Positions 1-64,000 of a stretch of 64,000 bases of DNA are shown in pieces (the first letter of the stretch is position 1; every line of letters begins with the position of its first letter). A program made the translations under genes and the position numbers. This stretch comes from Salminus brasiliensis. Taxonomy: Eukaryota > Chordata > Actinopteri > Characiformes > Bryconidae. Where the stretch lies: the NCBI RefSeq assembly GCF_030463535.1, contig NC_132878.1, positions 33,916,261 through 33,980,260 of the forward strand. Reading direction: 5' to 3'. The notes under the pieces were generated by a model. That model was not told the DNA's origin, searched no databases, and saw nothing but the letters and a program-made list of their open reading frames with translations.

Positions 1-305
1 ATGCTTTTTGACCATCCAACAGCAAATTGTCTAATTAGTACTTTTTCTCAATGCATATTGGTAATTAAGCCACTAACCAGCAACATAATAAGGAACTGAG
101 ACAGGAATCAGCTAATCATGTTTTGGTAACAATGGGTAAAACCATTGGATAAAAAAAGTTACTTCATGACTTGGACATCACTGACTGTGAATATGAGATT
201 CCTAACCAAATTGAATCAGTTGTTAGAAATGGAAATCAGTGGTAACGGCTTTACTGAAAGCTCTGTAAAACTGCTACACAATCTTAAATATGTGGTAATG
301 CTTTT

Positions 306-470
306 AGTCAAGTCAAGTCAAGTGGGTTTTAATTGTCATTTCAACTATATACAGAGTACACAGTGAAACGAAACAATGTTGCAACATAGACAGTGCATAC
401 AGAACACAAGTGCAACACAGTACAAGTACAGACAGACAATACAACACAATACAGACAAAGAATAATAAAT
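306..470 (-). repeat. 3' end of an L2-like LINE, short copy
   Basis: A (TCAAG)n run followed by a block nearly identical to the one at 1841-1970. It is the 3' terminal part of the LINE described at 1795-2566, cut off after about 165 bases. The pentanucleotide run is the 3' tail of a minus-strand insertion. Confidence 0.7.
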
Positions 471-529
471 AAATAAATAATGAATAAATGATTTATTAAA
501 ATGATTTTATTAAATTATGACCTTGTCAA

Positions 530-1790
530 TTAGCAGAAGATTGAAAGGTATCTGTGGAAATCCTAGCACATTTCAAATAGCTTCTAACCACTGCTATCCT
601 AAAGCTACAATAGCTTTTAGTGCATGGTTTAGACAAATGACCAAAAATAATTAAAAACATTTTTAATAAGGAGGAAGGAGGAAGAGGCCAGTACTGAAAA
701 GAGGGCAGTGTCTGACCAGAACAGAAATAAACCACGTGTAATGTAGGCTACAAACCACATTTGCAATGCAGAAGTGAAATGAAAGAGAGGCATGTCAGGA
801 GCATATTGTACAATAACATCAGACTACATAAACTGTTTAGCATGACTTGTTCAAAAACACAGTATGGCACACTGTACCCAAAGTTCATGCAAGTCATGCT
901 TGTACAGCTCAACACAATTAATGCAAGCAAAAAAAACTGCCTGTAAATGTATTACAATGTACAGATGTGTGGTGTTTTTTTATTACAAAAGGGCAGAGTA
1001 TGTGAACAGATTGCTGTCTGTTGCTGCAATCACACACCTCCCCCATCAATGTGGTTAAGATACAGAAATAAGAAGAAGCACAGGGTCAAATGCAACGCTT
1101 CAGTGGGTCAAAAAGAAATATGGGTGTGCGCTTGTTTTTACATGTCAGAATGTTTTAAACTTTTGTATAATGTGGATGTGGCCACCATATCAACAACATG
1201 AACATTATTTGCATTTATGATGCAGGCTAGTCAAGGCCTAGAACAGGGCCTCCACCATAGAATGCAAGTCACTGTGTCTAAGGTGTGTTAGAGTACAAAA
1301 ATCAATGGACCTAAGCATGTGGATGAGCTTGGTTAAATGACCAATGTTAATATATAGTCAAGGCCTATACCTGGAATTTTTTTTAAATAACAGCCTGCTA
1401 ATTATAGAATGAAGTAAGGGATGGAGTAAGTAGGATAAAAAACAAAAAGAACAAAAAGGAGCTAAGCAAAGGATATAATCATAAAAATATTTGGTTATTA
1501 CTGGGCATCTTACAAACATTTTACAAATAATCCAATGTTCCACAATTTTGAATCCATTGTATTTTGAAGTATAATTAATAAAATAATGAAATGTTGTAAA
1601 AAAATTGTGGAAAATATGTAAGTAGTAAGTAAAGGGAATAGTAGTAGATGTATATGGGTAGTTACAGGAAAGAAGGGGGTACAAAGCTGCACTTCAATTT
1701 AGAGCCTATATTACAGTGTCCCTAAGAACAAGTTACAGGAAAGTAGAGGGTACTAAGCTATACTTGCATTATACTTGGAACCCAGTTTTA
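530..1790. other. Intergenic stretch without recognisable gene
   Basis: AT-rich DNA. Both strands hold only short open frames without family resemblance, splice context or domain motifs. I see no repeat family I can name here. Confidence 0.5.
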
Positions 1791-1794
1791 TTTT

Positions 1795-2566
1795 AGTCAA
1801 GTCAAGTCAAGTCAAGTCAAGTCAAGTGGGTTTATTGTCATTTCAACTACATACAGAGTACACAGTGAAACGAAACAACGTTCCTCCCGGACCATGGTGC
1901 AACATAGACAGTGCATACAAAACACAAGTGCAACACAAACAAACAAGTGCGGACAGACAACACAGTACAGACAGAGGATAATAAATAATGACTGTAGTGT
2001 GCAAGTTGTGCAATGTGCGATAAATAAAGTCCAGTGAGGTAGTAAAGTTATCAGTGCAAATGCTTGTGCAAAAAATGCTTCCCATGTTACCTGGGATAAA
2101 TGGTTGGAAAGAGAGAGAGAGGGAGAGAGAGAGAGAGAGAGGGAGAGTGTAAGATATCAGTTCAGGAGTTGAGTTGTGTTGAGGAGTCTGATGGCTTGGG
2201 GGAAGAAGCTATTGCAGAGTCTGGTCGTGTTGGACCGGATGCTGCGGTACCTTCTTCCTGATGGCAGGAGGGAGAACAGACTGTGTGAAGGGTGGGTGGA
2301 GTCATCCACAATGCTGGTTGCTTTGCGGATGCAGCGGGTGGTGTAAATGTCCATGACGGAGGGGAGAGAGACTCCGATGATCTTCTCAGCTGTCCTCACA
2401 ATGCGTTGGAGGGACTTGCGGTCAGAGGCTGTGCAGGTCCCAAACCAGGCAGTGATGCAGCTGCTTAGGATGCTCTCTATGGTTCCCCTATAGAAGAGGG
2501 TGAGGATGGGTGGAGGGAGACGGGCCTTTCTCAGCTTCCGGAGGAAGTAGAGACGCTGTTGGGCTT
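1795..2566 (-). mobile_element. 5'-truncated L2-like LINE with reverse transcriptase C-terminus
   Basis: The minus strand is open from 2566 to about 2160 and encodes the C-terminal end of a non-LTR retrotransposon reverse transcriptase. Recognisable parts are a region reading AQQRLYFLRKL, an ESIL...ITAWFG block and the terminal HPSHSLFSLLPSGRRYR...NSFFPQAIRLLN motif typical of fish L2-like elements. A GA-rich stretch (2108-2148) and a conserved 3' UTR follow. The element ends in (TCAAG)n on the plus strand at 1795-1826. The 5' part is missing, as is usual after incomplete target-primed reverse transcription, and the sequence continues into ATAAGGTT repeats at 2571-2592. Confidence 0.85.
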
Positions 2567-2924
2567 TCTTATAAGGTTATAAGGTTATAAGGTTTCTGAA
2601 CAGACTGTGACATGTCCCTCACACATTTACTTACTTACTTTACTTACTCATTTTCTGGGTTGTTAAAACATCTCAAATAATGGTATACGCCGAGTACCTC
2701 TTGGGTGAAGATGCTGACCCAAAGGCATGGCTGATGAGCTGGGCATCAAGGCTATACTAATGCATATTCCTTGCCATACCATGTGAGCAGATAAAAAACT
2801 TCCATTTCATCATTAGTCAGCTATATACATCTAAAGCCTCAATAGGAATAGCCTTACGTACTCAGAAATTATTATTATTGTGGTCAGTCACATTATTTTA
2901 GCTAACTGTGGGTGGGTGCACAAC

Positions 2925-3118
2925 ACAGATTACACCACTACCTGCCAGTGAGCTACTACTTCATGTGGGAAACTGGGGTTTGATTCCCGGTCTGGATGAC
3001 TATGCTGCACAATACCAATAGGAGTCCTTGGGCAAGACTTCCACTACACTACATTGGCCCACCTCTTAACTTTGTAAGTCGCTCTGGATAAGAGCGTCAG
3101 CTAAATGTAAATGTAATG
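2925..3118 (+). repeat. tRNA-derived SINE (type 1)
   Basis: The head carries a Pol III B-box-like GGTTTGATTCC (GGTTCGATTCC in better-kept copies). The body reads AATAGGAGTCCTTGGGCAAG and the tail TCGCTCTGGATAAGAGCGTC. The same family recurs at 44272-44465, 44466-44690, 50167-50344 and 60596-60830, with degraded copies elsewhere. Confidence 0.8.
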
Positions 3119-3119
3119 T

Positions 3120-4660
3120 AACACCTACATAAAGCTCCACTAGTGTCTATAATGAAAGTCTCTGGCTGTAAGTCATTTTAAGTGATCAATAATTACATTT
3201 GGAATTACAATCAATTCAAACCAATAGTAACATTTATAAATTATTACTGAGATATTTATAAATGATCCAGTAATAATCATTTACTTCCACTAGTGTACCT
3301 TTAAGTAGTTTTTGTAATCTAATTTATAATTATGCTTAGTTATCTCATCTTTATCGTCACACTTCCTTCCCATACAAACACACACACCCTGTGCTTACTT
3401 ACTGGAACTCCTATGCCCAGTCACACATCACCAACAAAGACTTCTCCTCAGTCACACTGTACTTGTATTCACACCTATCCAGTCTCTTTTGTAAATAAGG
3501 TACACATTACAATTATATATTTAAACCTCTTTTATATATTCAAACTGCTTTAAACCAGTGCAATAATGTAAATATAGAGTCTGTATAGTATGTCTATAGT
3601 ATACTTATAGTATAAGTTAATACTGTGTAAATACTCAGTATTACTACAGGGCTATAGTTACTAAATTACTACTAGGCTGTAATTTAAAGTGTCACCCAAA
3701 AATGTAAAAGATTCAATGATTTAAAGAATTACAACATATATAAAAACGTTTTATTATATATTTTTAATGATTGTCCATATTCACTACATAGATTAAATAA
3801 TAATGCAAACCAGCATGTTAAAAATCCACTTTTATTTACTTGATGACTATATTATTTCCATCAGAGCATTACTTCAACATATGCTTATATAGCATATGTA
3901 TAAGGAGAGATGAAATAGTATAAGCAGACTTATGATGCCAGACTTAAACATAAGACAGGAAAAATATTTATAACACTATCAAGACAATCAACCGAGAGTA
4001 CTGGACCAAGTAGACTTTACATCGACAGTCAGAGGATATGCCAGGTGATTTTCTTGAAATCCTTCATGGCTTACGAAGGCATCTCAGAAAGTAGCTGCTT
4101 GAAACATTGTTTGTTATTCGACCATTCAACCCCCACCTATTTTTCTTCCTCAAATAAGAGGAAAAAAAGTTCTTAAGAGACCAAACAGGAACTGTGTGTG
4201 CGCACACAAGCATCTTGCAAGTAACAGCTTGTGCAAGTCTGATCCCCACATTAACCATTGTTGATGCGTCAGAAACAAAGGCATCAAATCACCTCTTAGA
4301 AGACATGTGAGCGTGCACAGTCAGCATTAATGAAATGTCAGTACTTTTTCATTCATTCTACTGCTGCACCAGTTCACAGTAGCTTGTGTGATGTGTGTCA
4401 CTTTCAGGAACCATATGACCCCAATCTACACCCTAAATGAAGTGGAACATTAAAATTTGTGTGCTAAATGAAATAAAATAACAGTATTTATAAGGTAAAT
4501 AACATATGTAAAAGAACAATAATAAATATGAACCATTTAAAATATTGGTTTTGCTCATTTATATCCATACCATAAAGTAAGACATGAATGTAAGCAAGAA
4601 ATGTGCTATTGACTGACCACATAAACAATAAGCTGGCTTTCATACAGAGAATGTGTGCAT
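3120..4660. other. Intergenic stretch downstream of receptor gene A
   Basis: AT-rich DNA between the SINE and the stop codon of gene A. I find no open frame with a recognisable family and no named repeat. The part next to 4662 will contain the 3' UTR of gene A; several AATAAA-like strings occur (for example near 4470-4530), but I cannot choose a polyadenylation site. Confidence 0.4.
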
Positions 4661-4661
4661 G

Positions 4662-4775
4662 TTAATTTAGCTTGATGCAGGCATATTCTGTAGTATCTCC
4701 ATCTTCAGTGCCCATCACTGTGGATGCTGGTGTTGATGCTTTAATGTGAACTACAGTAGAGTACGTCACATCATC
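4662..4775 (-). CDS. Gene A exon 7: ITIM-bearing C-terminus
   Basis: 114 nt including the stop. The peptide starts DDVTYSTVVHIKAS and ends TEYACIKLN. VTYSTV fits the ITIM consensus (V/I/L/S-x-Y-x-x-V/I/L) and TEYACI fits T-x-Y-x-x-V/I (ITSM). The acceptor is CTCCTCCTGCAG. Its partner in gene C (20380-20487) keeps both tyrosines. Confidence 0.88.
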   Translation of the reverse strand, partial: DDVTYSTVVHIKASTPASTVMGTEDGDTTEYACIKLN

Positions 4776-7146
4776 CTGCAGGAGGAGTAAATAAGCAAGT
4801 GTTATTAAGCACACATCTACACAGAGGCAGTACCTACATGTAACACACTCTGGGAATGATACACACCTTTTCTTGGCCTTTTTTTGTTTTTGCTTTGTGA
4901 GTTTATAGTAGCATGCAGCACCTCAGAATTATTCTGCAGGCTTATTACACAGAAAGGTGTATTGCTCAGTAACTACGGGCACTTCTATACAAACTGGTAG
5001 GGAGATTCTTTGGTAATAGAAGTTTGCACTTCTGGCAAGCCTTCAAGTGGCCTAATGGATATGGCACTGACCTTCTAAGCCGGGGATTGGGAGATTGAGT
5101 CCCATGTGGTGTGCAGATGTAGCAGAGTGGTGCAGCGGAAGCGTGCTGGGACCATAACCCAGAGGTCAATGGATCAAAACCATCATCTGCTAGGCTGTGA
5201 ATCTTTTAGGGCAGTGGTGGCTCAGTGGTTAGATCTCTGGGCAATTGATGACAGGGTTGTGGGTTGTGGGAGTTTGACAGTGCTGCTGGCTGCTGTTTAT
5301 GCTAAAGTCAGTTTTCAATATCTGTAATTTATTCTTTAGTGTGTTTTCATTATGGTCAGACTAATGACAAAACCTGAGAAAACTGAAGACTTCACAGAAT
5401 GCTTCGCTGACCACTGCAAGACTGGTGGTGTAAGGATTTGTGACTACTCAGTTGAAAAAATGGACTATCCAGTTTGCCTTCATGATGTAAGCACAGCAGA
5501 AATACAATTTACAGCTATTTTACTAATCCACTGCAGAGAACACACACTTGTGAATTGGGACAATGAGAACACACACAGTAGTAGGCAGTCACTTCAGCAC
5601 ATGTTGTAATGAACCAAGAAGCAGTTGGGGGTTGTATGCCTTTCTTTAAAGCACCTCAGTCATAAATGTTGAGGGAGGAAAAAGCACCTTCATCCCCCCT
5701 GTCCCCTAGTTACTGCTGGTTCAGGGGATTAAACCAACAACTTTACGATTACCATCAGAATTTTCTTAACCTTTACGTCACATCTGTCTTGTATTTAGAA
5801 CTCCTACTCCTGCTACACAGTTGTGATACACTCGAACCAATGCATCACACATTTTTTACATGTCATGGATGGTGTAGATAAGGGATGATACATTCTGCAC
5901 CTACTGAATGTATGATAGATGTGTCTGATAAAATTAGTGTTGCGTGTAAATGCAAGATATGCCACAGGTACCATTCACCTGTTTCTGTGATTCTTCATCA
6001 GTAGGTTCTGATATTGCCGTGTGGCGAAGACCCTCAGAGCAATTCTGCACAAACATAGTGAGATAATCTGTCTTTAAAGAACATTTAATGGCTGTTTTAT
6101 TTAGATTTTATTATTTACACCATTTGAAAACTGATGCACATGATAATAGCAAGACTTGCAGTTACAGTTATGTTAAGAATTTAGACACCCTATGAAAATC
6201 TTTGTCTTTTTTATATATATTTAAGATATATGGACATTTGCTCTTCATTTGAACATTATTGAGAAATGTCAGTAATATAAAACATAAACCTGAAGAAATA
6301 TCAAGTGCCCAGGCCTCCAAAGATTTTGGAGGAACCTGTGTTATTTAAACCTCAGACATTTAGTTTGGTTTGCTCTTGATAGTTGAAGTAAGTGGGATCC
6401 CCATGGTGAGATTCAAAGAGCTTTCTGAGGGCTTAAGAAAGTAGGTTGTAGATGCGGATGAGTCTGGGAAAGAAATCTGCTGTTCCACTGTCCCACACTG
6501 ACCCAAACCTGGACATCTGAAATAATGTGCTTTGGACAAATGAACGCAAAGCTCAATTTTTTAAACATAGTATTAGAGGACATGTTTGGAGTAAACTAGA
6601 CACAGCGTTTGAGCACTAAAACCCATATCAGCTGAGAAGCATGAAGGTGGAAATGTCATAGTTTGGGGCTGCTTTTCTGCAGTAGTAATTTGTTATTGTA
6701 TCAGAGGATGCTTGAGGAAAATATGAGAGCATCTGTCTAAAAACTAAAGCTGAAAGAATTCTGCATGGAGAAGTGGGAAACACTTTCTTCCAGTTGATGT
6801 CAGAGACTGTCTAATTGTTCATCTGAAGAACAATTGTCCAGATGTTTGAATATATTTTAAAAAAAAGTTTTAATGGTGCGTCTTAACATTTTCACATGAC
6901 TGTACAATAAGATATTTACATAGTTTCCCCTTCCTAAAAAATGACTTTTGAAGAGGCATCAACTTTTCTTATGGAGAACTGAAAGATAGACCATAGTGTT
7001 TTTGATCTTACCTGTGTCTCCTGATCTCTCACCAGTCCAGCTTTCCTCTCACACCTCTTCATCTGCCCTTGCCTAGCTGCACAATTAAATTAAACACACT
7101 TACACAGAACTCCAAACACTGTGTGAGCATATGTGAGTGTGGGAAA

Positions 7147-7212
<66 letters not shown>

Positions 7213-9685
7213 ATGTGTGTGTTTCGGTGTGTGCACGTGCATGTCTGTATACCTCTGTAGCTCCAGCAGATGCCTCCGAACACCATCAACAGCAGTAAAA
7301 CCCCCACAGAAGCGCATATGATCAAACTGGAGTTGGCAGCTGGAGGGCCTACAGGAAAAACTGCCTCTGTATGTAAAAAAAAAAGAAAGCTATACCTACT
7401 GTATACATCAACTAATTGTATGTTTTATGATTTTCCTACCCAATAGTAAAGCAAATGTTTTGGTATGTCACATGAAACTGACTTCCCTAAGCAATTTATT
7501 TTTTATTTTTATTTTATTGTTATATAAAATAACAGTTTATCTGCTCATTTTTATGGAAAACACTTGTTGTTGAAGCTTCAGGGGGACAGATGATTTCATG
7601 TCTTCTTGGATTGTTGATTTCTTGTCTTTTAACTACTTATTTATTGTGTAAAGTTACTTTGTGACAACACAAAGTGCTATAAAAACACATTTTATGGGAT
7701 TTGATTATATGTGTGGATGAGTTAATGAAGTAAATACTAACTGTTTTGAGAAGATATTCTTCCTTCTGTAGAAGTGGAAGTGACTGGCCTGGTTGTACAT
7801 TTAATCCCTGAAGTAGTAGTTGCAGTTGGAGCAACTAAAAGAAAAATGCAGAAAATGCAAAAAAGTGTGTGTGTGTGTGTTTTATGTATTTTGTAATTCA
7901 GCATGAACAAGTGCTCAAGCTACATTGTACTGAAACTGCATATTCACTATGGTACATATCAGTGGTGGGTTTTGGCAAGGTTAGGTTTCTGATGGCCTTT
8001 CATTAAGAGGAATTTGCCCTTCAGGAGAGAGGTATCTCACTATGGGAAACACTCCCCGTGTGACCGACCATGGAAGTACCTATGGCACTGCATCTGGCAG
8101 CTAGCTGACAGGCCAATCTCATCAGCGAGGAAGGAGCACCTGCACTTATATAAGCAGATGCAGCTTCCACATTCACAATTCTCAAAGCACACACTTTCCC
8201 AGTGAAGTGCAGTGACGGTGGTGTAGTGAGATACCCCACTTCTGAATCAGAGAACCAGGGTTACAGGGTTTCTCTTTCATCATTTGATCGGTATCTCACT
8301 ATGAAAAAAAGACATAGTCAGCTCCTGTATTACATGCATTCCAAAACAGTCAGAGTCAGATGCAGTGGAAAAAAAGCCAGGGTCGGCCTGCTAGCGGGTC
8401 GAAGGTGTTATTACAAACTCATACCAAATAATAGCCCCACCAGTTTGTACAGAGGTCCCTGTAGTTACTGAGTAATCCTCCCTAGCATGTAATAAGCCCT
8501 GGGGTGTTAAGGGGTTAATAGTAGAATACACGTGTACACACACAGTGCAGCCGCTGGACCTCATTAAAAGAAAACAGCTGAACACTCTAAAGCTAAACAA
8601 GCATAAGCAGTCTTTAGTGGCATGCGCTTAGTGTGCATGCAAGCTGGACACACACAAAAAGTGCAATAACTTGTTTGGCTGATGCCAGTGCGTCAGTAAT
8701 ATCATCTTCACTGAGAGAATTTAAGCTCTACGCTCTTTAGCAGCTCAAAAGATAGGTGCCATTTTATGACAGCTAAACATGCTTGAAAACAACACAGTGC
8801 TTCTGGTTAGTGTAGCAACCCTGCAGCTTAAAAAAACCTTCTGCTTTCTAACTGTTTTGTACAGTTTCACTCTCGCTACTGTTTACACACTGTCAAGTTT
8901 TACTACCATCACCTCTCTTGTGCTCAGCATTACAGCATCCCTGCCTCTTCTTTAGTTTTGGGAAAGGCATCACCCTTCATTCTTAGACCAAATCACCTGA
9001 AGTTTCAATGTATGATTAAATTAAAGGCATTGTCAAAAAACAAAGCTGAACTTTCTCTGTTTCTACTTATGCTAGTTATTGCACTTTACATGTGGCTCAA
9101 ATACTGATTTACCTTTAAAGATGAGTCTGATGTAGACATATTCATTATGTTCAAGATAACACTGATAGTCTCCCCCATCCTCTTCAGTCAGGTGTGATAT
9201 GAGTAGAGAGAGATTAGCTGGAGAGAGATCATTAAACCACTGAACTCTGTCTCTGTACTGATCACTCTCACTGGATATCTCTTTCCATGTGCTTCTGTGT
9301 TTCTTCCAGGTGAATCTCCCAGGTGTGGCGTGTTGATCAGTACAGTAGCAGGGCAGCAGTGCTGATCCTCTTTTGTATGCAATAATCGTATTTGTCTGCC
9401 TCTCGTTTTGCAATGTGCAGCCTGCAGAAATGCAATAATTAATGAGCTTTATTAATTATTCATAAATATGTGGACATCATTTTTATCATTCTATTTTGTC
9501 TTCGATTGTCTTTAACAACCACAAACCAGAAATAATTACTTAAGGTTTTGGGCAGGTCAGATGATAACCAGTCACCTCAATCAAATGTTTTTACCCTTCC
9601 ATTTCTATATTAATATTTGAGTAAGATTTGTACACTCACCTTCAGCAACATGGAGCACAAGCAGTACATAAAAACTCATCTGCAT
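4662..9685 (-). CDS. Receptor gene A: single V-set Ig domain, ITIM-tailed type I membrane receptor
   Basis: Seven exons, read from high to low coordinate: signal 9640-9685, V domain 9113-9421, Ser/Thr-rich stalk 7742-7834, membrane 7253-7366, tail 7012-7076, 5979-6044 and 4662-4775 (stop at 4662-4664). They total 807 nt (268 residues) with one continuous frame and GT/AG at every junction. The product is a cell-surface receptor with a short signal peptide (MQMSFYVLLVLHVAEG), one V domain, a roughly 30-residue stalk, one membrane helix and a tail with VTYSTV and TEYACI. These fit the ITIM and ITSM patterns that recruit SH2 phosphatases, so an inhibitory role in leukocytes is inferred. It is one of four tandem paralogues; its tail is like gene C. 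The family resembles teleost multigene V-set receptors (DICP-, NITR- or CD300-like), but I cannot assign a family name. Exon structure is hand-derived. Confidence 0.85.
5041..5113 (+). pseudogene. tRNA-Arg pseudogene (anticodon position TCT)
   Basis: 73 bases align end to end with vertebrate tRNA-Arg of the CCT/TCT group: the D-arm GTGGCCTAATGGATA, the anticodon region CTTCTAAGCC and the T-arm GAGTCCCA are kept. The acceptor stem no longer pairs (CTTCAAG against GTGGTGT) and the B box reads GATTGAGTCCC. It is a decayed copy inside the last intron of gene A. Confidence 0.7.
5121..5192 (+). pseudogene. Initiator tRNA-Met (CAT) pseudogene
   Basis: 72 bases match vertebrate initiator tRNA-Met with about five substitutions. 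The initiator hallmarks remain: terminal A1-T72 pair, three G-C pairs in the anticodon stem (GGG/CCC) and anticodon CAT. Three substitutions look like CpG decay (GCGC to GTGC, TCGAT to TCAAT, TCGAAA to TCAAAA). Two others break stem pairs: the first T-stem pair becomes A-C, and the last acceptor pair G-A. A T4 run follows at 5203-5206. It lies 7 bases after the tRNA-Arg copy on the same strand. I think it is non-functional. Confidence 0.75.
5213..5290 (+). repeat. tRNA-derived SINE (type 2), head fragment
   Basis: Begins GGCAGTGGTGGCTCAGTGG, the head of the SINE whose body is seen at 32862-33018 and whose reverse-oriented heads end at 29707 and 31468. Only the 5' part is left. Confidence 0.55.
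5979..6044 (-). CDS. Gene A exon 6: tail exon that lacks a tyrosine
   Basis: 66 nt, phase 0. It encodes NCSEGLRHTAISEPTD followed by EESQKQ. The gene C counterpart (22634-22699) reads DCSDGLYCTVLSEPTD. The single Tyr-based site of this exon is therefore lost in A, while the flanks are conserved. Confidence 0.8.
6165..6905 (+). mobile_element. Decayed Tc1-like transposon in gene A intron
   Basis: Terminal repeats resemble each other in inverted order (TTAAGAATTTAGACACC near 6172 and GGTGCGTCTTAACATT near 6876). The interior keeps scraps of a Tc1 transposase, including GGTGGAAATGTCATAGTTTG, the relic of the HGGG...VWGCF region. No frame is open. A second copy in gene D (34240-34525 plus 36672-36800) was split by a LINE. 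Confidence 0.7.
7012..7076 (-). CDS. Gene A exon 5: juxtamembrane tail
   Basis: 65 nt, entering in phase 1 and ending in phase 0 after TGTGCAG as acceptor; the other possible acceptor would put a stop in frame. It encodes a basic peptide containing GQMKRCERKAG and ending RDQETQ. It matches gene C 22787-22854, which has one more codon. Confidence 0.8.
7149..7208. repeat. (AT)n microsatellite
   Basis: About 60 bases of TA dinucleotides in the intron between the membrane exon and first tail exon of gene A. The flanking GT-rich sequence suggests an original GT/AT compound repeat. Confidence 0.95.
7253..7366 (-). CDS. Gene A exon 4: transmembrane segment
   Basis: 114 nt, phase 1 to phase 1. It holds one strongly hydrophobic helix (SLIICASVGVLLLLMVFGG) followed by the stop-transfer residues CWSYR. 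The helix has no charged residue, so pairing with DAP12-type adaptors is not suggested. It is homologous to the gene C membrane exon at 22974-23081. Confidence 0.85.
7742..7834 (-). CDS. Gene A exon 3: Ser/Thr-rich stalk
   Basis: 93 nt, phase 1 to phase 1. It encodes a stretch rich in Thr, Ser and Pro (APTATTTSG, then TRPVTSTSTEG), as expected for an O-glycosylated stalk between Ig domain and membrane. The donor GTTAGT is acceptable. It corresponds to the stalk exons of C (23203-23280) and D (33151-33237), although the sequences are hardly alike. Confidence 0.7.
8014..8310. repeat. Interspersed element of unknown class
   Basis: In the intron between V and stalk exons of gene A. The block starts and ends with GGTATCTCACTATG, about 265 bases apart (8029 and 8289), and holds TATATAAG at 8148 and a stretch AACCAGGGTTACAGGG. 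The terminal direct repeat and TATA-like box suggest a solo LTR or a related element. This is inference; no coding relic is present. Confidence 0.35.
9113..9421 (-). CDS. Gene A exon 2: V-set domain
   Basis: 309 nt, phase 1 at both ends. It encodes an N-terminal GCT, strand B LLPCYC, strand C FTWKK, the membrane-proximal NLSLLISHLTEEDGGDYQC block holding the F-strand cysteine, and ends RLIFKG at the donor. The canonical Cys-Trp-Cys triad of a V domain is present. The extra Cys in CYC and the Cys right after the signal peptide may form a second disulfide. NLS in this block is an N-glycosylation sequon. Confidence 0.88.
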
Positions 9686-10058
9686 CCTTACTGAGTTCTG
9701 AAAGCCTGTCACTCTGTAAGCCTGTAAACTTCACTGAACACTTCACCTCACTAATTTTCACACGCCAAACAGAAACAGTGTTCATATGAGCAAATGTTCT
9801 CAGTGTCTGTCACTTACTCACACAAAATGTAATGGTGCAGTTTCCTGTGGGCTGGAAAACCAGTTTCCCCTTTCTTCTCTTCCAACACATCTTGCACTAC
9901 GTCACATAGTCACCCTGTTTCTCATTTGCATGTCTAGTATTGGCCTCTGTATGTTCTTAAGCTAGACAACATGAGAAACCATTGAACAGTTGTCCTTTGA
10001 TGTTTTAGCTTTAAATGGAAAATGGTATTGCCAAATCTAATAGTCAGTTTTCATTGTA

Positions 10059-10916
10059 CAGTGGGGAAAAAAGTATTTAGTCAGTCACCAATTGTGCAAG
10101 TTCTTCCACTTAAAAAGATGAGAGAGGCCTGTAATTGACATCATAGGTAGACCTCAACTATGAGAGACAAAATGAGAAAAAAAATCTGAAAATCACATTG
10201 TCTGATTTTTAAAGAATTTATTTGCAAATAATGGTGGAAAATAAGTATTTGGTCACCTACAAACAAGCAAGATTTCTGGCTGTCACAGACCTGTAACTTC
10301 TTCTTTAAGAGGCTTCTCTGTCCTCCACTCATTACCTGTATTAATGGCACCTGTTTGAACTCGTTAACAGTATAAAAGACACCTGCCCACAACCTCAAAC
10401 AGTCACACTCCAAACTCCACTATGGTGAAGACCAAAGAGCTGTCGAAGGACACCAGAAACAAAACTGTAGACCTGCACCAGGCTGGGAAGACTGAATCTG
10501 CAATAGGCAAGCAGCTTGGTGTGAAGAAATCTACTGTGGGAGCAATAATCAGAAAATGGGAGACCTACAAGACCACTGCTAATCTCCCTCGATCAGAGGG
10601 AGTTGGAGGGAGTTAAAAGTCTGTATTGCCCACCAACAGCCCCAAAACATCACTGCTCTAGAGGAGATCTGCATGGAGGAATGGGCCAACATATCGGCAA
10701 CGGTGTGTGCCAACCTTGTGAAGACTTACATTTTCCACCATTATTTGCAAATAAATTCTTTAAAAATCAGACAATGTGATTTACAGATTTTTTTTTTCTC
10801 ATTTTGTCTCTCATAGTTGAGGTTTACCTATGATGTCAATTACAGGCCTCTCTCATCTTTTTAAGTGGAAGAACTTGCACAATTGGTGACTGAATAAATT
10901 ATTTTTTTCCCCACTG
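10059..10916 (+). mobile_element. Internally deleted Tc1/mariner transposon
   Basis: It is bounded by inverted repeats of roughly 110-200 bases starting CAGTGGGGAAAAAAGTATTT and ending CCCCACTG, with TA on both sides (10057-10058 and 10917-10918). The interior keeps the first 64 codons of a transposase at 10422-10616 ([20 protein letters not shown], then [12 protein letters not shown]), a helix-turn-helix DNA-binding part. The catalytic half is gone. It is a non-autonomous copy in the spacer between genes A and B. Confidence 0.85.
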
Positions 10917-10919
10917 TAC

Positions 10920-12539
10920 ATAGTTTGCATTATATACATTATATATAGTCTGTTTTATAACTTCATGTGAGATATATTGAAGTCTTTATACATCGTGCAG
11001 AGTGTGGTCTGTAGCACAGTCCATGGCTCACCCTCATCATAATGGCAAATGTGTGTTAGCTGTCCCCATGAATTTACAGGTTACCTGGTGAAAGAACTTA
11101 CATAACATTGCAGTGAAAGAGTGAGTAGTTCTTATCGTAGCTCAGTAATATCACACTGATTGGCAAGCTTGCTTTCCTCACAAATCAGTTACTGGATGCC
11201 ACAGGGCAATTCTAGTTGAACTTTTGGACAGATTTTCTCGGCCCACAATGCACCCTGAAGAATTGGACAGCACTCATAATTAACTGAAAATCTATTGAAC
11301 TCACAGACAAGAAGCACATATGCTATATGTTTCAACTCACAGGCCTTCTACAGCATGCATGAGATCAAAACACTTCTATAACCCCCCTTAGACCAGTCAT
11401 GCTAACCTTTTTGGACCATAAGTTATCCAAGTTTAGACAAACAGTAGTAAGACCATTTTGTACCACAAATAGGCAATTAAACAATTTTAAAAAACAACAA
11501 ACTTTTAATAAGAATGTTCAGACATTGAGTTTGTAATATAAAACATTTAAATATCTCAAATAAATAAAATATAAATAAAATAAAATGCTGGTTGTTCAAC
11601 TATGTTAATTGGTAGCATCTATTTGGCTGTATTGGGAGTTATGCTATATGTGATTGTGCACCATTTTGTGCTGTCAGTTTATATAACACTGTCTATCAAA
11701 AGCATCAGAAAGACTCACAGAGACTTCAACATTGTTGGACAACAACTCAATGCTTAGAGTCCTAGTCAAAGCATTAACCTCAGCCAAGACTGGTGATTGT
11801 AACAGGTGTGTGGATGAATTTAGTCAAAGCAAAAAGGTCCATGCTTGTGCAGGTACCACTGAGTCATTGTTATAATGACTTGATTATAGAATAGCATGTA
11901 TCATCGCATACAAAGCATATTACAGTATACTTAACAAATTAATTACAATATTATACATAACAATAACAATATAATATAATAAACTAAATAAATAAACTTT
12001 ATAAACACATATAATGCAAAAATATGTAGTATGGCAGATAAAGAGAAAACTGTTTATACATTATATACAATGTTATACATATATATAGTATATATATATA
12101 GTTATATATAGTTTTACATTACATTACAATGCATTTATATATATATTATGAAACATCAGTTTGAAATAGCATCAATCATACTTGCTGACAGCCTCCTGAA
12201 GGCTTAGGTTTTGTGTTAGATTTCATATAATAGTTTTTATTCAACTATAAGATGAACGTTAACTTACATACATAATTAGTTGAATGTTTAATTAAGGATA
12301 TATTGACCATATAAAAAGCCTTAAAATAAAAGTGTTCCAGCCAACGCAAAATCTGCACCCAGTACATTTTTTTTTTAATAATAATATTTTATGATGCAAA
12401 AAAATAACCATTGCCACCCCATTCCCTTGCTCAAATAAAACTGATAAAAATGATAAATTCTAAGGATTGTTTGCTTTTTTGGTCAGACTGGGGTTTCATC
12501 TGTTCAAATTGTTCAAATCCTGTATTGAAACTCCAGTGC
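10920..12539. other. AT-rich spacer between receptor genes A and B
   Basis: Non-coding as far as I can see: short AT-rich tracts, TATATA runs around 12075-12150 and no recognisable exon or named repeat. Confidence 0.45.
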
Positions 12540-12980
12540 ACATTCAGATGTGCACTAGAAGTCTGAATGTTTGGACTCATTGCTGACACAGATGAGCAGA
12601 TAAATATGGACCATTTGGCAATATGGCAATACTGTACAAATATGGACCGTGGGCTAGAGGGGTATAAAGCCCCCAGCATTTAGCTGTGGAGCATAGGAAC
12701 TGTGTTCTCTGAAATGATGGTGCTCCAGTCAGTAAATCTGGGAGCTCCATGAGCTAGGGAGTTGGGGATGAGCTGACGTGGCGATCGTTGAACGTGTGTT
12801 CTGACCTCACTAAAGCTCTTATCACTTAATGCAATCAAATTCTCACAGCAATGCTTCAAAATCTAGAAGGACAGCATCCTGATGGGCTGTAGAGACAGTT
12901 ACTCCAACTCTAAACTATTTTTAAAACCATTTATTTCGTGTCCCAATACTCCTGTCCATATAGTGTGTGCACAGAAGTTC
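12540..12980. repeat. Interspersed MITE-like repeat
   Basis: Contains GAGGGGTATAAAGCCCCCAG, a GGTGCTCCAGTC block and an end that reads CCTGTCCATATAGTGTGTGC. The first block recurs at 42278-42297. An end like CCAATACTTTTGTCTATTTA appears at 50820. It is the kind of dispersed element common in fish, without coding capacity. Borders are approximate. Confidence 0.5.
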
Positions 12981-13050
12981 AGTACATACACGTCCAAAAC
13001 AGTACAGTTCAGCTGGTTTGTTGTGCAGGTCAATAACTGGGTTTTGGGTG

Positions 13051-13100
13051 TCACGGTTGTTCAACAGCAAGGTTGTAATATGACTCATCAGGATCAGGAG
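13051..13100 (-). CDS. Gene B exon 5: short cytoplasmic tail
   Basis: 50 nt including the stop, entering in phase 1 behind the acceptor TTACCCACCAG. It encodes PDPDESYYNLAVEQP. YYNL is a YxxL signal that could serve endocytosis or SH2 binding. The exon is short, so confidence rests on frame, acceptor and position. Confidence 0.65.
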
Positions 13101-16100
13101 CTGGTGGGTAAGATGAACACAGAGACATTCATTTATCTACAATCTATACTGTAACATGAATTCCTAATAATGCTTCCACACATATGGAAAACAAGAAACA
13201 AAACACCAGTTTTTTGAGTAGTTTGTACCTTTGGTTCTCTTGGTGTGATACACCACAGCTACTATAATGTGGAGAAAGATCACAGTCCCCAAGGCAAAGG
13301 GGACAAAAGGCGGAGTCTGTACAGACTGACCTAATGGTGGGATTCCTGAAATTGTCATGGAAAAAGACATTTGAAGAAAACACTGTTAGTATCAGAACAT
13401 TAAACAAGATAATCTAACATAATAAAAATGGGAAGGGGTACATGTAGGTCCCCTGAGAAAACATTTTACCATCCAATAAAATTCAGAAAAAGCAAGTAGG
13501 TAATATATCACTGCACATCAAACCTTCTTGCACTTTCCATTAAGAATGTAGTATATTAAAAAACATTGGTTTACCATGAACAGTGATCCTGAAGTCTGTG
13601 TATTGATTCTCTTTAACATCACACCTGTATAGTCCTCCATCCTCTTTAGTCAGGTGTAATATGAGTAGAGAGAGATTAGCTGGGGAGTGATCATTAAACC
13701 ACTGAAATTTGTCTCTGTACTGACCACTCTCACTGGACATCTCTGTCCATGTGATTCTGTCTGTGTTGAGTTTTCTCCAGATGAATGTCATAGGTGTGAA
13801 ACTGCAGATAGGGCAGTAGCAGGGCAGAAGTACCGACTCTCCTACATGTGCTATGATGTTCACTGCTGTTTTATAGTTTCCTGCGGGGGCTTCTGCAAAA
13901 ATACATGAATTGTATTGTACATGAATATGGTAAAGTTATTCACATACTCTTTGCGTCTGATATTGTTACACCGAAAAGATTCTGCCACTCCAGTTTCCAT
14001 GGCTGCAGCCAAAGACGCCACCTTACCTCATACTTAAAAAACAAGACAGCTCAAAACAGTGGAATCATCAATCAATCTAGCCTGCTCTACCTCTGTGGCT
14101 GCTCCAGTGCCTGATGCTGTAGGCACTTGGGACTCTGATCAGTCTCTTTCTCATGTGTCAGTCTCTAATTTTCCCTTGTGTCATTTCCTGCTACACAGTG
14201 ACTCCAAATACCTTAGATTCATTTGTTCCTCAAAACCATCCATCCAGCCGTTCCCCTTCTCTGACCGGGACTTCAACTTTTGTGTCTGATTTTGACGGCA
14301 ACTCAGACTCAAACTAATGTGTTAGTCACAAATGAAGAACTTTTAGTCGATTTCAACTGTAATTTTCATATTTATAGTTTTCCATGTTCAATGAATGGTC
14401 TAGTCTGCACAGTGCATATCTACTCAATGCCAACAATGCCAAATTTAGATGCTAATGAGTTTGTATGACTCTGGAATGCCCCATCTCCGTGAGTCATGAT
14501 AGAACACCTATCAAGAAGCGATGAAAGTTTCATTTGGTCTAAAATGAGCAATTATGGGCTAATTTCTATGAGGCATTCATTATTATTTGTTAGACAATTG
14601 TACTAGTAGTGGTAACATGACACTGTTATGCTGGAAATAACCTCTCATGAAAACTCAAAACAGCATATGACTGTGGGCATGACATGTTTATGGAATGGTT
14701 ATGTTAGTGGTAGGTAGCAGGGTTTGAGTAAAGTGTTGCCACATATGATTTGAGTCATTAAATCCAATCAGTCATTCACATAAAATTAGTTTTTAGGCCA
14801 GACGTGCTTGGAACTAAGACTAGCCACACCCAAATGTCTCAATGATCATTTGTAATGTAAGCCATAACAATGTAAACCACGATTGAGCATTTTACCTTTA
14901 ACAGTGAGTCTGAAGTCGATGTATTCACTCCATTCAGCTTCACATCTGTAATCTCCTCCATCCTCTGCAGTCAGGTGTGATATGAGTAGAGAGAGATTAG
15001 CTGGAGAGTGATCATTAACCAACTGAAATCTGTCTCTGTTACTCTCTCTGGATATCACTTCCCATGAGTTTCTGTATGTGATGAGTTTCCTCCAGATGAA
15101 AGTTTTAGGTGTGGTGTGTAGGTCCGTGCAGCAGCAGGTCAAAATTACTGACTCTCCTGTATGAGCTGTGATATTTAATAGTTCAACTCTGCTTACCAGA
15201 GTGCAGCCTGCAGACACACATATGAACATAAATACATGGCTAAGAAAGCTGTGTTTAATGAAGTGATGGTCATAAGTGCATCACTGTACATATTTTAGCT
15301 GTCAATAAGAAATACATGCAATACAGCAATAAGAAAACATGTATCTCCAAACTGATGACTTTACAGGAAGCAAAAATGTTCTTAACTTTGAATGGAAGCC
15401 AGTGTAAAATATAAGTTTATTCCAAGGAATTCAGAACATCTCTATTGGTCCATTTAGTCAGATTTATTTACACAGTGTACAGAGTAGCTACAGGGTTCAA
15501 ACCGACAATACATGGACAGCATTGGACAGCAGCGGTATAAACTTTACAATCATCAAGCAGATCCCATGCCTGCTTAAAATAATGTCTCAAGGTACAAGTA
15601 CAACTATTAGAAAACAAGTTGGCTTTGAAAAAATGCATATATCTACATTTAAGCAATAATGTCATTATTAAGTTTAATGAAAAGTTATTATTATGGTAAT
15701 TAAAACACTTTTACCAGGGTTTTTGCCTGCTTACAACCTACCCACCAGCAGCTATAATAAGCCATGTCTTCTAATGTGAACATTTAAAAGAGTGTAAATG
15801 TCTGTGGCCTGACCAAACTATCCTTGATGCAGTATATGTTTTTCTTTGTTATTTCCCTTGCTTCCAGACCAGGATGTGGTTTTCTATGTTGCAATCACTG
15901 ATTCATAGATTATAGATTAATAAGAGGTTATGACACAATTAATAGGCCGAAAGTGACCTATTGCCTACACATGACTATGTAAACAAATCTACTTTAGAAA
16001 ATGTTTCCTACATTATTTATTAAATATTTTGAAACTTTATGCACTTAGTTAACTAAGTAAAAGAAAATCATCTGTGAAAACATGATGTAAGAAGTAAAAT

Positions 16101-17387
16101 TGGATTGGGTATAAAAATAGATTCCACATGACAATACAAATAATTATGACTAATAACCTAATTGAAACCATTCATAAATACCTTTGAGTAGTTTTATTGT
16201 CAAACCCCATGGTATTATTTAAGGACTTCATGTGTGACTTCATTGGTGAACTTGAGCAATAGGTAAAGGTATGCCAGTAATCCACTAGATTTTAAATGAG
16301 AAAATGAGAAATGTAAATATGCACTACATTCAGACCTCAAGTTTTTACATGATTTAAATTTGGCAAGTTTGCAAATCAATAAAATGTAACAACACCTCAA
16401 CACCTGTCTTACTAAAACTTGAAGAGAGAAACTTGTCAGATTGTGTAGAATATTTTATTCATTTGTAACCACTTGCCACATGTATATCACTTTCATTCAA
16501 ATTGTCATTTATTTGTCAATTTGATTCTGCAGTGGGTGGCAGATGATTTGATCATAAACATGAACCTTAAACCTAGTGTTTTATTTTGTTGCTTTAAGAG
16601 ATTCAGCTTCCTGATGCCTTTCTGGAGCCCTGATAATTAAAAGCAGCTCTATTTGGGTTTTCTTTGTAGTTGCAAACAGTGTTGCTTTGAGGAATTATTA
16701 GCACTATTCTTTTACATTTTTAAAGAAATATATGTAAATTACTCATTGTCTTAGTATAAACAAGCATTTGTTTACTTTAGAATTCCTATGATATAAATGA
16801 AGTCTACATAAATGTGAAAAAAATCCAAAGTCCATTAACTTTTTTGTTATATTATTTTTATATTATATTATTATTATTATTTTAAATTACTTTCAAATAT
16901 ATTACTTTCCTAAACCCGATTCAGACCTGAATCTGATGTTTTATACATAAAGAATCGGGCTGAACCCAGACAGGTTTTTTGTCAGCTCCCATTAGGCACC
17001 GGTCAGGTAGCAGATCTGCAACTACATATCATCTCCTATGCTTTGTGTTCCTGTTGTTGTGACCAATCTTAGTACAGTTAATGTAATTAACACCCCAAGG
17101 CTTATTACAAACTAAAGTATGTTACTGTACAAACTGGTGGGGCCATCGGTGGGCCATAGGCTATTAGGAGGGTTAATGGCTTGGAACTAATAAGGCCCAT
17201 CAACTCATAACAATGATTTTAGATGCTGTCTGGTGTCTCTTGCATTTTTACACCAGCAGTAAACATATTTCTACTGAAATCTGTTTTAAATCTCTCATTA
17301 TTTATATTTGAGGATAGAAAAAGAAAGAATGGTACACTCACCTTCAGTGATGTGGAGCACAAACAGCAAATAAAACCACAGCTGCAT
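13051..17387 (-). CDS. Receptor gene B: two V-set Ig domains, short tail
   Basis: Five exons, high to low: signal 17342-17387 (MQLWFYLLFVLHITE), V1 14896-15207, V2 13575-13892, membrane 13229-13345, tail 13051-13100 (stop at 13051-13053). Total 843 nt, 280 residues; one frame, GT/AG at all junctions. There is no stalk exon, so the second V domain runs into the membrane exon through a short GIPPLGQSVQTPP linker. The tail is only about 25 residues and ends DESYYNLAVEQP, with a YxxL motif but no full ITIM. Membrane and tail exons are of the same type as gene D and unlike A and C. The role is inferred as the non-inhibitory or differently signalling partner in a paired-receptor set. The helix has a His but no Lys, Arg, Asp or Glu. 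Confidence 0.83.
13229..13345 (-). CDS. Gene B exon 4: transmembrane segment
   Basis: 117 nt, phase 1 to phase 1. A hydrophobic helix (FVPFALGTVIFLHIIVAVVY) is followed by HTKRTKG as basic stop-transfer. It is clearly homologous to gene D 28847-28945 and unrelated in sequence to the A/C membrane exons. Confidence 0.85.
13575..13892 (-). CDS. Gene B exon 3: second V-set domain
   Basis: 318 nt, phase 1 at both ends. It lacks the N-terminal Cys (it starts EAPAGNYKTAV) but has strand B LLPCYCPIC, one more cysteine than its relatives. It then has FIWRK and LTKEDGGLYRC and ends FRITVHG. The missing and extra Cys may be a rewired second disulfide. Confidence 0.85.
13893..14895. other. Gene B intron 2
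   Basis: About 1 kb between the two V exons. I see no additional exon and no named repeat; the plus-strand open frames here have no support. Confidence 0.5.
14896..15207 (-). CDS. Gene B exon 2: first V-set domain
   Basis: 312 nt, phase 1 at both ends. It has the N-terminal GCT, strand B VILTCCCTDL, strand C FIWRK, and SLLISHLTAEDGGDYRC with the F-strand Cys. Strand B shows CCC instead of the family CYC. The domain ends DFRLTVKG. No J-like FGxG motif follows. Confidence 0.87.
15208..17341. other. Gene B intron 1
   Basis: AT-rich intron of about 2.1 kb. A copy of the short dispersed element described at 44100-44225 lies at 17085-17185 (plus orientation). No further V exon is visible on either strand. 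Confidence 0.5.
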
Positions 17388-17564
17388 TCCTACTGAGTCC
17401 AAAAACTCCCTGAACACAGCAATAGCCCAGCAGTAACCTCTTCTTCAAACCTACAACTCCCTAACACACAGTCAGTACTCAACTAAAGTCAATACGTTTT
17501 TTAACTCTCTCTGCAGAACTTCACTGGATGTTTACCTCCCAGCCTTCTGCCTCTTTCCTCCTCC

Positions 17565-17570
<6 letters not shown>

Positions 17571-17612
<42 letters not shown>
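17571..17612. repeat. (CA)n microsatellite
   Basis: About 40 bases of ACAC repeats, 185 bases upstream of the start codon of gene B, in its probable promoter or 5' UTR. Confidence 0.95.
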
Positions 17613-18132
17613 CCCAGATAAAATTAAAATGATTCTGCCACGTCCTGTCAGTTGTCATTTGTCACTTCCTCTGTTCAAAACACAACGTCACATCACACAG
17701 CCACATTTACTATCTCTCTGTCCATGTCTATCAGGCATGTTTCAGTTCAAACATTACACAATGATAAAACATGAATGCTAATTGCATAAAGTGTGCACCC
17801 AGAAAAGGGGGTTTTCTGTGGAAGGTGAGCTCCATCAGCACTTGTTGTATTTGACCACAGCAATCACATCAAACATTGTCATACTGACCATACAAGCATC
17901 ACAATGCTAGAATTATCATAAGGGATGCATAGTGATATCAGATTGAACTCTGATATTCGGTATCAGAACAAAAAAATATTGCCATCAGAAAGATGTTTTG
18001 CTTTCACCAGTTTAAAAACCAATATTCTATGATGTATTTTTTTTAATCCAGAAGAATAGACTGTTTATGTGATGTTGGATTATTGTATATAAAAATATCC
18101 ATATTTATTTTACTGCATTTATGACTCCAAAA

Positions 18133-19473
18133 ACGGTGGCAAGAAAAAGTATGTGAACCCATGGAATTTTATGGTTTTCTGCATCAGTTTGTCATAAAAT
18201 GTGATCTGATCCTCATCCAAGTTGAGCATATTGACAAATATAATGTACCTGATATAATAACACAAAAGAAACAATCTTGCTGGTCTTTTTTTGAATACAC
18301 TTATTCAACATTCAAAGCCAACCAGGCGCTTCCTATAGCTTGTCATTAGGCCTGCCCATCGTTCAGGAGGAATTTTAGCCCATTCTTCCTGATAGAACTG
18401 CTTTAGCTCTGTCATGTTCCTAGGGTTGAGATCTGGGCTCTGACTTGGCCACTCTAAAAAAGCAGATTTTGTTTTTCATAACTCATTATGTTGTGGACTT
18501 GCGCCAGTATTTTGGGTCATTGTCCTGTTGCATCACCCAACTTCTACAGAGTTTCAGCTGACGTACAGACACTCTCACATCATCATGTAGAATTCTTTGA
18601 AATCATCTTCCCCTTAATGATTGTAAGCTGGCCAGGCCCTGATGCAGCCCGATGAAATCATCATGTTCCCTCCACCATACTTTACGTTAGGGATGCTATT
18701 TTTGTGGGGATGTGCAGGGCCTTGTTTATGCCAGATGTAGCACTGCATGTTCTTTCCAATTAGTTTTCCCAGTATCGTTTCAATGTGCAGTGTGCTCTTT
18801 TACAAACTTCAGACGTGAAGCAATGTTCCTTTCTGGTGTCACTTAGTGCTCAAGGTTTTACAGACTGTACATTCATGAACACAGATGTTAGTCTGTACTA
18901 ATGACACTTTGAAATCTTTAGCTGTCACTCAGGGTTGTTTCTTTACCTCATTGATGAGTCTCCGTTGTGCTCTTGGGATCATTTTGACTGGGCGTCCACT
19001 TCTTGGGAGAGTAGCCACAGTCCCAAAATGTGTCCATTTGTAGATTGTTTGCCTCGCTGTAGACTGGTGAATTTCTAAAGTCTTTGAAATCACTTTGTAA
19101 CCCTTTACAGCTTTATGTAAATCAACCATTTTTGATCTCTTTTTGGCGAGGCATGGCTCAGATACACGTATCCTTCTTGTGCGGAGTTTGGGTGTTTTGA
19201 ATCAAAGAAGCTTTAGTCCACACCTCCAAACTCAGTTTCTTAAGAAGATTCAAATGCTAACACCTGACTCCTAAAACCTGAATGCTAAAACCTGCTAGTT
19301 TTTTTTTGAGATCATTAACTCAAGGGTTCACATACTTTATCCACTAGCACTGTTATGTTTTTATGGCATATTTGTCAATACGCTTGACTTTGATGAGGAT
19401 CAGATCACATTGTATGACAGATTAATGCAGAAAAACATACAATTCCTAAGAGTTTAGATATTTGCCACTGTAT
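18133..19473 (-). mobile_element. Decayed Tc1-like transposon
   Basis: The ends are similar in inverted order (CGGTGGCAAGAAAAAGTATG near 18133 and TATTTGCCACTGTA near 19460), with a subterminal copy GGGTTCACATACTTTATCCA at 19324. The minus strand keeps a 66-codon N-terminal transposase piece at 18929-19129 (GYKVISKTLEIHQST, LPRSGRP). Downstream catalytic parts are broken by stops. It lies between genes B and C. Confidence 0.75.
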
Positions 19474-20379
19474 TTATTTATATTTGACATAAATAAATAT
19501 TATATATTTTATAACTGTAATGCTGATCCAGTGGATAGTTGTTCATCCAGTTGTAGATGAACAAATCAGGTATTGGCCCACAATTCTCACATTAATGCAT
19601 TACCCACCCCCCAGGCAATAAAGTCATGCTCTGATGTAGCCACTTATGATGTGGTTACTTAAAACAGACATGTTAGTCTTCAGCCTGCATTAGTCAGATA
19701 TTTATTACAGCCTGCTCTCAAGTATATGCCCATAGTATCCTCCTTCCTTTAAGATGCATCAGAAGGAAATTTACCAGGTGCTGTAAATAGCTATGTGAGT
19801 CAAAGATAAAAAGAGAGTTAATTCATAAAAGGTATAACATTAAAGAAGACACATTATACATTTTAAGTAAGATAAGGGTTTTTAATTTGGTACAATTTTA
19901 ATCAGATTTTGTAACAGGTCCTGTGGACCAATGAAGACATTCTTAAAAAAAAGAAAACCTGTTCCTAATTAAAGCTCTGCCTTGGCCAAAGGCAGCTTAG
20001 CAGAGGGCCCAGCCACAGGCTACTACTGTCTCAAGCAAGAGACTTTCTTAATAATGACATCAACATTCTTAAATACAGTACAATTAGGCATTCAGTAGGC
20101 ACTCATACTTGGACTTACTGCAAAAGGTAAAAGCAGTAATAGGAGTCCTGCCAAAGACCTGTGTTGGTCCTGTTGTGGTCTCTTACAGCATGCCAGGAAA
20201 ATGCTAGAAAAATGCTCCATTGCCAAAAAGGTTTGGTGGTCCTATAAAAGTCTGCGTAATTTTCCACATTTGGGCTCCTTGTTCCTATGCAGTGAAATTG
20301 ATCTTCAGTTGATCTTTGGGGTAAATGATATATGGTAGGAAATGTGGAAAGGCAACGAGAAACTGTGCAGGTACATATG
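19474..20379. other. Spacer between genes B and C
   Basis: About 0.9 kb with no recognisable exon or named repeat. It must hold the 3' UTR of gene C next to 20380. Confidence 0.45.
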
Positions 20380-20487
20380 TTAACTTAGTTTGATGCTGGC
20401 ATATTCTATATTGTCTCCAGTGTCCAGTGGTGTAGATAATGGTGTTGGTGATTTAACATGGACTACTGTACAGTATGTCACATCATC
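20380..20487 (-). CDS. Gene C exon 8: ITIM-bearing C-terminus
   Basis: 108 nt including the stop. The peptide begins DDVTYCTVVHVKSP and ends DNIEYASIKLS. Both tyrosines sit in ITIM consensus. The acceptor is CTCTACCTGCAG. Confidence 0.88.
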   Translation of the reverse strand, partial: DDVTYCTVVHVKSPTPLSTPLDTGDNIEYASIKLS

Positions 20488-23400
20488 CTGCAGGTAGAGC
20501 AAATGAACAAATGTTACCAACACACCTACATGAAAAAACAGAGTGGAACACATTCTTGGAATAATGCAGACCTTTTCCTGGGCTGCATCATCATTGTACA
20601 ATAACTCACGGTTGTGCTGTAAGAACACAAAATATAGCAAATTAAACGCAATAGAAATGTGCACAAACAAAAAGGTTGCATCTTTGCAACTATTTGTCTG
20701 GATATACAAGTGAGCAAATAAGCAATCCATTGAGATCTTGTGTAAGGGAGTGTTATCAAAACCATCTCCGAAACCCTCATCAGAGGTGTATTTAGTTCCC
20801 TTCCAATACCTTGTTTCTCAACTCAACCTTTTATTAAAGTAAATCAGATGATCTGCTGGTGGAACTGAGCAAAGCCATACAGTGTCTAGAGTTCAAAGTT
20901 CACATGGAGGTTCTTCTATCTGTCTTCTCATAACTGTGTTCTTCTAAATGTTCTCTTCTAACCAGCATATCAGTAACATTACTTGCCCACAGCATATTCT
21001 GACCACTGACTTTGTTTAAATCTGTTATTTCTAATGTTGTACAGTGATTTACCATAAAAATCACAGTGAACATTGTTATAAATAGTTCACTTATATATGC
21101 TATAAGTGCCAGTCATCATAAAACCAGCATTTGCCCATTTTGATGCTATGTTACCTCAGCATGTGTTATAACAACTGGCACTAGGTTTAATAAGCCTTTG
21201 CCTAAATGTCTACACAGGTTTATGACAGTTGTCATGAAAGGCCTTATAGCCTTATGAACACTACCCTTTAGTCTTGGGGCCTAGGGTCCCCATGCACGGT
21301 TTTAAATGGGTAAAGGTCCACCCTAGGCCCAAGATGAAAGGGTAGTGTTCGTATGGCTATAAGGCCTTTCATGACAACTGTCATAAACCTGTATAGATAT
21401 TTAGGCAAAAGCTCCAAAATGGCACTCCAAATATTTTGCCTTAACATTGGCTTTCACCTTGCTGTGGACTGGGTGTTTGACTGCTTTGTCAGCAGCAAGA
21501 GTGTTTTGTCAGCAGCAGAATGTATATGAAATGTTTACAGAAGAAAAGAGCCAGTCAGCTTGTTAATTATACCCCCCACCTTGATGTGCTACAAACTTTT
21601 CATTGGGTTTCTGTCAGATTTGATCAGTGATTCAAAACACGTGTTTTTCAAATGATCATTTTACCTTCCGTTTTTTGGTCTCTCTCCATTCACAAAGATA
21701 GGAGCCTAGTCATATCAGCGACCAACAGCGAGCAAGTGAACTGACTTAACTGTAAGGACTTTGGTGACTGTAAGGACAGCAGAGCAGCTCTTTTTAATTG
21801 AGCAGGTGTGGACGTCAGTGTGCCAGCAAAAAGGATAGTATATCATAGAATTTAGCCAATTTGACTAAATCATTTGACAATGTAAGCTTTGACTTTTGTA
21901 AATGAGCTTAAAAGGTCCTGTGTTTTCATCATTGCTAATGTTAACCTACTTGACTATAAAGGTTACACAAAACAAAGGACTAACCATCAACATTTATGTG
22001 TATGCATGAAGCCTATTTATTGATGTTTTAGCTTAATATTAGTGAATTATTAATACAATCTGCTGGGCGTGCACATTAACAGCACATTGTGGCCACCTCT
22101 ACACATTCAATTGCCACATCTGGGCCACCCCAGATTGAAATTCCTAGATCAGCCCCTGGAGTCACCAATAGTTTTTTCCACCTAAGCTGTTTACACGTAC
22201 ATATGTAGTACTCTATTTAACAATGGGGTTCTTTAATAGTGAATTAGTAAAGACAATGGTTCCACATAGGACCATGGCAACTGAAAGAACCCTTTAAATG
22301 CCAGAACGGGTCTTTGTCTGGTGACATGGTTGTTAAAATTAAACAAAACAAAGTAAACCTTGTGTAACTGAGTGCAACTGAGTGTCTTGCTATCCCTTTC
22401 TGCTGTGACACTGAGAATTTCCCCACTGTGGGACTAATAAAGGATTATCTTATCTTATCTTATCTTATCTTATCTTGTAGATAGTTATAGAATCATCTCC
22501 TATATAGCACCATATAATATCATCAGTACTATGAAGAAACCGTTTTGCTTGCGTAGTGTGTTTTTATGGGCAACAAATACATACATCAATACCCCCTACC
22601 ACCCACACAAAAACACTACTAAGCACTACTCACCCGTTCCTGCTCTGATGTATCAGTGGGTTCTGACAGTACAGTGCAGTAAAGCCCATCAGAGCAATCC
22701 TAAACAAACACAGACAGATAAGCTCACGGAAGCTTTAGCGCTACATAGCATCTAAATAGCATAGGTTAGAGATCTTCTGATCTTACCTGTGTCTCCTGAT
22801 CTTTCCTCCATCCAGCTTTTCTCTTATGGCTCTTCATCTGCCCTCGCCTCTGAGCTGCACAATCAAACCACACACACACACACACTCACACACAGCACCT
22901 ACACAGGGCTCCACACACTATGCATATGACAAAGGTGAAGAGTGTGAGTGGATGAGAGTGGGTATGTATCCACCTCTGTGTCTCTGGAAGATGACGGCTC
23001 CAACTATGATCAACAGCAGCAAACCCCCCACAGCAGCAAATATGAAGTAGTAAGGGTTCACATGTTGTTTCCTAGACTCCTCTGTATGTAAGAGAAAAAC
23101 AAAAGGAAGATAAATGTTCAGGTAAGTGTGTGTTACATGGTGTGTATGTGTACTTAGCTATTTGGGTTTACACTGAGTTTAATGCACTGATGTGATTTTA
23201 ACCAGATAGGAGGAATGTTGCTGTTGAAGCTGTTCTGCCATTGGCCGCTGGAGTGGACATTGCAGGTGGAGTTGAGGCTACTGTAGAGCAGAGAAAGGTC
23301 TGATGAGTTTCACATACAGAAACAAGAGTTTAATGTGAGTTTTAAAGAAAGATGGAAGGGGTTTAAATGTTGAATTTGCCAGAAAATTGCATTTTTTTAA

Positions 23401-25312
23401 ATGACATTTGATAATTGATGATGATTGTTAAGACATTTCTTCAGTTCTATTTTAGTTGCATTAGCTCCATCTCTTAACCCCATAATGCAGAGAGGCTTAT
23501 TACACAGTAACTACAGGGACTTATGTGGGGGGTTTGTAACAACACTTTAGGCCCTCCAGTGGACCATATGCTGGATAATATTAACAAGAATAATAACCAT
23601 AACAAGGATAATATTGTTACAATGTCATTCGGTTCCATTTCTAGTACATATACTAGCCTATACTATACTCTAACTGTACTATACTAACCAATAAGATTCA
23701 TTATGGCCCCAGTGGTGGGTAGTAAGGGGGTTTGAGGCTGCAAACATGACAGGAAATGAGTCTTGTTCTAAGACTGCTTAGAGAAGGCTCCACCTAGCCA
23801 TCAACTTGCAATTTTGTTTTCCATGTAACGAAACACCTGTGCAGTTGCAGTAATGCCACGGAATCAATCAAATGGCAATAAAGGACTTGGAGTCTTTCAG
23901 ATCCTTCAGATTTCTGATGCATGAAGTTTACATTTACATTTACATTGAAGGCATTTAGCAGAGTTATCCAGAGTGACTTACAAAAGTGCTTCACTGTATA
24001 CCCATGAGATATGCTTAGCTAGTTTGTATAGGCTAGGATCCAAAAAAAAACAAACATACAAAAGTCAGTGCAGAGACCACAATACTCAACACTACACTTT
24101 GCCCAAGTTCTACTATGTATAACTTTTAAAAATATATATATTTCCAGATTTACAGATATCTACATTACAACAAGTTTTTTTTAAAATTCACATAACACAT
24201 AAGCCATGTCAGATTAACAGCTAAGATTATAAAATAATGTAAGTTGTTATTGCAATAGACCAATTCCAAAGGTTTTTCCTTCTCATTATATGGAAAAAGC
24301 ACTTTGCAATTAAAATCAGTGGCTTCTATACCGTTAAAGACATTGTATTATACTCTTGAGGACAGATGCTGTTAAAGTGTGTGTTCTGGAGGGAGAGGGC
24401 CCTTTTTTTTATGTTGCTTTATAAATTGTAAGGTAATCAAAGGCCATCGAAATACTAATTTGCGGCCAGCACTCACAAATGTGACTTTATCAAGATACGC
24501 CTTAACATCTGTCCTGCCATATTGTCTAGTGTTGGCTTTACCTGTGCCGAGGCAGAGTAAATAGACTGTACTAGATATGACAATTTAGTTGTCAAAACAA
24601 AAAACAAAACACAAATATGAAATAATGTTTTACCTTCAATAGTGAGTTTGATATCTGTGTATTCATTTGCTTTAAGTGTACAGCTGTACTCTCCTCCATC
24701 CTCTTTAGTCAGGTGTGATATGAGTAGAGAGAGATTTCCTGGAGAGTGATCATTAACCAGCTGAACTCTGGCTCTGTACTGATCACTCTTACTGGATATC
24801 TCTTCCCATGCATTTCTGATTGTGTATTTCTCCCAGGTGAATCGCTCAGGTGTGGTTTGTAGGTCAGTGCAGTAGCAGGGCAGCAGAACTGACCCTCCTG
24901 TATGTGCTGTCAGTGTCTTTATCTTTTTGTTGTCATTTAGTGTGCAGCCTGCAGAAACAGCCCAGGTAATACAGTGTATTACATCAACACAAATCTTAAA
25001 ACTAGCAGAAAACTAGCAAACCTCAAGCAACATTATGAAGCATTTTATCTTAAAATAACAGTTTCATTGTAAAATAACAGTAAAATCTTGTTGATGCTCC
25101 ACTTATGTGTAACACAGAGAATAATGTCTCTGTTGCTGACACTCTGGGCTTGCCCTGCTGCTAACTGCAGTGTGTAACTCTGGTAAAGTGGGCAGGACAA
25201 CACTCAGGAGCACTGTGTAACACTATGTAAGTTGAGTCATATTTGTCTAAAATCTCATATAATATTAATCAACCACCTCAGTCCACATCAGCTTCTTTCA
25301 CTTTCAGTGATG

Positions 25313-25351
<39 letters not shown>

Positions 25352-27582
25352 TTGTCAAAAAATGCATGTGTAAAGCATATCCTTCTTCAAGGGGTGTCTC
25401 AAAGTGCAAATTAACCTTCCCGACTGTACAGGAAGTCCAGGAGTAAGAACTGCCAATTCTCTAAATTCAAAGTGTCCTTTTTGTAGCATTTTGAACCTTT
25501 TTGGCACCCTGCAGAAATTCGAGCAAAAAAGCAACAACTCTCTCATTTTTGGTTTTCTTACATTGTTCGGCAATTCATGATCCAAAATAGGAGCTAAGGA
25601 CTGACAGTGCTGAGCAATATTAATTCTTATTCTAATTCTAATTCTAAATTATAAAATACTTTTTACCTTCAACAGTGAGTTGAATGTATGTGAGTCCACC
25701 ATCCTTAACATCACACATGTACACTTGTCCATCCTCTTCAGTCAAGTGTGATATGAGTAGAAAGAGATTAGCTGATGAGTGATCATTAAACAGCTGAACT
25801 CTGTCTCTGTACTGATCACTCTCACTGGATATCACTTCCCATGTGTTTCTGGTTGTGTTGTATTTCTTCCAGGTGAAAGTCTCAGGTATGGCGTGTAGGT
25901 TGGCGCAGTAGCAGGGCAGCAGCACTGACTCTCCTGTACGTGCTGTGATATACTTTGTTGCATCACGGTTTCCTGGAGTGCAGCCTGCAGAAAAACACAC
26001 ATGATTTTTGTTTACTTTTTACTGTCAAAATGTATGACCCTTTTGTTATGCATCCAATAAGCCCCCCTGGAATTCTGAACATTGCCTTAACGAGAAGTGC
26101 TGCGAAGGTTCCATTAAAATCTGCAATCTGTGTTCTGGTAAATATTACAAAATAACTCCTTACTACAGAGATAGGGATTACTGTACTGTACTATACTGTG
26201 CTATTAGGATCACATAACTGGTTAACCTTTGACCACAGCTCAGTTTTAAAGCTAATAAAATGCTGATATCAAGGCTATCTATATGCAATACTAAATTATA
26301 TTACCAAACAGATGATGGAGAAAAACAAGAAGATAAATGTCCTGCTGTTTGATCTCACTTTGGTGAGTTTTTCTTTTTATTTACACAGAAATACAGTATG
26401 AAAGTCTGGCATACATTGGCATATATCAGAACCATCATAAAAACTGTGTATGTGGGTTTTAAGACATTTCTTCTTATTGGAGAGGATGGTTGGTGAGTGA
26501 GACCCATTTGTTTGCAAATCCTAATGCATTTTTTACCCTGTTATTCGTAACATAAAAAATCAAACATTCAAATTAATCAGCGTCTGGATCTTCCCTTAAC
26601 CATTTTACAAGTGTGGTCCCACTGGATTATGCTTTGTGTTCCAGAAAGCATGCGCAAATCATATGCTTATGATGTCTTGTTGCTCACTAAACCATTGTGA
26701 AAATGTTCAGATTAACCAATGCTGCTTCTGGTAATTTAGTCTATTTCTTGACATAACCTTGGCAGATTTCTGCCATAGAATCCAAAATGCAGTGCAGTGC
26801 AGGTGTCATAATCATTGTAAGGTGGAACTTTATGCTGAGCACAGTTAACTTAGGGCTAACTTTATATGTTATTTATTTATTTATTATGTTATCTTACAAT
26901 GTTTTAAAACACTTTGCATCATTCATTTTAGTATAATATAAGAATATAAGAAGTCATCATGTGACATTATTAAAGTGCATACATTGATTATTAATTATCC
27001 GCTTAAATAGCCTATGGCTCACCAGTGGTGTCATTATAAACACCATATTTATTATATTTTATACATACATACATGTTATATTCATATTTATTACCAAGAA
27101 AACAGCCCCACCACTTTGTCCAGACGTCCCTGTATTACTGAGGAATAAATAGTATTGTGTAATAAGCCTATCTGCATTAAGGGGTTAATGAAAAAATACC
27201 ACAGGTACAATTTATCTGGTCTGCATGCGCAGCCTGCTGTTAATCCCCCCATGATGTAGAGTAGAAGCTGTGTAATGATCACTTTCTATAACTTCAGCTG
27301 AGAAGTTACTCTAGGTAGACCATTATAGATAGCCAGAACTTAATTGCGAAAGGGTTCACAAATTACGTGTTTCATTAGGAGAAGATGGGAAGATGTAAGA
27401 GGTAAGATGTCAACCAGGCTGCTTTGACCCATTCATTTATGACAAAGTGTACCTCATCTTGCCCTGTCTCTGATCTTCTAATACATTATAAAATATGTTG
27501 GAGTTCCTACAGTAGAAAAGAAAGCTTTACACTCACCTTCAGTGATATGAAGCACAAGCAGTAGATATAAACACATTGTCAT
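20380..27582 (-). CDS. Receptor gene C: two V-set Ig domains, ITIM-tailed
   Basis: Eight exons, high to low: signal 27537-27582 (MTMCLYLLLVLHITE), V1 25667-25984, V2 24634-24948, stalk 23203-23280, membrane 22974-23081, tail 22787-22854, 22634-22699 and 20380-20487 (stop at 20380-20382). Total 1107 nt, 368 residues, one frame, GT/AG throughout. The start was set at the first of two in-frame ATGs because it gives the same 46-nt exon as A, B and D. The tail has VTYCTV and IEYASI, both fitting ITIM, plus LYCTVL in the middle exon, a Tyr site with Gly at -2. An inhibitory role through SH2 phosphatases is inferred. The tail and membrane exons pair with gene A. A further 45-nt exon at 20572-20616 is possible. 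Confidence 0.85.
20572..20616 (-). CDS. Possible extra tail exon of gene C
   Basis: 45 nt, phase 0 on both sides, behind a good acceptor (GTTCTTACAG). It would encode HNRELLYNDDAAQEK. The donor GTCTGC is weak. Gene A keeps the homologous donor end near 4864-4880 but not the acceptor half, so the exon is either specific to C or an unused relic. Confidence 0.35.
21195..21411. repeat. Long near-perfect fold-back hairpin
   Basis: Two arms of about 90 bases (21195-21286 and 21321-21411) are reverse complements with only a few mismatches around a 34-base loop. Both arms contain TATGACAGTTGTCATGAAAG or its complement. It lies in the intron between tail exons of gene C. A fold-back MITE is the simplest reading. 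Confidence 0.8.
22205..22476. repeat. MITE-like relic and L2-like LINE 3' end with (ATCTT)n tail
   Basis: 22205-22325 has GGTTCTTTAATAG ... GAAAGAACCC complementary ends typical of short fish MITEs. 22395-22476 reads GAATTTCCCCACTGTGGGAC, then ATAAAGGATT, followed by five TATCT units, the 3' terminus of a LINE with pentanucleotide tail. Confidence 0.55.
22634..22699 (-). CDS. Gene C exon 7: tail exon with a tyrosine site
   Basis: 66 nt, phase 0. It encodes DCSDGLYCTVLSEPTDTSEQ and then ER. Tyr with Val at +3 resembles an ITIM, but Gly at -2 falls outside the consensus. Gene A lost this Tyr. Confidence 0.8.
22974..23081 (-). CDS. Gene C exon 5: transmembrane segment
   Basis: 108 nt, phase 1 to phase 1. 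The helix reads PYYFIFAAVGGLLLLIIVGA and is followed by FQRHR. It is homologous to gene A 7253-7366. Confidence 0.85.
24634..24948 (-). CDS. Gene C exon 3: second V-set domain without in-frame ATG
   Basis: 315 nt, phase 1 at both ends, open throughout but with no methionine codon in frame, so ATG-based ORF calling skips it. It encodes GCTLNDNKK, then VLLPCYCTDLQTTPERFTW, SLLISHLTKEDGGEYSC and a TDIKLTIEG end. Acceptor TTTCTGCAG and donor GTAAAA match the sister exons. A 68-base block (24819-24886) is identical to the gene D V exon. Confidence 0.87.
25315..25349. repeat. (CT)n microsatellite
   Basis: About 34 bases of CT dinucleotides in the intron between the two V exons of gene C. Confidence 0.95.
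25667..25984 (-). CDS. Gene C exon 2: first V-set domain
   Basis: 318 nt, phase 1 at both ends. It has GCT at the start, strand B VLLPCYCANL, strand C FTWKK, and ISHLTEEDGQVYMC with the F-strand Cys. The sequon NLS of the paralogues is NLF here, so that glycosylation site is lost. Confidence 0.88.
25985..27536. other. Gene C intron 1
   Basis: About 1.55 kb, AT-rich. A reverse copy of the short dispersed element lies at 27090-27190. No other exon is visible. Confidence 0.5.
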
Positions 27583-28650
27583 TGTTGCTGAGCTCTGAAA
27601 CTCCAACACTGCAGCCAACGGAACCACAAAACGCATACTACACTCTTCAACCATGCAGTAACCACAAAACCCTAGTCTACCACACCCTAATGTACACAAA
27701 GTTTGTCTCCCACACACACACTGACTTGGCACAATAGTATCCTGTGTGTTGTCACATTACTCCTTCCTCTTTTTCTCTTTTAGCACATGATATGCCAAAT
27801 TTAAGGACATGTGGTCATTTACTAGATTCTTTGCCATAGACATGCAACTTTAGAACTCCCTACCTTGCAGTTTCATCTTGCTGGTGTATGAAATTATTTA
27901 CTTCAAGTCACCTCAAGTCAACCCTCTTTTTTCCCCTTTATTTCCTTACTTTCTGTTCTCTCTCTATCTGTTTTGCATGTTGTGTGTGGTGCCCTGTTTC
28001 TCCTACTGTGTCCTAATGTTCACTCAGCCTGGCTCTCCACTGCCCTGCTGTGTTACAGTTCTACTCTGGAGTTCTGCAGTGATCCACTAATACCACACTC
28101 CATTGCTATACATACACATACACAGAATAAGAACAATGTACAGTCATATCAAATTTATTTGCCTTATCACACTTTACAGGGTCCAACAGCGTTACAGTAT
28201 TTCAGGATACTTCACCATGTCACATTGGACAGCATGGAGCAGCTTTGCAGTTACATTCCAAGGTGCTAGAATTAATTATTGAGAAGTATGGCTGACAGTG
28301 TCAGCCTTTTGTGTGGTTCTTCTAATCTTCTGACTAGACAAGCGTTTGGCTGAGGTCACAGTTGAGTCAGCTGATGATTGGAGAGCTCCTGATTTGCAAG
28401 TGATGCTAAAAGATAATTTTGCTGCTATGAGCTCTTTATATCATGTTAAAGGATTCCATATCAGTTCAAGAAACAGACTTAAAAATAGAGAACTAAACAA
28501 TTTTATTATATAAAGCCTACTCACAGACTATGCAAAAGAAATGAAATTCAGAGGTTGGTTTAGAGGCATCATGTGGAGATTGAAACACAAAGACAAAAAT
28601 ATAAAGATATTCTTCAAAAGTTTGTAATTTTTCAGCACTGGAGGTCTGTT

Positions 28651-28715
28651 CTACTGCAGATTTACTACTCCATCTTCATCAGTACTGATGTGGTGAACAG
28701 TAGCAGGACCTGACT
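28651..28715 (-). CDS. Gene D exon 5: short tail
   Basis: 65 nt including the stop, entering in phase 1 after TTACCCACTTAAG. It encodes SGPATVHHISTDEDGVVNLQ. The acceptor region resembles that of the gene B tail (TTACCCACCAG), which supports the call. Confidence 0.62.
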
Positions 28716-31700
28716 CTTAAGTGGGTAAAATGCAAAAGAAAATGTTAGGATGTGATACACTGTAAAGTAAAATAAACAATACATTCATTCACACACAGAA
28801 AAATAGTAGCAAAAGTAGAATGACTTGTATGTGATATAATTTGTACCTTTGGTTCTCTTGGTGCAATAGACCGCAGCTACAATGACATGGAGAAAGATCA
28901 CAGTCACAAAGGCAAAGGGGATGAAGGGCAGAGACTGTGGAGAACCTGCAATAGTAATAGACAGGGGGCATTCTTAATAATGTCATTGTAATAGTTTAGT
29001 TTAGTACTTTTTTAATGTTCAGATATTACATTATTATATTAGAGTTATAGGGCTGTTTTACTGGGCAAGGATTAATCTTAGTTTTGAGTTTATTTATATA
29101 TTTTGAATGAAGATTTTCCCTTGAAAAGTATAGAAATATAGTCCAATACTTGGCTAAATCTCTGTCTGGGAAACCAGGCCATAGTTCTAAAGGCTAACAA
29201 GACATCACACATATACGCACACACAGCAAAAAAATAAGCCTTGTTGGCGAAATTATTCTTAAATAATAGTGCAACTATTGTTGATGAAACAATATATCAC
29301 TTTTTGTTAGCTGACATTTACATTTTGTCAAACATTACATGATCAAGAACCAATAAATTGCCTTGTGTTGTGACAAAAATCTTGATACATTCACAAAATA
29401 TTCATCCTTCTTATGTTATTATTTTTTTTTCTTTCCAGGGTTTAGTTCCAACAGAGCCAACATAGCTCATAATGATAGCAAACACAGAAATGCTGAAGAT
29501 AGAGGAGGTCTTTTGCTGTTACTTTTTTGAGGTAATGCTGGTGGAAGGCTCAGTTGACGTTATATGATTGATTTCACTGACAAAACGTTGGACTAGGTTT
29601 TGAAGGGGCAGAAACATGGTGTAAATATATATAACCTTCAACACAATGGAGACCATTTATGGCAGTTCAGTTCGGAGCTCTAACCGCTGAGCCACCACTG
29701 CTCCTTTACAGAATCTTCGAGACTCAGTTCGGAGCTACAGTCTTCAGTTGGACCACACGGTAAAAAATAAAATGTTTTAAAAACAATAAAATGTAGAAAG
29801 AACTTGACACCCTGTCTCCTTCATTACATTCTCTTATATGTGATTACTGGACAGGTATTAGCAGATATCCCATTGTACTAAATTACTCCAATAATGTTCC
29901 AGTCCAGTAATGGATTGACTCTACACTGAATGTAGACCTGAATGTCAGTTACAATGTTCAAATCCACATGTAGCAGTGAGTAGGATATGCATGATATGGC
30001 TTCAAGCACTTCTCTCATGGTCCAACACTCTCAAAGACCACTGCCTGACAAATGACTGATAAGACTATGGACCACTAACTGACTGACTCAATCTAAAGCT
30101 ATATCTATATCCTTTGCTATAGCTAAAATTATTTACATAATGTTGCAAGAAACATATTCATAAGCAGTGTCTGTGTTTTTCTGACTATACTTATATAGGG
30201 GTTGACTTAGTAAACTTAGTTAACTTAGTTAATTTATTAAATTGAGCAATGTCTGGAATATAAACAGTCAGCAAGCAAATAAATATTAGTTTGTATGCCA
30301 CAGTACAACATTTGCACTGCATTAGTTGTAGCTGCCATGAGTTGCAGCACTCAGAACATGAAATAAAAAAAATCTGGATATTGAAATTTGGATTTCATTG
30401 ACTTTTATTGTTGTGGCCAGTTTGACTAACTGCCTGAATGATTCTGGTGTTAAACACAAAGAAACTGTTTTTTTTTATTATTATTATTTTTTAGGTTAAG
30501 AGATGAAAAGGGCAAATTTGACATAATTTCACACAGAAATGGGCCGGACAAGATAATTGGCACCTTTTAAAATTGTAGGTACAAAACCTCTAAATAATAT
30601 TTCAAACATGTGATGCTCATTTGAACTCACCTGTGGCAGGTAACAGGTGTGGGCCATAAAAAAACTCAGATAAAAAGGAGAGAAGTTGACTCTGTGTGTC
30701 TGTGTGTGCCACATCTCCAGAGATCCAGAGATCTTGATGTTCCTTTGTCCACAGTGCGCAACATAATCAAGAAGTTTACAACCCATGGCATTGTACCTAA
30801 TCTCCGTGGACGTTCGCAGTTTGTCAAAATGTACGTGAGTGAGCCAAAATCCTCCTGGGAAAACGTCTTGAGGACAGATGAGACCAAGATAGAGCTTTTT
30901 TGGTAAAGCACATCATTCTACCGTTTACCGAATACATAAATGTGTAAAAGAAAAAACTTCAAAGGTGCCAACACTTTTGGCCATGACTGTATAACGCACG
31001 TTGGTTCAGTTAATTACGTCTTTGGGTTGAACAGAGAGAGCTGTTGTGGCTCTTTCTGAGGTGGAAAGGGGATGTTGGGCAACTTTGCCAGTGGTCAGAC
31101 ACACATAAGTAAGTAGTGTCAGTATTGCAGCATTGAAATCATGACAATGACATTATCCTTTGCTATAGATGTGACAAAGCCACATTTTAGTCTAACAAAT
31201 CAGTTTTCAACAAATTGTCACTTCAGCTTTGCTAAAGTCATTAGCACAAATTAAAGAGAGGGAAGCATGACTAATCACAACCACAATGAAGTTGTAATGC
31301 TGGTGGAAGGCTCAGTTGACGTTATATGATTGATTTCACTGACAAACGTTGGACTAGGTTTTGAAGGGGCAGAAACATGGTGTAAACATATATAACCTTC
31401 AACACAATGGAGACCATTTATGGCAGTTCAGTTCGGAGCTCTAACCGCTGAGCCACCACTGCTCCTTTACATAGAGAGCTGTTGTGGCTCTTTCTGAGGT
31501 GGAAAGGGGATGTTGGGCAACTTTGCCAGTGGTCAGGCACACATAAGTAAGTAGTGTCAGTATTGCAGCTTTGAAATCATGACAATGACATTAAAAGCCA
31601 CATTTTAGTCTAACAAATCAGTTTTCAACAAATTGTTACTTCAGCTTTGCTAATGTCATTAACACAAATTAAAGAGAGGGGAGCATGACTAATCACAACC

Positions 31701-34700
31701 ACAATGAAGTTGTTCAGTAAAAAGTCATTCAGAGTGGGTTTGGTGCAAAATGGTTAATTGTAGAGAAACTTGCAGACTAATTCATTCTTTATAGTGGTGG
31801 TAATAGGAACCAGGGATCACCATGGCTGCAGATGTATACACACATATTTGATGAGTGGTAAAACATATAAGAAGGAATTTAATTTGCCCATTCTGAAAAC
31901 GAGCAGATGATGAACAAACAAGTGATAATAAGTGAATAGCACACCGCAACTTGCCCTTGTTTACATTGGATTTCCATAAAGCACACATGTTTCTATAGTG
32001 AGCCAATAAAAAAGATTTCAGGTGGCACATTAGCCAATAACTGTCCTCATAAACAAAGGTTAAGCACAGCACCATCTGCTGGCCAGAACAGTGTTAAGAT
32101 TTGGAGAATTGGAATTTGACTTGTTCTGAGAGCAAAGAGAGGCCCCAGTCAGTATTAGTGTAGTGTTCCTAATCAAGTGCTCAGTAAGTGTACATCGTTT
32201 TTCAGACAGTTAACTGAAGGCTGCAACTGGAGCTACACTTTGACCACATTTACACCTGGTCACTTCATGCATCTTAAGTATCAGGGTTATATCTGGATAA
32301 GTGTAAACACATCCAAGACTCAACTAACACAGATAAAACAACGACCACTCAAACCACTTACAGCAGGGTAAACACATTCTGCAACCAAAACCCCTCCCAG
32401 TATAACCCAATCAGCAGTAATAACTGCCATGCAATGAGCACATTTGCATATTCCATCCCACACAGTGACTCAAAGATGCATTTGACTACCAAGTGTAAAT
32501 GCATGTGGCTAAAGTCTTAACAGGATACAATCCAGATACTAGTCACTCATTGCTGGTTGATTCATCCACAGCATCCCCCGCGGGCACTGTCCAGCATAAT
32601 CTGGTAAAATTACTAGTACTGTCAACTTGAAGATCTGTTTTATTTGTAAATGATACTTCAGACCCTTTGTACTTTGGTCATAAACAAACTCACTGTTGCG
32701 GTATCTGGAAAGTTTTATAGATTGTCAGTGGAACCAGCCAATTAACAGCAGTGTTTAAAATAATGAGAAGCTATGGTTTCAGAGTCATGGCAATAGCACA
32801 TGAGTAATTGTGCCTCGGCTGTGTCTGTTAATTATTTGTGAATGCATTTACATATATTTCCCGGGCTCGGCAAGCTGCCACTGTTGGGCCCTTGAGCAAG
32901 GCCCTTTACCCTCTCTGCTCCCCGGGCGCTGGAGTTGGCTGCCCACCGCTCTGGGTGTGTGTGTACTCACTGCCCCTAGTTCACTTTACCTTTACCTTTA
33001 CCTTTACCTTTACATATTAACACACTATTAACATATTATTGTGCTATAAATGCATTATTAACATACTGTTAAATAATTACAGTGCTGTAAAATACTAATA
33101 TCAGTAAAAAAAAAAAAATGAAAAAGTCTGTGATTGGAATCTGTAATTACCTTTTTGAGAAGAGTTTGTTGTTGTAGACTCAGTGAAAGGTTTCAGTGTG
33201 ATTTCAGAAGTTGGACCAGGTGTTTGAGGTGAGGCCCCTGCAAGAGTTTGCAACATTGTGGGTGATCTGTTGCTGGACGTCTATTCTGAATGGATACATT
33301 TGAGGGAGAATATTTATAATAGTATTCCAGCACCTCAGTTGGTGTTTCTAAATCTAGTTCTCAATGATAGAACTCTAAAATGTGATAACGAGACAGTAAG
33401 GTTGGTTTCTAAGTAATTTAGCTTTTTTATGCAGGATCACATTTTAACAGAGAAATGGTCTGAACATGTAATAGGGAGAATTCCCTCACTGTCATTGCTA
33501 TGGTGGCCAGGATAATGTTCACGAGAACTACTGCACTGCTTCAGTCCACATGCTTCTTTCACTTTTTTAGTGATGCTCTCAGTCTGCCCAAAAAAATGTG
33601 TCCTCTAGTAGTGCCTCAAAACATAAATTATACTTCTTAGCGGTAGGAAGAGCCCAGGGGCAAGAAATGCCACTTTTCCATAGTGTTGCTTTAAGGCAGA
33701 GAGCATTTCCTAGAGGAAATAGTGTTGTACCTGTTACAGTGAAGATGTAGTATCTGTATTCTTTCATCTGAAGATTACACCTGTATAGTCCTCCATCCTC
33801 TTCAGTCAGGTGTGATAAGAGTAGAGAGAGATTAGCTGGAGAGTGATCATTAACCAGCTGAACTCTGTTTCTGTACTGATCACTTTCACTGGATATGTCT
33901 TCCCATGTGTTTCTCATTGTGTATTTCTCCCAGGTGAATCGCTCAGGTGTGGTTTGTAGGTCAGTGCAGTAGCAGGGCAGCAGTGCTGACCCATCTATGT
34001 GTGCAGTAATGTGTTTTGTCTGTCCCTGGTCTTCCAGTTTACAGCCTGCAGAAACAACACTGATCAGTCAGGACTGTTAGAGTTACAAGGCCTTCATTAA
34101 AGCCATGCCATAAATGTCCAAAGCATCACTTAATATGTTGTAAAATGTTCAATATTTTCCTTAAACTAATACAATGTTCATGGATTTAATAGGAAATAAA
34201 TCTTAACAATGGAACACAACTGTTACTAATATGTGTAGGTTTACATACAGCCATGTGAAAACCTTTTTCTTTTTGCTATACTTAAACACTTCACTTGATC
34301 AATATTGGGATATATAGTTGATATAACTGAACACATACAACTAAAGAAATGTCTTCTAAAATCTGTGAAATGTAGTTAATGTATTTTTTACTTTTATTTT
34401 CTCTGTGAGGAAAAGTTAAGACACTGCCATAATTATAAATGCCAAACTTTAGAATCAGATGCAGATGATTAGAACATCATTAGAGGGGTTATTTAAACCT
34501 CAGACATTTAGTTTGTTTTGTTCTTCAAATCAAATCAAATCAAATCAAATCAAATCAAATCAAATCAAATCAAATCAAATCAAATTTTATTTGTCACATA
34601 CATAGTCATACACAGTATAACTTGCAGTGAAATGCTTTTATGACAGTCTGCCCACATCAAGCTATACAATAAAAATCTACATTTAAACTTAACTAAACCT

Positions 34701-34889
34701 TAACTTAATGAAGTAAAGTGCAAAAGTGCAAAAGAAAAATAAAATAAAAATGAAGAAAATAAAAATAGAATAAGTTACATTTAAGTTAAAGAATAAAATA
34801 TAAAAATATGAAAATATAGAAATATAAGCAAAAAAAAATACAGGATACAAATATACAAATATATATACAGAGATGAAATAGCGCGTGTC

Positions 34890-34954
<65 letters not shown>

Positions 34955-37137
34955 GTACATATTTATCTGTATGTGAGTGTATGTGTGAGTTAAAAAGAAA
35001 TATTTTCATTATTGTCCGTAGTGTGTTTTCCGTGAGCCATGGTTGTGTATTGTAGTGAGTGAGGGTCCAGTTTGTGTATGTAGATACTTTGATTTAGTGT
35101 CCTAGTCCCTGTCCCCATTCAAGGCACAGATGGCTTGTGGAAAGAAGCTCCTCCTCATTCTCTCTGTGTTAGCCTTCAGGGTCCTTAAGCGTTTCCCTGA
35201 GGGCAACAGAGAAAACAGTCCATTGTTGGGATGACTGGGGTCCTTCACAATCTTCTTGGCCTTGGTCCAACACCGCTTCTTGTAGATGGACTGCAGGTCA
35301 GGAAACTCCATCCTAGTGATTCGCTCTGCTGAACGTCTCACTCGTCGTAGCGCTTGCCTGTCCTGCTTGGTGCTGTTCCCAAACCAGACTGTGATGTTCC
35401 CCGTGAGGATGCTCTCGATGGTGCAGGAGTAGAAGGATCGTAGTACCTTGGAGGGCAGTCTGAAGTCCCTCAGTCGTCTCAGGTGGTATAGGCGCTGACG
35501 AGCCTTCTTCGTTATGGTGTTGATGTGGCAACTCCATGACAGATCCTGAGAGATGGTCACTCCAAGGTATTTGAAGCTTCCTACCCTATCCACCGCCGTA
35601 CCACTGATGTGGACAGGTTGGTAGCTCCTCTGCTGTTTCCTGCTAAAGTCCACAATCAGCTCCTTCGTTTTGCTGGCATTTAGCTGGAGATTATTATCCT
35701 GGCACCAGTTCTCCAGGGTTCTAATCTCTTCCAGGTAGGCCTTCTCGATATTTCCTGAGATCAGGCCCACCACAACTGTGTCGTCAGCAAACTTAATGAT
35801 GTTGGTGGAGCTGGAAGTGGCTTTGCAGTCTGAGGTGTACAGCGAGTACAGCAGAGGGCTAAGGACACAGCCCTGAGGGGCTCCGGTACTGAGGGTGAGG
35901 GTGGGTGAGACATGCTTGCCTACCCGAACAGCTTGTGGTCTGTTAGTCAGGAAGTTGGAGATCCAGTCACAGATGGATGGGTGGAGACCTAGATCTTCCA
36001 GCTTTGTGGTGAGTCTTGAGGGAATAATAGTGTTAAATGCTGAACTGTAGTCCACAAACAGCATTTTAACATAATTACCCCTCCCAGCATCCAGATGTGT
36101 CATCGATGTGTGGAGAAGGTGAGCGATGGCATCATCTGTGGAACGGTTTGGACGGTATGCAAACTGAAACGGGTCCAGGGTGTCGGGCAGCGTGGATGTG
36201 ATGAAGTCTCTCACCAGCTTCTCGAAGCACTTCATCACGACTGATGTGAGGGCGGCTGGGCGGTAGTCGTTGAGGCAGGCTGGCTGTGGTTTCTTCGGGA
36301 CAGGAACGATGATGGACTGTTTGAAGCACGATGGAACAATCCCCTGCGTCAGTGAGCGATTGAAGATGTCCGTGAATACCGGGGCTAGCTGATCTGCACA
36401 GGCTTTTAGGACTCGACCACAGATGCCATCGGGTCCCGCAGCCTTCCTGGTATTCACTCTTCTGAACACCCGCCGTACATCTCTCTCTGTGATGGTGAAG
36501 GCTCTTTGTTCTCTGACGTGCTCCTCTATATCAGCTGTGCCGGTGTTACTGTAGTTAACGTTGCCGGCTGCAGCATCAAGGCGAGCATAAAAGGTGTTTA
36601 GCTCGTTCGCCAGAGATAAGTCTGCACTTCCCAGTCCACAGGGTGGGCTCCTATAGTCCTATAGTCCTATAGTTCTTGATTGGTAAAGTAAGTGTTATTA
36701 CCATGGTGAGATCTTTTTGAGATCTTTCTGAGGCCTTCCGAACATCAAAAACATTATTTTTTTTCAATAATTAGATTTGTGTCTTTAAAAGGGCAGAAAA
36801 ACATTTTTGCTTCAAAAGGTAGTCCAACAAACTATTGATTCATGGGGTGTTCTTAGTTTTTCACACATAAAACCATTGCATTCAAATTTCACATATCAGT
36901 CCACCAGGTTTGCCTAATAAGTGTATTTGCTACATGCAAGTTGTAAAATATTGGGTGTATGTGCAACTCTTGCTGTAAAGGTTCTTCACATATCAGACAT
37001 TGCTTTCACAAACATGGTTCTTCATGAAACCAAAACTTGTTCTGTTATAGCACTGTTTTATAAGTGTACAGTAGAAGAGATTCACACTCACCTTCAATAA
37101 CATGGAGCACGAGCAGCAGATACCAACACAACTGCAT
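28651..37137 (-). CDS. Receptor gene D: single V-set Ig domain, short tail
   Basis: Five exons, high to low: signal 37092-37137 (MQLCWYLLLVLHVIE), V domain 33731-34045, stalk 33151-33237, membrane 28847-28945, tail 28651-28715 (stop at 28651-28653). Total 612 nt, 203 residues in one frame with GT/AG junctions. The stalk is Thr/Ser/Pro-rich (SPQTPGPTSE, ESTTTNSSQ). The tail (HHISTDEDGVVNLQ) is short and acidic and has no tyrosine in the last exon, so ITIM signalling is not possible; the only tail-side Tyr is AVYC at the membrane border. The 3.0-kb first intron hosts a LINE and the 4.2-kb third intron hosts local duplications. Gene C starts 1.07 kb downstream. Other members of the cluster may lie elsewhere. 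Confidence 0.8.
28847..28945 (-). CDS. Gene D exon 4: transmembrane segment
   Basis: 99 nt, phase 1 to phase 1. The helix reads LPFIPFAFVTVIFLHVIVAA and is followed by VYCTKRTKG. It is nearly the same as the gene B membrane exon. Confidence 0.85.
29531..31714. repeat. Local duplications in gene D intron 3
   Basis: A block at 31027-31294 is repeated at 31469-31714 with small changes. A second block, starting GTAATGCTGGTGGAAGGCTC and ending in a reverse SINE head, sits between them (31295-31468) and also at 29531-29703. The order is therefore Y, then X-Y-X. A Tc1 relic lies between the first Y and the rest. Confidence 0.8.
30380..30996 (+). mobile_element. Decayed Tc1-like transposon
   Basis: The 3' end reads GTGCCAACACTTTTGGCCAT then GACTGTA, a typical Tc1 terminus. 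The interior keeps scraps of transposase: DVPLSTVRNIIKKF near 30736 and ENVLRTDETKIELF near 30860, the latter around the first catalytic Asp. Most of the middle is deleted and the 5' border is uncertain. Confidence 0.7.
32862..33018 (+). repeat. tRNA-derived SINE (type 2) with (TTTACC)n tail
   Basis: The body reads CGGCAAGCTGCCACTGTTGG, then CCCTTGAGCAAGGCCC and GTGTGTGTACTCACTGCCCC. It ends in five to six TTTACC units at 32985-33013. The head is missing at the 5' border. Confidence 0.75.
33151..33237 (-). CDS. Gene D exon 3: stalk
   Basis: 87 nt, phase 1 to phase 1, with acceptor CTCTTGCAG and donor GTAATT. Rich in Thr, Ser and Pro; a probable O-glycosylated spacer. Confidence 0.72.
33731..34045 (-). 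CDS. Gene D exon 2: V-set domain
   Basis: 315 nt, phase 1 at both ends. It has GCK at the start, LLPCYCTDLQTTPERFTWEK, then SLLLSHLTEEDGGLYRC and an end FTVTG. It is closest to the second V domain of gene C, with a 68-base identical block at 33916-33983. The only in-frame Met is internal, so ATG-based calling finds only the C-terminal half. Confidence 0.87.
34526..36671 (-). mobile_element. LINE inserted in gene D intron 1
   Basis: A minus-strand non-LTR retrotransposon with a 5' truncation near 36671. Its 3' UTR includes a GT/AT compound microsatellite (34888-34948) and ends in twelve AAATC units (34526-34585). The flanks share the 6-base string GTTCTT (34520-34525 and 36672-36677), a likely target-site duplication. 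It sits inside an older Tc1-like relic also present, uninterrupted, in gene A around 6375-6385. Confidence 0.85.
35102..36469 (-). CDS. LINE reverse transcriptase (5'-truncated)
   Basis: An open frame of 455 codons from an internal Met, with the frame open further upstream to about 36640. Motifs in order: RKAAGPDGICGRVLK and NDYRPAALTS (RT blocks 1-2), FVDYSSAFNTI (block A, catalytic Asp), STGAPQGCVLSPLLYSLYTS (block B), IIKFADDTVV (block C with the catalytic FADD), and FKYLGVTI further on. The C-terminal HPNNGLFSLLPSGKRLR...RRSFFPQAI block matches L2-like elements. The endonuclease part is absent. The lack of stops suggests a fairly recent insertion, but the truncated copy should not be able to move by itself. 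Confidence 0.9.
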   Translation of the reverse strand: MFRRVNTRKAAGPDGICGRVLKACADQLAPVFTDIFNRSLTQGIVPSCFKQSIIVPVPKKPQPACLNDYRPAALTSVVMKCFEKLVRDFITSTLPDTLDPFQFAYRPNRSTDDAIAHLLHTSMTHLDAGRGNYVKMLFVDYSSAFNTIIPSRLTTKLEDLGLHPSICDWISNFLTNRPQAVRVGKHVSPTLTLSTGAPQGCVLSPLLYSLYTSDCKATSSSTNIIKFADDTVVVGLISGNIEKAYLEEIRTLENWCQDNNLQLNASKTKELIVDFSRKQQRSYQPVHISGTAVDRVGSFKYLGVTISQDLSWSCHINTITKKARQRLYHLRRLRDFRLPSKVLRSFYSCTIESILTGNITVWFGNSTKQDRQALRRVRRSAERITRMEFPDLQSIYKKRCWTKAKKIVKDPSHPNNGLFSLLPSGKRLRTLKANTERMRRSFFPQAICALNGDRD

Positions 37138-37139
37138 TC

Positions 37140-38511
37140 TTATTGAGTTCTAAAAACACCTTCCTATATCACTACCACATCAACACACTCCCATATACAC
37201 ATGCTAAATGCTCTGACACACACACACTCTACACTACTACGTCAGCACTGCAGAAAGCTACATCCTCCCTTAAACAATCAACATGAAACTAACCCACACA
37301 TACCAAAAAGGAAAGAGTCTTTCTCATGTGTACGTGAGCTAGATATAGAGATGCAGTACTTTCCTGGGTGTTGTAACATGATTTCCTCTTCTTTTTTTCT
37401 TTCATCTTCTTTTTTAGCAAATGCCAAATCCTTTAACACCAACCCACAGAATTGCATTTAAATACCATGTTATAAAAGTATTAAAAATAAAATAAATACA
37501 GTTACGCACACAAACACAAATGTGGCAAGTACCAATGTACAATTAATTGGTTCAAAATCCAGCATGCATGCATCTTATTAAGTGTAAGCATGACAGATTC
37601 TGATGACACTCGGAAGTGGAAATGAAAATGAAAATAAGTGAACAGATCCTCTACCTTTCTGCACATTTTAGCCAAATGGTTTTCCTATTAGAAAAAGAAT
37701 ATATTAGGAAAAAACAATGTATTTAATTTGCTATTCTTTTGCATATGTCAAATTAATTAATTTATTTTGTAATATGTTAGGCTAATAAACAGAAATGTAA
37801 TCCTGCTTTAGAATGTCAACTTAGGTAAAATTTTGTGCATTTCTAGTCATTTAATTTAGTCAAAGTTTCTACCATGTATTGGCAATTTTGCTTCTAGCAT
37901 GAAATATGTAAGCAACATTGTTTATCAAAAAATAAAGCTAGAATTAAATATTTAAAACCAAGTTAAATAAACAATTAAATTACTTTTTTAAATTAAAATT
38001 CTTTTTAATTAAATTACAATTCTTACAGCAATCTTTAAAGAAAAAAAAAGGTGATTACATATTTTTTTTGCAGTGAAAAGGACACACTCTACACATGCAT
38101 TTCTAAAAAGCTAGTTCTGGCCCAGTGATCCAAGCCTACAACTGCTTTGTAAAAACATTTTGTGCTACCATCACAAATGACAGTTTTAAAGCAATGGGAG
38201 CCAAAAAAAACAACAACAACAACAACATAACGTGACACAAAACATTTATTTTGTTTCTAAAGCTATTTCACAGTACATTCACTTCTATGTATACACCAGA
38301 GCACTATATAAAATGTAACAAATCATGTAAATAATATAATGCAAGAACAGGAAAATAATACTTTCATAAAATAACAATGGAAGATTTTACAGATATGTAC
38401 AGTACATTACACACTGGACCCATTTTTAGTGGTCATAGGCTCCCTCTAGGGGTGAGAGAAGGAACCACAGGAAATACAACCTTCTAAGTGGAGTCAAATA
38501 ATGCTTGTGTG

Positions 38512-38520
<9 letters not shown>
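37140..38520. other. Spacer upstream of receptor gene D
   Basis: AT-rich DNA. The part next to 37137 will hold the 5' UTR and promoter of gene D, with a purine-rich minus strand (TTCCTCTTCTTTTTTTC on plus at 37383). No other gene is recognisable. Confidence 0.4.

Positions 38521-38601
<81 letters not shown>
38517..38601. repeat. poly(A) run joined to (TA)n microsatellite
   Basis: About 26 A followed by about 60 bases of TA repeats. The A run may be the tail of an old retroposed copy; no body is recognisable upstream. Confidence 0.9.
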
Positions 38602-38603
<2 letters not shown>

Positions 38604-38879
38604 AAATTTGGCTAATAAAAACAACTGGAATTAAATGCTATGGTATGAAGGCATGGTGCCATCTGGACAACATATATAGGTAATGCACATACTGTAAATT
38701 TCCTAGTCCATGGTGGTCATTCTGAAGCAGTGAAATCTTCCCTGATAAAGCATGATTGTCCACTCCCTGTGGAGAAGTATTATTATACCCCTATTTGTTA
38801 TGTTTGATTGATTAGAAGCAGTGTCTGATAAGTTTGCACAGTGTAAATAGAGTTAACATTATTATTTAAAAAAAAACAG

Positions 38880-39560
38880 AACTCAAGGACCTAGATCTAA
38901 GCATCTGATTGGCTAGGCAACTTGTTCCAGAATTAGTCTCTCCTCTTTCTGAAAATTGTTGTCTCCTTCGCCAAGGGTTTTTTTTCTTCTTTTTGCTGCT
39001 TCTCTCTTTGTGCGTGTGAGTTTTGCAATTTGTCCGTTGGTGTAGCAGATCCTCTGCCTTCCCGTGGCGTGTTGGCGAAACACTCTGCAAGAAACACCAG
39101 GACACACAGCTTTCAGTAACGCACAATAGGCCCCAAAACATACTTGACAGCAAAGAGTAACAGCCAAAACAAACAGCCTCAAATTTAGTGCATGTGATTG
39201 AGTTATCGTATTTGGAGAATCTTCATGTCAAAAACAGAGAGATGCAGGGAGAGAAGGAGAGCGTCTGCTCAAGTTGCTTTCATTTTCTTTCTTTCTTTCT
39301 TTCTTTTTTGTGCATCGTAAGATGAAGTGTAAGTGAGGGGGCCTTTTCTGGCTGTGTCAATTTTCTTTTGGAGAGGTGCACGCATCGAGTCTGTGTGACG
39401 CTCAGGATAGGATAGGACAGGATTTCACTGCGACTCACACCCAGTCTCTCTATTTTTCTATTATCTATCTCTCTAGCTTTTCCACTCTTTCTCACTTACA
39501 TTCTCTCTCTGTCTCACTGTCTCTTTATGGCTGAGAATACTGGCCTCTTCGACTGAGAGC
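38880..39560. other. Unexplained stretch with mixed open frames
   Basis: Richer in unique sequence than its surroundings. The minus strand is open at 38913-39182 with a hydrophobic N-terminal part, but the frame begins with TTG, not ATG. A TTTCTTGCAG acceptor-like site lies inside it, near 39088. I do not recognise the product and cannot decide between a 5' exon of an unknown gene and chance. Confidence 0.2.
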
Positions 39561-40867
39561 CTGCTGTCACTTTCATTTGGGCATGGCCCAATTGTGCATC
39601 CAGACACAGTTATATAATTTCCTTCAGCAACAGACAGAAGACATTAAATCCACACTGTTCCCTCTGATTGGTCAGTACAATATTATCTCATACCTCAAAA
39701 TTAAAAGATTGATGGAAAACCAGCCTTAAATAAAATGATACTGTCTTTATCCTAGTGGCATAAATACAGGGGTGGCTGTGCAGTCTGAGCTTACTCACTT
39801 GCCAGATTTCTAACTGATCATTAAAATATGTCATTAAATATGTTAAAGTCATTATGTCATTTGTCTTCCACTATTATGATTCAGGGTGGACCCAAAAGCA
39901 TCGAGCGCCTGCATTCTTGTGTCTTGTATTCCAACCTTTGATCACCACTGATGATCACCATCACCACCACCATTGGTCATTTACCGTTGCTCTTTCACAC
40001 TGGTTCTACAATAAGGATTACTCTGCTTGACTGTTTCTCCAGATAGTTATGACTCACCTAGCCAGTTACCTTAACTGCTACTGCCTAACGGATTTGTACC
40101 TCTCTACATATAAAATGCATGTGCAAAGTGTGTCTGACTGTAGGGGAGACAAAGAGCAAGAAACGTTCATTCATTCATGGGTGTGTTTTTTTTCTCTTCT
40201 CCTTAGAAGTGGGGAGTGTAATTCACTTTTACTCCACTGCAGTAAATGTAAGTCACGTTTTAACCCTACTCCCTACAGGGGACACATGCACTTTTACAAG
40301 CTGAGAGATACAACAGAGTAGCAATGACAGAGAGGCAATTCTCTCCAACTCAGAGGTGCATTAAAAAATGTTTAATGCTGTTACAGGTAACAATGCTACA
40401 ATGCTAATTGCTGTAATATACTGGATATTCCCAGTTAACGTTTGGTTTAAAGTTTGGTTTAGCCACTTACAAATGAAAATTAGTCATTTAGCTGCCTTCC
40501 AACGCCCAGTCAAGGAACATCCGGTTTCAAAACTGCTTGAAATACTAGGGTTAGGGTTATATCTTGGGTTTTAAATCCAGTTGATGGAAAGTATCTTACT
40601 ACTCAGTGTAATGTCTCCCTCTGCTGGCCTTAGTAGAGAGCTCATGCACAGGTCCTTCCTTCACCTGAGCTCAGCTAGAGGCCACCCCAAAACAAGATTA
40701 GTATAATATTTAGAATGAGGGTGGGGTTCAGGTTAAGTTTAGAGATTTAGTTGGGTTTAGAGGGTCATTTTGTATGTAAAGGTAATATTCAATCATTTAT
40801 AGCTCATAATTTTATATTCATATATAAATGTTGTCTTTTATAGCTTCTGCGGTTTCCTGTTTTAAAT

Positions 40868-41305
40868 CTAAAGGAGATTATCTGGAAAGGTATTAAGGTC
40901 TCTGTTGTTTATCAGCCTCTTACTAGCATAGATATCACTGAGGTTCTCCAATTCCTCTTGAATCCTGAGGAGAAGAACGTCTCGTAGGAACTCCTGCTGG
41001 AACTTGGGCTCCACCCCCAACTTGCTGAGCTGTTCCTTTCTCATTCTTGTGAGGGCTCGACCTGAGAGAGATCCGAATGCACTCAGCTTCAGCGCTCTAC
41101 CTGACATCGTTTTAGTTTAGCATTTTTGTATTTTACAAACAAGCAATTGAATGCAATCAATTCAGTATACAATCAAAATGGTACCTGAGATGGCATGCTT
41201 GGCTATTGCCTGCTGTAGAGCTCTGGATTGAGAAGGGTACTGTTCTCTCACCCAGTCGAAAACTTCTGCCACCGTCCAATAGGACACTCTCTTTGAGGAA
41301 GCCAT
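40868..41305 (-). CDS. Small SAM-domain protein, SAMD10/SAMD12-like
   Basis: Two coding exons: 41185-41305 and 40868-41061 (stop at 40868-40870), joined in phase 1 with donor CTCAG/GTACC and acceptor TCTCTCTCAG. Total 315 nt, 104 residues. The SAM fold is visible: YWTVAEVFDWVREQYP (helix 1), a helix around QSRALQQAIAKHAISG, ALTRMRKEQLSKLGV (the loop and helix 4-5 start with the usual L-x-x-L-G) and the long last helix FLRDVLLLRIQEELENL. The length and architecture fit the SAMD10/SAMD12 group; the exact orthologue is uncertain. SAM domains mediate oligomerisation and scaffold formation. An in-frame ATG ten codons upstream (41335) is an alternative start. Reading exon 2 from its own first ATG, without the splice, would add a false SGRAL repeat. 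Confidence 0.75.
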
Positions 41306-41336
41306 TATAAGTTGCTTACTTCTAAACCTGTCCATT

Positions 41337-41369
41337 GGGGGGGGGTGGGGGGGGGGGGGGGGGGTGGGG
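41337..41369. repeat. Poly-G tract next to the SAM gene start
   Basis: 31 G in 33 bases on the plus strand, broken by two T, 30 bases upstream of the start codon of the minus-strand SAM gene. The gene's own RNA would carry the C strand. Confidence 0.95.
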
Positions 41370-42940
41370 TAATTAATGCAAACCAGTGATATTAAATATG
41401 CATATTTTTCAAACATGATGAAGTCAAGGGAATACTGTTCAATCCAGAATATATTTTATATACAATGTACAAGTTTCAAACTTAAAAATGGAGTTTAACG
41501 TTTGAGAGCTGCCAAGACAAAACAGCTACCTGTGCCATGCTTGTTTTATCCTGCCAAAGTATTGGAAAGGAGGGAGGGAATCCTTTTAGCAGAGGATAGA
41601 AAAATGTTAATGAGTAATGAGTTCAGACAAGGTTAGTTCCAGAGACTTGGTGCCTAAAGGAAAGCACAGCCCTACTATAAGCCTCGTTCTACTTGTGGAG
41701 CATGGCAGCTGTTTGTTGCCCGAGACACATTTAGCTGCAAAGTCTTGTTTTTCCTCTAATCACAAGCTCTGTAAATACAGCATGATCCACATAAATACAT
41801 TACTCTTTTTGGATTGTTGTCAATTTACTGTTTTATTTCATATGTTTATATTATTATATTATATTATCTATTATATTTGGGCTGCATAAATGCATGAGCG
41901 AAAGACAACACAGCATTGTTTGAAGTAAATGTATTGTCTCGTCACCATTCTTTCTTTGTGTGTAGCATTTTGATATTTCTATAAAATTCCATCTGCAATA
42001 GTGAGGCCATTGCTGTCCTTTGTCTATGAACAGCCTGTCTTATTGCAAGGCCAGCAGATTGAGTAATTGTTAAAAAGACAAATTCCAGATGTATTATCAG
42101 AATCTGTGACATGTTTTCACTAAATATGATCATTTAAATCAGATGTCCTAAATATATGAACAAACACAGTTGTCTAGTCCCTGTACATAAGTATTGCCAA
42201 TAGAATAGAGCATAGGACTCTCTGTAGCAGATCTACATAAACCTATTTCCACCATATCTAAAGGCAGATGTGGGTTAGAGGGGTATAAAGCCCCCAGCAT
42301 TGAGCTGTGGAGCCCTTTAAATAGTGTAGCTTAGCTTAGCCTGGTGCATCAAAACAAGCTAAAAAAAACACAGGACATTCAAAGCTGCTTTCACAGAACT
42401 AGACTAAGCCTAAAACAAGACTGAACTAAAAAGATGTTCAATAATAATTCACACACTGCTCATTTAGTCCAAGACCAGGCCTAATCTAGACTCAGTCTTT
42501 AGTTTTTTTAGTGCAGAATCACCTACCTTGTTCTTCTCAGGCAGACATAAACGTCAAAGCTCAAGCTCTCAAACTCAATAAATCATAGATTTGATCTTTC
42601 TCCTTCTCCCTTTCTCTAGAGACCACCCCTTGTGGAATGCACACACAAGCACACCTGTGGCACGTGGCGGCTTGAACTGGGCATGTAGGGGCAAGAAAAG
42701 GAGAATACTCTGTCCAGAACAGGGCCCTTCTTTTTGGAAACAACCCTCACAACACAATAACATTGTAGCAGGGTAACATTAGCAAGTTGCATCAAGCAAA
42801 TGTTATCTAAACAGTCACAGATTGTACTATGTAGAACATCCCTATATTTTGGAGATTTACAAGCTGATTCCTGACAGACATGACTTCAGATACTCTCCAT
42901 TTGAAAAATCAACAGTCATTCTCCAGAATCATGCCAATCA
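41370..42940. other. Spacer upstream of the SAM gene
   Basis: Mostly AT-rich. A MITE block shared with 12655 lies at 42260-42310. I see no further exon; upstream non-coding exons of the SAM gene are possible. Confidence 0.4.
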
Positions 42941-42949
42941 CTTTTACAT

Positions 42950-44100
42950 ACAGTGTGTGCAGAATTATTAGGCTAGTTGTATTTGAGAGGATTTTTTTTA
43001 TTATTGAACAACAACTATGTTCTCAATCAACCCAAAAGACTCATAAATATCAAAGCTTAATATTTTTGGAAGTTGGAGTGGGTTTTTTTTAGATTTGGCT
43101 ATCTTAGGAGGATATCTGTTTGTGCAGGTAACTATTACTGTGCAGAATTATTACCCATCTCACTTGTTTATTTTCACCAGGTAAACCAATATAACACAAC
43201 ATTTAGAAATTAACATTTCTGACATTCAAAAACAAAACCAAAAACAAATCAGTGACCAATATAGCCACCTTTCTTTACGATGACACTCAAAAGCCTTCCA
43301 TCCATAGATTCTGTCAGTTGCTTGATCTGTTTACGATCAACATTGCGTGCAGCAGACACCACAGCCTCCCAGACACTGTTCAGAGAGGTGTACTGTTTTC
43401 CCTCCCTGTAGATCTCACATTTCATGAGGTACCACAGGTTCTCTATGGGGTTCAGATCAGGTGAACAAGGGGGCCATGTCATCATTTTTTCTTCTTTTAG
43501 ACCCTTACTAGCCAGCCACGCTGTGGACTATTTGGATGCATGTGATGGAGCATTGTCCTGCATGAAAATCATGTTTTTCTTGACCGATACAGACTTCTTT
43601 CTGTACCACTGCTTGAAGAAGGTGTCTTCCAGAAACTGGCAGTAGGTCTGGGAGTTGAGCTTCACTCCATCCTCAACCCGAAAAGGTCCCACAAGTTCAT
43701 CTTTGATGAGACCAGCCCATACCAGTACCCCACCTCCACCTTGCTGGCATCTGAGTCGGAGTGGAGCTCTCTGCCCTTTACTGATCCAGCCTCGGGCCCA
43801 TCCATCTGGCCCATCAAGAGTCACTCGCATTTCATCAGTCCATAAAACCTTAGAAAAATCAGTCTTAAGATATTTCTTGGCCCAGTCTTAACGTTTTATC
43901 TTATGTTTCTTGTTCAAAGGTGGTCGTTTTTCAGCCTTCCTTACCTTGGCCATGTCCCTGAGTATCGCACACCTTGTGCTTTTTGATACTCCAGTAACGT
44001 TGCAGCTCTGAAATATGGCAAAACTGGTGGCAAATGGCATCTTGGCAGCTTCACGCTTGATTTTGCTCAATTCATGGGCAGTTATTTTGCAGTTTCATTT
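42950..44100 (-). mobile_element. Broken Tc1/mariner transposon
   Basis: The minus strand carries three pieces of one transposase in order. These are a helix-turn-helix part (43888-44070, FQSCNVTGVSKSTRCAILRD), a middle part with the second catalytic Asp (43528-43830, GVLVWAGL and IFMQDNAPSHA), and a C-terminal part with PCSPDLNPIENLWYLMK holding the catalytic Glu (43249-43485). Frames are separated by stops or shifts. The left end reads CAGTGTGTGCAGAATTATTA, repeated as a subterminal copy at 43139. The right terminus is not evident. Confidence 0.85.
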
Positions 44101-44225
44101 TACAAGGCTTATCACACACTAAGGTGTATTACTCAGTAACTAAGAAGGGACTTCTGAGGAAACTGGTGTGGCTATTCCTTTCACTTTTGGGTCACTGGTG
44201 GACCACAGGCTTTTTTAGATGTTAA
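44100..44225 (+). repeat. Copy of an unnamed short dispersed element
   Basis: Reads GGCTTATCACACACTAAGGT, then GTATTACTCAGTAACTA and CTGGTGTGGCTATT. Related copies are at 4938-5035, 8395-8515 (reverse), 17085-17185, 23470-23570 and 27090-27190 (reverse). It has no coding capacity and no RNA-gene-like head. Confidence 0.65.
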
Positions 44226-44271
44226 TAAAAAAAATGTTAATTTTTTTAAATAAGAGAGCAGATATTTGTTT

Positions 44272-44690
44272 TACATTTTATGGCATTTAGCTGACGCTCT
44301 TATCCAGAGCGACTTACTCATATTACAGAGGCAGGGCAATGCAGGGCAATGCAATGTCTTGTCCAAGGACTCTTATTGGTGTAGCGCAGCATAGCCACCC
44401 AGACTGGGAATCAAACCCCAGTCTCCCACATGGTATGCTAGCTCACTGGCAGGTAGTGGTGTGATTGGTGTGGCGCAACAGATAACACCACTACCTGCCA
44501 ATGAGCTACCACACCATGTGGGAGACTGGGGTTCGATTCCCGGTCTGGGTGACTGTGCTCTGCTACACCAATAAGAGTCCTTGGGCCAGACTCCTAACAC
44601 TACACTGACCCACCTCTGTAATATGAGTAACCTTGTAAGTCGCTCTGGATAAGAGCGTCAGCTAAATGCCATAAATGTAAATGTAAATGG
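44272..44690. repeat. Two type-1 SINEs head to head
   Basis: A minus-strand copy (44272-44465) is followed directly by a plus-strand copy (44466-44690). Each carries the GTCGCTCTGGATAAGAGCGT tail at its outer end, and the heads abut, making a palindrome of about 420 bases. A third reversed head scrap follows at about 44688-44715. Confidence 0.85.
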
Positions 44691-45329
44691 TGTTATCTGT
44701 TGCACCACACATCTGTTGCAGTCGTTCTTCACTTGACCACAAACCTTCCAAAAGAATGCTCAGGAAACTGTAGAAATGGTCATCTAAAATAAATCATTAA
44801 AAAATCACACAAGGAAATTACTAGGGGGCTGTAGATGGATGTGTCCTTTGATTAAAGTGGTGCAATTACATACTTTTCACCTTTGCTCAACAGCAAATCA
44901 GATAACTAGATTGCCATAAAACACCACCCCCACCACCGCCAAACTAAATAAGCCCAAGGCGCTATTGAAGCATGTCCAAACTTGCATACACTTATTTGAT
45001 GTTAGACTTCCATATGCTGCCGACTGTAGTAAAGTACAAAACACTGTGGTCAACTTAACATTTGGACACTTTTGGAAGAAACAGCATGGGTGGCTCAGCT
45101 GGAAATGCCTTTGACTGTGATGAAAGTCAATTAGATTGCAGGGGCCGCACTGTTTAGGACTGAACTGCAGTGGCTCTTCATCTCCAGTAGAGGTCTTACA
45201 ATCACTGACATCCAACAAGCCCAAACTTTCTGAAGTCCGAGCTCTCTCTCTTTCTCCCTCATCAGCAGTGCGCTCCTCTGTCTGACACAAGTGGACATGT
45301 GAGCCCTGGGTGAAGTGAAGAGGTGGAGG

Positions 45330-45499
45330 AGGTGGTGATTACAGTGACTGCGTGAGGAGGTGAGGACAGGCTCAATGTTTACAGACCTGAAACCAGTGGA
45401 CAGCGGCACACGGACGCGGGGACTTAAAGTTTTTGGAGGCGGACTTTTTGGGACTGGCCTGGCATCAAAGAACACCAAACGACAGGAGACTTTAATCAG

Positions 45500-45584
<85 letters not shown>

Positions 45585-45711
45585 CTGACTCTGACAAGAA
45601 GAAGGTGAATGAGGAGAAGCTGCTGTGAGTAAGCGGACAGCAGCAGGAGAGCAGCTCTGCGTGATGTTTTGGATGTTTTGAGCATCATCTCAGCTGAAGA
45701 GACTTCTCAAG
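45330..45711 (+). other. scara5: Probable non-coding first exon of scara5
   Basis: The stretch is richer in GC than its surroundings and ends at a strong donor (CTCAAG/GTGGGTG at 45711/45712). No coding start in frame with the scara5 exons is present. It contains a CT-rich run (45500-45590). Position, strand and donor make it a fitting 5' UTR exon for the gene whose start codon is at 56629. The transcription start cannot be placed; no TATA box is evident. Confidence 0.45.
45500..45592. repeat. (CT)n microsatellite in the putative scara5 leader
   Basis: About 90 bases of CT dinucleotides interrupted by two CTGACT units, so a purine tract on the minus strand. Frames through it give long Ser-Leu or Arg-Glu strings, which are artefacts. 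Confidence 0.95.
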
Positions 45712-46658
45712 GTGGGTGTGATGGACTTGCTACTTGGGAATTTGCTCTGGTTTTCAAGACAGTCTGAGTGTTGTTGTTTTTTTCAATGTTGTGTTGCTCC
45801 AGTTATAATCCGCATCTCTTTTGGACGGCTTGTTAATTATGGCTTGTTAACGGTTATCGTGAAATCTGCCGTGGATATACCGAAGTCAGAGAGCTGTAAT
45901 GTAACCATATAACGAAGCATCAAATATGAATCATTTTAGTCATAATAATGCAGGACGTGCAACATTATATTTAATATCCAAAAAGTTTTTTTATTAAAAT
46001 TTTGTGTTCGATCTGAATGGATTTTTTTATTATTTAGTATTTACATGAATTCCAGAATTTCTTAGTATTTGTGTATTAGTGATTTGCCTTTATGACAGTG
46101 TGTTTAATAACACTTGGACTGAAGGGAAGATTGTGCATCCAAGTTTGTGTATTAGCTTCTGATGAGCTGATTGGATCCTCTTGAGAGATTAGAGAAGACA
46201 ATATTTGATGTATTAAAACATGGTCAGACATTTGCTTGCATTTTAATATTTACATCGAAATTCAGCATTTACATTGTCTATATTTCCTATGTTTAAATTC
46301 CCCGTAAATGTCCAGTGTTTTCTTTCAGTGTTGTCCAATCAAGGAACTTTTACAGTGCTCACATTACACTGCTCACTGAAAGAACATGGTATAGGCTCGC
46401 TCCTTTTATAGCTGTCTGTGTTTGATGTCTTCTGTCTCTCCATCACATGCTTGCTCGGGTTATGCAATGCAGGTCATGCGTGAGTTCTACTGAGTGGTGG
46501 GACAAGGGAAGTGTGTCAGTGTGTTAATGTGCTGGCTTGTTGTTTTTTTTTTTTTTGGTTGTTTGTTTAGTTTTGTGCTTTCAGAGGGAGTGTGCACACA
46601 CGCTCACAGAGTGCCACATATACAGACATACAGACAACTGCAGCACACATACAGATGC

Positions 46659-46689
<31 letters not shown>

Positions 46690-48870
46690 TCGTACAGTCC
46701 CTCTACACAATCCCACTCAAGAAGATGCACGCACCAAGAGGCCACTGCTTGCCTTGCACAAATAAACAAACATGCACAGGAAGTGCGAGCCTGTCTTTTT
46801 GCTGCAGCAAACAGAACCAGTAACCCTGCTGTTCTCCTGTAAGGTGACTGGAGAGTAGAAATGGCACATTTCACCACTTTGACTTTTCCAGCACCAATAC
46901 TGAAACCATGAGGATTGGCCAGTGCAGAGACCGATCCTAAAAGCTTTACAATGAGCTTAGATGTAAAGCACCTTGTGCTGCTGACTTGTAATTCACTCGC
47001 CTACTGTCTCACTCATGCATAGCAAAGGTTCAGCTCAAGGGGGTGCTATTTATACTCAGACAGCTTTTGAAATCAGTACTTAATTAGCTTTTCTGTTTTG
47101 TATTTGAAAAAAGTGCTAATGCTGATCATTCTCATTAAAGAAATCTCATTAAAGAAAACTTCCTATCACAGAAATCTGAATTTCTCTTGGTTTAGTGGAA
47201 GAAAGATGTTTGTTGATTAATAATAATTAATTAATTGTTCATTTTAGAGCATACTGTTCACTCTATAGTCCGTACAATCCAAATATGTAAATGAAGGTGC
47301 TAAAACAGCCTGTTGTGAATGTGGAATGTTTCTCTGGTGTACTAATTTACTTATCTCCGCCTATTCAGCCGGCTGCAGTGTAGCCCTGCACGTTTATATT
47401 AAAGTTAGAAGGAGTCTTTCAGCTCCGAGAGCTTCGTGAATGAGTAATTCTAAGAGATTGGAAAGTGCATTGCAGAACAAGTCGTCTTCAAGGAAGACAT
47501 CATGTACATAAAAAATGTAGAAAATAAATAAAAAACATAACAAATTGACTGAGTGTCAAATGCAAAAATTGTAGTCTTACGATCGTCAATCTCCAGTTCA
47601 ATTCTGTGCAACCCTAATTCGAATTGTATCCAGATTAATTTTTGAATTGAGAAGGGGTGCATGCATAGCATACCCCCCCCCCCCATCTCAAACACCTAGT
47701 TTTAATGGTTTCCATGTCAAATGATAAAAATCGCTAAAAAGGTTTAGGTTTTGAGAGATTCTGACTGAATTGAGAAAAGAGAGAGCATTTATTGAGAGTA
47801 TTATTGAAACCAGTATACCACCCTTACATTTAAGATCTTTTAGTTCTACATGGTTTGAGAGTATCCTTACAACTTTCCATAGCAATAATCCTCAGTTGAG
47901 AAGATCTTGCTTACAAACACTTCTGCTTCCAGCTTCAGAAGGGCTTTGTTAATTGGTAATTAGTTAAATAGGGTGTGGTAGAGCAGGAAGGGCACCAAAG
48001 AAACGCAAAGCTAAATGCTACTCTAGGGAGCCACTGCCTTTGAGCATCCCGATTAGTGATAATGCCAAGCGTGTCCTCTCTTTGAAGTGTTTTGGAAGGT
48101 TTTTTCTGGCCTTGGTAGGATCTCATTTTGGCCAGAGACGACGACTGTGGTGTTTTCTTTACCTCTTCACCCTGTAGACAGCTCCTCCACACTTTTTGCC
48201 CAGCACAAAGATCTACGACTGCTCCATTAAAATACACCACAGAACTTCACTGGGCCTGTGCACTTTCTTGGGGTCACACAGGTCAGATGTTCTCCCATAG
48301 CCCCTGTTTCCTAGCACCGTGTATGTATGTGTATTAGTTTGTTAGCATTTCAACCCACCAGTCTCCTAAATGTCACCGCTTACTCACAGCACTTAATGAA
48401 AAAGCCGGTGATAAAGCACTTTTTAATGACTTTAATAAACAGATGCCCCACCCAGCACATCTTTCCTCTTCTGGAAAGGACAGTGCATCAGTCTTATTAA
48501 GGGCCGTTCAAACTGGCGAGTAATCACTGCACTGTTGTCCCATTTGGCCAAGAGCAGCTCTGTCTCCACAGAGATGCTGCCGCTCCCTCGGAATGCATGA
48601 AAAGTGAGCGAGCTCTTGGGATTTATACAGCACTCTTTAATCAAATGCTTTCAAGTGGTACAGGGATAGAATTTCCTAGGCCAGGCAGTTTACCTTCATA
48701 GGTGAGATGTCTTGAAAATGTCACAATAAAGGAAAAGGAAGTAATAGAATATAATTTGTTAACTGGGATCAGATTATCAGAGATCAGAGATCAGATCAGT
48801 AATTTTTTGATCCGCCATCTTTGTAGAATATGTTATTTGACCCATTAGCTGTTGTAGAGCAATGTATTTT
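45712..48870. other. First part of scara5 intron 1
   Basis: No exon recognisable. A (CA)n run lies at 46664-46690 and a C run at 47676-47686. The stretch 48090-48330 is free of obvious repeats and could hold conserved non-coding sequence, which I cannot test here. Confidence 0.4.
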
Positions 48871-50592
48871 ATCCACCATCATCGTAGAGCAGCGTTTTTT
48901 GACCCACCATCGACCCTTGCAGAGTAGTGTTTTTTTTTTTTGACCCAGCATCCTCGTAAAGCAGTGCATTTTGAACCACCTCCCTTGTAGAACAGTGGGT
49001 TTTTTTTTTGTTTAGTTTTTTTATCCACGGTCATTGTAGCAAAATGTTTTTTTATTGACTCATCATTGTTGTTGCAGAGCAATGTTTTTTTGAACCACCA
49101 CTGGCCTAGAGCAGTTTTTTTTTTTTGACCCATTATAGTCATTGTAGAGCAGTTTGTTTGTTTTTGCTTTGGACCCACCGTCATCATAAAGCAGTGTTGT
49201 GTTTTGTTTTTGACCCACCATCATCATAGAGTAGTGTTTTTGTTGGTCCGCGATCATTGTAGAATATGTTTTTTGACCCTTTATAGTCCTTGTAGAGCAG
49301 TATTGTTTTTTTGTTTTTTTTTGTAAAACCACCATCATCATAGAGCAGTGGGGTTTTTTGGTTTTGACCCACCGTCATCACAAAGCTGTGTTTTTTCCCC
49401 CCCCACCTTCATCGTAAAGCAGTGTTTTGTTTAGTTTTTTCACCCACCATCTTCGTACAGCAGTTTTCTGTTTTTCGTCACCCAGTGTTGTTGTTGGGTT
49501 TTTTTTCACCCACTCTAATCATAAAGCAGTGGTTTTTTTTGTTTGTTTGTTTTTGACCCGCCATCATCGTAGAACAGTGTTTTTGGACCCACCATCATCA
49601 TAGGGCAGTGTTGGTTTTTTTTCCACACACTCTCATTATAAAGCAGTGTTTGTTTGTTTTTTTTGTGACCCACCATCATCGTAAAGCAGTGTTTTGTTTT
49701 TGACCCACCGTCATCGTAAAGCAGTGTTTTGTTTTTGACCCACTGTCATCGTAGAGCAGTGTGTTTTGACCCACCCTCATCGTAGGGCAGTGTTGCTGTT
49801 GGTTTTTTTTTCACCCACTCTAATCATAAAGCAGTGCTTTGTTTTTGTTTTTGACCCACCATCATCGTAAAGCAGTGTTTAGGTTTGTTTTGTTTTTGAC
49901 CCACCATCATCATAGAGCAGCGTTGTTGTTTTTTTTTACCCACTGTCATTGTAAAGCTGTGTTGCGTTTGGTTTTTGACCCACCATCACCGTAGAGCAGT
50001 GTTGTTAATTTTTTTTGACCCACCATCACCGTAAAGCAGTGTTGTGTTTTGTTTTGTTTTTGACCCACCGTCATCATAGAGAAGTGTTTTGTTTTGTTTT
50101 TGACCCACCATCATCGTAGAGCAGTGTTGGTTTTTTGACCCACTGTCATCGTAAAGCCATGTTGTGGTTGGTGTGGCACAACAGATAACACCACTACCTG
50201 GCACTGAGCTACCACACCGTGTGGGAGACTGGGGTTCAATTCCCAGTCTGGGTGGCTATGCTGCGCTACACCAATAAGAGTCCTTGGGCCGCCTCTGTAA
50301 TACAAGTAATCCTGTAAGTTGCTCTTGATAAGAGTGTCAGCTAAATGTTGTGTTTGGGTTTTGACCCACCATCATTGTAGAGCAGTGTTGTTGGTTTTTT
50401 TTGACCCACCGTCATCGTAGAGCAGTGTTTTTTTGATCGACCCTCATTGTAGAATAATGTTTTGTGACCCATTGTACCATTATAGTTGTTACAGAGCAGT
50501 GTGTTTTTTTTCCACCGTCATCGTAGAACAGTGTTTTATTGACCCGCTATTGTTGTAGAGAAGTGTTTTTTTTTTGACCCACTGTCATCCAT
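48870..50592. repeat. Minisatellite of T-rich 35-50-base units
   Basis: About 1.7 kb of repeats with core GACCCACCATCATCGTAGAG, then CAGTGTT and a T run of variable length. About 40 units can be traced, with drift at both ends. A SINE sits at 50167-50344. Long minus-strand frames in it (for example 48879-49187 and 49063-49341) translate the repeat and are not genes. Confidence 0.93.
50167..50344 (+). repeat. Type-1 SINE inside the minisatellite
   Basis: A clear copy with GGGGTTCAATTCCCAGTCTG and the tail GATAAGAGTGTCAGC. The flanks share ATGTTGTG (50159-50166 and 50345-50352), a probable target-site duplication. Confidence 0.85.
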
Positions 50593-51660
50593 TGATCTTA
50601 ATTTTCTTAACAAATAGGTGAAACTATCTGGTGGGTTCCAAACATACAGACATTCTAAATTCGTAAGCATTAATATGCAGTTTATATTTGGAAGCTCTAA
50701 CAGCAGGTTATTCCTGAATGTGTATAAAGGCAGACTGCCTGGCTTGGCTTGATTTTATACACATGTGGCAATGGGACTGAATGAAATGCAAAGAATTCAG
50801 TAATTAAGATGTTTTTCCCAATACTTTTGTCTATTTAGTGTACCTTTTGTGTACATTCTGGATTTAAGGACTGCCATTTAGTTCATAAACGCAATGTGCT
50901 AAACAAAACTCCTTATCACAGAGTTCAACCTAAAAAAATGACAATTGAAATGGTCAAATGAAGTTTAATGAAGCTGCTTTACAGTTGAGGGTTTTTTGTT
51001 TCACCTGTCTAACAATAAAAAAGCCATTGCTGTAATATGACTAGGTTAAAAAAAATCCCATTGCATTCCGGCATAGGCCTCCATCAAAAAGAGTTACTCT
51101 TCTACTCTGTGTGTAGAATGTAAAGGTGACATTTACAGGGGCCAGAAGAGAAAGGAATCATGGCTTCTGTTCTGTTTCTTCCCAGGTGGCTTTTTAAAAG
51201 TACCCACTGGCCAGACGCCCTATTTGTTTAAGGTGTTACAAACAGCTTAGTCTAGTTGACCTAATGTTACAGTTTCATCAAACTGGACCAGTTACCCAGA
51301 GAAATTGCTTGTTTCAACCTTGATAGTGGAAGTCAAGGCTAATTTGCTCCTTAAGTTCTGTGTTTAATCCCTGCTTTTTGGAGCGTGACTCTCGCTGGCC
51401 TGCAATGTGTGTACTGACAGTGGGAGAGCGATGAACGCAGTACACAGCAGCCTGTAGGGCAGTGGCTGTGAGGGGGAACAGGACACTCTTTATTGGAGTG
51501 CCGGAATGTGGGGAGCTTCAGCTCACTGACAGCTGCTCTGCTTAACCTCTCTCTCTGTTTTTGTTGTGTCTCTCTGATGTATGGCACTAGATGGCAGTAC
51601 TGCTGGAGAGTAGTACAGTAGCAGCATTCCTGCGCTGTGCTGTCATAACAGAGCTGCATG
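50593..51660. other. scara5 intron 1, part without recognisable features
   Basis: A MITE-like end (TTTTGTCTATTTAGTGTACC) at 50827. The stretch 51350-51660 is GC-richer and repeat-free and may be conserved non-coding sequence; no exon is supported. Confidence 0.35.
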
Positions 51661-51665
51661 CTTTG

Positions 51666-51666
<1 letters not shown>

Positions 51667-51703
<37 letters not shown>
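51667..51703. repeat. (CA)n microsatellite
   Basis: About 36 bases of CA dinucleotides. Confidence 0.95.
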
Positions 51704-51705
<2 letters not shown>

Positions 51706-51729
51706 GCCATCAAACTTAAAAATCTTGTT

Positions 51730-52480
51730 ATTAATAGTAAACACTACTAAAAATAATATTATTACTATTAGTAATAATATTACTACTACTACTAATTTTT
51801 GTTAATACATATTGTACATCCATTATCACTACTTGTACCACTTCTTGTACAACTTCTACTACTAGTAGTAGTAATAGTAGTACTAGAACTACTATAAACT
51901 TTTTTTTTCTAACTATAAACTCTTACCACTACATATTGTACAACCACTATCACTACATGTACTATTTGTATTATACCTAGTACCAGTACTCCTATTAATA
52001 TTATTATTACTACTACATGTACTGCTTATATTAGCACTAGTACTATTGCTACTACTTCTACTACTATAAGTACTAATACTGCTATTAATACCACTTTTAC
52101 TTTTACTTGTACTACTACTACTCGTGCAACTATTTCTTTTATACTAGTACAACTACTAAACTACTAATAGTACTAATACCTCTCTTAATATTATATACTA
52201 CTACTATTATTTTATTACTACTGCTACTACAACAACTACTACGACTACTACTACTTGTCCAACTACTAGTACCTCTAGTACTACCGCTTCTACTACTGCT
52301 ACTACTTTTACTACCAATACTACTACTAGTATTACTACTAGTAATTCTACTACTACCTCTTGTACTACTGTTATTAGTACTACTATACACTATATACTAT
52401 ACTACTACTACTGCTGCTACTACTATTACTACTACTACTACTACTATTTTTACTACTACTACTACTACTACTACTAAATA
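51730..52480. repeat. Degenerate (TAC)n triplet array
   Basis: About 750 bases built almost only from ACT/ATT/AGT-type triplets, purest at 52405-52478. The plus-strand frame at 52107-52481 and the minus frame at 52139-52390 are long only because the array lacks stops in some frames. Confidence 0.92.
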
Positions 52481-52484
52481 GAAA

Positions 52485-54640
52485 GCAAAGCACATTGTAG
52501 AGTGATACTCTTGCCATTGGGTCAACTGTAGCATGTCACTGTGACCTGCAGGCCTGCATGTATGTTCTGTTCAAAACAACCCCTTAGACCAAACATTCTC
52601 ATAGCAAAAGCCACTCACACCCTGCCACAAAATTGCTCTCTGAAAGCCACTATTTTATTGGATCATTGAAAGCAGTTTTGAGTGTTGTTCATCATGTTGT
52701 TTTGGGTTTTTAAAGCCAGTGGACATGATTCATGTCCAATCACTGGATCCAAAACACATGGCAATGAATCATGAAAATCGCAACTAGCCTTATTTAGAGT
52801 ATTGTGTTGCTTTGCAAAACGTGTGCACTGGTAATGTAACAGCACACAGTGCCAAATGTTTACAAGTCTGATTGCAATTATGCTACTGATTTGAGGGATG
52901 TCATGTGGGTAGGCTGGCAGCGGTGAGCATTTTCAAGAAGGCTATGTCACTTTAGCCTGAACATTTGGACGAGAGCTGCGTCGAAGGGAAGTGTCTTAAT
53001 GTGTGTCTGACGCCAAAGAGCTGAAGGCAGACTGTTATGAGACTCGGTGCGCCAGTTCTTGAGTGGCTTTTGGAAGTTGAAAGTCTGAAGTGGAAAGCCT
53101 CATTAACTTGAAACACAGTTATGATTTAACTCTTTACAGGGCTCTTGTAACTGGAATTTACCAAACATTTACGTTTACTAAAACATTCTTGCCCAGTCCT
53201 TGTTGTACAGTTACAGAGAAGACTTTTTACATTAGGCAGTTGGTTGGAAATTGACTGGAAAGTTGAATCACCTGAGTAGGTTTGAGTTCTGCTCAAAGAC
53301 TTCAAATGTATTTCTCCAATATGTTCATGTATTTTTTTACTGCAGTGTATTCTAATTCTAATTGATGACATGAATGTGCTTTATCTGCGCTCTTCCTATC
53401 AGACTATTCAGAGGAAGAAAACATCAGCTTTCACCATCCATGCCCTTAATCTTTTAAGATTCATTTTGAGATACTAGATAGAATAAGTAGATATATTTCA
53501 GATGTGATACAAACGTGATTATGGATGAGCACTCTCAAAGATAAAGCTGCTAAAAATAGTTCTTTGGATGCTAAAGAAGAACCACATTTGGTTCCCTAAA
53601 GACATTTTGGTGGTATCATAATATATTATTTGTATTAAAAGTCTTCTAGGGTATTAAAAAGGTTCTACTACAGAGTCACTCCAGAGAACCCTGTTTTCCT
53701 CAGGCACTGAATGGTAGATCGTGTTATTAGTTATTAGTTATAGTTATTAGTTTGGTTATTTGTTACGTAATTCAAAATAACGAGGAGAAAAAGGATAAGA
53801 AACATATACAAAGTAAATGACATGATGTGGAGTTGAATTTCATGAGGTTCCATGTGGTTCTATTATGCGAAGTACATTAATACTGAACAGTTGAAACATG
53901 GTTTCAGTGATCTGCCATACACAAATACATTAGGCTTATGTTTTTTATTTGTATTGGGTCAACTCATCTTGTCTAACTTTAGTTTATGTGTGTGATCATG
54001 TGTGTTATGAGCGTTTTACAGTGGCTTTAAACCCATTAGAACTGGGTGTATCTGGGCGTAGGCATACTGTATATTTCATACAGTGGAATCAATGGTTTTG
54101 GTTTTGATTGGCAGAGCTTTTTCCTGTGCTTGTGTAGAGAGGAGGGTCAACGAAGATATTCTTTGAGCTCATTCATTAATTTTGACCTACAAAGCACTCA
54201 CAAAACATTTCTTACACTCTTTGTTGATTATTTTTGGGAAGCTCTGAATATGCCTGTTCTGCTGAATGTCGCTGTTGTGATCAAAATCCTAATTAACAAG
54301 TAAATACAGATCACAAGAACTGTATACACAAAGGCCAAGATATGCCCATGGTTATTTACAATAGATACCGTATTGGTTGACAATAATTAATTATTGTCAT
54401 ATACTAATAATAAATAAGTGATTATAATTACCTCATTGATCATTATTATTGGGTGTGTAATAAAGATGGGTAATAAAGATGGTCAGTGGTACATTTACAT
54501 AAAAAGAAAATATGTAGTAAATAATTAAGCTCAGAATAGAAGTGTTTCACACTTTTTTCAGTGAAGAAATATGGCTATGCCCTTAGTATACAGCCAATAT
54601 ACTAAGTTGTCCCTCCATATACAGACAAGTTGTAATGGTT
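52485..54640. other. scara5 intron 1, mostly unique sequence
   Basis: No exon is supported. A MITE relic with GGTTCC/GAACC-type ends lies around 53560-53695. Confidence 0.4.
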
Positions 54641-54649
54641 TTTATTTTG

Positions 54650-55600
54650 AACCCGTTCATTCTGGCCATTGTTCAGTCCAGAAGAACAATGTCCTGAAAA
54701 TAAGTAAGCCAGAGAAGATTGGTAGGAATGGAGAGCTCAAACAACATTTTTAATTTTGTCTTTTTGGCTGCTTTCAGGCCGGCAAGAAGCCCTTTTTTGA
54801 TGCATAGAGAATAATTCTGCAGAGTAATCAAGTAAGAAGTTAGTCCAAGGTTCTTTGTGTATAGATATTCCCAAAATATTAGAAAGAGTATCTTGAACAT
54901 GGGACCAAAAAGCACCCACAATATGATCTCAGTCTAGAAAAAGAAAAAAGAAATACCAGGCAAAATGTACTCTTCTTTCAGACCCTTCTCATTGAAAATA
55001 TCCTCCAAGATGTGTAAACCTTGGTTAGACCAAGCCTTGTATACAAACGTTTTTTTGATTGAGGTTCTCTACTGTATTTAGGCATTCTACTAGTGTAGAT
55101 GAAAGGGTCTCCCATAATTGTTTCTTTCTCTTTCCAGATTCTAAATTAGTGGGTGACTATAGAAGCAAATGTTTTAAGAGGTTTCTTAGGAACCCCTACT
55201 GGAGTCTAACAGGAAGAACCATGTTGGTTGTTCCATATAAATGTTTTAGTTAGGTTCCTTAAAATATCTATTAGGGGGTGCTGCAGGGAGCATTGAAAAA
55301 AAGAAAATGTATTCTAGGCAAAACTTTATTTTTTATTTTGATTGTAGCTGTCCTACCATGCAGAGCTAGACACAGTGGGTGCCACCTACTGAGATAATTT
55401 AAGATCTTGCTTAAAACAGAAACAACAAGTTTCTTGTTGTTTGTGATAATGTTGGAAAAAATGCCCAGGAAGGTAAAATGTTTGGTTATTGGAATTTGGA
55501 AGGGAATAGTGTCAATACCTGTATTTGCACTCTTGTTCAAAGTTAGCAATAAGAATCTATTCATATTATAATAGAATCTATTCTATTGATATTCTATATC
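54650..55600 (-). mobile_element. Decayed L1-like LINE fragment
   Basis: The minus-strand frame 55271-55564 resembles the post-RT region of fish L1/Tx1-like elements (FTFLGIFSN, then ILNYLSRWHPLCLALHGRTA and IKNKVLPRIHFLF). A further frame at 54673-54921 is the downstream part of the same element. Frames are interrupted and both ends are missing. It lies antisense in scara5 intron 1. Confidence 0.75.
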
Positions 55601-55854
55601 AATTTACTTTTATAGGCAGAAAGCTTGCAAAATCTCTCAAATGGTTTTAAACACTCAGAAGTAAAGTCAGTAATATTTGATATACAGTGCAGGTGAGATT
55701 GTATGAGGTGTACTCATACATGTGATGGGAGATTAATTAGATTAACCACACTCCCTGTGTCAGTGGTTCTAAAGATAAATTAAATAAATATGGTGACAAA
55801 AGGCACCTTTGACATGTACCTCTGCCAAATGTAAATGATGGGGAGATCCTGGAT

Positions 55855-56621
55855 ATTTCTGAATGTTCCTGTCCTGCATCAGATCCTGAATGAAATTTCT
55901 GAATGTTTCTGTCCTGCTTTAGACCCTAATTTTACAGTCCTGCTTCAGCTCCTGAACAGCAGTTCTGTCCTGCTTGCACTGCTGGATAACTATTCTGAAT
56001 GTTTCTGTCCTGGTTTAGGTGTTAAATTAGAGCTCTACATGTTTCTGTTCATCTTTAGACCATGATTTTAATTGTACAGTCCTAAATGATTCTGTCCTGA
56101 TTCAGCTCCTGAACAGCAGTCCTAAATGATTCTGTCCTGATTCAGCTCCTGAATGAGAGTCCTAAATGATTCTGTCTTGATTCAGGTCCTGAACAGCAGT
56201 CCTAAATGATTCTGTCCTGATTCAGCTCCTGAATGAGGGTCCTAAATGATTCTGTCCTGATTCAGCTCCTGAATGTCTGTTCTGACTGTTACTGTCCTGA
56301 TTCAGGTCCTGAACAGCAGTTCTGATTTTTTTTGTCCTGGTTCAGGTCCTGAATGACTGCTCTGACTGTTACTGTCCTGATTCAGGTCCTGAACAGCAGT
56401 TCTGAATGTTTGTGTCCTGATTCAGGTCCTGAATGACTATTCTGACTGTTACTGTCCTGATTCAGGTCCTGAACAGCAGTTCTGATTGTTTGTTTTTTTG
56501 TCCTGATTCAGGTCCTGAATGACTGTTCTGACTGTCACTGTCCTGATTCAGGTCCTGAATGACTGTTCTGACTGTTACTGTCCTGATTCAGGTCCTGAAT
56601 AACAGTTCTGCTCTGCTTTAG
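55855..56621. repeat. Minisatellite reaching the scara5 exon 2 acceptor
   Basis: About 19 units of roughly 40 bases, most regular at 56065-56600. The core is TCCTGATTCAGGTCCTGAA. The last unit, with CTGCTTTAG instead of CTGATTCAG, forms the splice acceptor of the exon, whose first bases GTCCTGAATG continue the repeat. Confidence 0.93.
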
Positions 56622-56740
56622 GTCCTGAATGGAGAACAAGGCAATGTACCTGAGCACCTACGAGGAGCGGGACAACGGCTCTTTCTATGAGGAGGGCTAT
56701 GATGGCCGGAACCTATCCAAACTCAACCTCTGTGAGGAAG
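56622..56740 (+). CDS. scara5: scara5 start-codon exon
   Basis: Acceptor CTCTGCTTTAG at 56611-56621, seven leader bases, ATG at 56629-56631 and 37 codons plus one base up to the donor GTAATA at 56741. The leader GTCCTGA and the start ATG lie in sequence shared with the tandem array upstream. Confidence 0.92.
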
Positions 56741-59700
56741 GTAATAAAGCACTAGGCAAACTGAGGAGTGTGTGTGGTATGACCACATGGCAACAAGTCA
56801 TTTTCTTTTGTTGTTTTGTCTGACTGCAATAACAAAGTTCACTTTATTCAGTTTCTTTGGGAAACCAAAGACTTTCTGTGTAAACATGAATTATGTGGTG
56901 TGTTTTTATCTGATCACATGCCATAATGTTACTGTCTGTACTTTTGTTTTCCCACAAATCGCATGGTGAGACCTTGCTTCAGGAATGCTATCACAGTGTG
57001 TGTTACATTCAGTATGTGTACACAGCAACTTCAAGGGGCAATGGAACTGCATTCTGCATTCTACTTGCCTGTGTTATTTCCCAAGATACTTCATCCCTAC
57101 TCTATCCTTGGGTTCCAGAGTTTCAACTCGCTTCCATGAATGGCTTGTGCTTGACATATATTTCATAATCCGTGCCGCAAAGGGTTAAGGGTATACAGCT
57201 TATTTAAGTTCTCTCTCTCTCTCTGTCTCTGCGTAAGCTCCTAGCAGTGTAGCCTCGGTCAGGAAGTTGCTGTGGTCGCCTGGTAGGCCCACCCTTCTAA
57301 AAGATACACGCTTAATCATTTAGACTAACAGTGTTCACACAACACCTGCTCACAGAGCTGCAGGAGGTGGAAAGGGTCACTGAGCCTGCTGGGTAATAAA
57401 ACAGCCTGGTCACTGTGAGTGTGGAGTGCTGACAACAGGGCCGCTGGACCCGGCACAGGGAGCTGTTTGAGCTGACTCTGTTATATATTCCTGACTATAT
57501 CTGAGCAAAGCAGCGGGAGACAGCAAGTGTTTTGACAAGTGTGAGTGGAGCTTTGGTAGTTTAAGAATGAGGAAGAAGGATAGTATTACTGGAGGCCTGA
57601 CAGTTTTGATTCTTTTGTTATGATTTTGAATTATTTATTAAAACCTACTCTGGACATAGAAATGTGACTATAGAAACTATACTCAGTAAAGGGATATAAA
57701 AACAGGCCATTAGATAATAACCTGACAGGGTGGAACTTAGTATAAGACATAGCGTGCATAACAGTGGATGACAACACTGCATTCCCTGTAGCAGAACAAG
57801 ACTTAATTCCTCGGCTGGACAACTCAATTACAAAAGAAAAATGAGCAAGCCAGTGGCAACAGTGGCAAAGAAAAACTCCCTCAGATTGAGAAGAAGAACC
57901 ACACCAAGCACACCATGCTACACCAATAAGACCATGAGCAGGACTCCTAACACTACATTGTCCTACCTGTTATAACAAGATTTGAATGATAGTCGATCTG
58001 GATAAGACTGTCCACCAAATGCCAATGTGTGATACTGAGAAACTGGTGAATCTAAACTCAGTATTTAAATATTCAGTTAAGTATTACAGATTAGTGTTAA
58101 TAAACCATATGAAAGGTATCCAGACATGACCTTTACAACCTTTAAAATAGTGCAATTAGTAGTTTATACATTATCTTTTTTTGTAATTATACCTTCAGTT
58201 GGCCTGTCACAGTTTCTGGCCCTGACAATTCTCACATCGACTCCGTTGACTCTAGGAACTCAATTTCTAATAATGCAATCCAGTTATCTGTTCTCCAGTT
58301 CTCCAGTTCTGACAATATTCACACTATACACAGAAAATCATATTATGAGGTACTTTCTCATGATGTATTTTAGTAAATTGCCTTAGCCTACCTTAGCATG
58401 AGATTAACATGAAATAATACAAAACACTTCATTACAAATGATGCCTTTATAAATACAATATTTATGAAAACCCATTTTTTAGTATTCAGTGGCAATGTAA
58501 AAAGATGTGATATGATGACGGCAAGTCATTTTGTAGTATTTCTGTTGATTACACTTTGACATAGTGTAACGAACAACTGCCAGATTCAGTTGTTAAAGTG
58601 AAAAACAGCAAATATGGAGAGTTTTTGTGTGACAGTGTCTTTATGGAAATGTATGTCAGTAGTCATGAAAGGCTTGAAGAATTTATGTCATGTATCTTTA
58701 TGAATGTTGCCTTTCAGTAATATTTCACCACATATGAAGATGAAAATGAACATAAAATGTGATAAACAAGCAAAAAATCAAAACTGCAAAGAATTCTAGA
58801 TAGCCCCACTTCTCCACTGCTACAATATTTGCATTATTTAAGGCTGAGTTATATACGTAAGCCTAAGTAAAAACTTGATATGATATATAATAATTTTGTA
58901 ATTTATGGATCAACAGTATGTTTAGCTCCATAAATGCTGGTACTGGTATCGACCAAAATATGCTTATATAATTTTTACACAGCTTTTCTTTTCTCCCATG
59001 CTCTACTCTTTCTTTCTCCCCTCTCGTGCTCTCATGAGCTCATAACATGGGAATAAACAGCATTAGAAATATAATCTCCCTCTTCAGCCATCTCCCCCTT
59101 CCTCCCTCTATGACTCAGCCTCTAAAACCCCTCTCTGAGTTCAAGGACCAGCATAACATCCCTCTTATAAGTTCTCTGTGTCCTTGGATTCACACACTTA
59201 TGACTTGCCCTGCAGCTCTGGCCACACACAGCTGTTATTCTTCTTCTGATGTTTTTTTTCTATTATTAAAAAAGCATTTCCAAATGAAGGGCCAGCGTGA
59301 AGGTGACCGCTCATGTTTATTGATTGTTAGGAGAGTCAAAGGCGTGCACATTTCACAAGACAACACCTAATCCAGTGTTGGGAACGTTGTGAGCTAAAAT
59401 CATTTGCAGGCGGCAGTTATGCTGGCTTTATAAGCGTGTTTACCTCCGCACTCTTTTAAAGCCATAATCTGTAATGCGAGCTGGAGGCTAGAGAGAGCCA
59501 AATGTGTCATGCTGAAACACTGCCGTCATGTGCAGGTTACATAAACAGCGAGCCAATATGACGCTGACACACTCTTCAGGAAATCACTGAGGGCTGTCCT
59601 CCTTAGGGGACACACTTCACAAACACACACATTCCTGGAACTGGTGTGTAAATAACTTCCTTGTAGACTTGCTTGATTAGTACAAGGCCTTAGGCTTCAG

Positions 59701-61015
59701 TTCTGGCGTTAGTGATGATCGATTTGCTAAACAGAGTCACGGTTCTGTGGCTGAAAAGCGTGATGTTCTGCATTAGTGCAGCTCAGGGCAGCCAGAAGGT
59801 TCCAGAAACTCCTTTGGGTAGATGTGTGGAGACAGCTGTGTTTTTCTGTGTCATGGTGAGGGTCTGACAAATCAGCATTAGCTCTAGCGACGATGTTTAC
59901 GGTGGGCGGAGAGCTTATTCTGTGTGTGTGTGTGTGTGTGTGTGTGCAGACGGAGCCTCACAGCAGGCATGAACTAAGGAAAGTCTTGAGCTCATCCCCA
60001 TTCATGATCTCACCTGCTGATGGAGAAGTCAGACCCAGCGTAGTGTGTGTGTGTGTGTGTGTGTATAAGTCTGTACTTGTGGAAAATAGATCATGGGCTA
60101 TCTTCTGAACCTAGGGTTGGTTGCGCTAGCTCCATGTAGGCGGTGTAAATATTGCAAACATGCAATATTGTGTAAATATTGCATGTTTACACAATATAAA
60201 ATCAGATTGTATCCACCTATAGTAGCAACTAAAGACCAGCTAACTTTACTTTACTTGAATGTTTGATGATGATACATCACCATAGTAACAAGTGCATTTT
60301 CTATTAATTTTCTGACCAGTTTTTGACCAGTTTCATAATTATGACAGTTTTTACCCAGTACCCAAGTCTTCATCTATCACATGATGCTACCAGGACCGAG
60401 AGGGTAAATCTCCACCTCAAACTGCCGCCGACACGATATGACTAGAGCTCAACGTGCTTGGAGGAGAGCACTAACAAGTTGTTAGGTCAACGAACAGGCC
60501 TCTGCTCTAGCCAGTATTCACGTACAGAGAGCGACTGCGTCTTTTTATTTTTAGGACTCCTATTCACAAGTTGCTGTGGTATTGCTGGGAATTTAGCTCA
60601 CTTAGTAGTGCTTTGTGTGGCGCAACAGATAACACCTCTACCTGCCAGTGAACAATTACACCATGTAGGAGACTGGGGTTCGATTCCCGGTCTGGGTGAG
60701 TATGCTGTGCTACACCAATAAGAGTCCTTGGTTAAGACTCCTAACATTACATTGGCCCTCCTCTATAATGCGAGTAACCTTGTACGTTGCTCTGTATAAG
60801 AGCGTCAGATAAATGTAATTAATGTACACTTTAATACTGAGAAACTGGTGAATCTGAATAAAAAGAATTCAGTTAAATAGGGAGAGCCCATAGCACTATC
60901 AGGGACTGTACACACTCCATTGGCACCATCGAACCGACGCTACAGCCAGGCTCTACTGTACTCTTTTACTTTCTATTCTTAGTGTTTTTCTTTTACTTAA
61001 ATTTAGTGTGCTTAG

Positions 61016-61052
<37 letters not shown>

Positions 61053-63544
61053 TCATGCCCGAAAGTATTCATACCCCTGGCAAAGTTTGACTTAAATTTA
61101 CTTTTATTTAACCAGAAGTTATATTTTTGCCTTGAAACGACACAGGCATCTCCCAAGAGATAACACGATGATGTACAAGAGGCATCATTGTGGGAAAAAG
61201 TATTTCTCAGCTTTTATACACATTTGAACAAAAAGTGGCATGTCCAAAATTATTCATACCCTTTGAAAACTGTCACAGTATATGGGAAAATCCAAAGTTC
61301 TATACCATTCCAAATAGTCCAAGCTGTTTTAAAGCATCCTAATTACCCTGATTCATTGGGAACAGCTGTTTTAATCAACTCAACAGGAGAAAAACAGCAG
61401 CTCTCTGCAGTTGGTTTGTGGACAGTCATGGCTAAGACAAAGGAGCTCACTAAGGACCTGCGGCTGTGCATTGTGGCCGCTCACAAGTCAGGAAAGGGCT
61501 ATAAAGCCATATCAAAATGTTTTCAAGTTCCAGTGGCTACAGTGCAAAGTATTATTAAAAAATACAAGAAGTTCCGCACTGTGGAAAATCTCAGAAGATG
61601 TGGTCGGAAGCCAAAAGTGACACCTGTGCTGTCTAGGAGAATAGTGAGAGAGGTGAAGAAAAATCCAAGGATCACCACCAAGGCCATCCTGGTGAATCTG
61701 GACTCTGCTGGTGGCGACATCTCAAGGCAGACAGTTCAACGGACACTGCACACTGCTGGGTTCCACGGACGCAGGCCAAGGAGGACACCACTTCTCCAGA
61801 AAAGGCACACAAAAGCCCGCTTGACCTTTGCAAATGCTCATCTGGACAAAGAAGAAGACTTCTGGTGTTCTGTTTTATGGTCAGATGAAACAAAAATTGA
61901 ATTGTTTGGCCACAATGATGTGTGCACCATTTGGCGTGAAAAAGGAGAAGCCTTCAACCCTAAGAACACCATCCCCACTGTCAAACATGGTGGTGGGAAC
62001 CTAATGTTTTGGGGGTGTTTTTCAGCCAATGGACCAGGGAACTTGATCGCAGTAAATGGCGCCATGAAAAAAGAGCAATACATCAAGATTCTCAACAACA
62101 ACATCAGGCAGTCTGCAGAGAAACTTGGCCTTGGGAACCGGTGGACATTTCAGCACGACAACGACCCAAAACACACAGCCAAAGTGGTGAAGAAATGGTT
62201 AGCAGACAAAAACATTAATGTTTTGCAGTGGCCCAGCCAGAGTCCTGACTTGAATCCAATTGAGAATCTGTGGAGGGAGCTAAAGATCAGGGTGATGGCA
62301 AGGAGACCCTCGAACCTCAGAGTTGGAGCTCATCACTAAAGATGAATGGGCAAAAATACCAGTGGAGACATGCAAAAAGCTGGTCAGCAATTACAGGAAG
62401 CGTTTGATTGCTGTAATAGCCAATAAAGGCTTTTCTATTAATTATTGAGAAGGGTATGAATAATTTTGGACATGCCACTTTTTGTTCAAATGTGTATAAA
62501 AGCTGAGAAATATTTTTTCCCACAATGATGCCTCTTGTACATCATCGTGTTATCTCCTGGGAGATGCCTGTGTCATTTCCAGGCAAAAATATAATTTCTG
62601 GTTAAATAAAAGTAAATTTAAGTCAAACTTTGACAGGGGTATGAATACTTTCGGGCATGACTGTATATATATATACATACTAAGCACACAAAATTTAAGT
62701 AAAAGAAAAACACTAAGAATAGTATATAATATTATACTTATCCTGTTTCACTCTTTTTATAATAAACTGCAAAGTAAGAATTTCATTGTACAGTGTAACT
62801 GCTTGTTTCTGCTGTGTACATGATAATAAACTTTTGAATCTTGAATCTTGAACCTTGGATCTTTCCAACAGTATTCCAAATACATCACTGTGTGACAGGC
62901 AATATGAAATCACAGGCCTGAATTGCATTAAATTGTTGTAGTATTTAACCCTCACTTAACCCTTTCATGCCAACGCTGGGCAGCCAGTCAGAGGATTAAA
63001 TACACCGTCCAGCAGATCCAATGATTGGAAGGATTTAGTTTGAAAATGTATGGATAGCATTTGCTTGTTCAATTTTTAATCTTACTTTGAAGACACACTC
63101 TCAAATAACTGATCTAATGTTCAGTCATGTCAGTTTGCTAAAAACTGTTGTTCCACACTCTCGTGTTGTTTGGATTTATGTACATCAAGCTGCACTTTAT
63201 ATATAATTGAAGCACCTTTGTGCTTGTATTTTGTAGAGAAGGTCATTGTCTTCGGGTAAGAACAAGAATGTTTACCAATGTTTACCAATGTTTCGGAAGC
63301 TATTTCATATCCTCGCTATGTTTAGAAAAGCATATCGTGTATCACAATAGCAAAATTTGCCAATGTTTTCGGAAGCTATTTCATACCCTGTTTGTGTTCC
63401 TCTGTTCTGCAGTGGGGTCCGGAAACCGCAGGAGAAAGGCAGATAACTGCTGTGGCCACTTGGACTCACTGTCCGCTATCAAATATGCCATCGTTTCCCT
63501 CTACATCCTGGTCCTGCTGAGCATATTTGGCTTGTGCATCGCAG
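56629..63544 (+). CDS. scara5: scara5, scavenger receptor class A member 5 (5' part)
   Basis: Two coding exons: 56629-56740 and 63413-63544, joined in phase 1; the gene continues beyond the window. The product begins MENKAMYLST and has GRNLSKLNLCEE before the splice; both the start and the LSKLNLCE block match vertebrate SCARA5 as I know it. The second exon encodes a basic, Cys-containing cytosolic end (GNRRRKADNCCGHLDSL) and the signal-anchor helix AIVSLYILVLLSIFGLCIA of a type II membrane protein. The coiled coil, collagen-like part and C-terminal SRCR domain of the family are downstream. SCARA5 binds ferritin and other polyanionic ligands at the cell surface. The 6.7-kb intron holds a Tc1 transposon and a SINE. 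Confidence 0.92.
56741..60590. other. First part of scara5 intron 2
   Basis: No exon found. A degraded type-1 SINE lies at about 57900-58030. GT runs occur at 59922-59947 and 60043-60064. The stretches 57220-57560 and 59355-59800 are free of repeats I know and richer in GC, so they are candidates for conserved regulatory sequence. Confidence 0.45.
60596..60830 (+). repeat. tRNA-derived SINE (type 1)
   Basis: Full head (GTGTGGCGCAACAGATAACA), B box GGTTCGATTCC, body AATAAGAGTCCTTGG and tail ATAAGAGCGTCAG. The frame 60458-60721 through it is not a gene. Confidence 0.88.
61050..62663 (+). mobile_element. Nearly whole Tc1 transposon
   Basis: 1614 bases, flanked by TA (61048-61049 and 62664-62665) within a (TA)n run. 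The inverted repeats are about 220 bases long, start CAGTCATGCCCGAAAGTATT and carry an inner copy (CATGTCCAAAATTATTCATA), the IR/DR layout of fish Tc1 elements. The transposase reads on the plus strand. It lies in scara5 intron 2. Confidence 0.95.
61428..62339 (+). pseudogene. Tc1 transposase, frameshifted near the C-terminus
   Basis: The start ATG at 61428 is preferred over 61188, which lies in the inverted repeat. The paired-like DNA-binding part has helix-turn-helix elements (GYKAISKCFQVPVATVQS; a second one at SRRIVREVKKNPRITTK) and a GRRPRR hook. The DDE domain has Asp in WSDETKIELF, Asp in FQHDNDPKHTAK and Glu in PDLNPIENLWRELK, so all three catalytic residues are present. After RRPSNLR the frame breaks at about 62322 and stops at 62337-62339. 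The remaining C-terminal codons continue in another frame to about 62447. The break removes about 45 residues, so the product is probably inactive. Confidence 0.9.
62765..62860 (+). repeat. LINE-like 3' end with (TTGAATC)n tail
   Basis: Reads GAATTTCATTGTACAGTGTA, then ATGATAATAAACTTTTGAAT and two to three TTGAATC units. This is a common 3' terminus of fish L2-like elements. Confidence 0.6.
63413..63544 (+). CDS. scara5: scara5 membrane-anchor exon
   Basis: 132 nt with acceptor CTGTTCTGCAG and donor GTAAAG. It encodes the end of the cytosolic domain and a 19-20-residue hydrophobic signal anchor. Basic residues before the helix fit the inside-negative orientation of a type II protein. Confidence 0.92.
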
Positions 63545-64000
63545 GTAAAGACCTTATCATTGTCTTTCTCCTTCAGCTTTCTCTCTATCTGTCGCTTTAT
63601 TGCGCTCTGCTGGTAAAACAGAAACATGACACAGTATCAAACATTCTGACACTCTTCAGGAGACAATAGAAGTCTTCTTGGGTATCTCTGAACATTTTAA
63701 TAATGACATATTAAATGTTGAGTATTGAAATCATTTGGAATAGTTGAAATGAGAAGTTGTTTAACACCAATTGTAATTCAATTCTCAGTCTTATCAGTGC
63801 CTGTGAGCCAATATGCAACTGCTGAGTGACTGATAAATGTATTGCTCATCTAAAGAAAGAATCTCCAAAAGGGTTGTATAGGTAACACCCAGCACCATCT
63901 GCCAAACTCATACCAGTAGGCCGTGTGAAAGAACCCCTTTGTTTGGCCAGTGTGCCGACGTTGCTGAGTGTGTGTCTGTGTGTGTGTGTATTTCACCATC
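63545..64000. other. Start of scara5 intron 3
   Basis: Sequence after the donor GTAAAG up to the end of the window. No exon is seen; a GT run begins near 63970. Confidence 0.6.

Follow-up and report, generated by a model that had tools for sequence, protein, structure and literature searches.

The four receptor genes A to D on the minus strand of the DNA analysed here (the window; 64,000 nucleotides, positions 33916261-33980260 of contig NC_132878.1, below C1) are best explained as the minus-strand arm of a single multigene family encoding type I V-set receptors, whose full locus covers about 143 kb (C1:33.810-33.953 Mb) and has two arms. We favor, with a probability of about 0.6, the reading that A and C are inhibitory receptors and that B and D are their attenuated or decoy relatives. 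The window alone resembles a set of inhibitory/activating pairs; once the neighboring arm is considered, a set of inhibitory receptors and their attenuated or decoy relatives fits better. The exact exons of the four genes, a candidate conversion tract and a set of testable tails are now defined.

The first-pass annotation had proposed four complete genes on one strand, in the transcription order D, C, B, A. The rebuilt models, all of whose exons are predictions from DNA, recovered this arrangement on the minus strand with the same outer limits, 4662 and 37137 (window coordinates are used for A–D). Gene D is composed of a leader exon (37092..37137), a V-set exon (33731..34045), a stalk and membrane exon of the B/D type (28847..28945), and a short tail exon devoid of tyrosine (28651..28715). 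Gene C comprises a leader exon (27537..27582), two V-set exons (25667..25984 and 24634..24948), a stalk and membrane exon of the A/C type (22974..23081), two cytoplasmic exons (22787..22854 and, in phase 0, 22634..22699), and an ITIM tail exon encoding VTYCTV and IEYASI (20380..20487). Gene B contains a leader exon (17342..17387), two V-set exons (14896..15207 and 13575..13892, the latter without the N-terminal cysteine), a B/D-type stalk and membrane exon (13229..13345), and a short tail exon encoding DPDESYYNLAVEQP (13051..13100). Gene A has a leader exon (9640..9685), a single V-set exon (9113..9421), an A/C-type stalk and membrane exon (7253..7366), two cytoplasmic exons (7012..7076 and, in phase 0 and without tyrosine, 5979..6044), and an ITIM tail exon encoding VTYSTV and TEYACI (4662..4775). 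Besides the models themselves, the leaders are supported by a leader scan, the V-set exons by Pfam and by a profile, the short tail of D by a tail profile, and the membrane, first cytoplasmic and ITIM tail exons by shuffle tests; the second cytoplasmic exons came from the A/C comparison and shuffles. The claimed domain numbers (1, 2, 2 and 1 for D, C, B and A) are borne out by the rebuilt models and by Pfam V-set scores of 33.7 (A), 73.9 (B), 69.1 (C) and 33.7 bits (D), all above the curated cut-off of 26 bits.

Modelled boundaries follow the AG/GT rule, the immunoglobulin (Ig) and membrane exons being in phase 1 and the ITIM tail exons in phase 0, and splicing yields open proteins of 215 (A), 280 (B), 320 (C) and 174 residues (D). 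On our home-made scale, donor scores are poor for the membrane exons of A (−0.6), B (−0.1) and D (−0.1) and for the V exon of D (0.0). Instead of the 25 exons claimed, we found 22 coding exons, that is, the 20 first modelled and one 66-nt phase-0 exon in each of A (5979-6044) and C (22634-22699), plus a weak candidate for a further cytoplasmic exon in C (20572..20616; donor score −0.1). The two 66-nt exons have AG/GT bounds, are identical at 45 of 66 positions, and are matched by none of 1000 DNA and none of 2000 protein shuffles; in C, this exon brings in a third tail tyrosine (GLYCTV). When both strands of the 64 kb were searched with a profile built from the six V exons, exactly these six and no V-exon relic were returned (next match, E-value 0.019 over 22 profile positions). 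The leader pattern scan of the minus arm gave no leader beyond the four modelled ones, two of which were also matched from a second in-frame ATG. When the gene bodies were compared, similarity was confined to the exons and short stretches near them, besides a few repeats.

Two types of membrane and tail exons are found in the window. The claim that those of A and C are homologous holds, since none of 500 shuffles was as good as the A/C pair for the membrane, first cytoplasmic and tail exons; the two types were also said to be unrelated to each other, and the four cross-type membrane pairs indeed fall within the shuffle range (216, 488, 120 and 497 of 500 as high). The proposed B/D homology stands for the membrane exon, which beats all 500 shuffles, but not for the tail exon, for which 58 of 500 shuffles score as high and, in a second test, 400 of 1000 DNA and 1094 of 2000 protein shuffles are as good. 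Assigning the tail of B to the D type was likewise not supported: it scores −4.3 bits against the profile of D-type tails, and of 1464 shuffles scored (2000 made), 1447 did as well. Among the tail motifs, VTYSTV of A and both VTYCTV and IEYASI of C fit the ITIM consensus (S/I/V/L)xYxx(I/V/L). The tail of B carries YYNL, in the context DPDESYYNL. Three origins considered for short tails were dropped. Derivation of the D tail from a worn ITIM tail had weak DNA similarity to A (11 of 1000 shuffles), none to C (597 of 1000) and no support in the proteins (605 and 854 of 2000 shuffles as good); a hemITAM having lost its tyrosine (DEDGVVNL) was discarded, as the relatives of D have their tyrosine elsewhere; and similarity of a short tail to cytoplasmic exon 2 of A, seen in two DNA comparisons (4 and 8 of 1000), found no support from protein or from C. 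Models, Pfam scores and tail motifs agree on a family of type I V-set receptors in tandem, in which two members end in ITIM tails and the other two in short ones.

The proposed cluster of four is present as such in the window but forms only one arm of a larger, two-arm locus. A genome search with the second V domain of C, in which 150 of 230 candidates were scored, gave at least 63 matches with E-values of 1e-3 or below; among the matches listed, the nearest relatives outside the window are plus-strand ones at 33.813-33.881 Mb. Across the 204 kb surrounding the window, the profile detected 18 V exons on the plus strand, some of them partial, and six on the minus strand. This plus arm, on the opposite strand and to the left of the window, has profile matches to membrane exons of the B/D type at 33826622, 33835244, 33854755, 33861731 and 33867481, with weak ones at 33882201 and 33910401 (all plus strand), and most of them are followed by D-type tails. 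A wider tail profile added a D-type tail at 33883002 and another at 33830258 whose frame is broken by stops (both plus strand). We found a single ITIM tail in this arm (33815687, plus strand; QVMYSTIVH and NIEYATIRLN), and a pattern search gave five leaders that differ slightly from those of the window (for example MLLSFYLLFIGLHVSE). The genes next to the locus are, by the appearance of their sequences, presumably SCARA5 and a SAM-domain gene.

The open D-type tails of the plus arm bear on the claim that B and D have short, non-inhibitory tails. At the site where D reads VHHIST, five of the seven other open tails have a VxYxx(A/V) tyrosine motif: S1 (GPARVLYINVNGDGMVSQE) and S5 (VYYSTV) fit the ITIM consensus, S2 (GPARVHYSTADGVVRLE), S3 (AQSDPARVLYSPADGDGVICLE) and S4 (ATSDPFTTVHYSTADGDGVIILE) have an alanine at the last motif position, and the remaining two read VHFSNE (S6) and VHFSTS (S7, whose membrane exon appears to be out of frame). 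Because of this 5/7 majority, the short tail is usually a single-tyrosine tail, which may also be its ancestral state. D itself lacks this tyrosine, and B has another tail.

The alternation of short and ITIM tails had been attributed to the duplication of a two-gene module, which predicts that A groups with C, and B with D, in all parts of the genes. The V exons of the window reject an A+C versus B+D split (p-AU 0.020), and rejection becomes borderline (p-AU 0.057) when columns 64–140 are left out; support in the V tree is modest (best branch 94/93, none starred). A segment of about 50 nt upstream of C (27732..27780, minus strand) is similar to one upstream of D (37354..37402, minus strand), with none of 300 shuffles as good, against 41 and 48 of 300 for the A/C and B/D pairs. 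Both the V exons and this segment thus tie D to C rather than to B, contrary to the module scenario. In the membrane exons, A grouped with C as anticipated; a B+D clade was not rejected (p-AU 0.106, 84 columns), yet the exon of B is closest to that of S2 in the plus arm (92.9% identity), its identity to D (83.3%) being the lowest of six comparisons, which also speaks against the module. The alternating order is itself weak evidence, since two of the six possible orders of two plus two genes alternate. In a tree of 35 V domains, including 12 of the 20 V domains of a second array described below, the locus has an almost star-like topology, and a clade of the six window domains is not rejected (p-AU 0.139).

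The similarity between C and D is concentrated in one tract. Over columns 64–143, the second V exon of C (C_V2) and the V exon of D (D_V) are 98.6% identical and rank first among the 210 pairs formed by 21 V exons (three others, one partial and two divergent, were left out); the same pair ranks 149th in columns 1–63 and 65th in columns 144–327. The tract, placed by hand for columns 64–140 at 24813..24886 in C and 33910..33983 in D (both minus strand), is a candidate for gene conversion or part-exon exchange involving one ITIM and one short-tail gene. A run test on the 21 V exons gave p values of 0/500 for all 14 best pairs, mostly within the conserved columns 156–266. Because this test ignores rate variation along the exon, only the 64–143 tract is informative, and constraint is an alternative to exchange for the other long common runs in columns 156–266. 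Synonymous differences show a trough around codons 60–85 (permutation p from 0.0065 to 0.0455 depending on the size of the sliding window), which may reflect constraint or repeated conversion. Positive selection was not detected in the C–C′ stretch (pN 0.186 vs. pS 0.090, with an interval that includes zero).

Both the V-set profile and the predicted fold place the V domains in the V-set Ig superfamily. An AlphaFold2 model of C_V2 built from a six-row alignment had a mean pLDDT of 87.3 and, in a structure search, fell among V-set folds with no clear favorite among the families listed. The best solved relative in sequence was pIgR (whole-chain E-value 2.8e-12; for the best single domain, 19 bits against the six-row profile). 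Cysteines occur at positions 2, 25, (26), 27 and 88–91 of the window domains, except in the second domain of B (B_V2), which has them at 25, 27, 30 and 91. Of the 43 V domains compared from the two arrays, a 51-residue partial domain being left out, 42 have the cysteine at position 2. Both cysteines of the CxC motif are found in 41 of 43 when read by eye, five rows having escaped the pattern search. The joint loss of the first cysteine and gain of one at position 30 in B_V2 hints that cysteines 2 and 27 may pair.

How B and D act can be read in several ways. If the locus were made of classical pairs, B and D would activate cells through an ITAM adaptor and oppose A and C. Such an organization would account for the adjoining ITIM and short-tail genes and for their similar V domains (69.5% amino-acid identity between C_V2 and D_V), features that the locus shares with the clustered members of the KIR, LILR, PILR and SIRP kind, as described in PMC3533184. 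However, according to the same source, activating members have an Arg or Lys in their membrane segment, and none of the four segments of the window, nor any of the 11 of the whole locus, is charged. Because this basic residue is required, adaptor-coupled activation by B and D is disfavored, and the tyrosine motif of most other D-type tails is also at odds with it. Classical pairs are thus very unlikely, and for the same two reasons the first-pass view of paired inhibitory and non-inhibitory receptors is weakened where the latter are taken as activating. Alternatively, B might be a direct activator, DPDESYYNL serving as a hemITAM that signals via Syk, or its YxN recruiting Grb2. The acidic residues ahead of YxxL and the YxN agree with this, and precedents exist in the hemITAM consensus, DGYxxL preceded by a triacidic stretch (PMC3819593), and in the hemITAM-like motif proposed for the Ig receptor FCRL3 (PMC11643160). 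Against it, a serine and a second tyrosine occupy the DG site, and conservation cannot be judged for a tail without relatives among the D-type tails, so that we consider a direct activator unlikely.

The last possibility is that both B and D are decaying and have no stable function, within a cluster whose members come and go. The lack of a tail tyrosine in D and of the common tail in B would fit such a scenario, as would the stop-bearing tail at 33830258 and the apparently frameshifted membrane exon of S7. Conversely, the frames of B and D are fully open, their splice sites are in phase, and polyadenylation signals follow their stop codons after 115 and 143 nt, respectively, which makes the decay of both genes improbable; D taken singly could be either a decoy or a decaying gene.

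In the favored reading, with A and C inhibitory and B and D attenuated or decoy relatives, the V domains of A and C would bind ligand, and Src-family kinases would phosphorylate the phase-0 tail exons of A (VTYSTV, TEYACI) and C (VTYCTV, IEYASI), with GLYCTV of C as a further site if the extra exon is used. The phosphorylated tails would in turn recruit SH2-domain phosphatases. The B/D membrane type, found in B, D and most plus-arm genes, would not form an adaptor-coupled activator; its usual short tail, with one membrane-near VxYxx(A/V) tyrosine, would be at most a weak single-motif regulator. D, with histidine for tyrosine, would be a signalling-dead decoy competing with C, presumably for a shared ligand; B has a different tail. 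The V stretch putatively passed between C and D would leave their binding faces partly alike, with divergence at the domain ends and in the tails.

A second, more distant array of the family lies about 3 Mb away, at 36.99-37.03 Mb (C1:36.994-37.036 Mb). Its V domains fall into two types, with nine and eleven members, and are accompanied by nine leaders; the repeats are mostly about 95–99.5% identical. The stalk, membrane and ITIM region is present once and has no other match in the 254 kb compared. The array can be described as nine leader-V-V cassettes ahead of a stalk, membrane and ITIM tail in one copy. Cassette choice would be possible with such a layout, which is comparable to those of the UGT1, protocadherin and chelicerate Dscam clusters, as far as our literature excerpts describe them. 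The upstream cassettes could be spliced to the ITIM tail or secreted, or could be an assembly artefact. If one membrane and ITIM region did serve nine V-V cassettes, the array would represent a novel application of this gene design, in which cassette choice diversifies an innate receptor. We tentatively suggest, as a possible but rather doubtful generalization, an unnamed and probably teleost Ig family, marked by the N-terminal cysteine and the strand-B CxC, in which diversity comes from the transfer of V sequence and tails between genes and not from activating partners, with a second array laid out so as to allow cassette choice in an inhibitory innate receptor.

NITR and DICP are teleost Ig families with ITIM members, NITRs having a J-like motif (GxG) and an I-type second domain. 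The V exons of the window all end without a J-like GxG, and B and C have second domains that match V-set. In exon plan, the present genes resemble the NILT genes of salmon and other teleosts, which encode one or two V-type domains and are clustered in both orientations. Features shared with the description in PMC3022915 are the number of V domains (one or two), the phases of the Ig exons (1) and ITIM exons (0), the clusters in both orientations with transposable elements among the genes, and, with most NILT genes listed, a leader exon of 46 nt. In contrast to the NILTs of that source, the present V domains lack a CX3C, CX6C or CX7C pair and have an N-terminal cysteine and CxC instead, and stalk and membrane share one exon, no connecting-peptide exon being modelled in A–D. 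A link to CD300/pIgR is suggested by pIgR being the best solved match. However, CD300 V domains are characterized by a second cysteine pair besides the first and by a strand-C WCR motif (PMC3031540), whereas all six window domains lack the second pair and WCR, none having a cysteine after the strand-C tryptophan. Carp SITR, in the same source, has no membrane region, unlike A–D. The short-tail members also differ from those of KIR, LILR, PILR and SIRP (PMC3533184) in having membrane segments without positive charge. Searches that covered mostly papers outside subscription found no text matching four short motifs of the family, which may nevertheless be published, and none joining scara5 with a teleost ITIM immunoglobulin family.

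Some minor observations complete this survey. Pattern searches with the V alignment matched viral contigs 67 times and prokaryote contigs 63 times, and tblastn identified none of these matches as a relative. PU.1-like sites were seen for B, C and D (1, 11 and 5 of 300 shuffles as good, compared with 141 of 300 for A); as the weights of the consensus were set by hand and the idea was post hoc, we take them as a lead only. ARAGORN found no tRNA in the window, and Rfam listed a tRNA-like stretch at 5121-5192.

The receptor family of the minus-strand genes A-D extends to the left of the window into a plus-strand arm (G000:C1:33810231-33910645; stretches L033-L043). We counted 18 V exons and a single ITIM tail in this arm, together with seven membrane exons of the type found in the short-tailed genes B and D, two of the seven being weak. 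Six V exons lie upstream of the membrane exon at 33854755, and no leader exon was found between 33831364 and 33858481; this run perhaps represents a six-domain receptor. The V domain at L037:846-1163 no longer has the canonical cysteine in strand B (LLPSSCTD) but retains the second cysteine of the CxC, the D-type tail at L035:3998-4086 is interrupted by stops, and the D-type gene at L043:4081-4382 has a membrane exon apparently out of frame. The latter two are probably pseudogenes.

More distant family members form a second V-set array at G000:C1:36994681-37036520 (L045-L049), composed of nine similar leader-V-V cassettes in tandem, two of which include a third V, followed by a single, terminal copy of the stalk, membrane and ITIM region. 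This design may correspond to a layout like that of UGT1 or the protocadherins, to secreted copies, or to an assembly artefact.

Within the window, PU.1-like GAGGAA sites (minus strand) were located upstream of B (17662-17676), C (27760-27774) and D (37379-37393), 192-289 nt from the start codons, the sites being picked post hoc; unlike these genes, A has no such site upstream.

As for neighbouring genes, plus-strand frames at 56629-56823 and 63211-63669, which we take to resemble early exons of SCARA5, gave no match in a Pfam search, and a SAM-domain-like gene (40868-41455, minus strand) gave only sub-threshold Pfam matches; both are possible synteny anchors. The first intron of D contains an open reverse-transcriptase frame (35102-36658, minus strand; Pfam RVT_1, E = 3.3e-30), and a long open frame of a Tc1/Sleeping Beauty-type transposase lies at 61164-62339 (plus strand). 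Rfam identified, on the plus strand, a UnaL2 LINE 3' element (44622-44675) and a tRNA-like stretch (5121-5192), and repeats at about 4939-5015 recur at 8422, 27092 and 44103.
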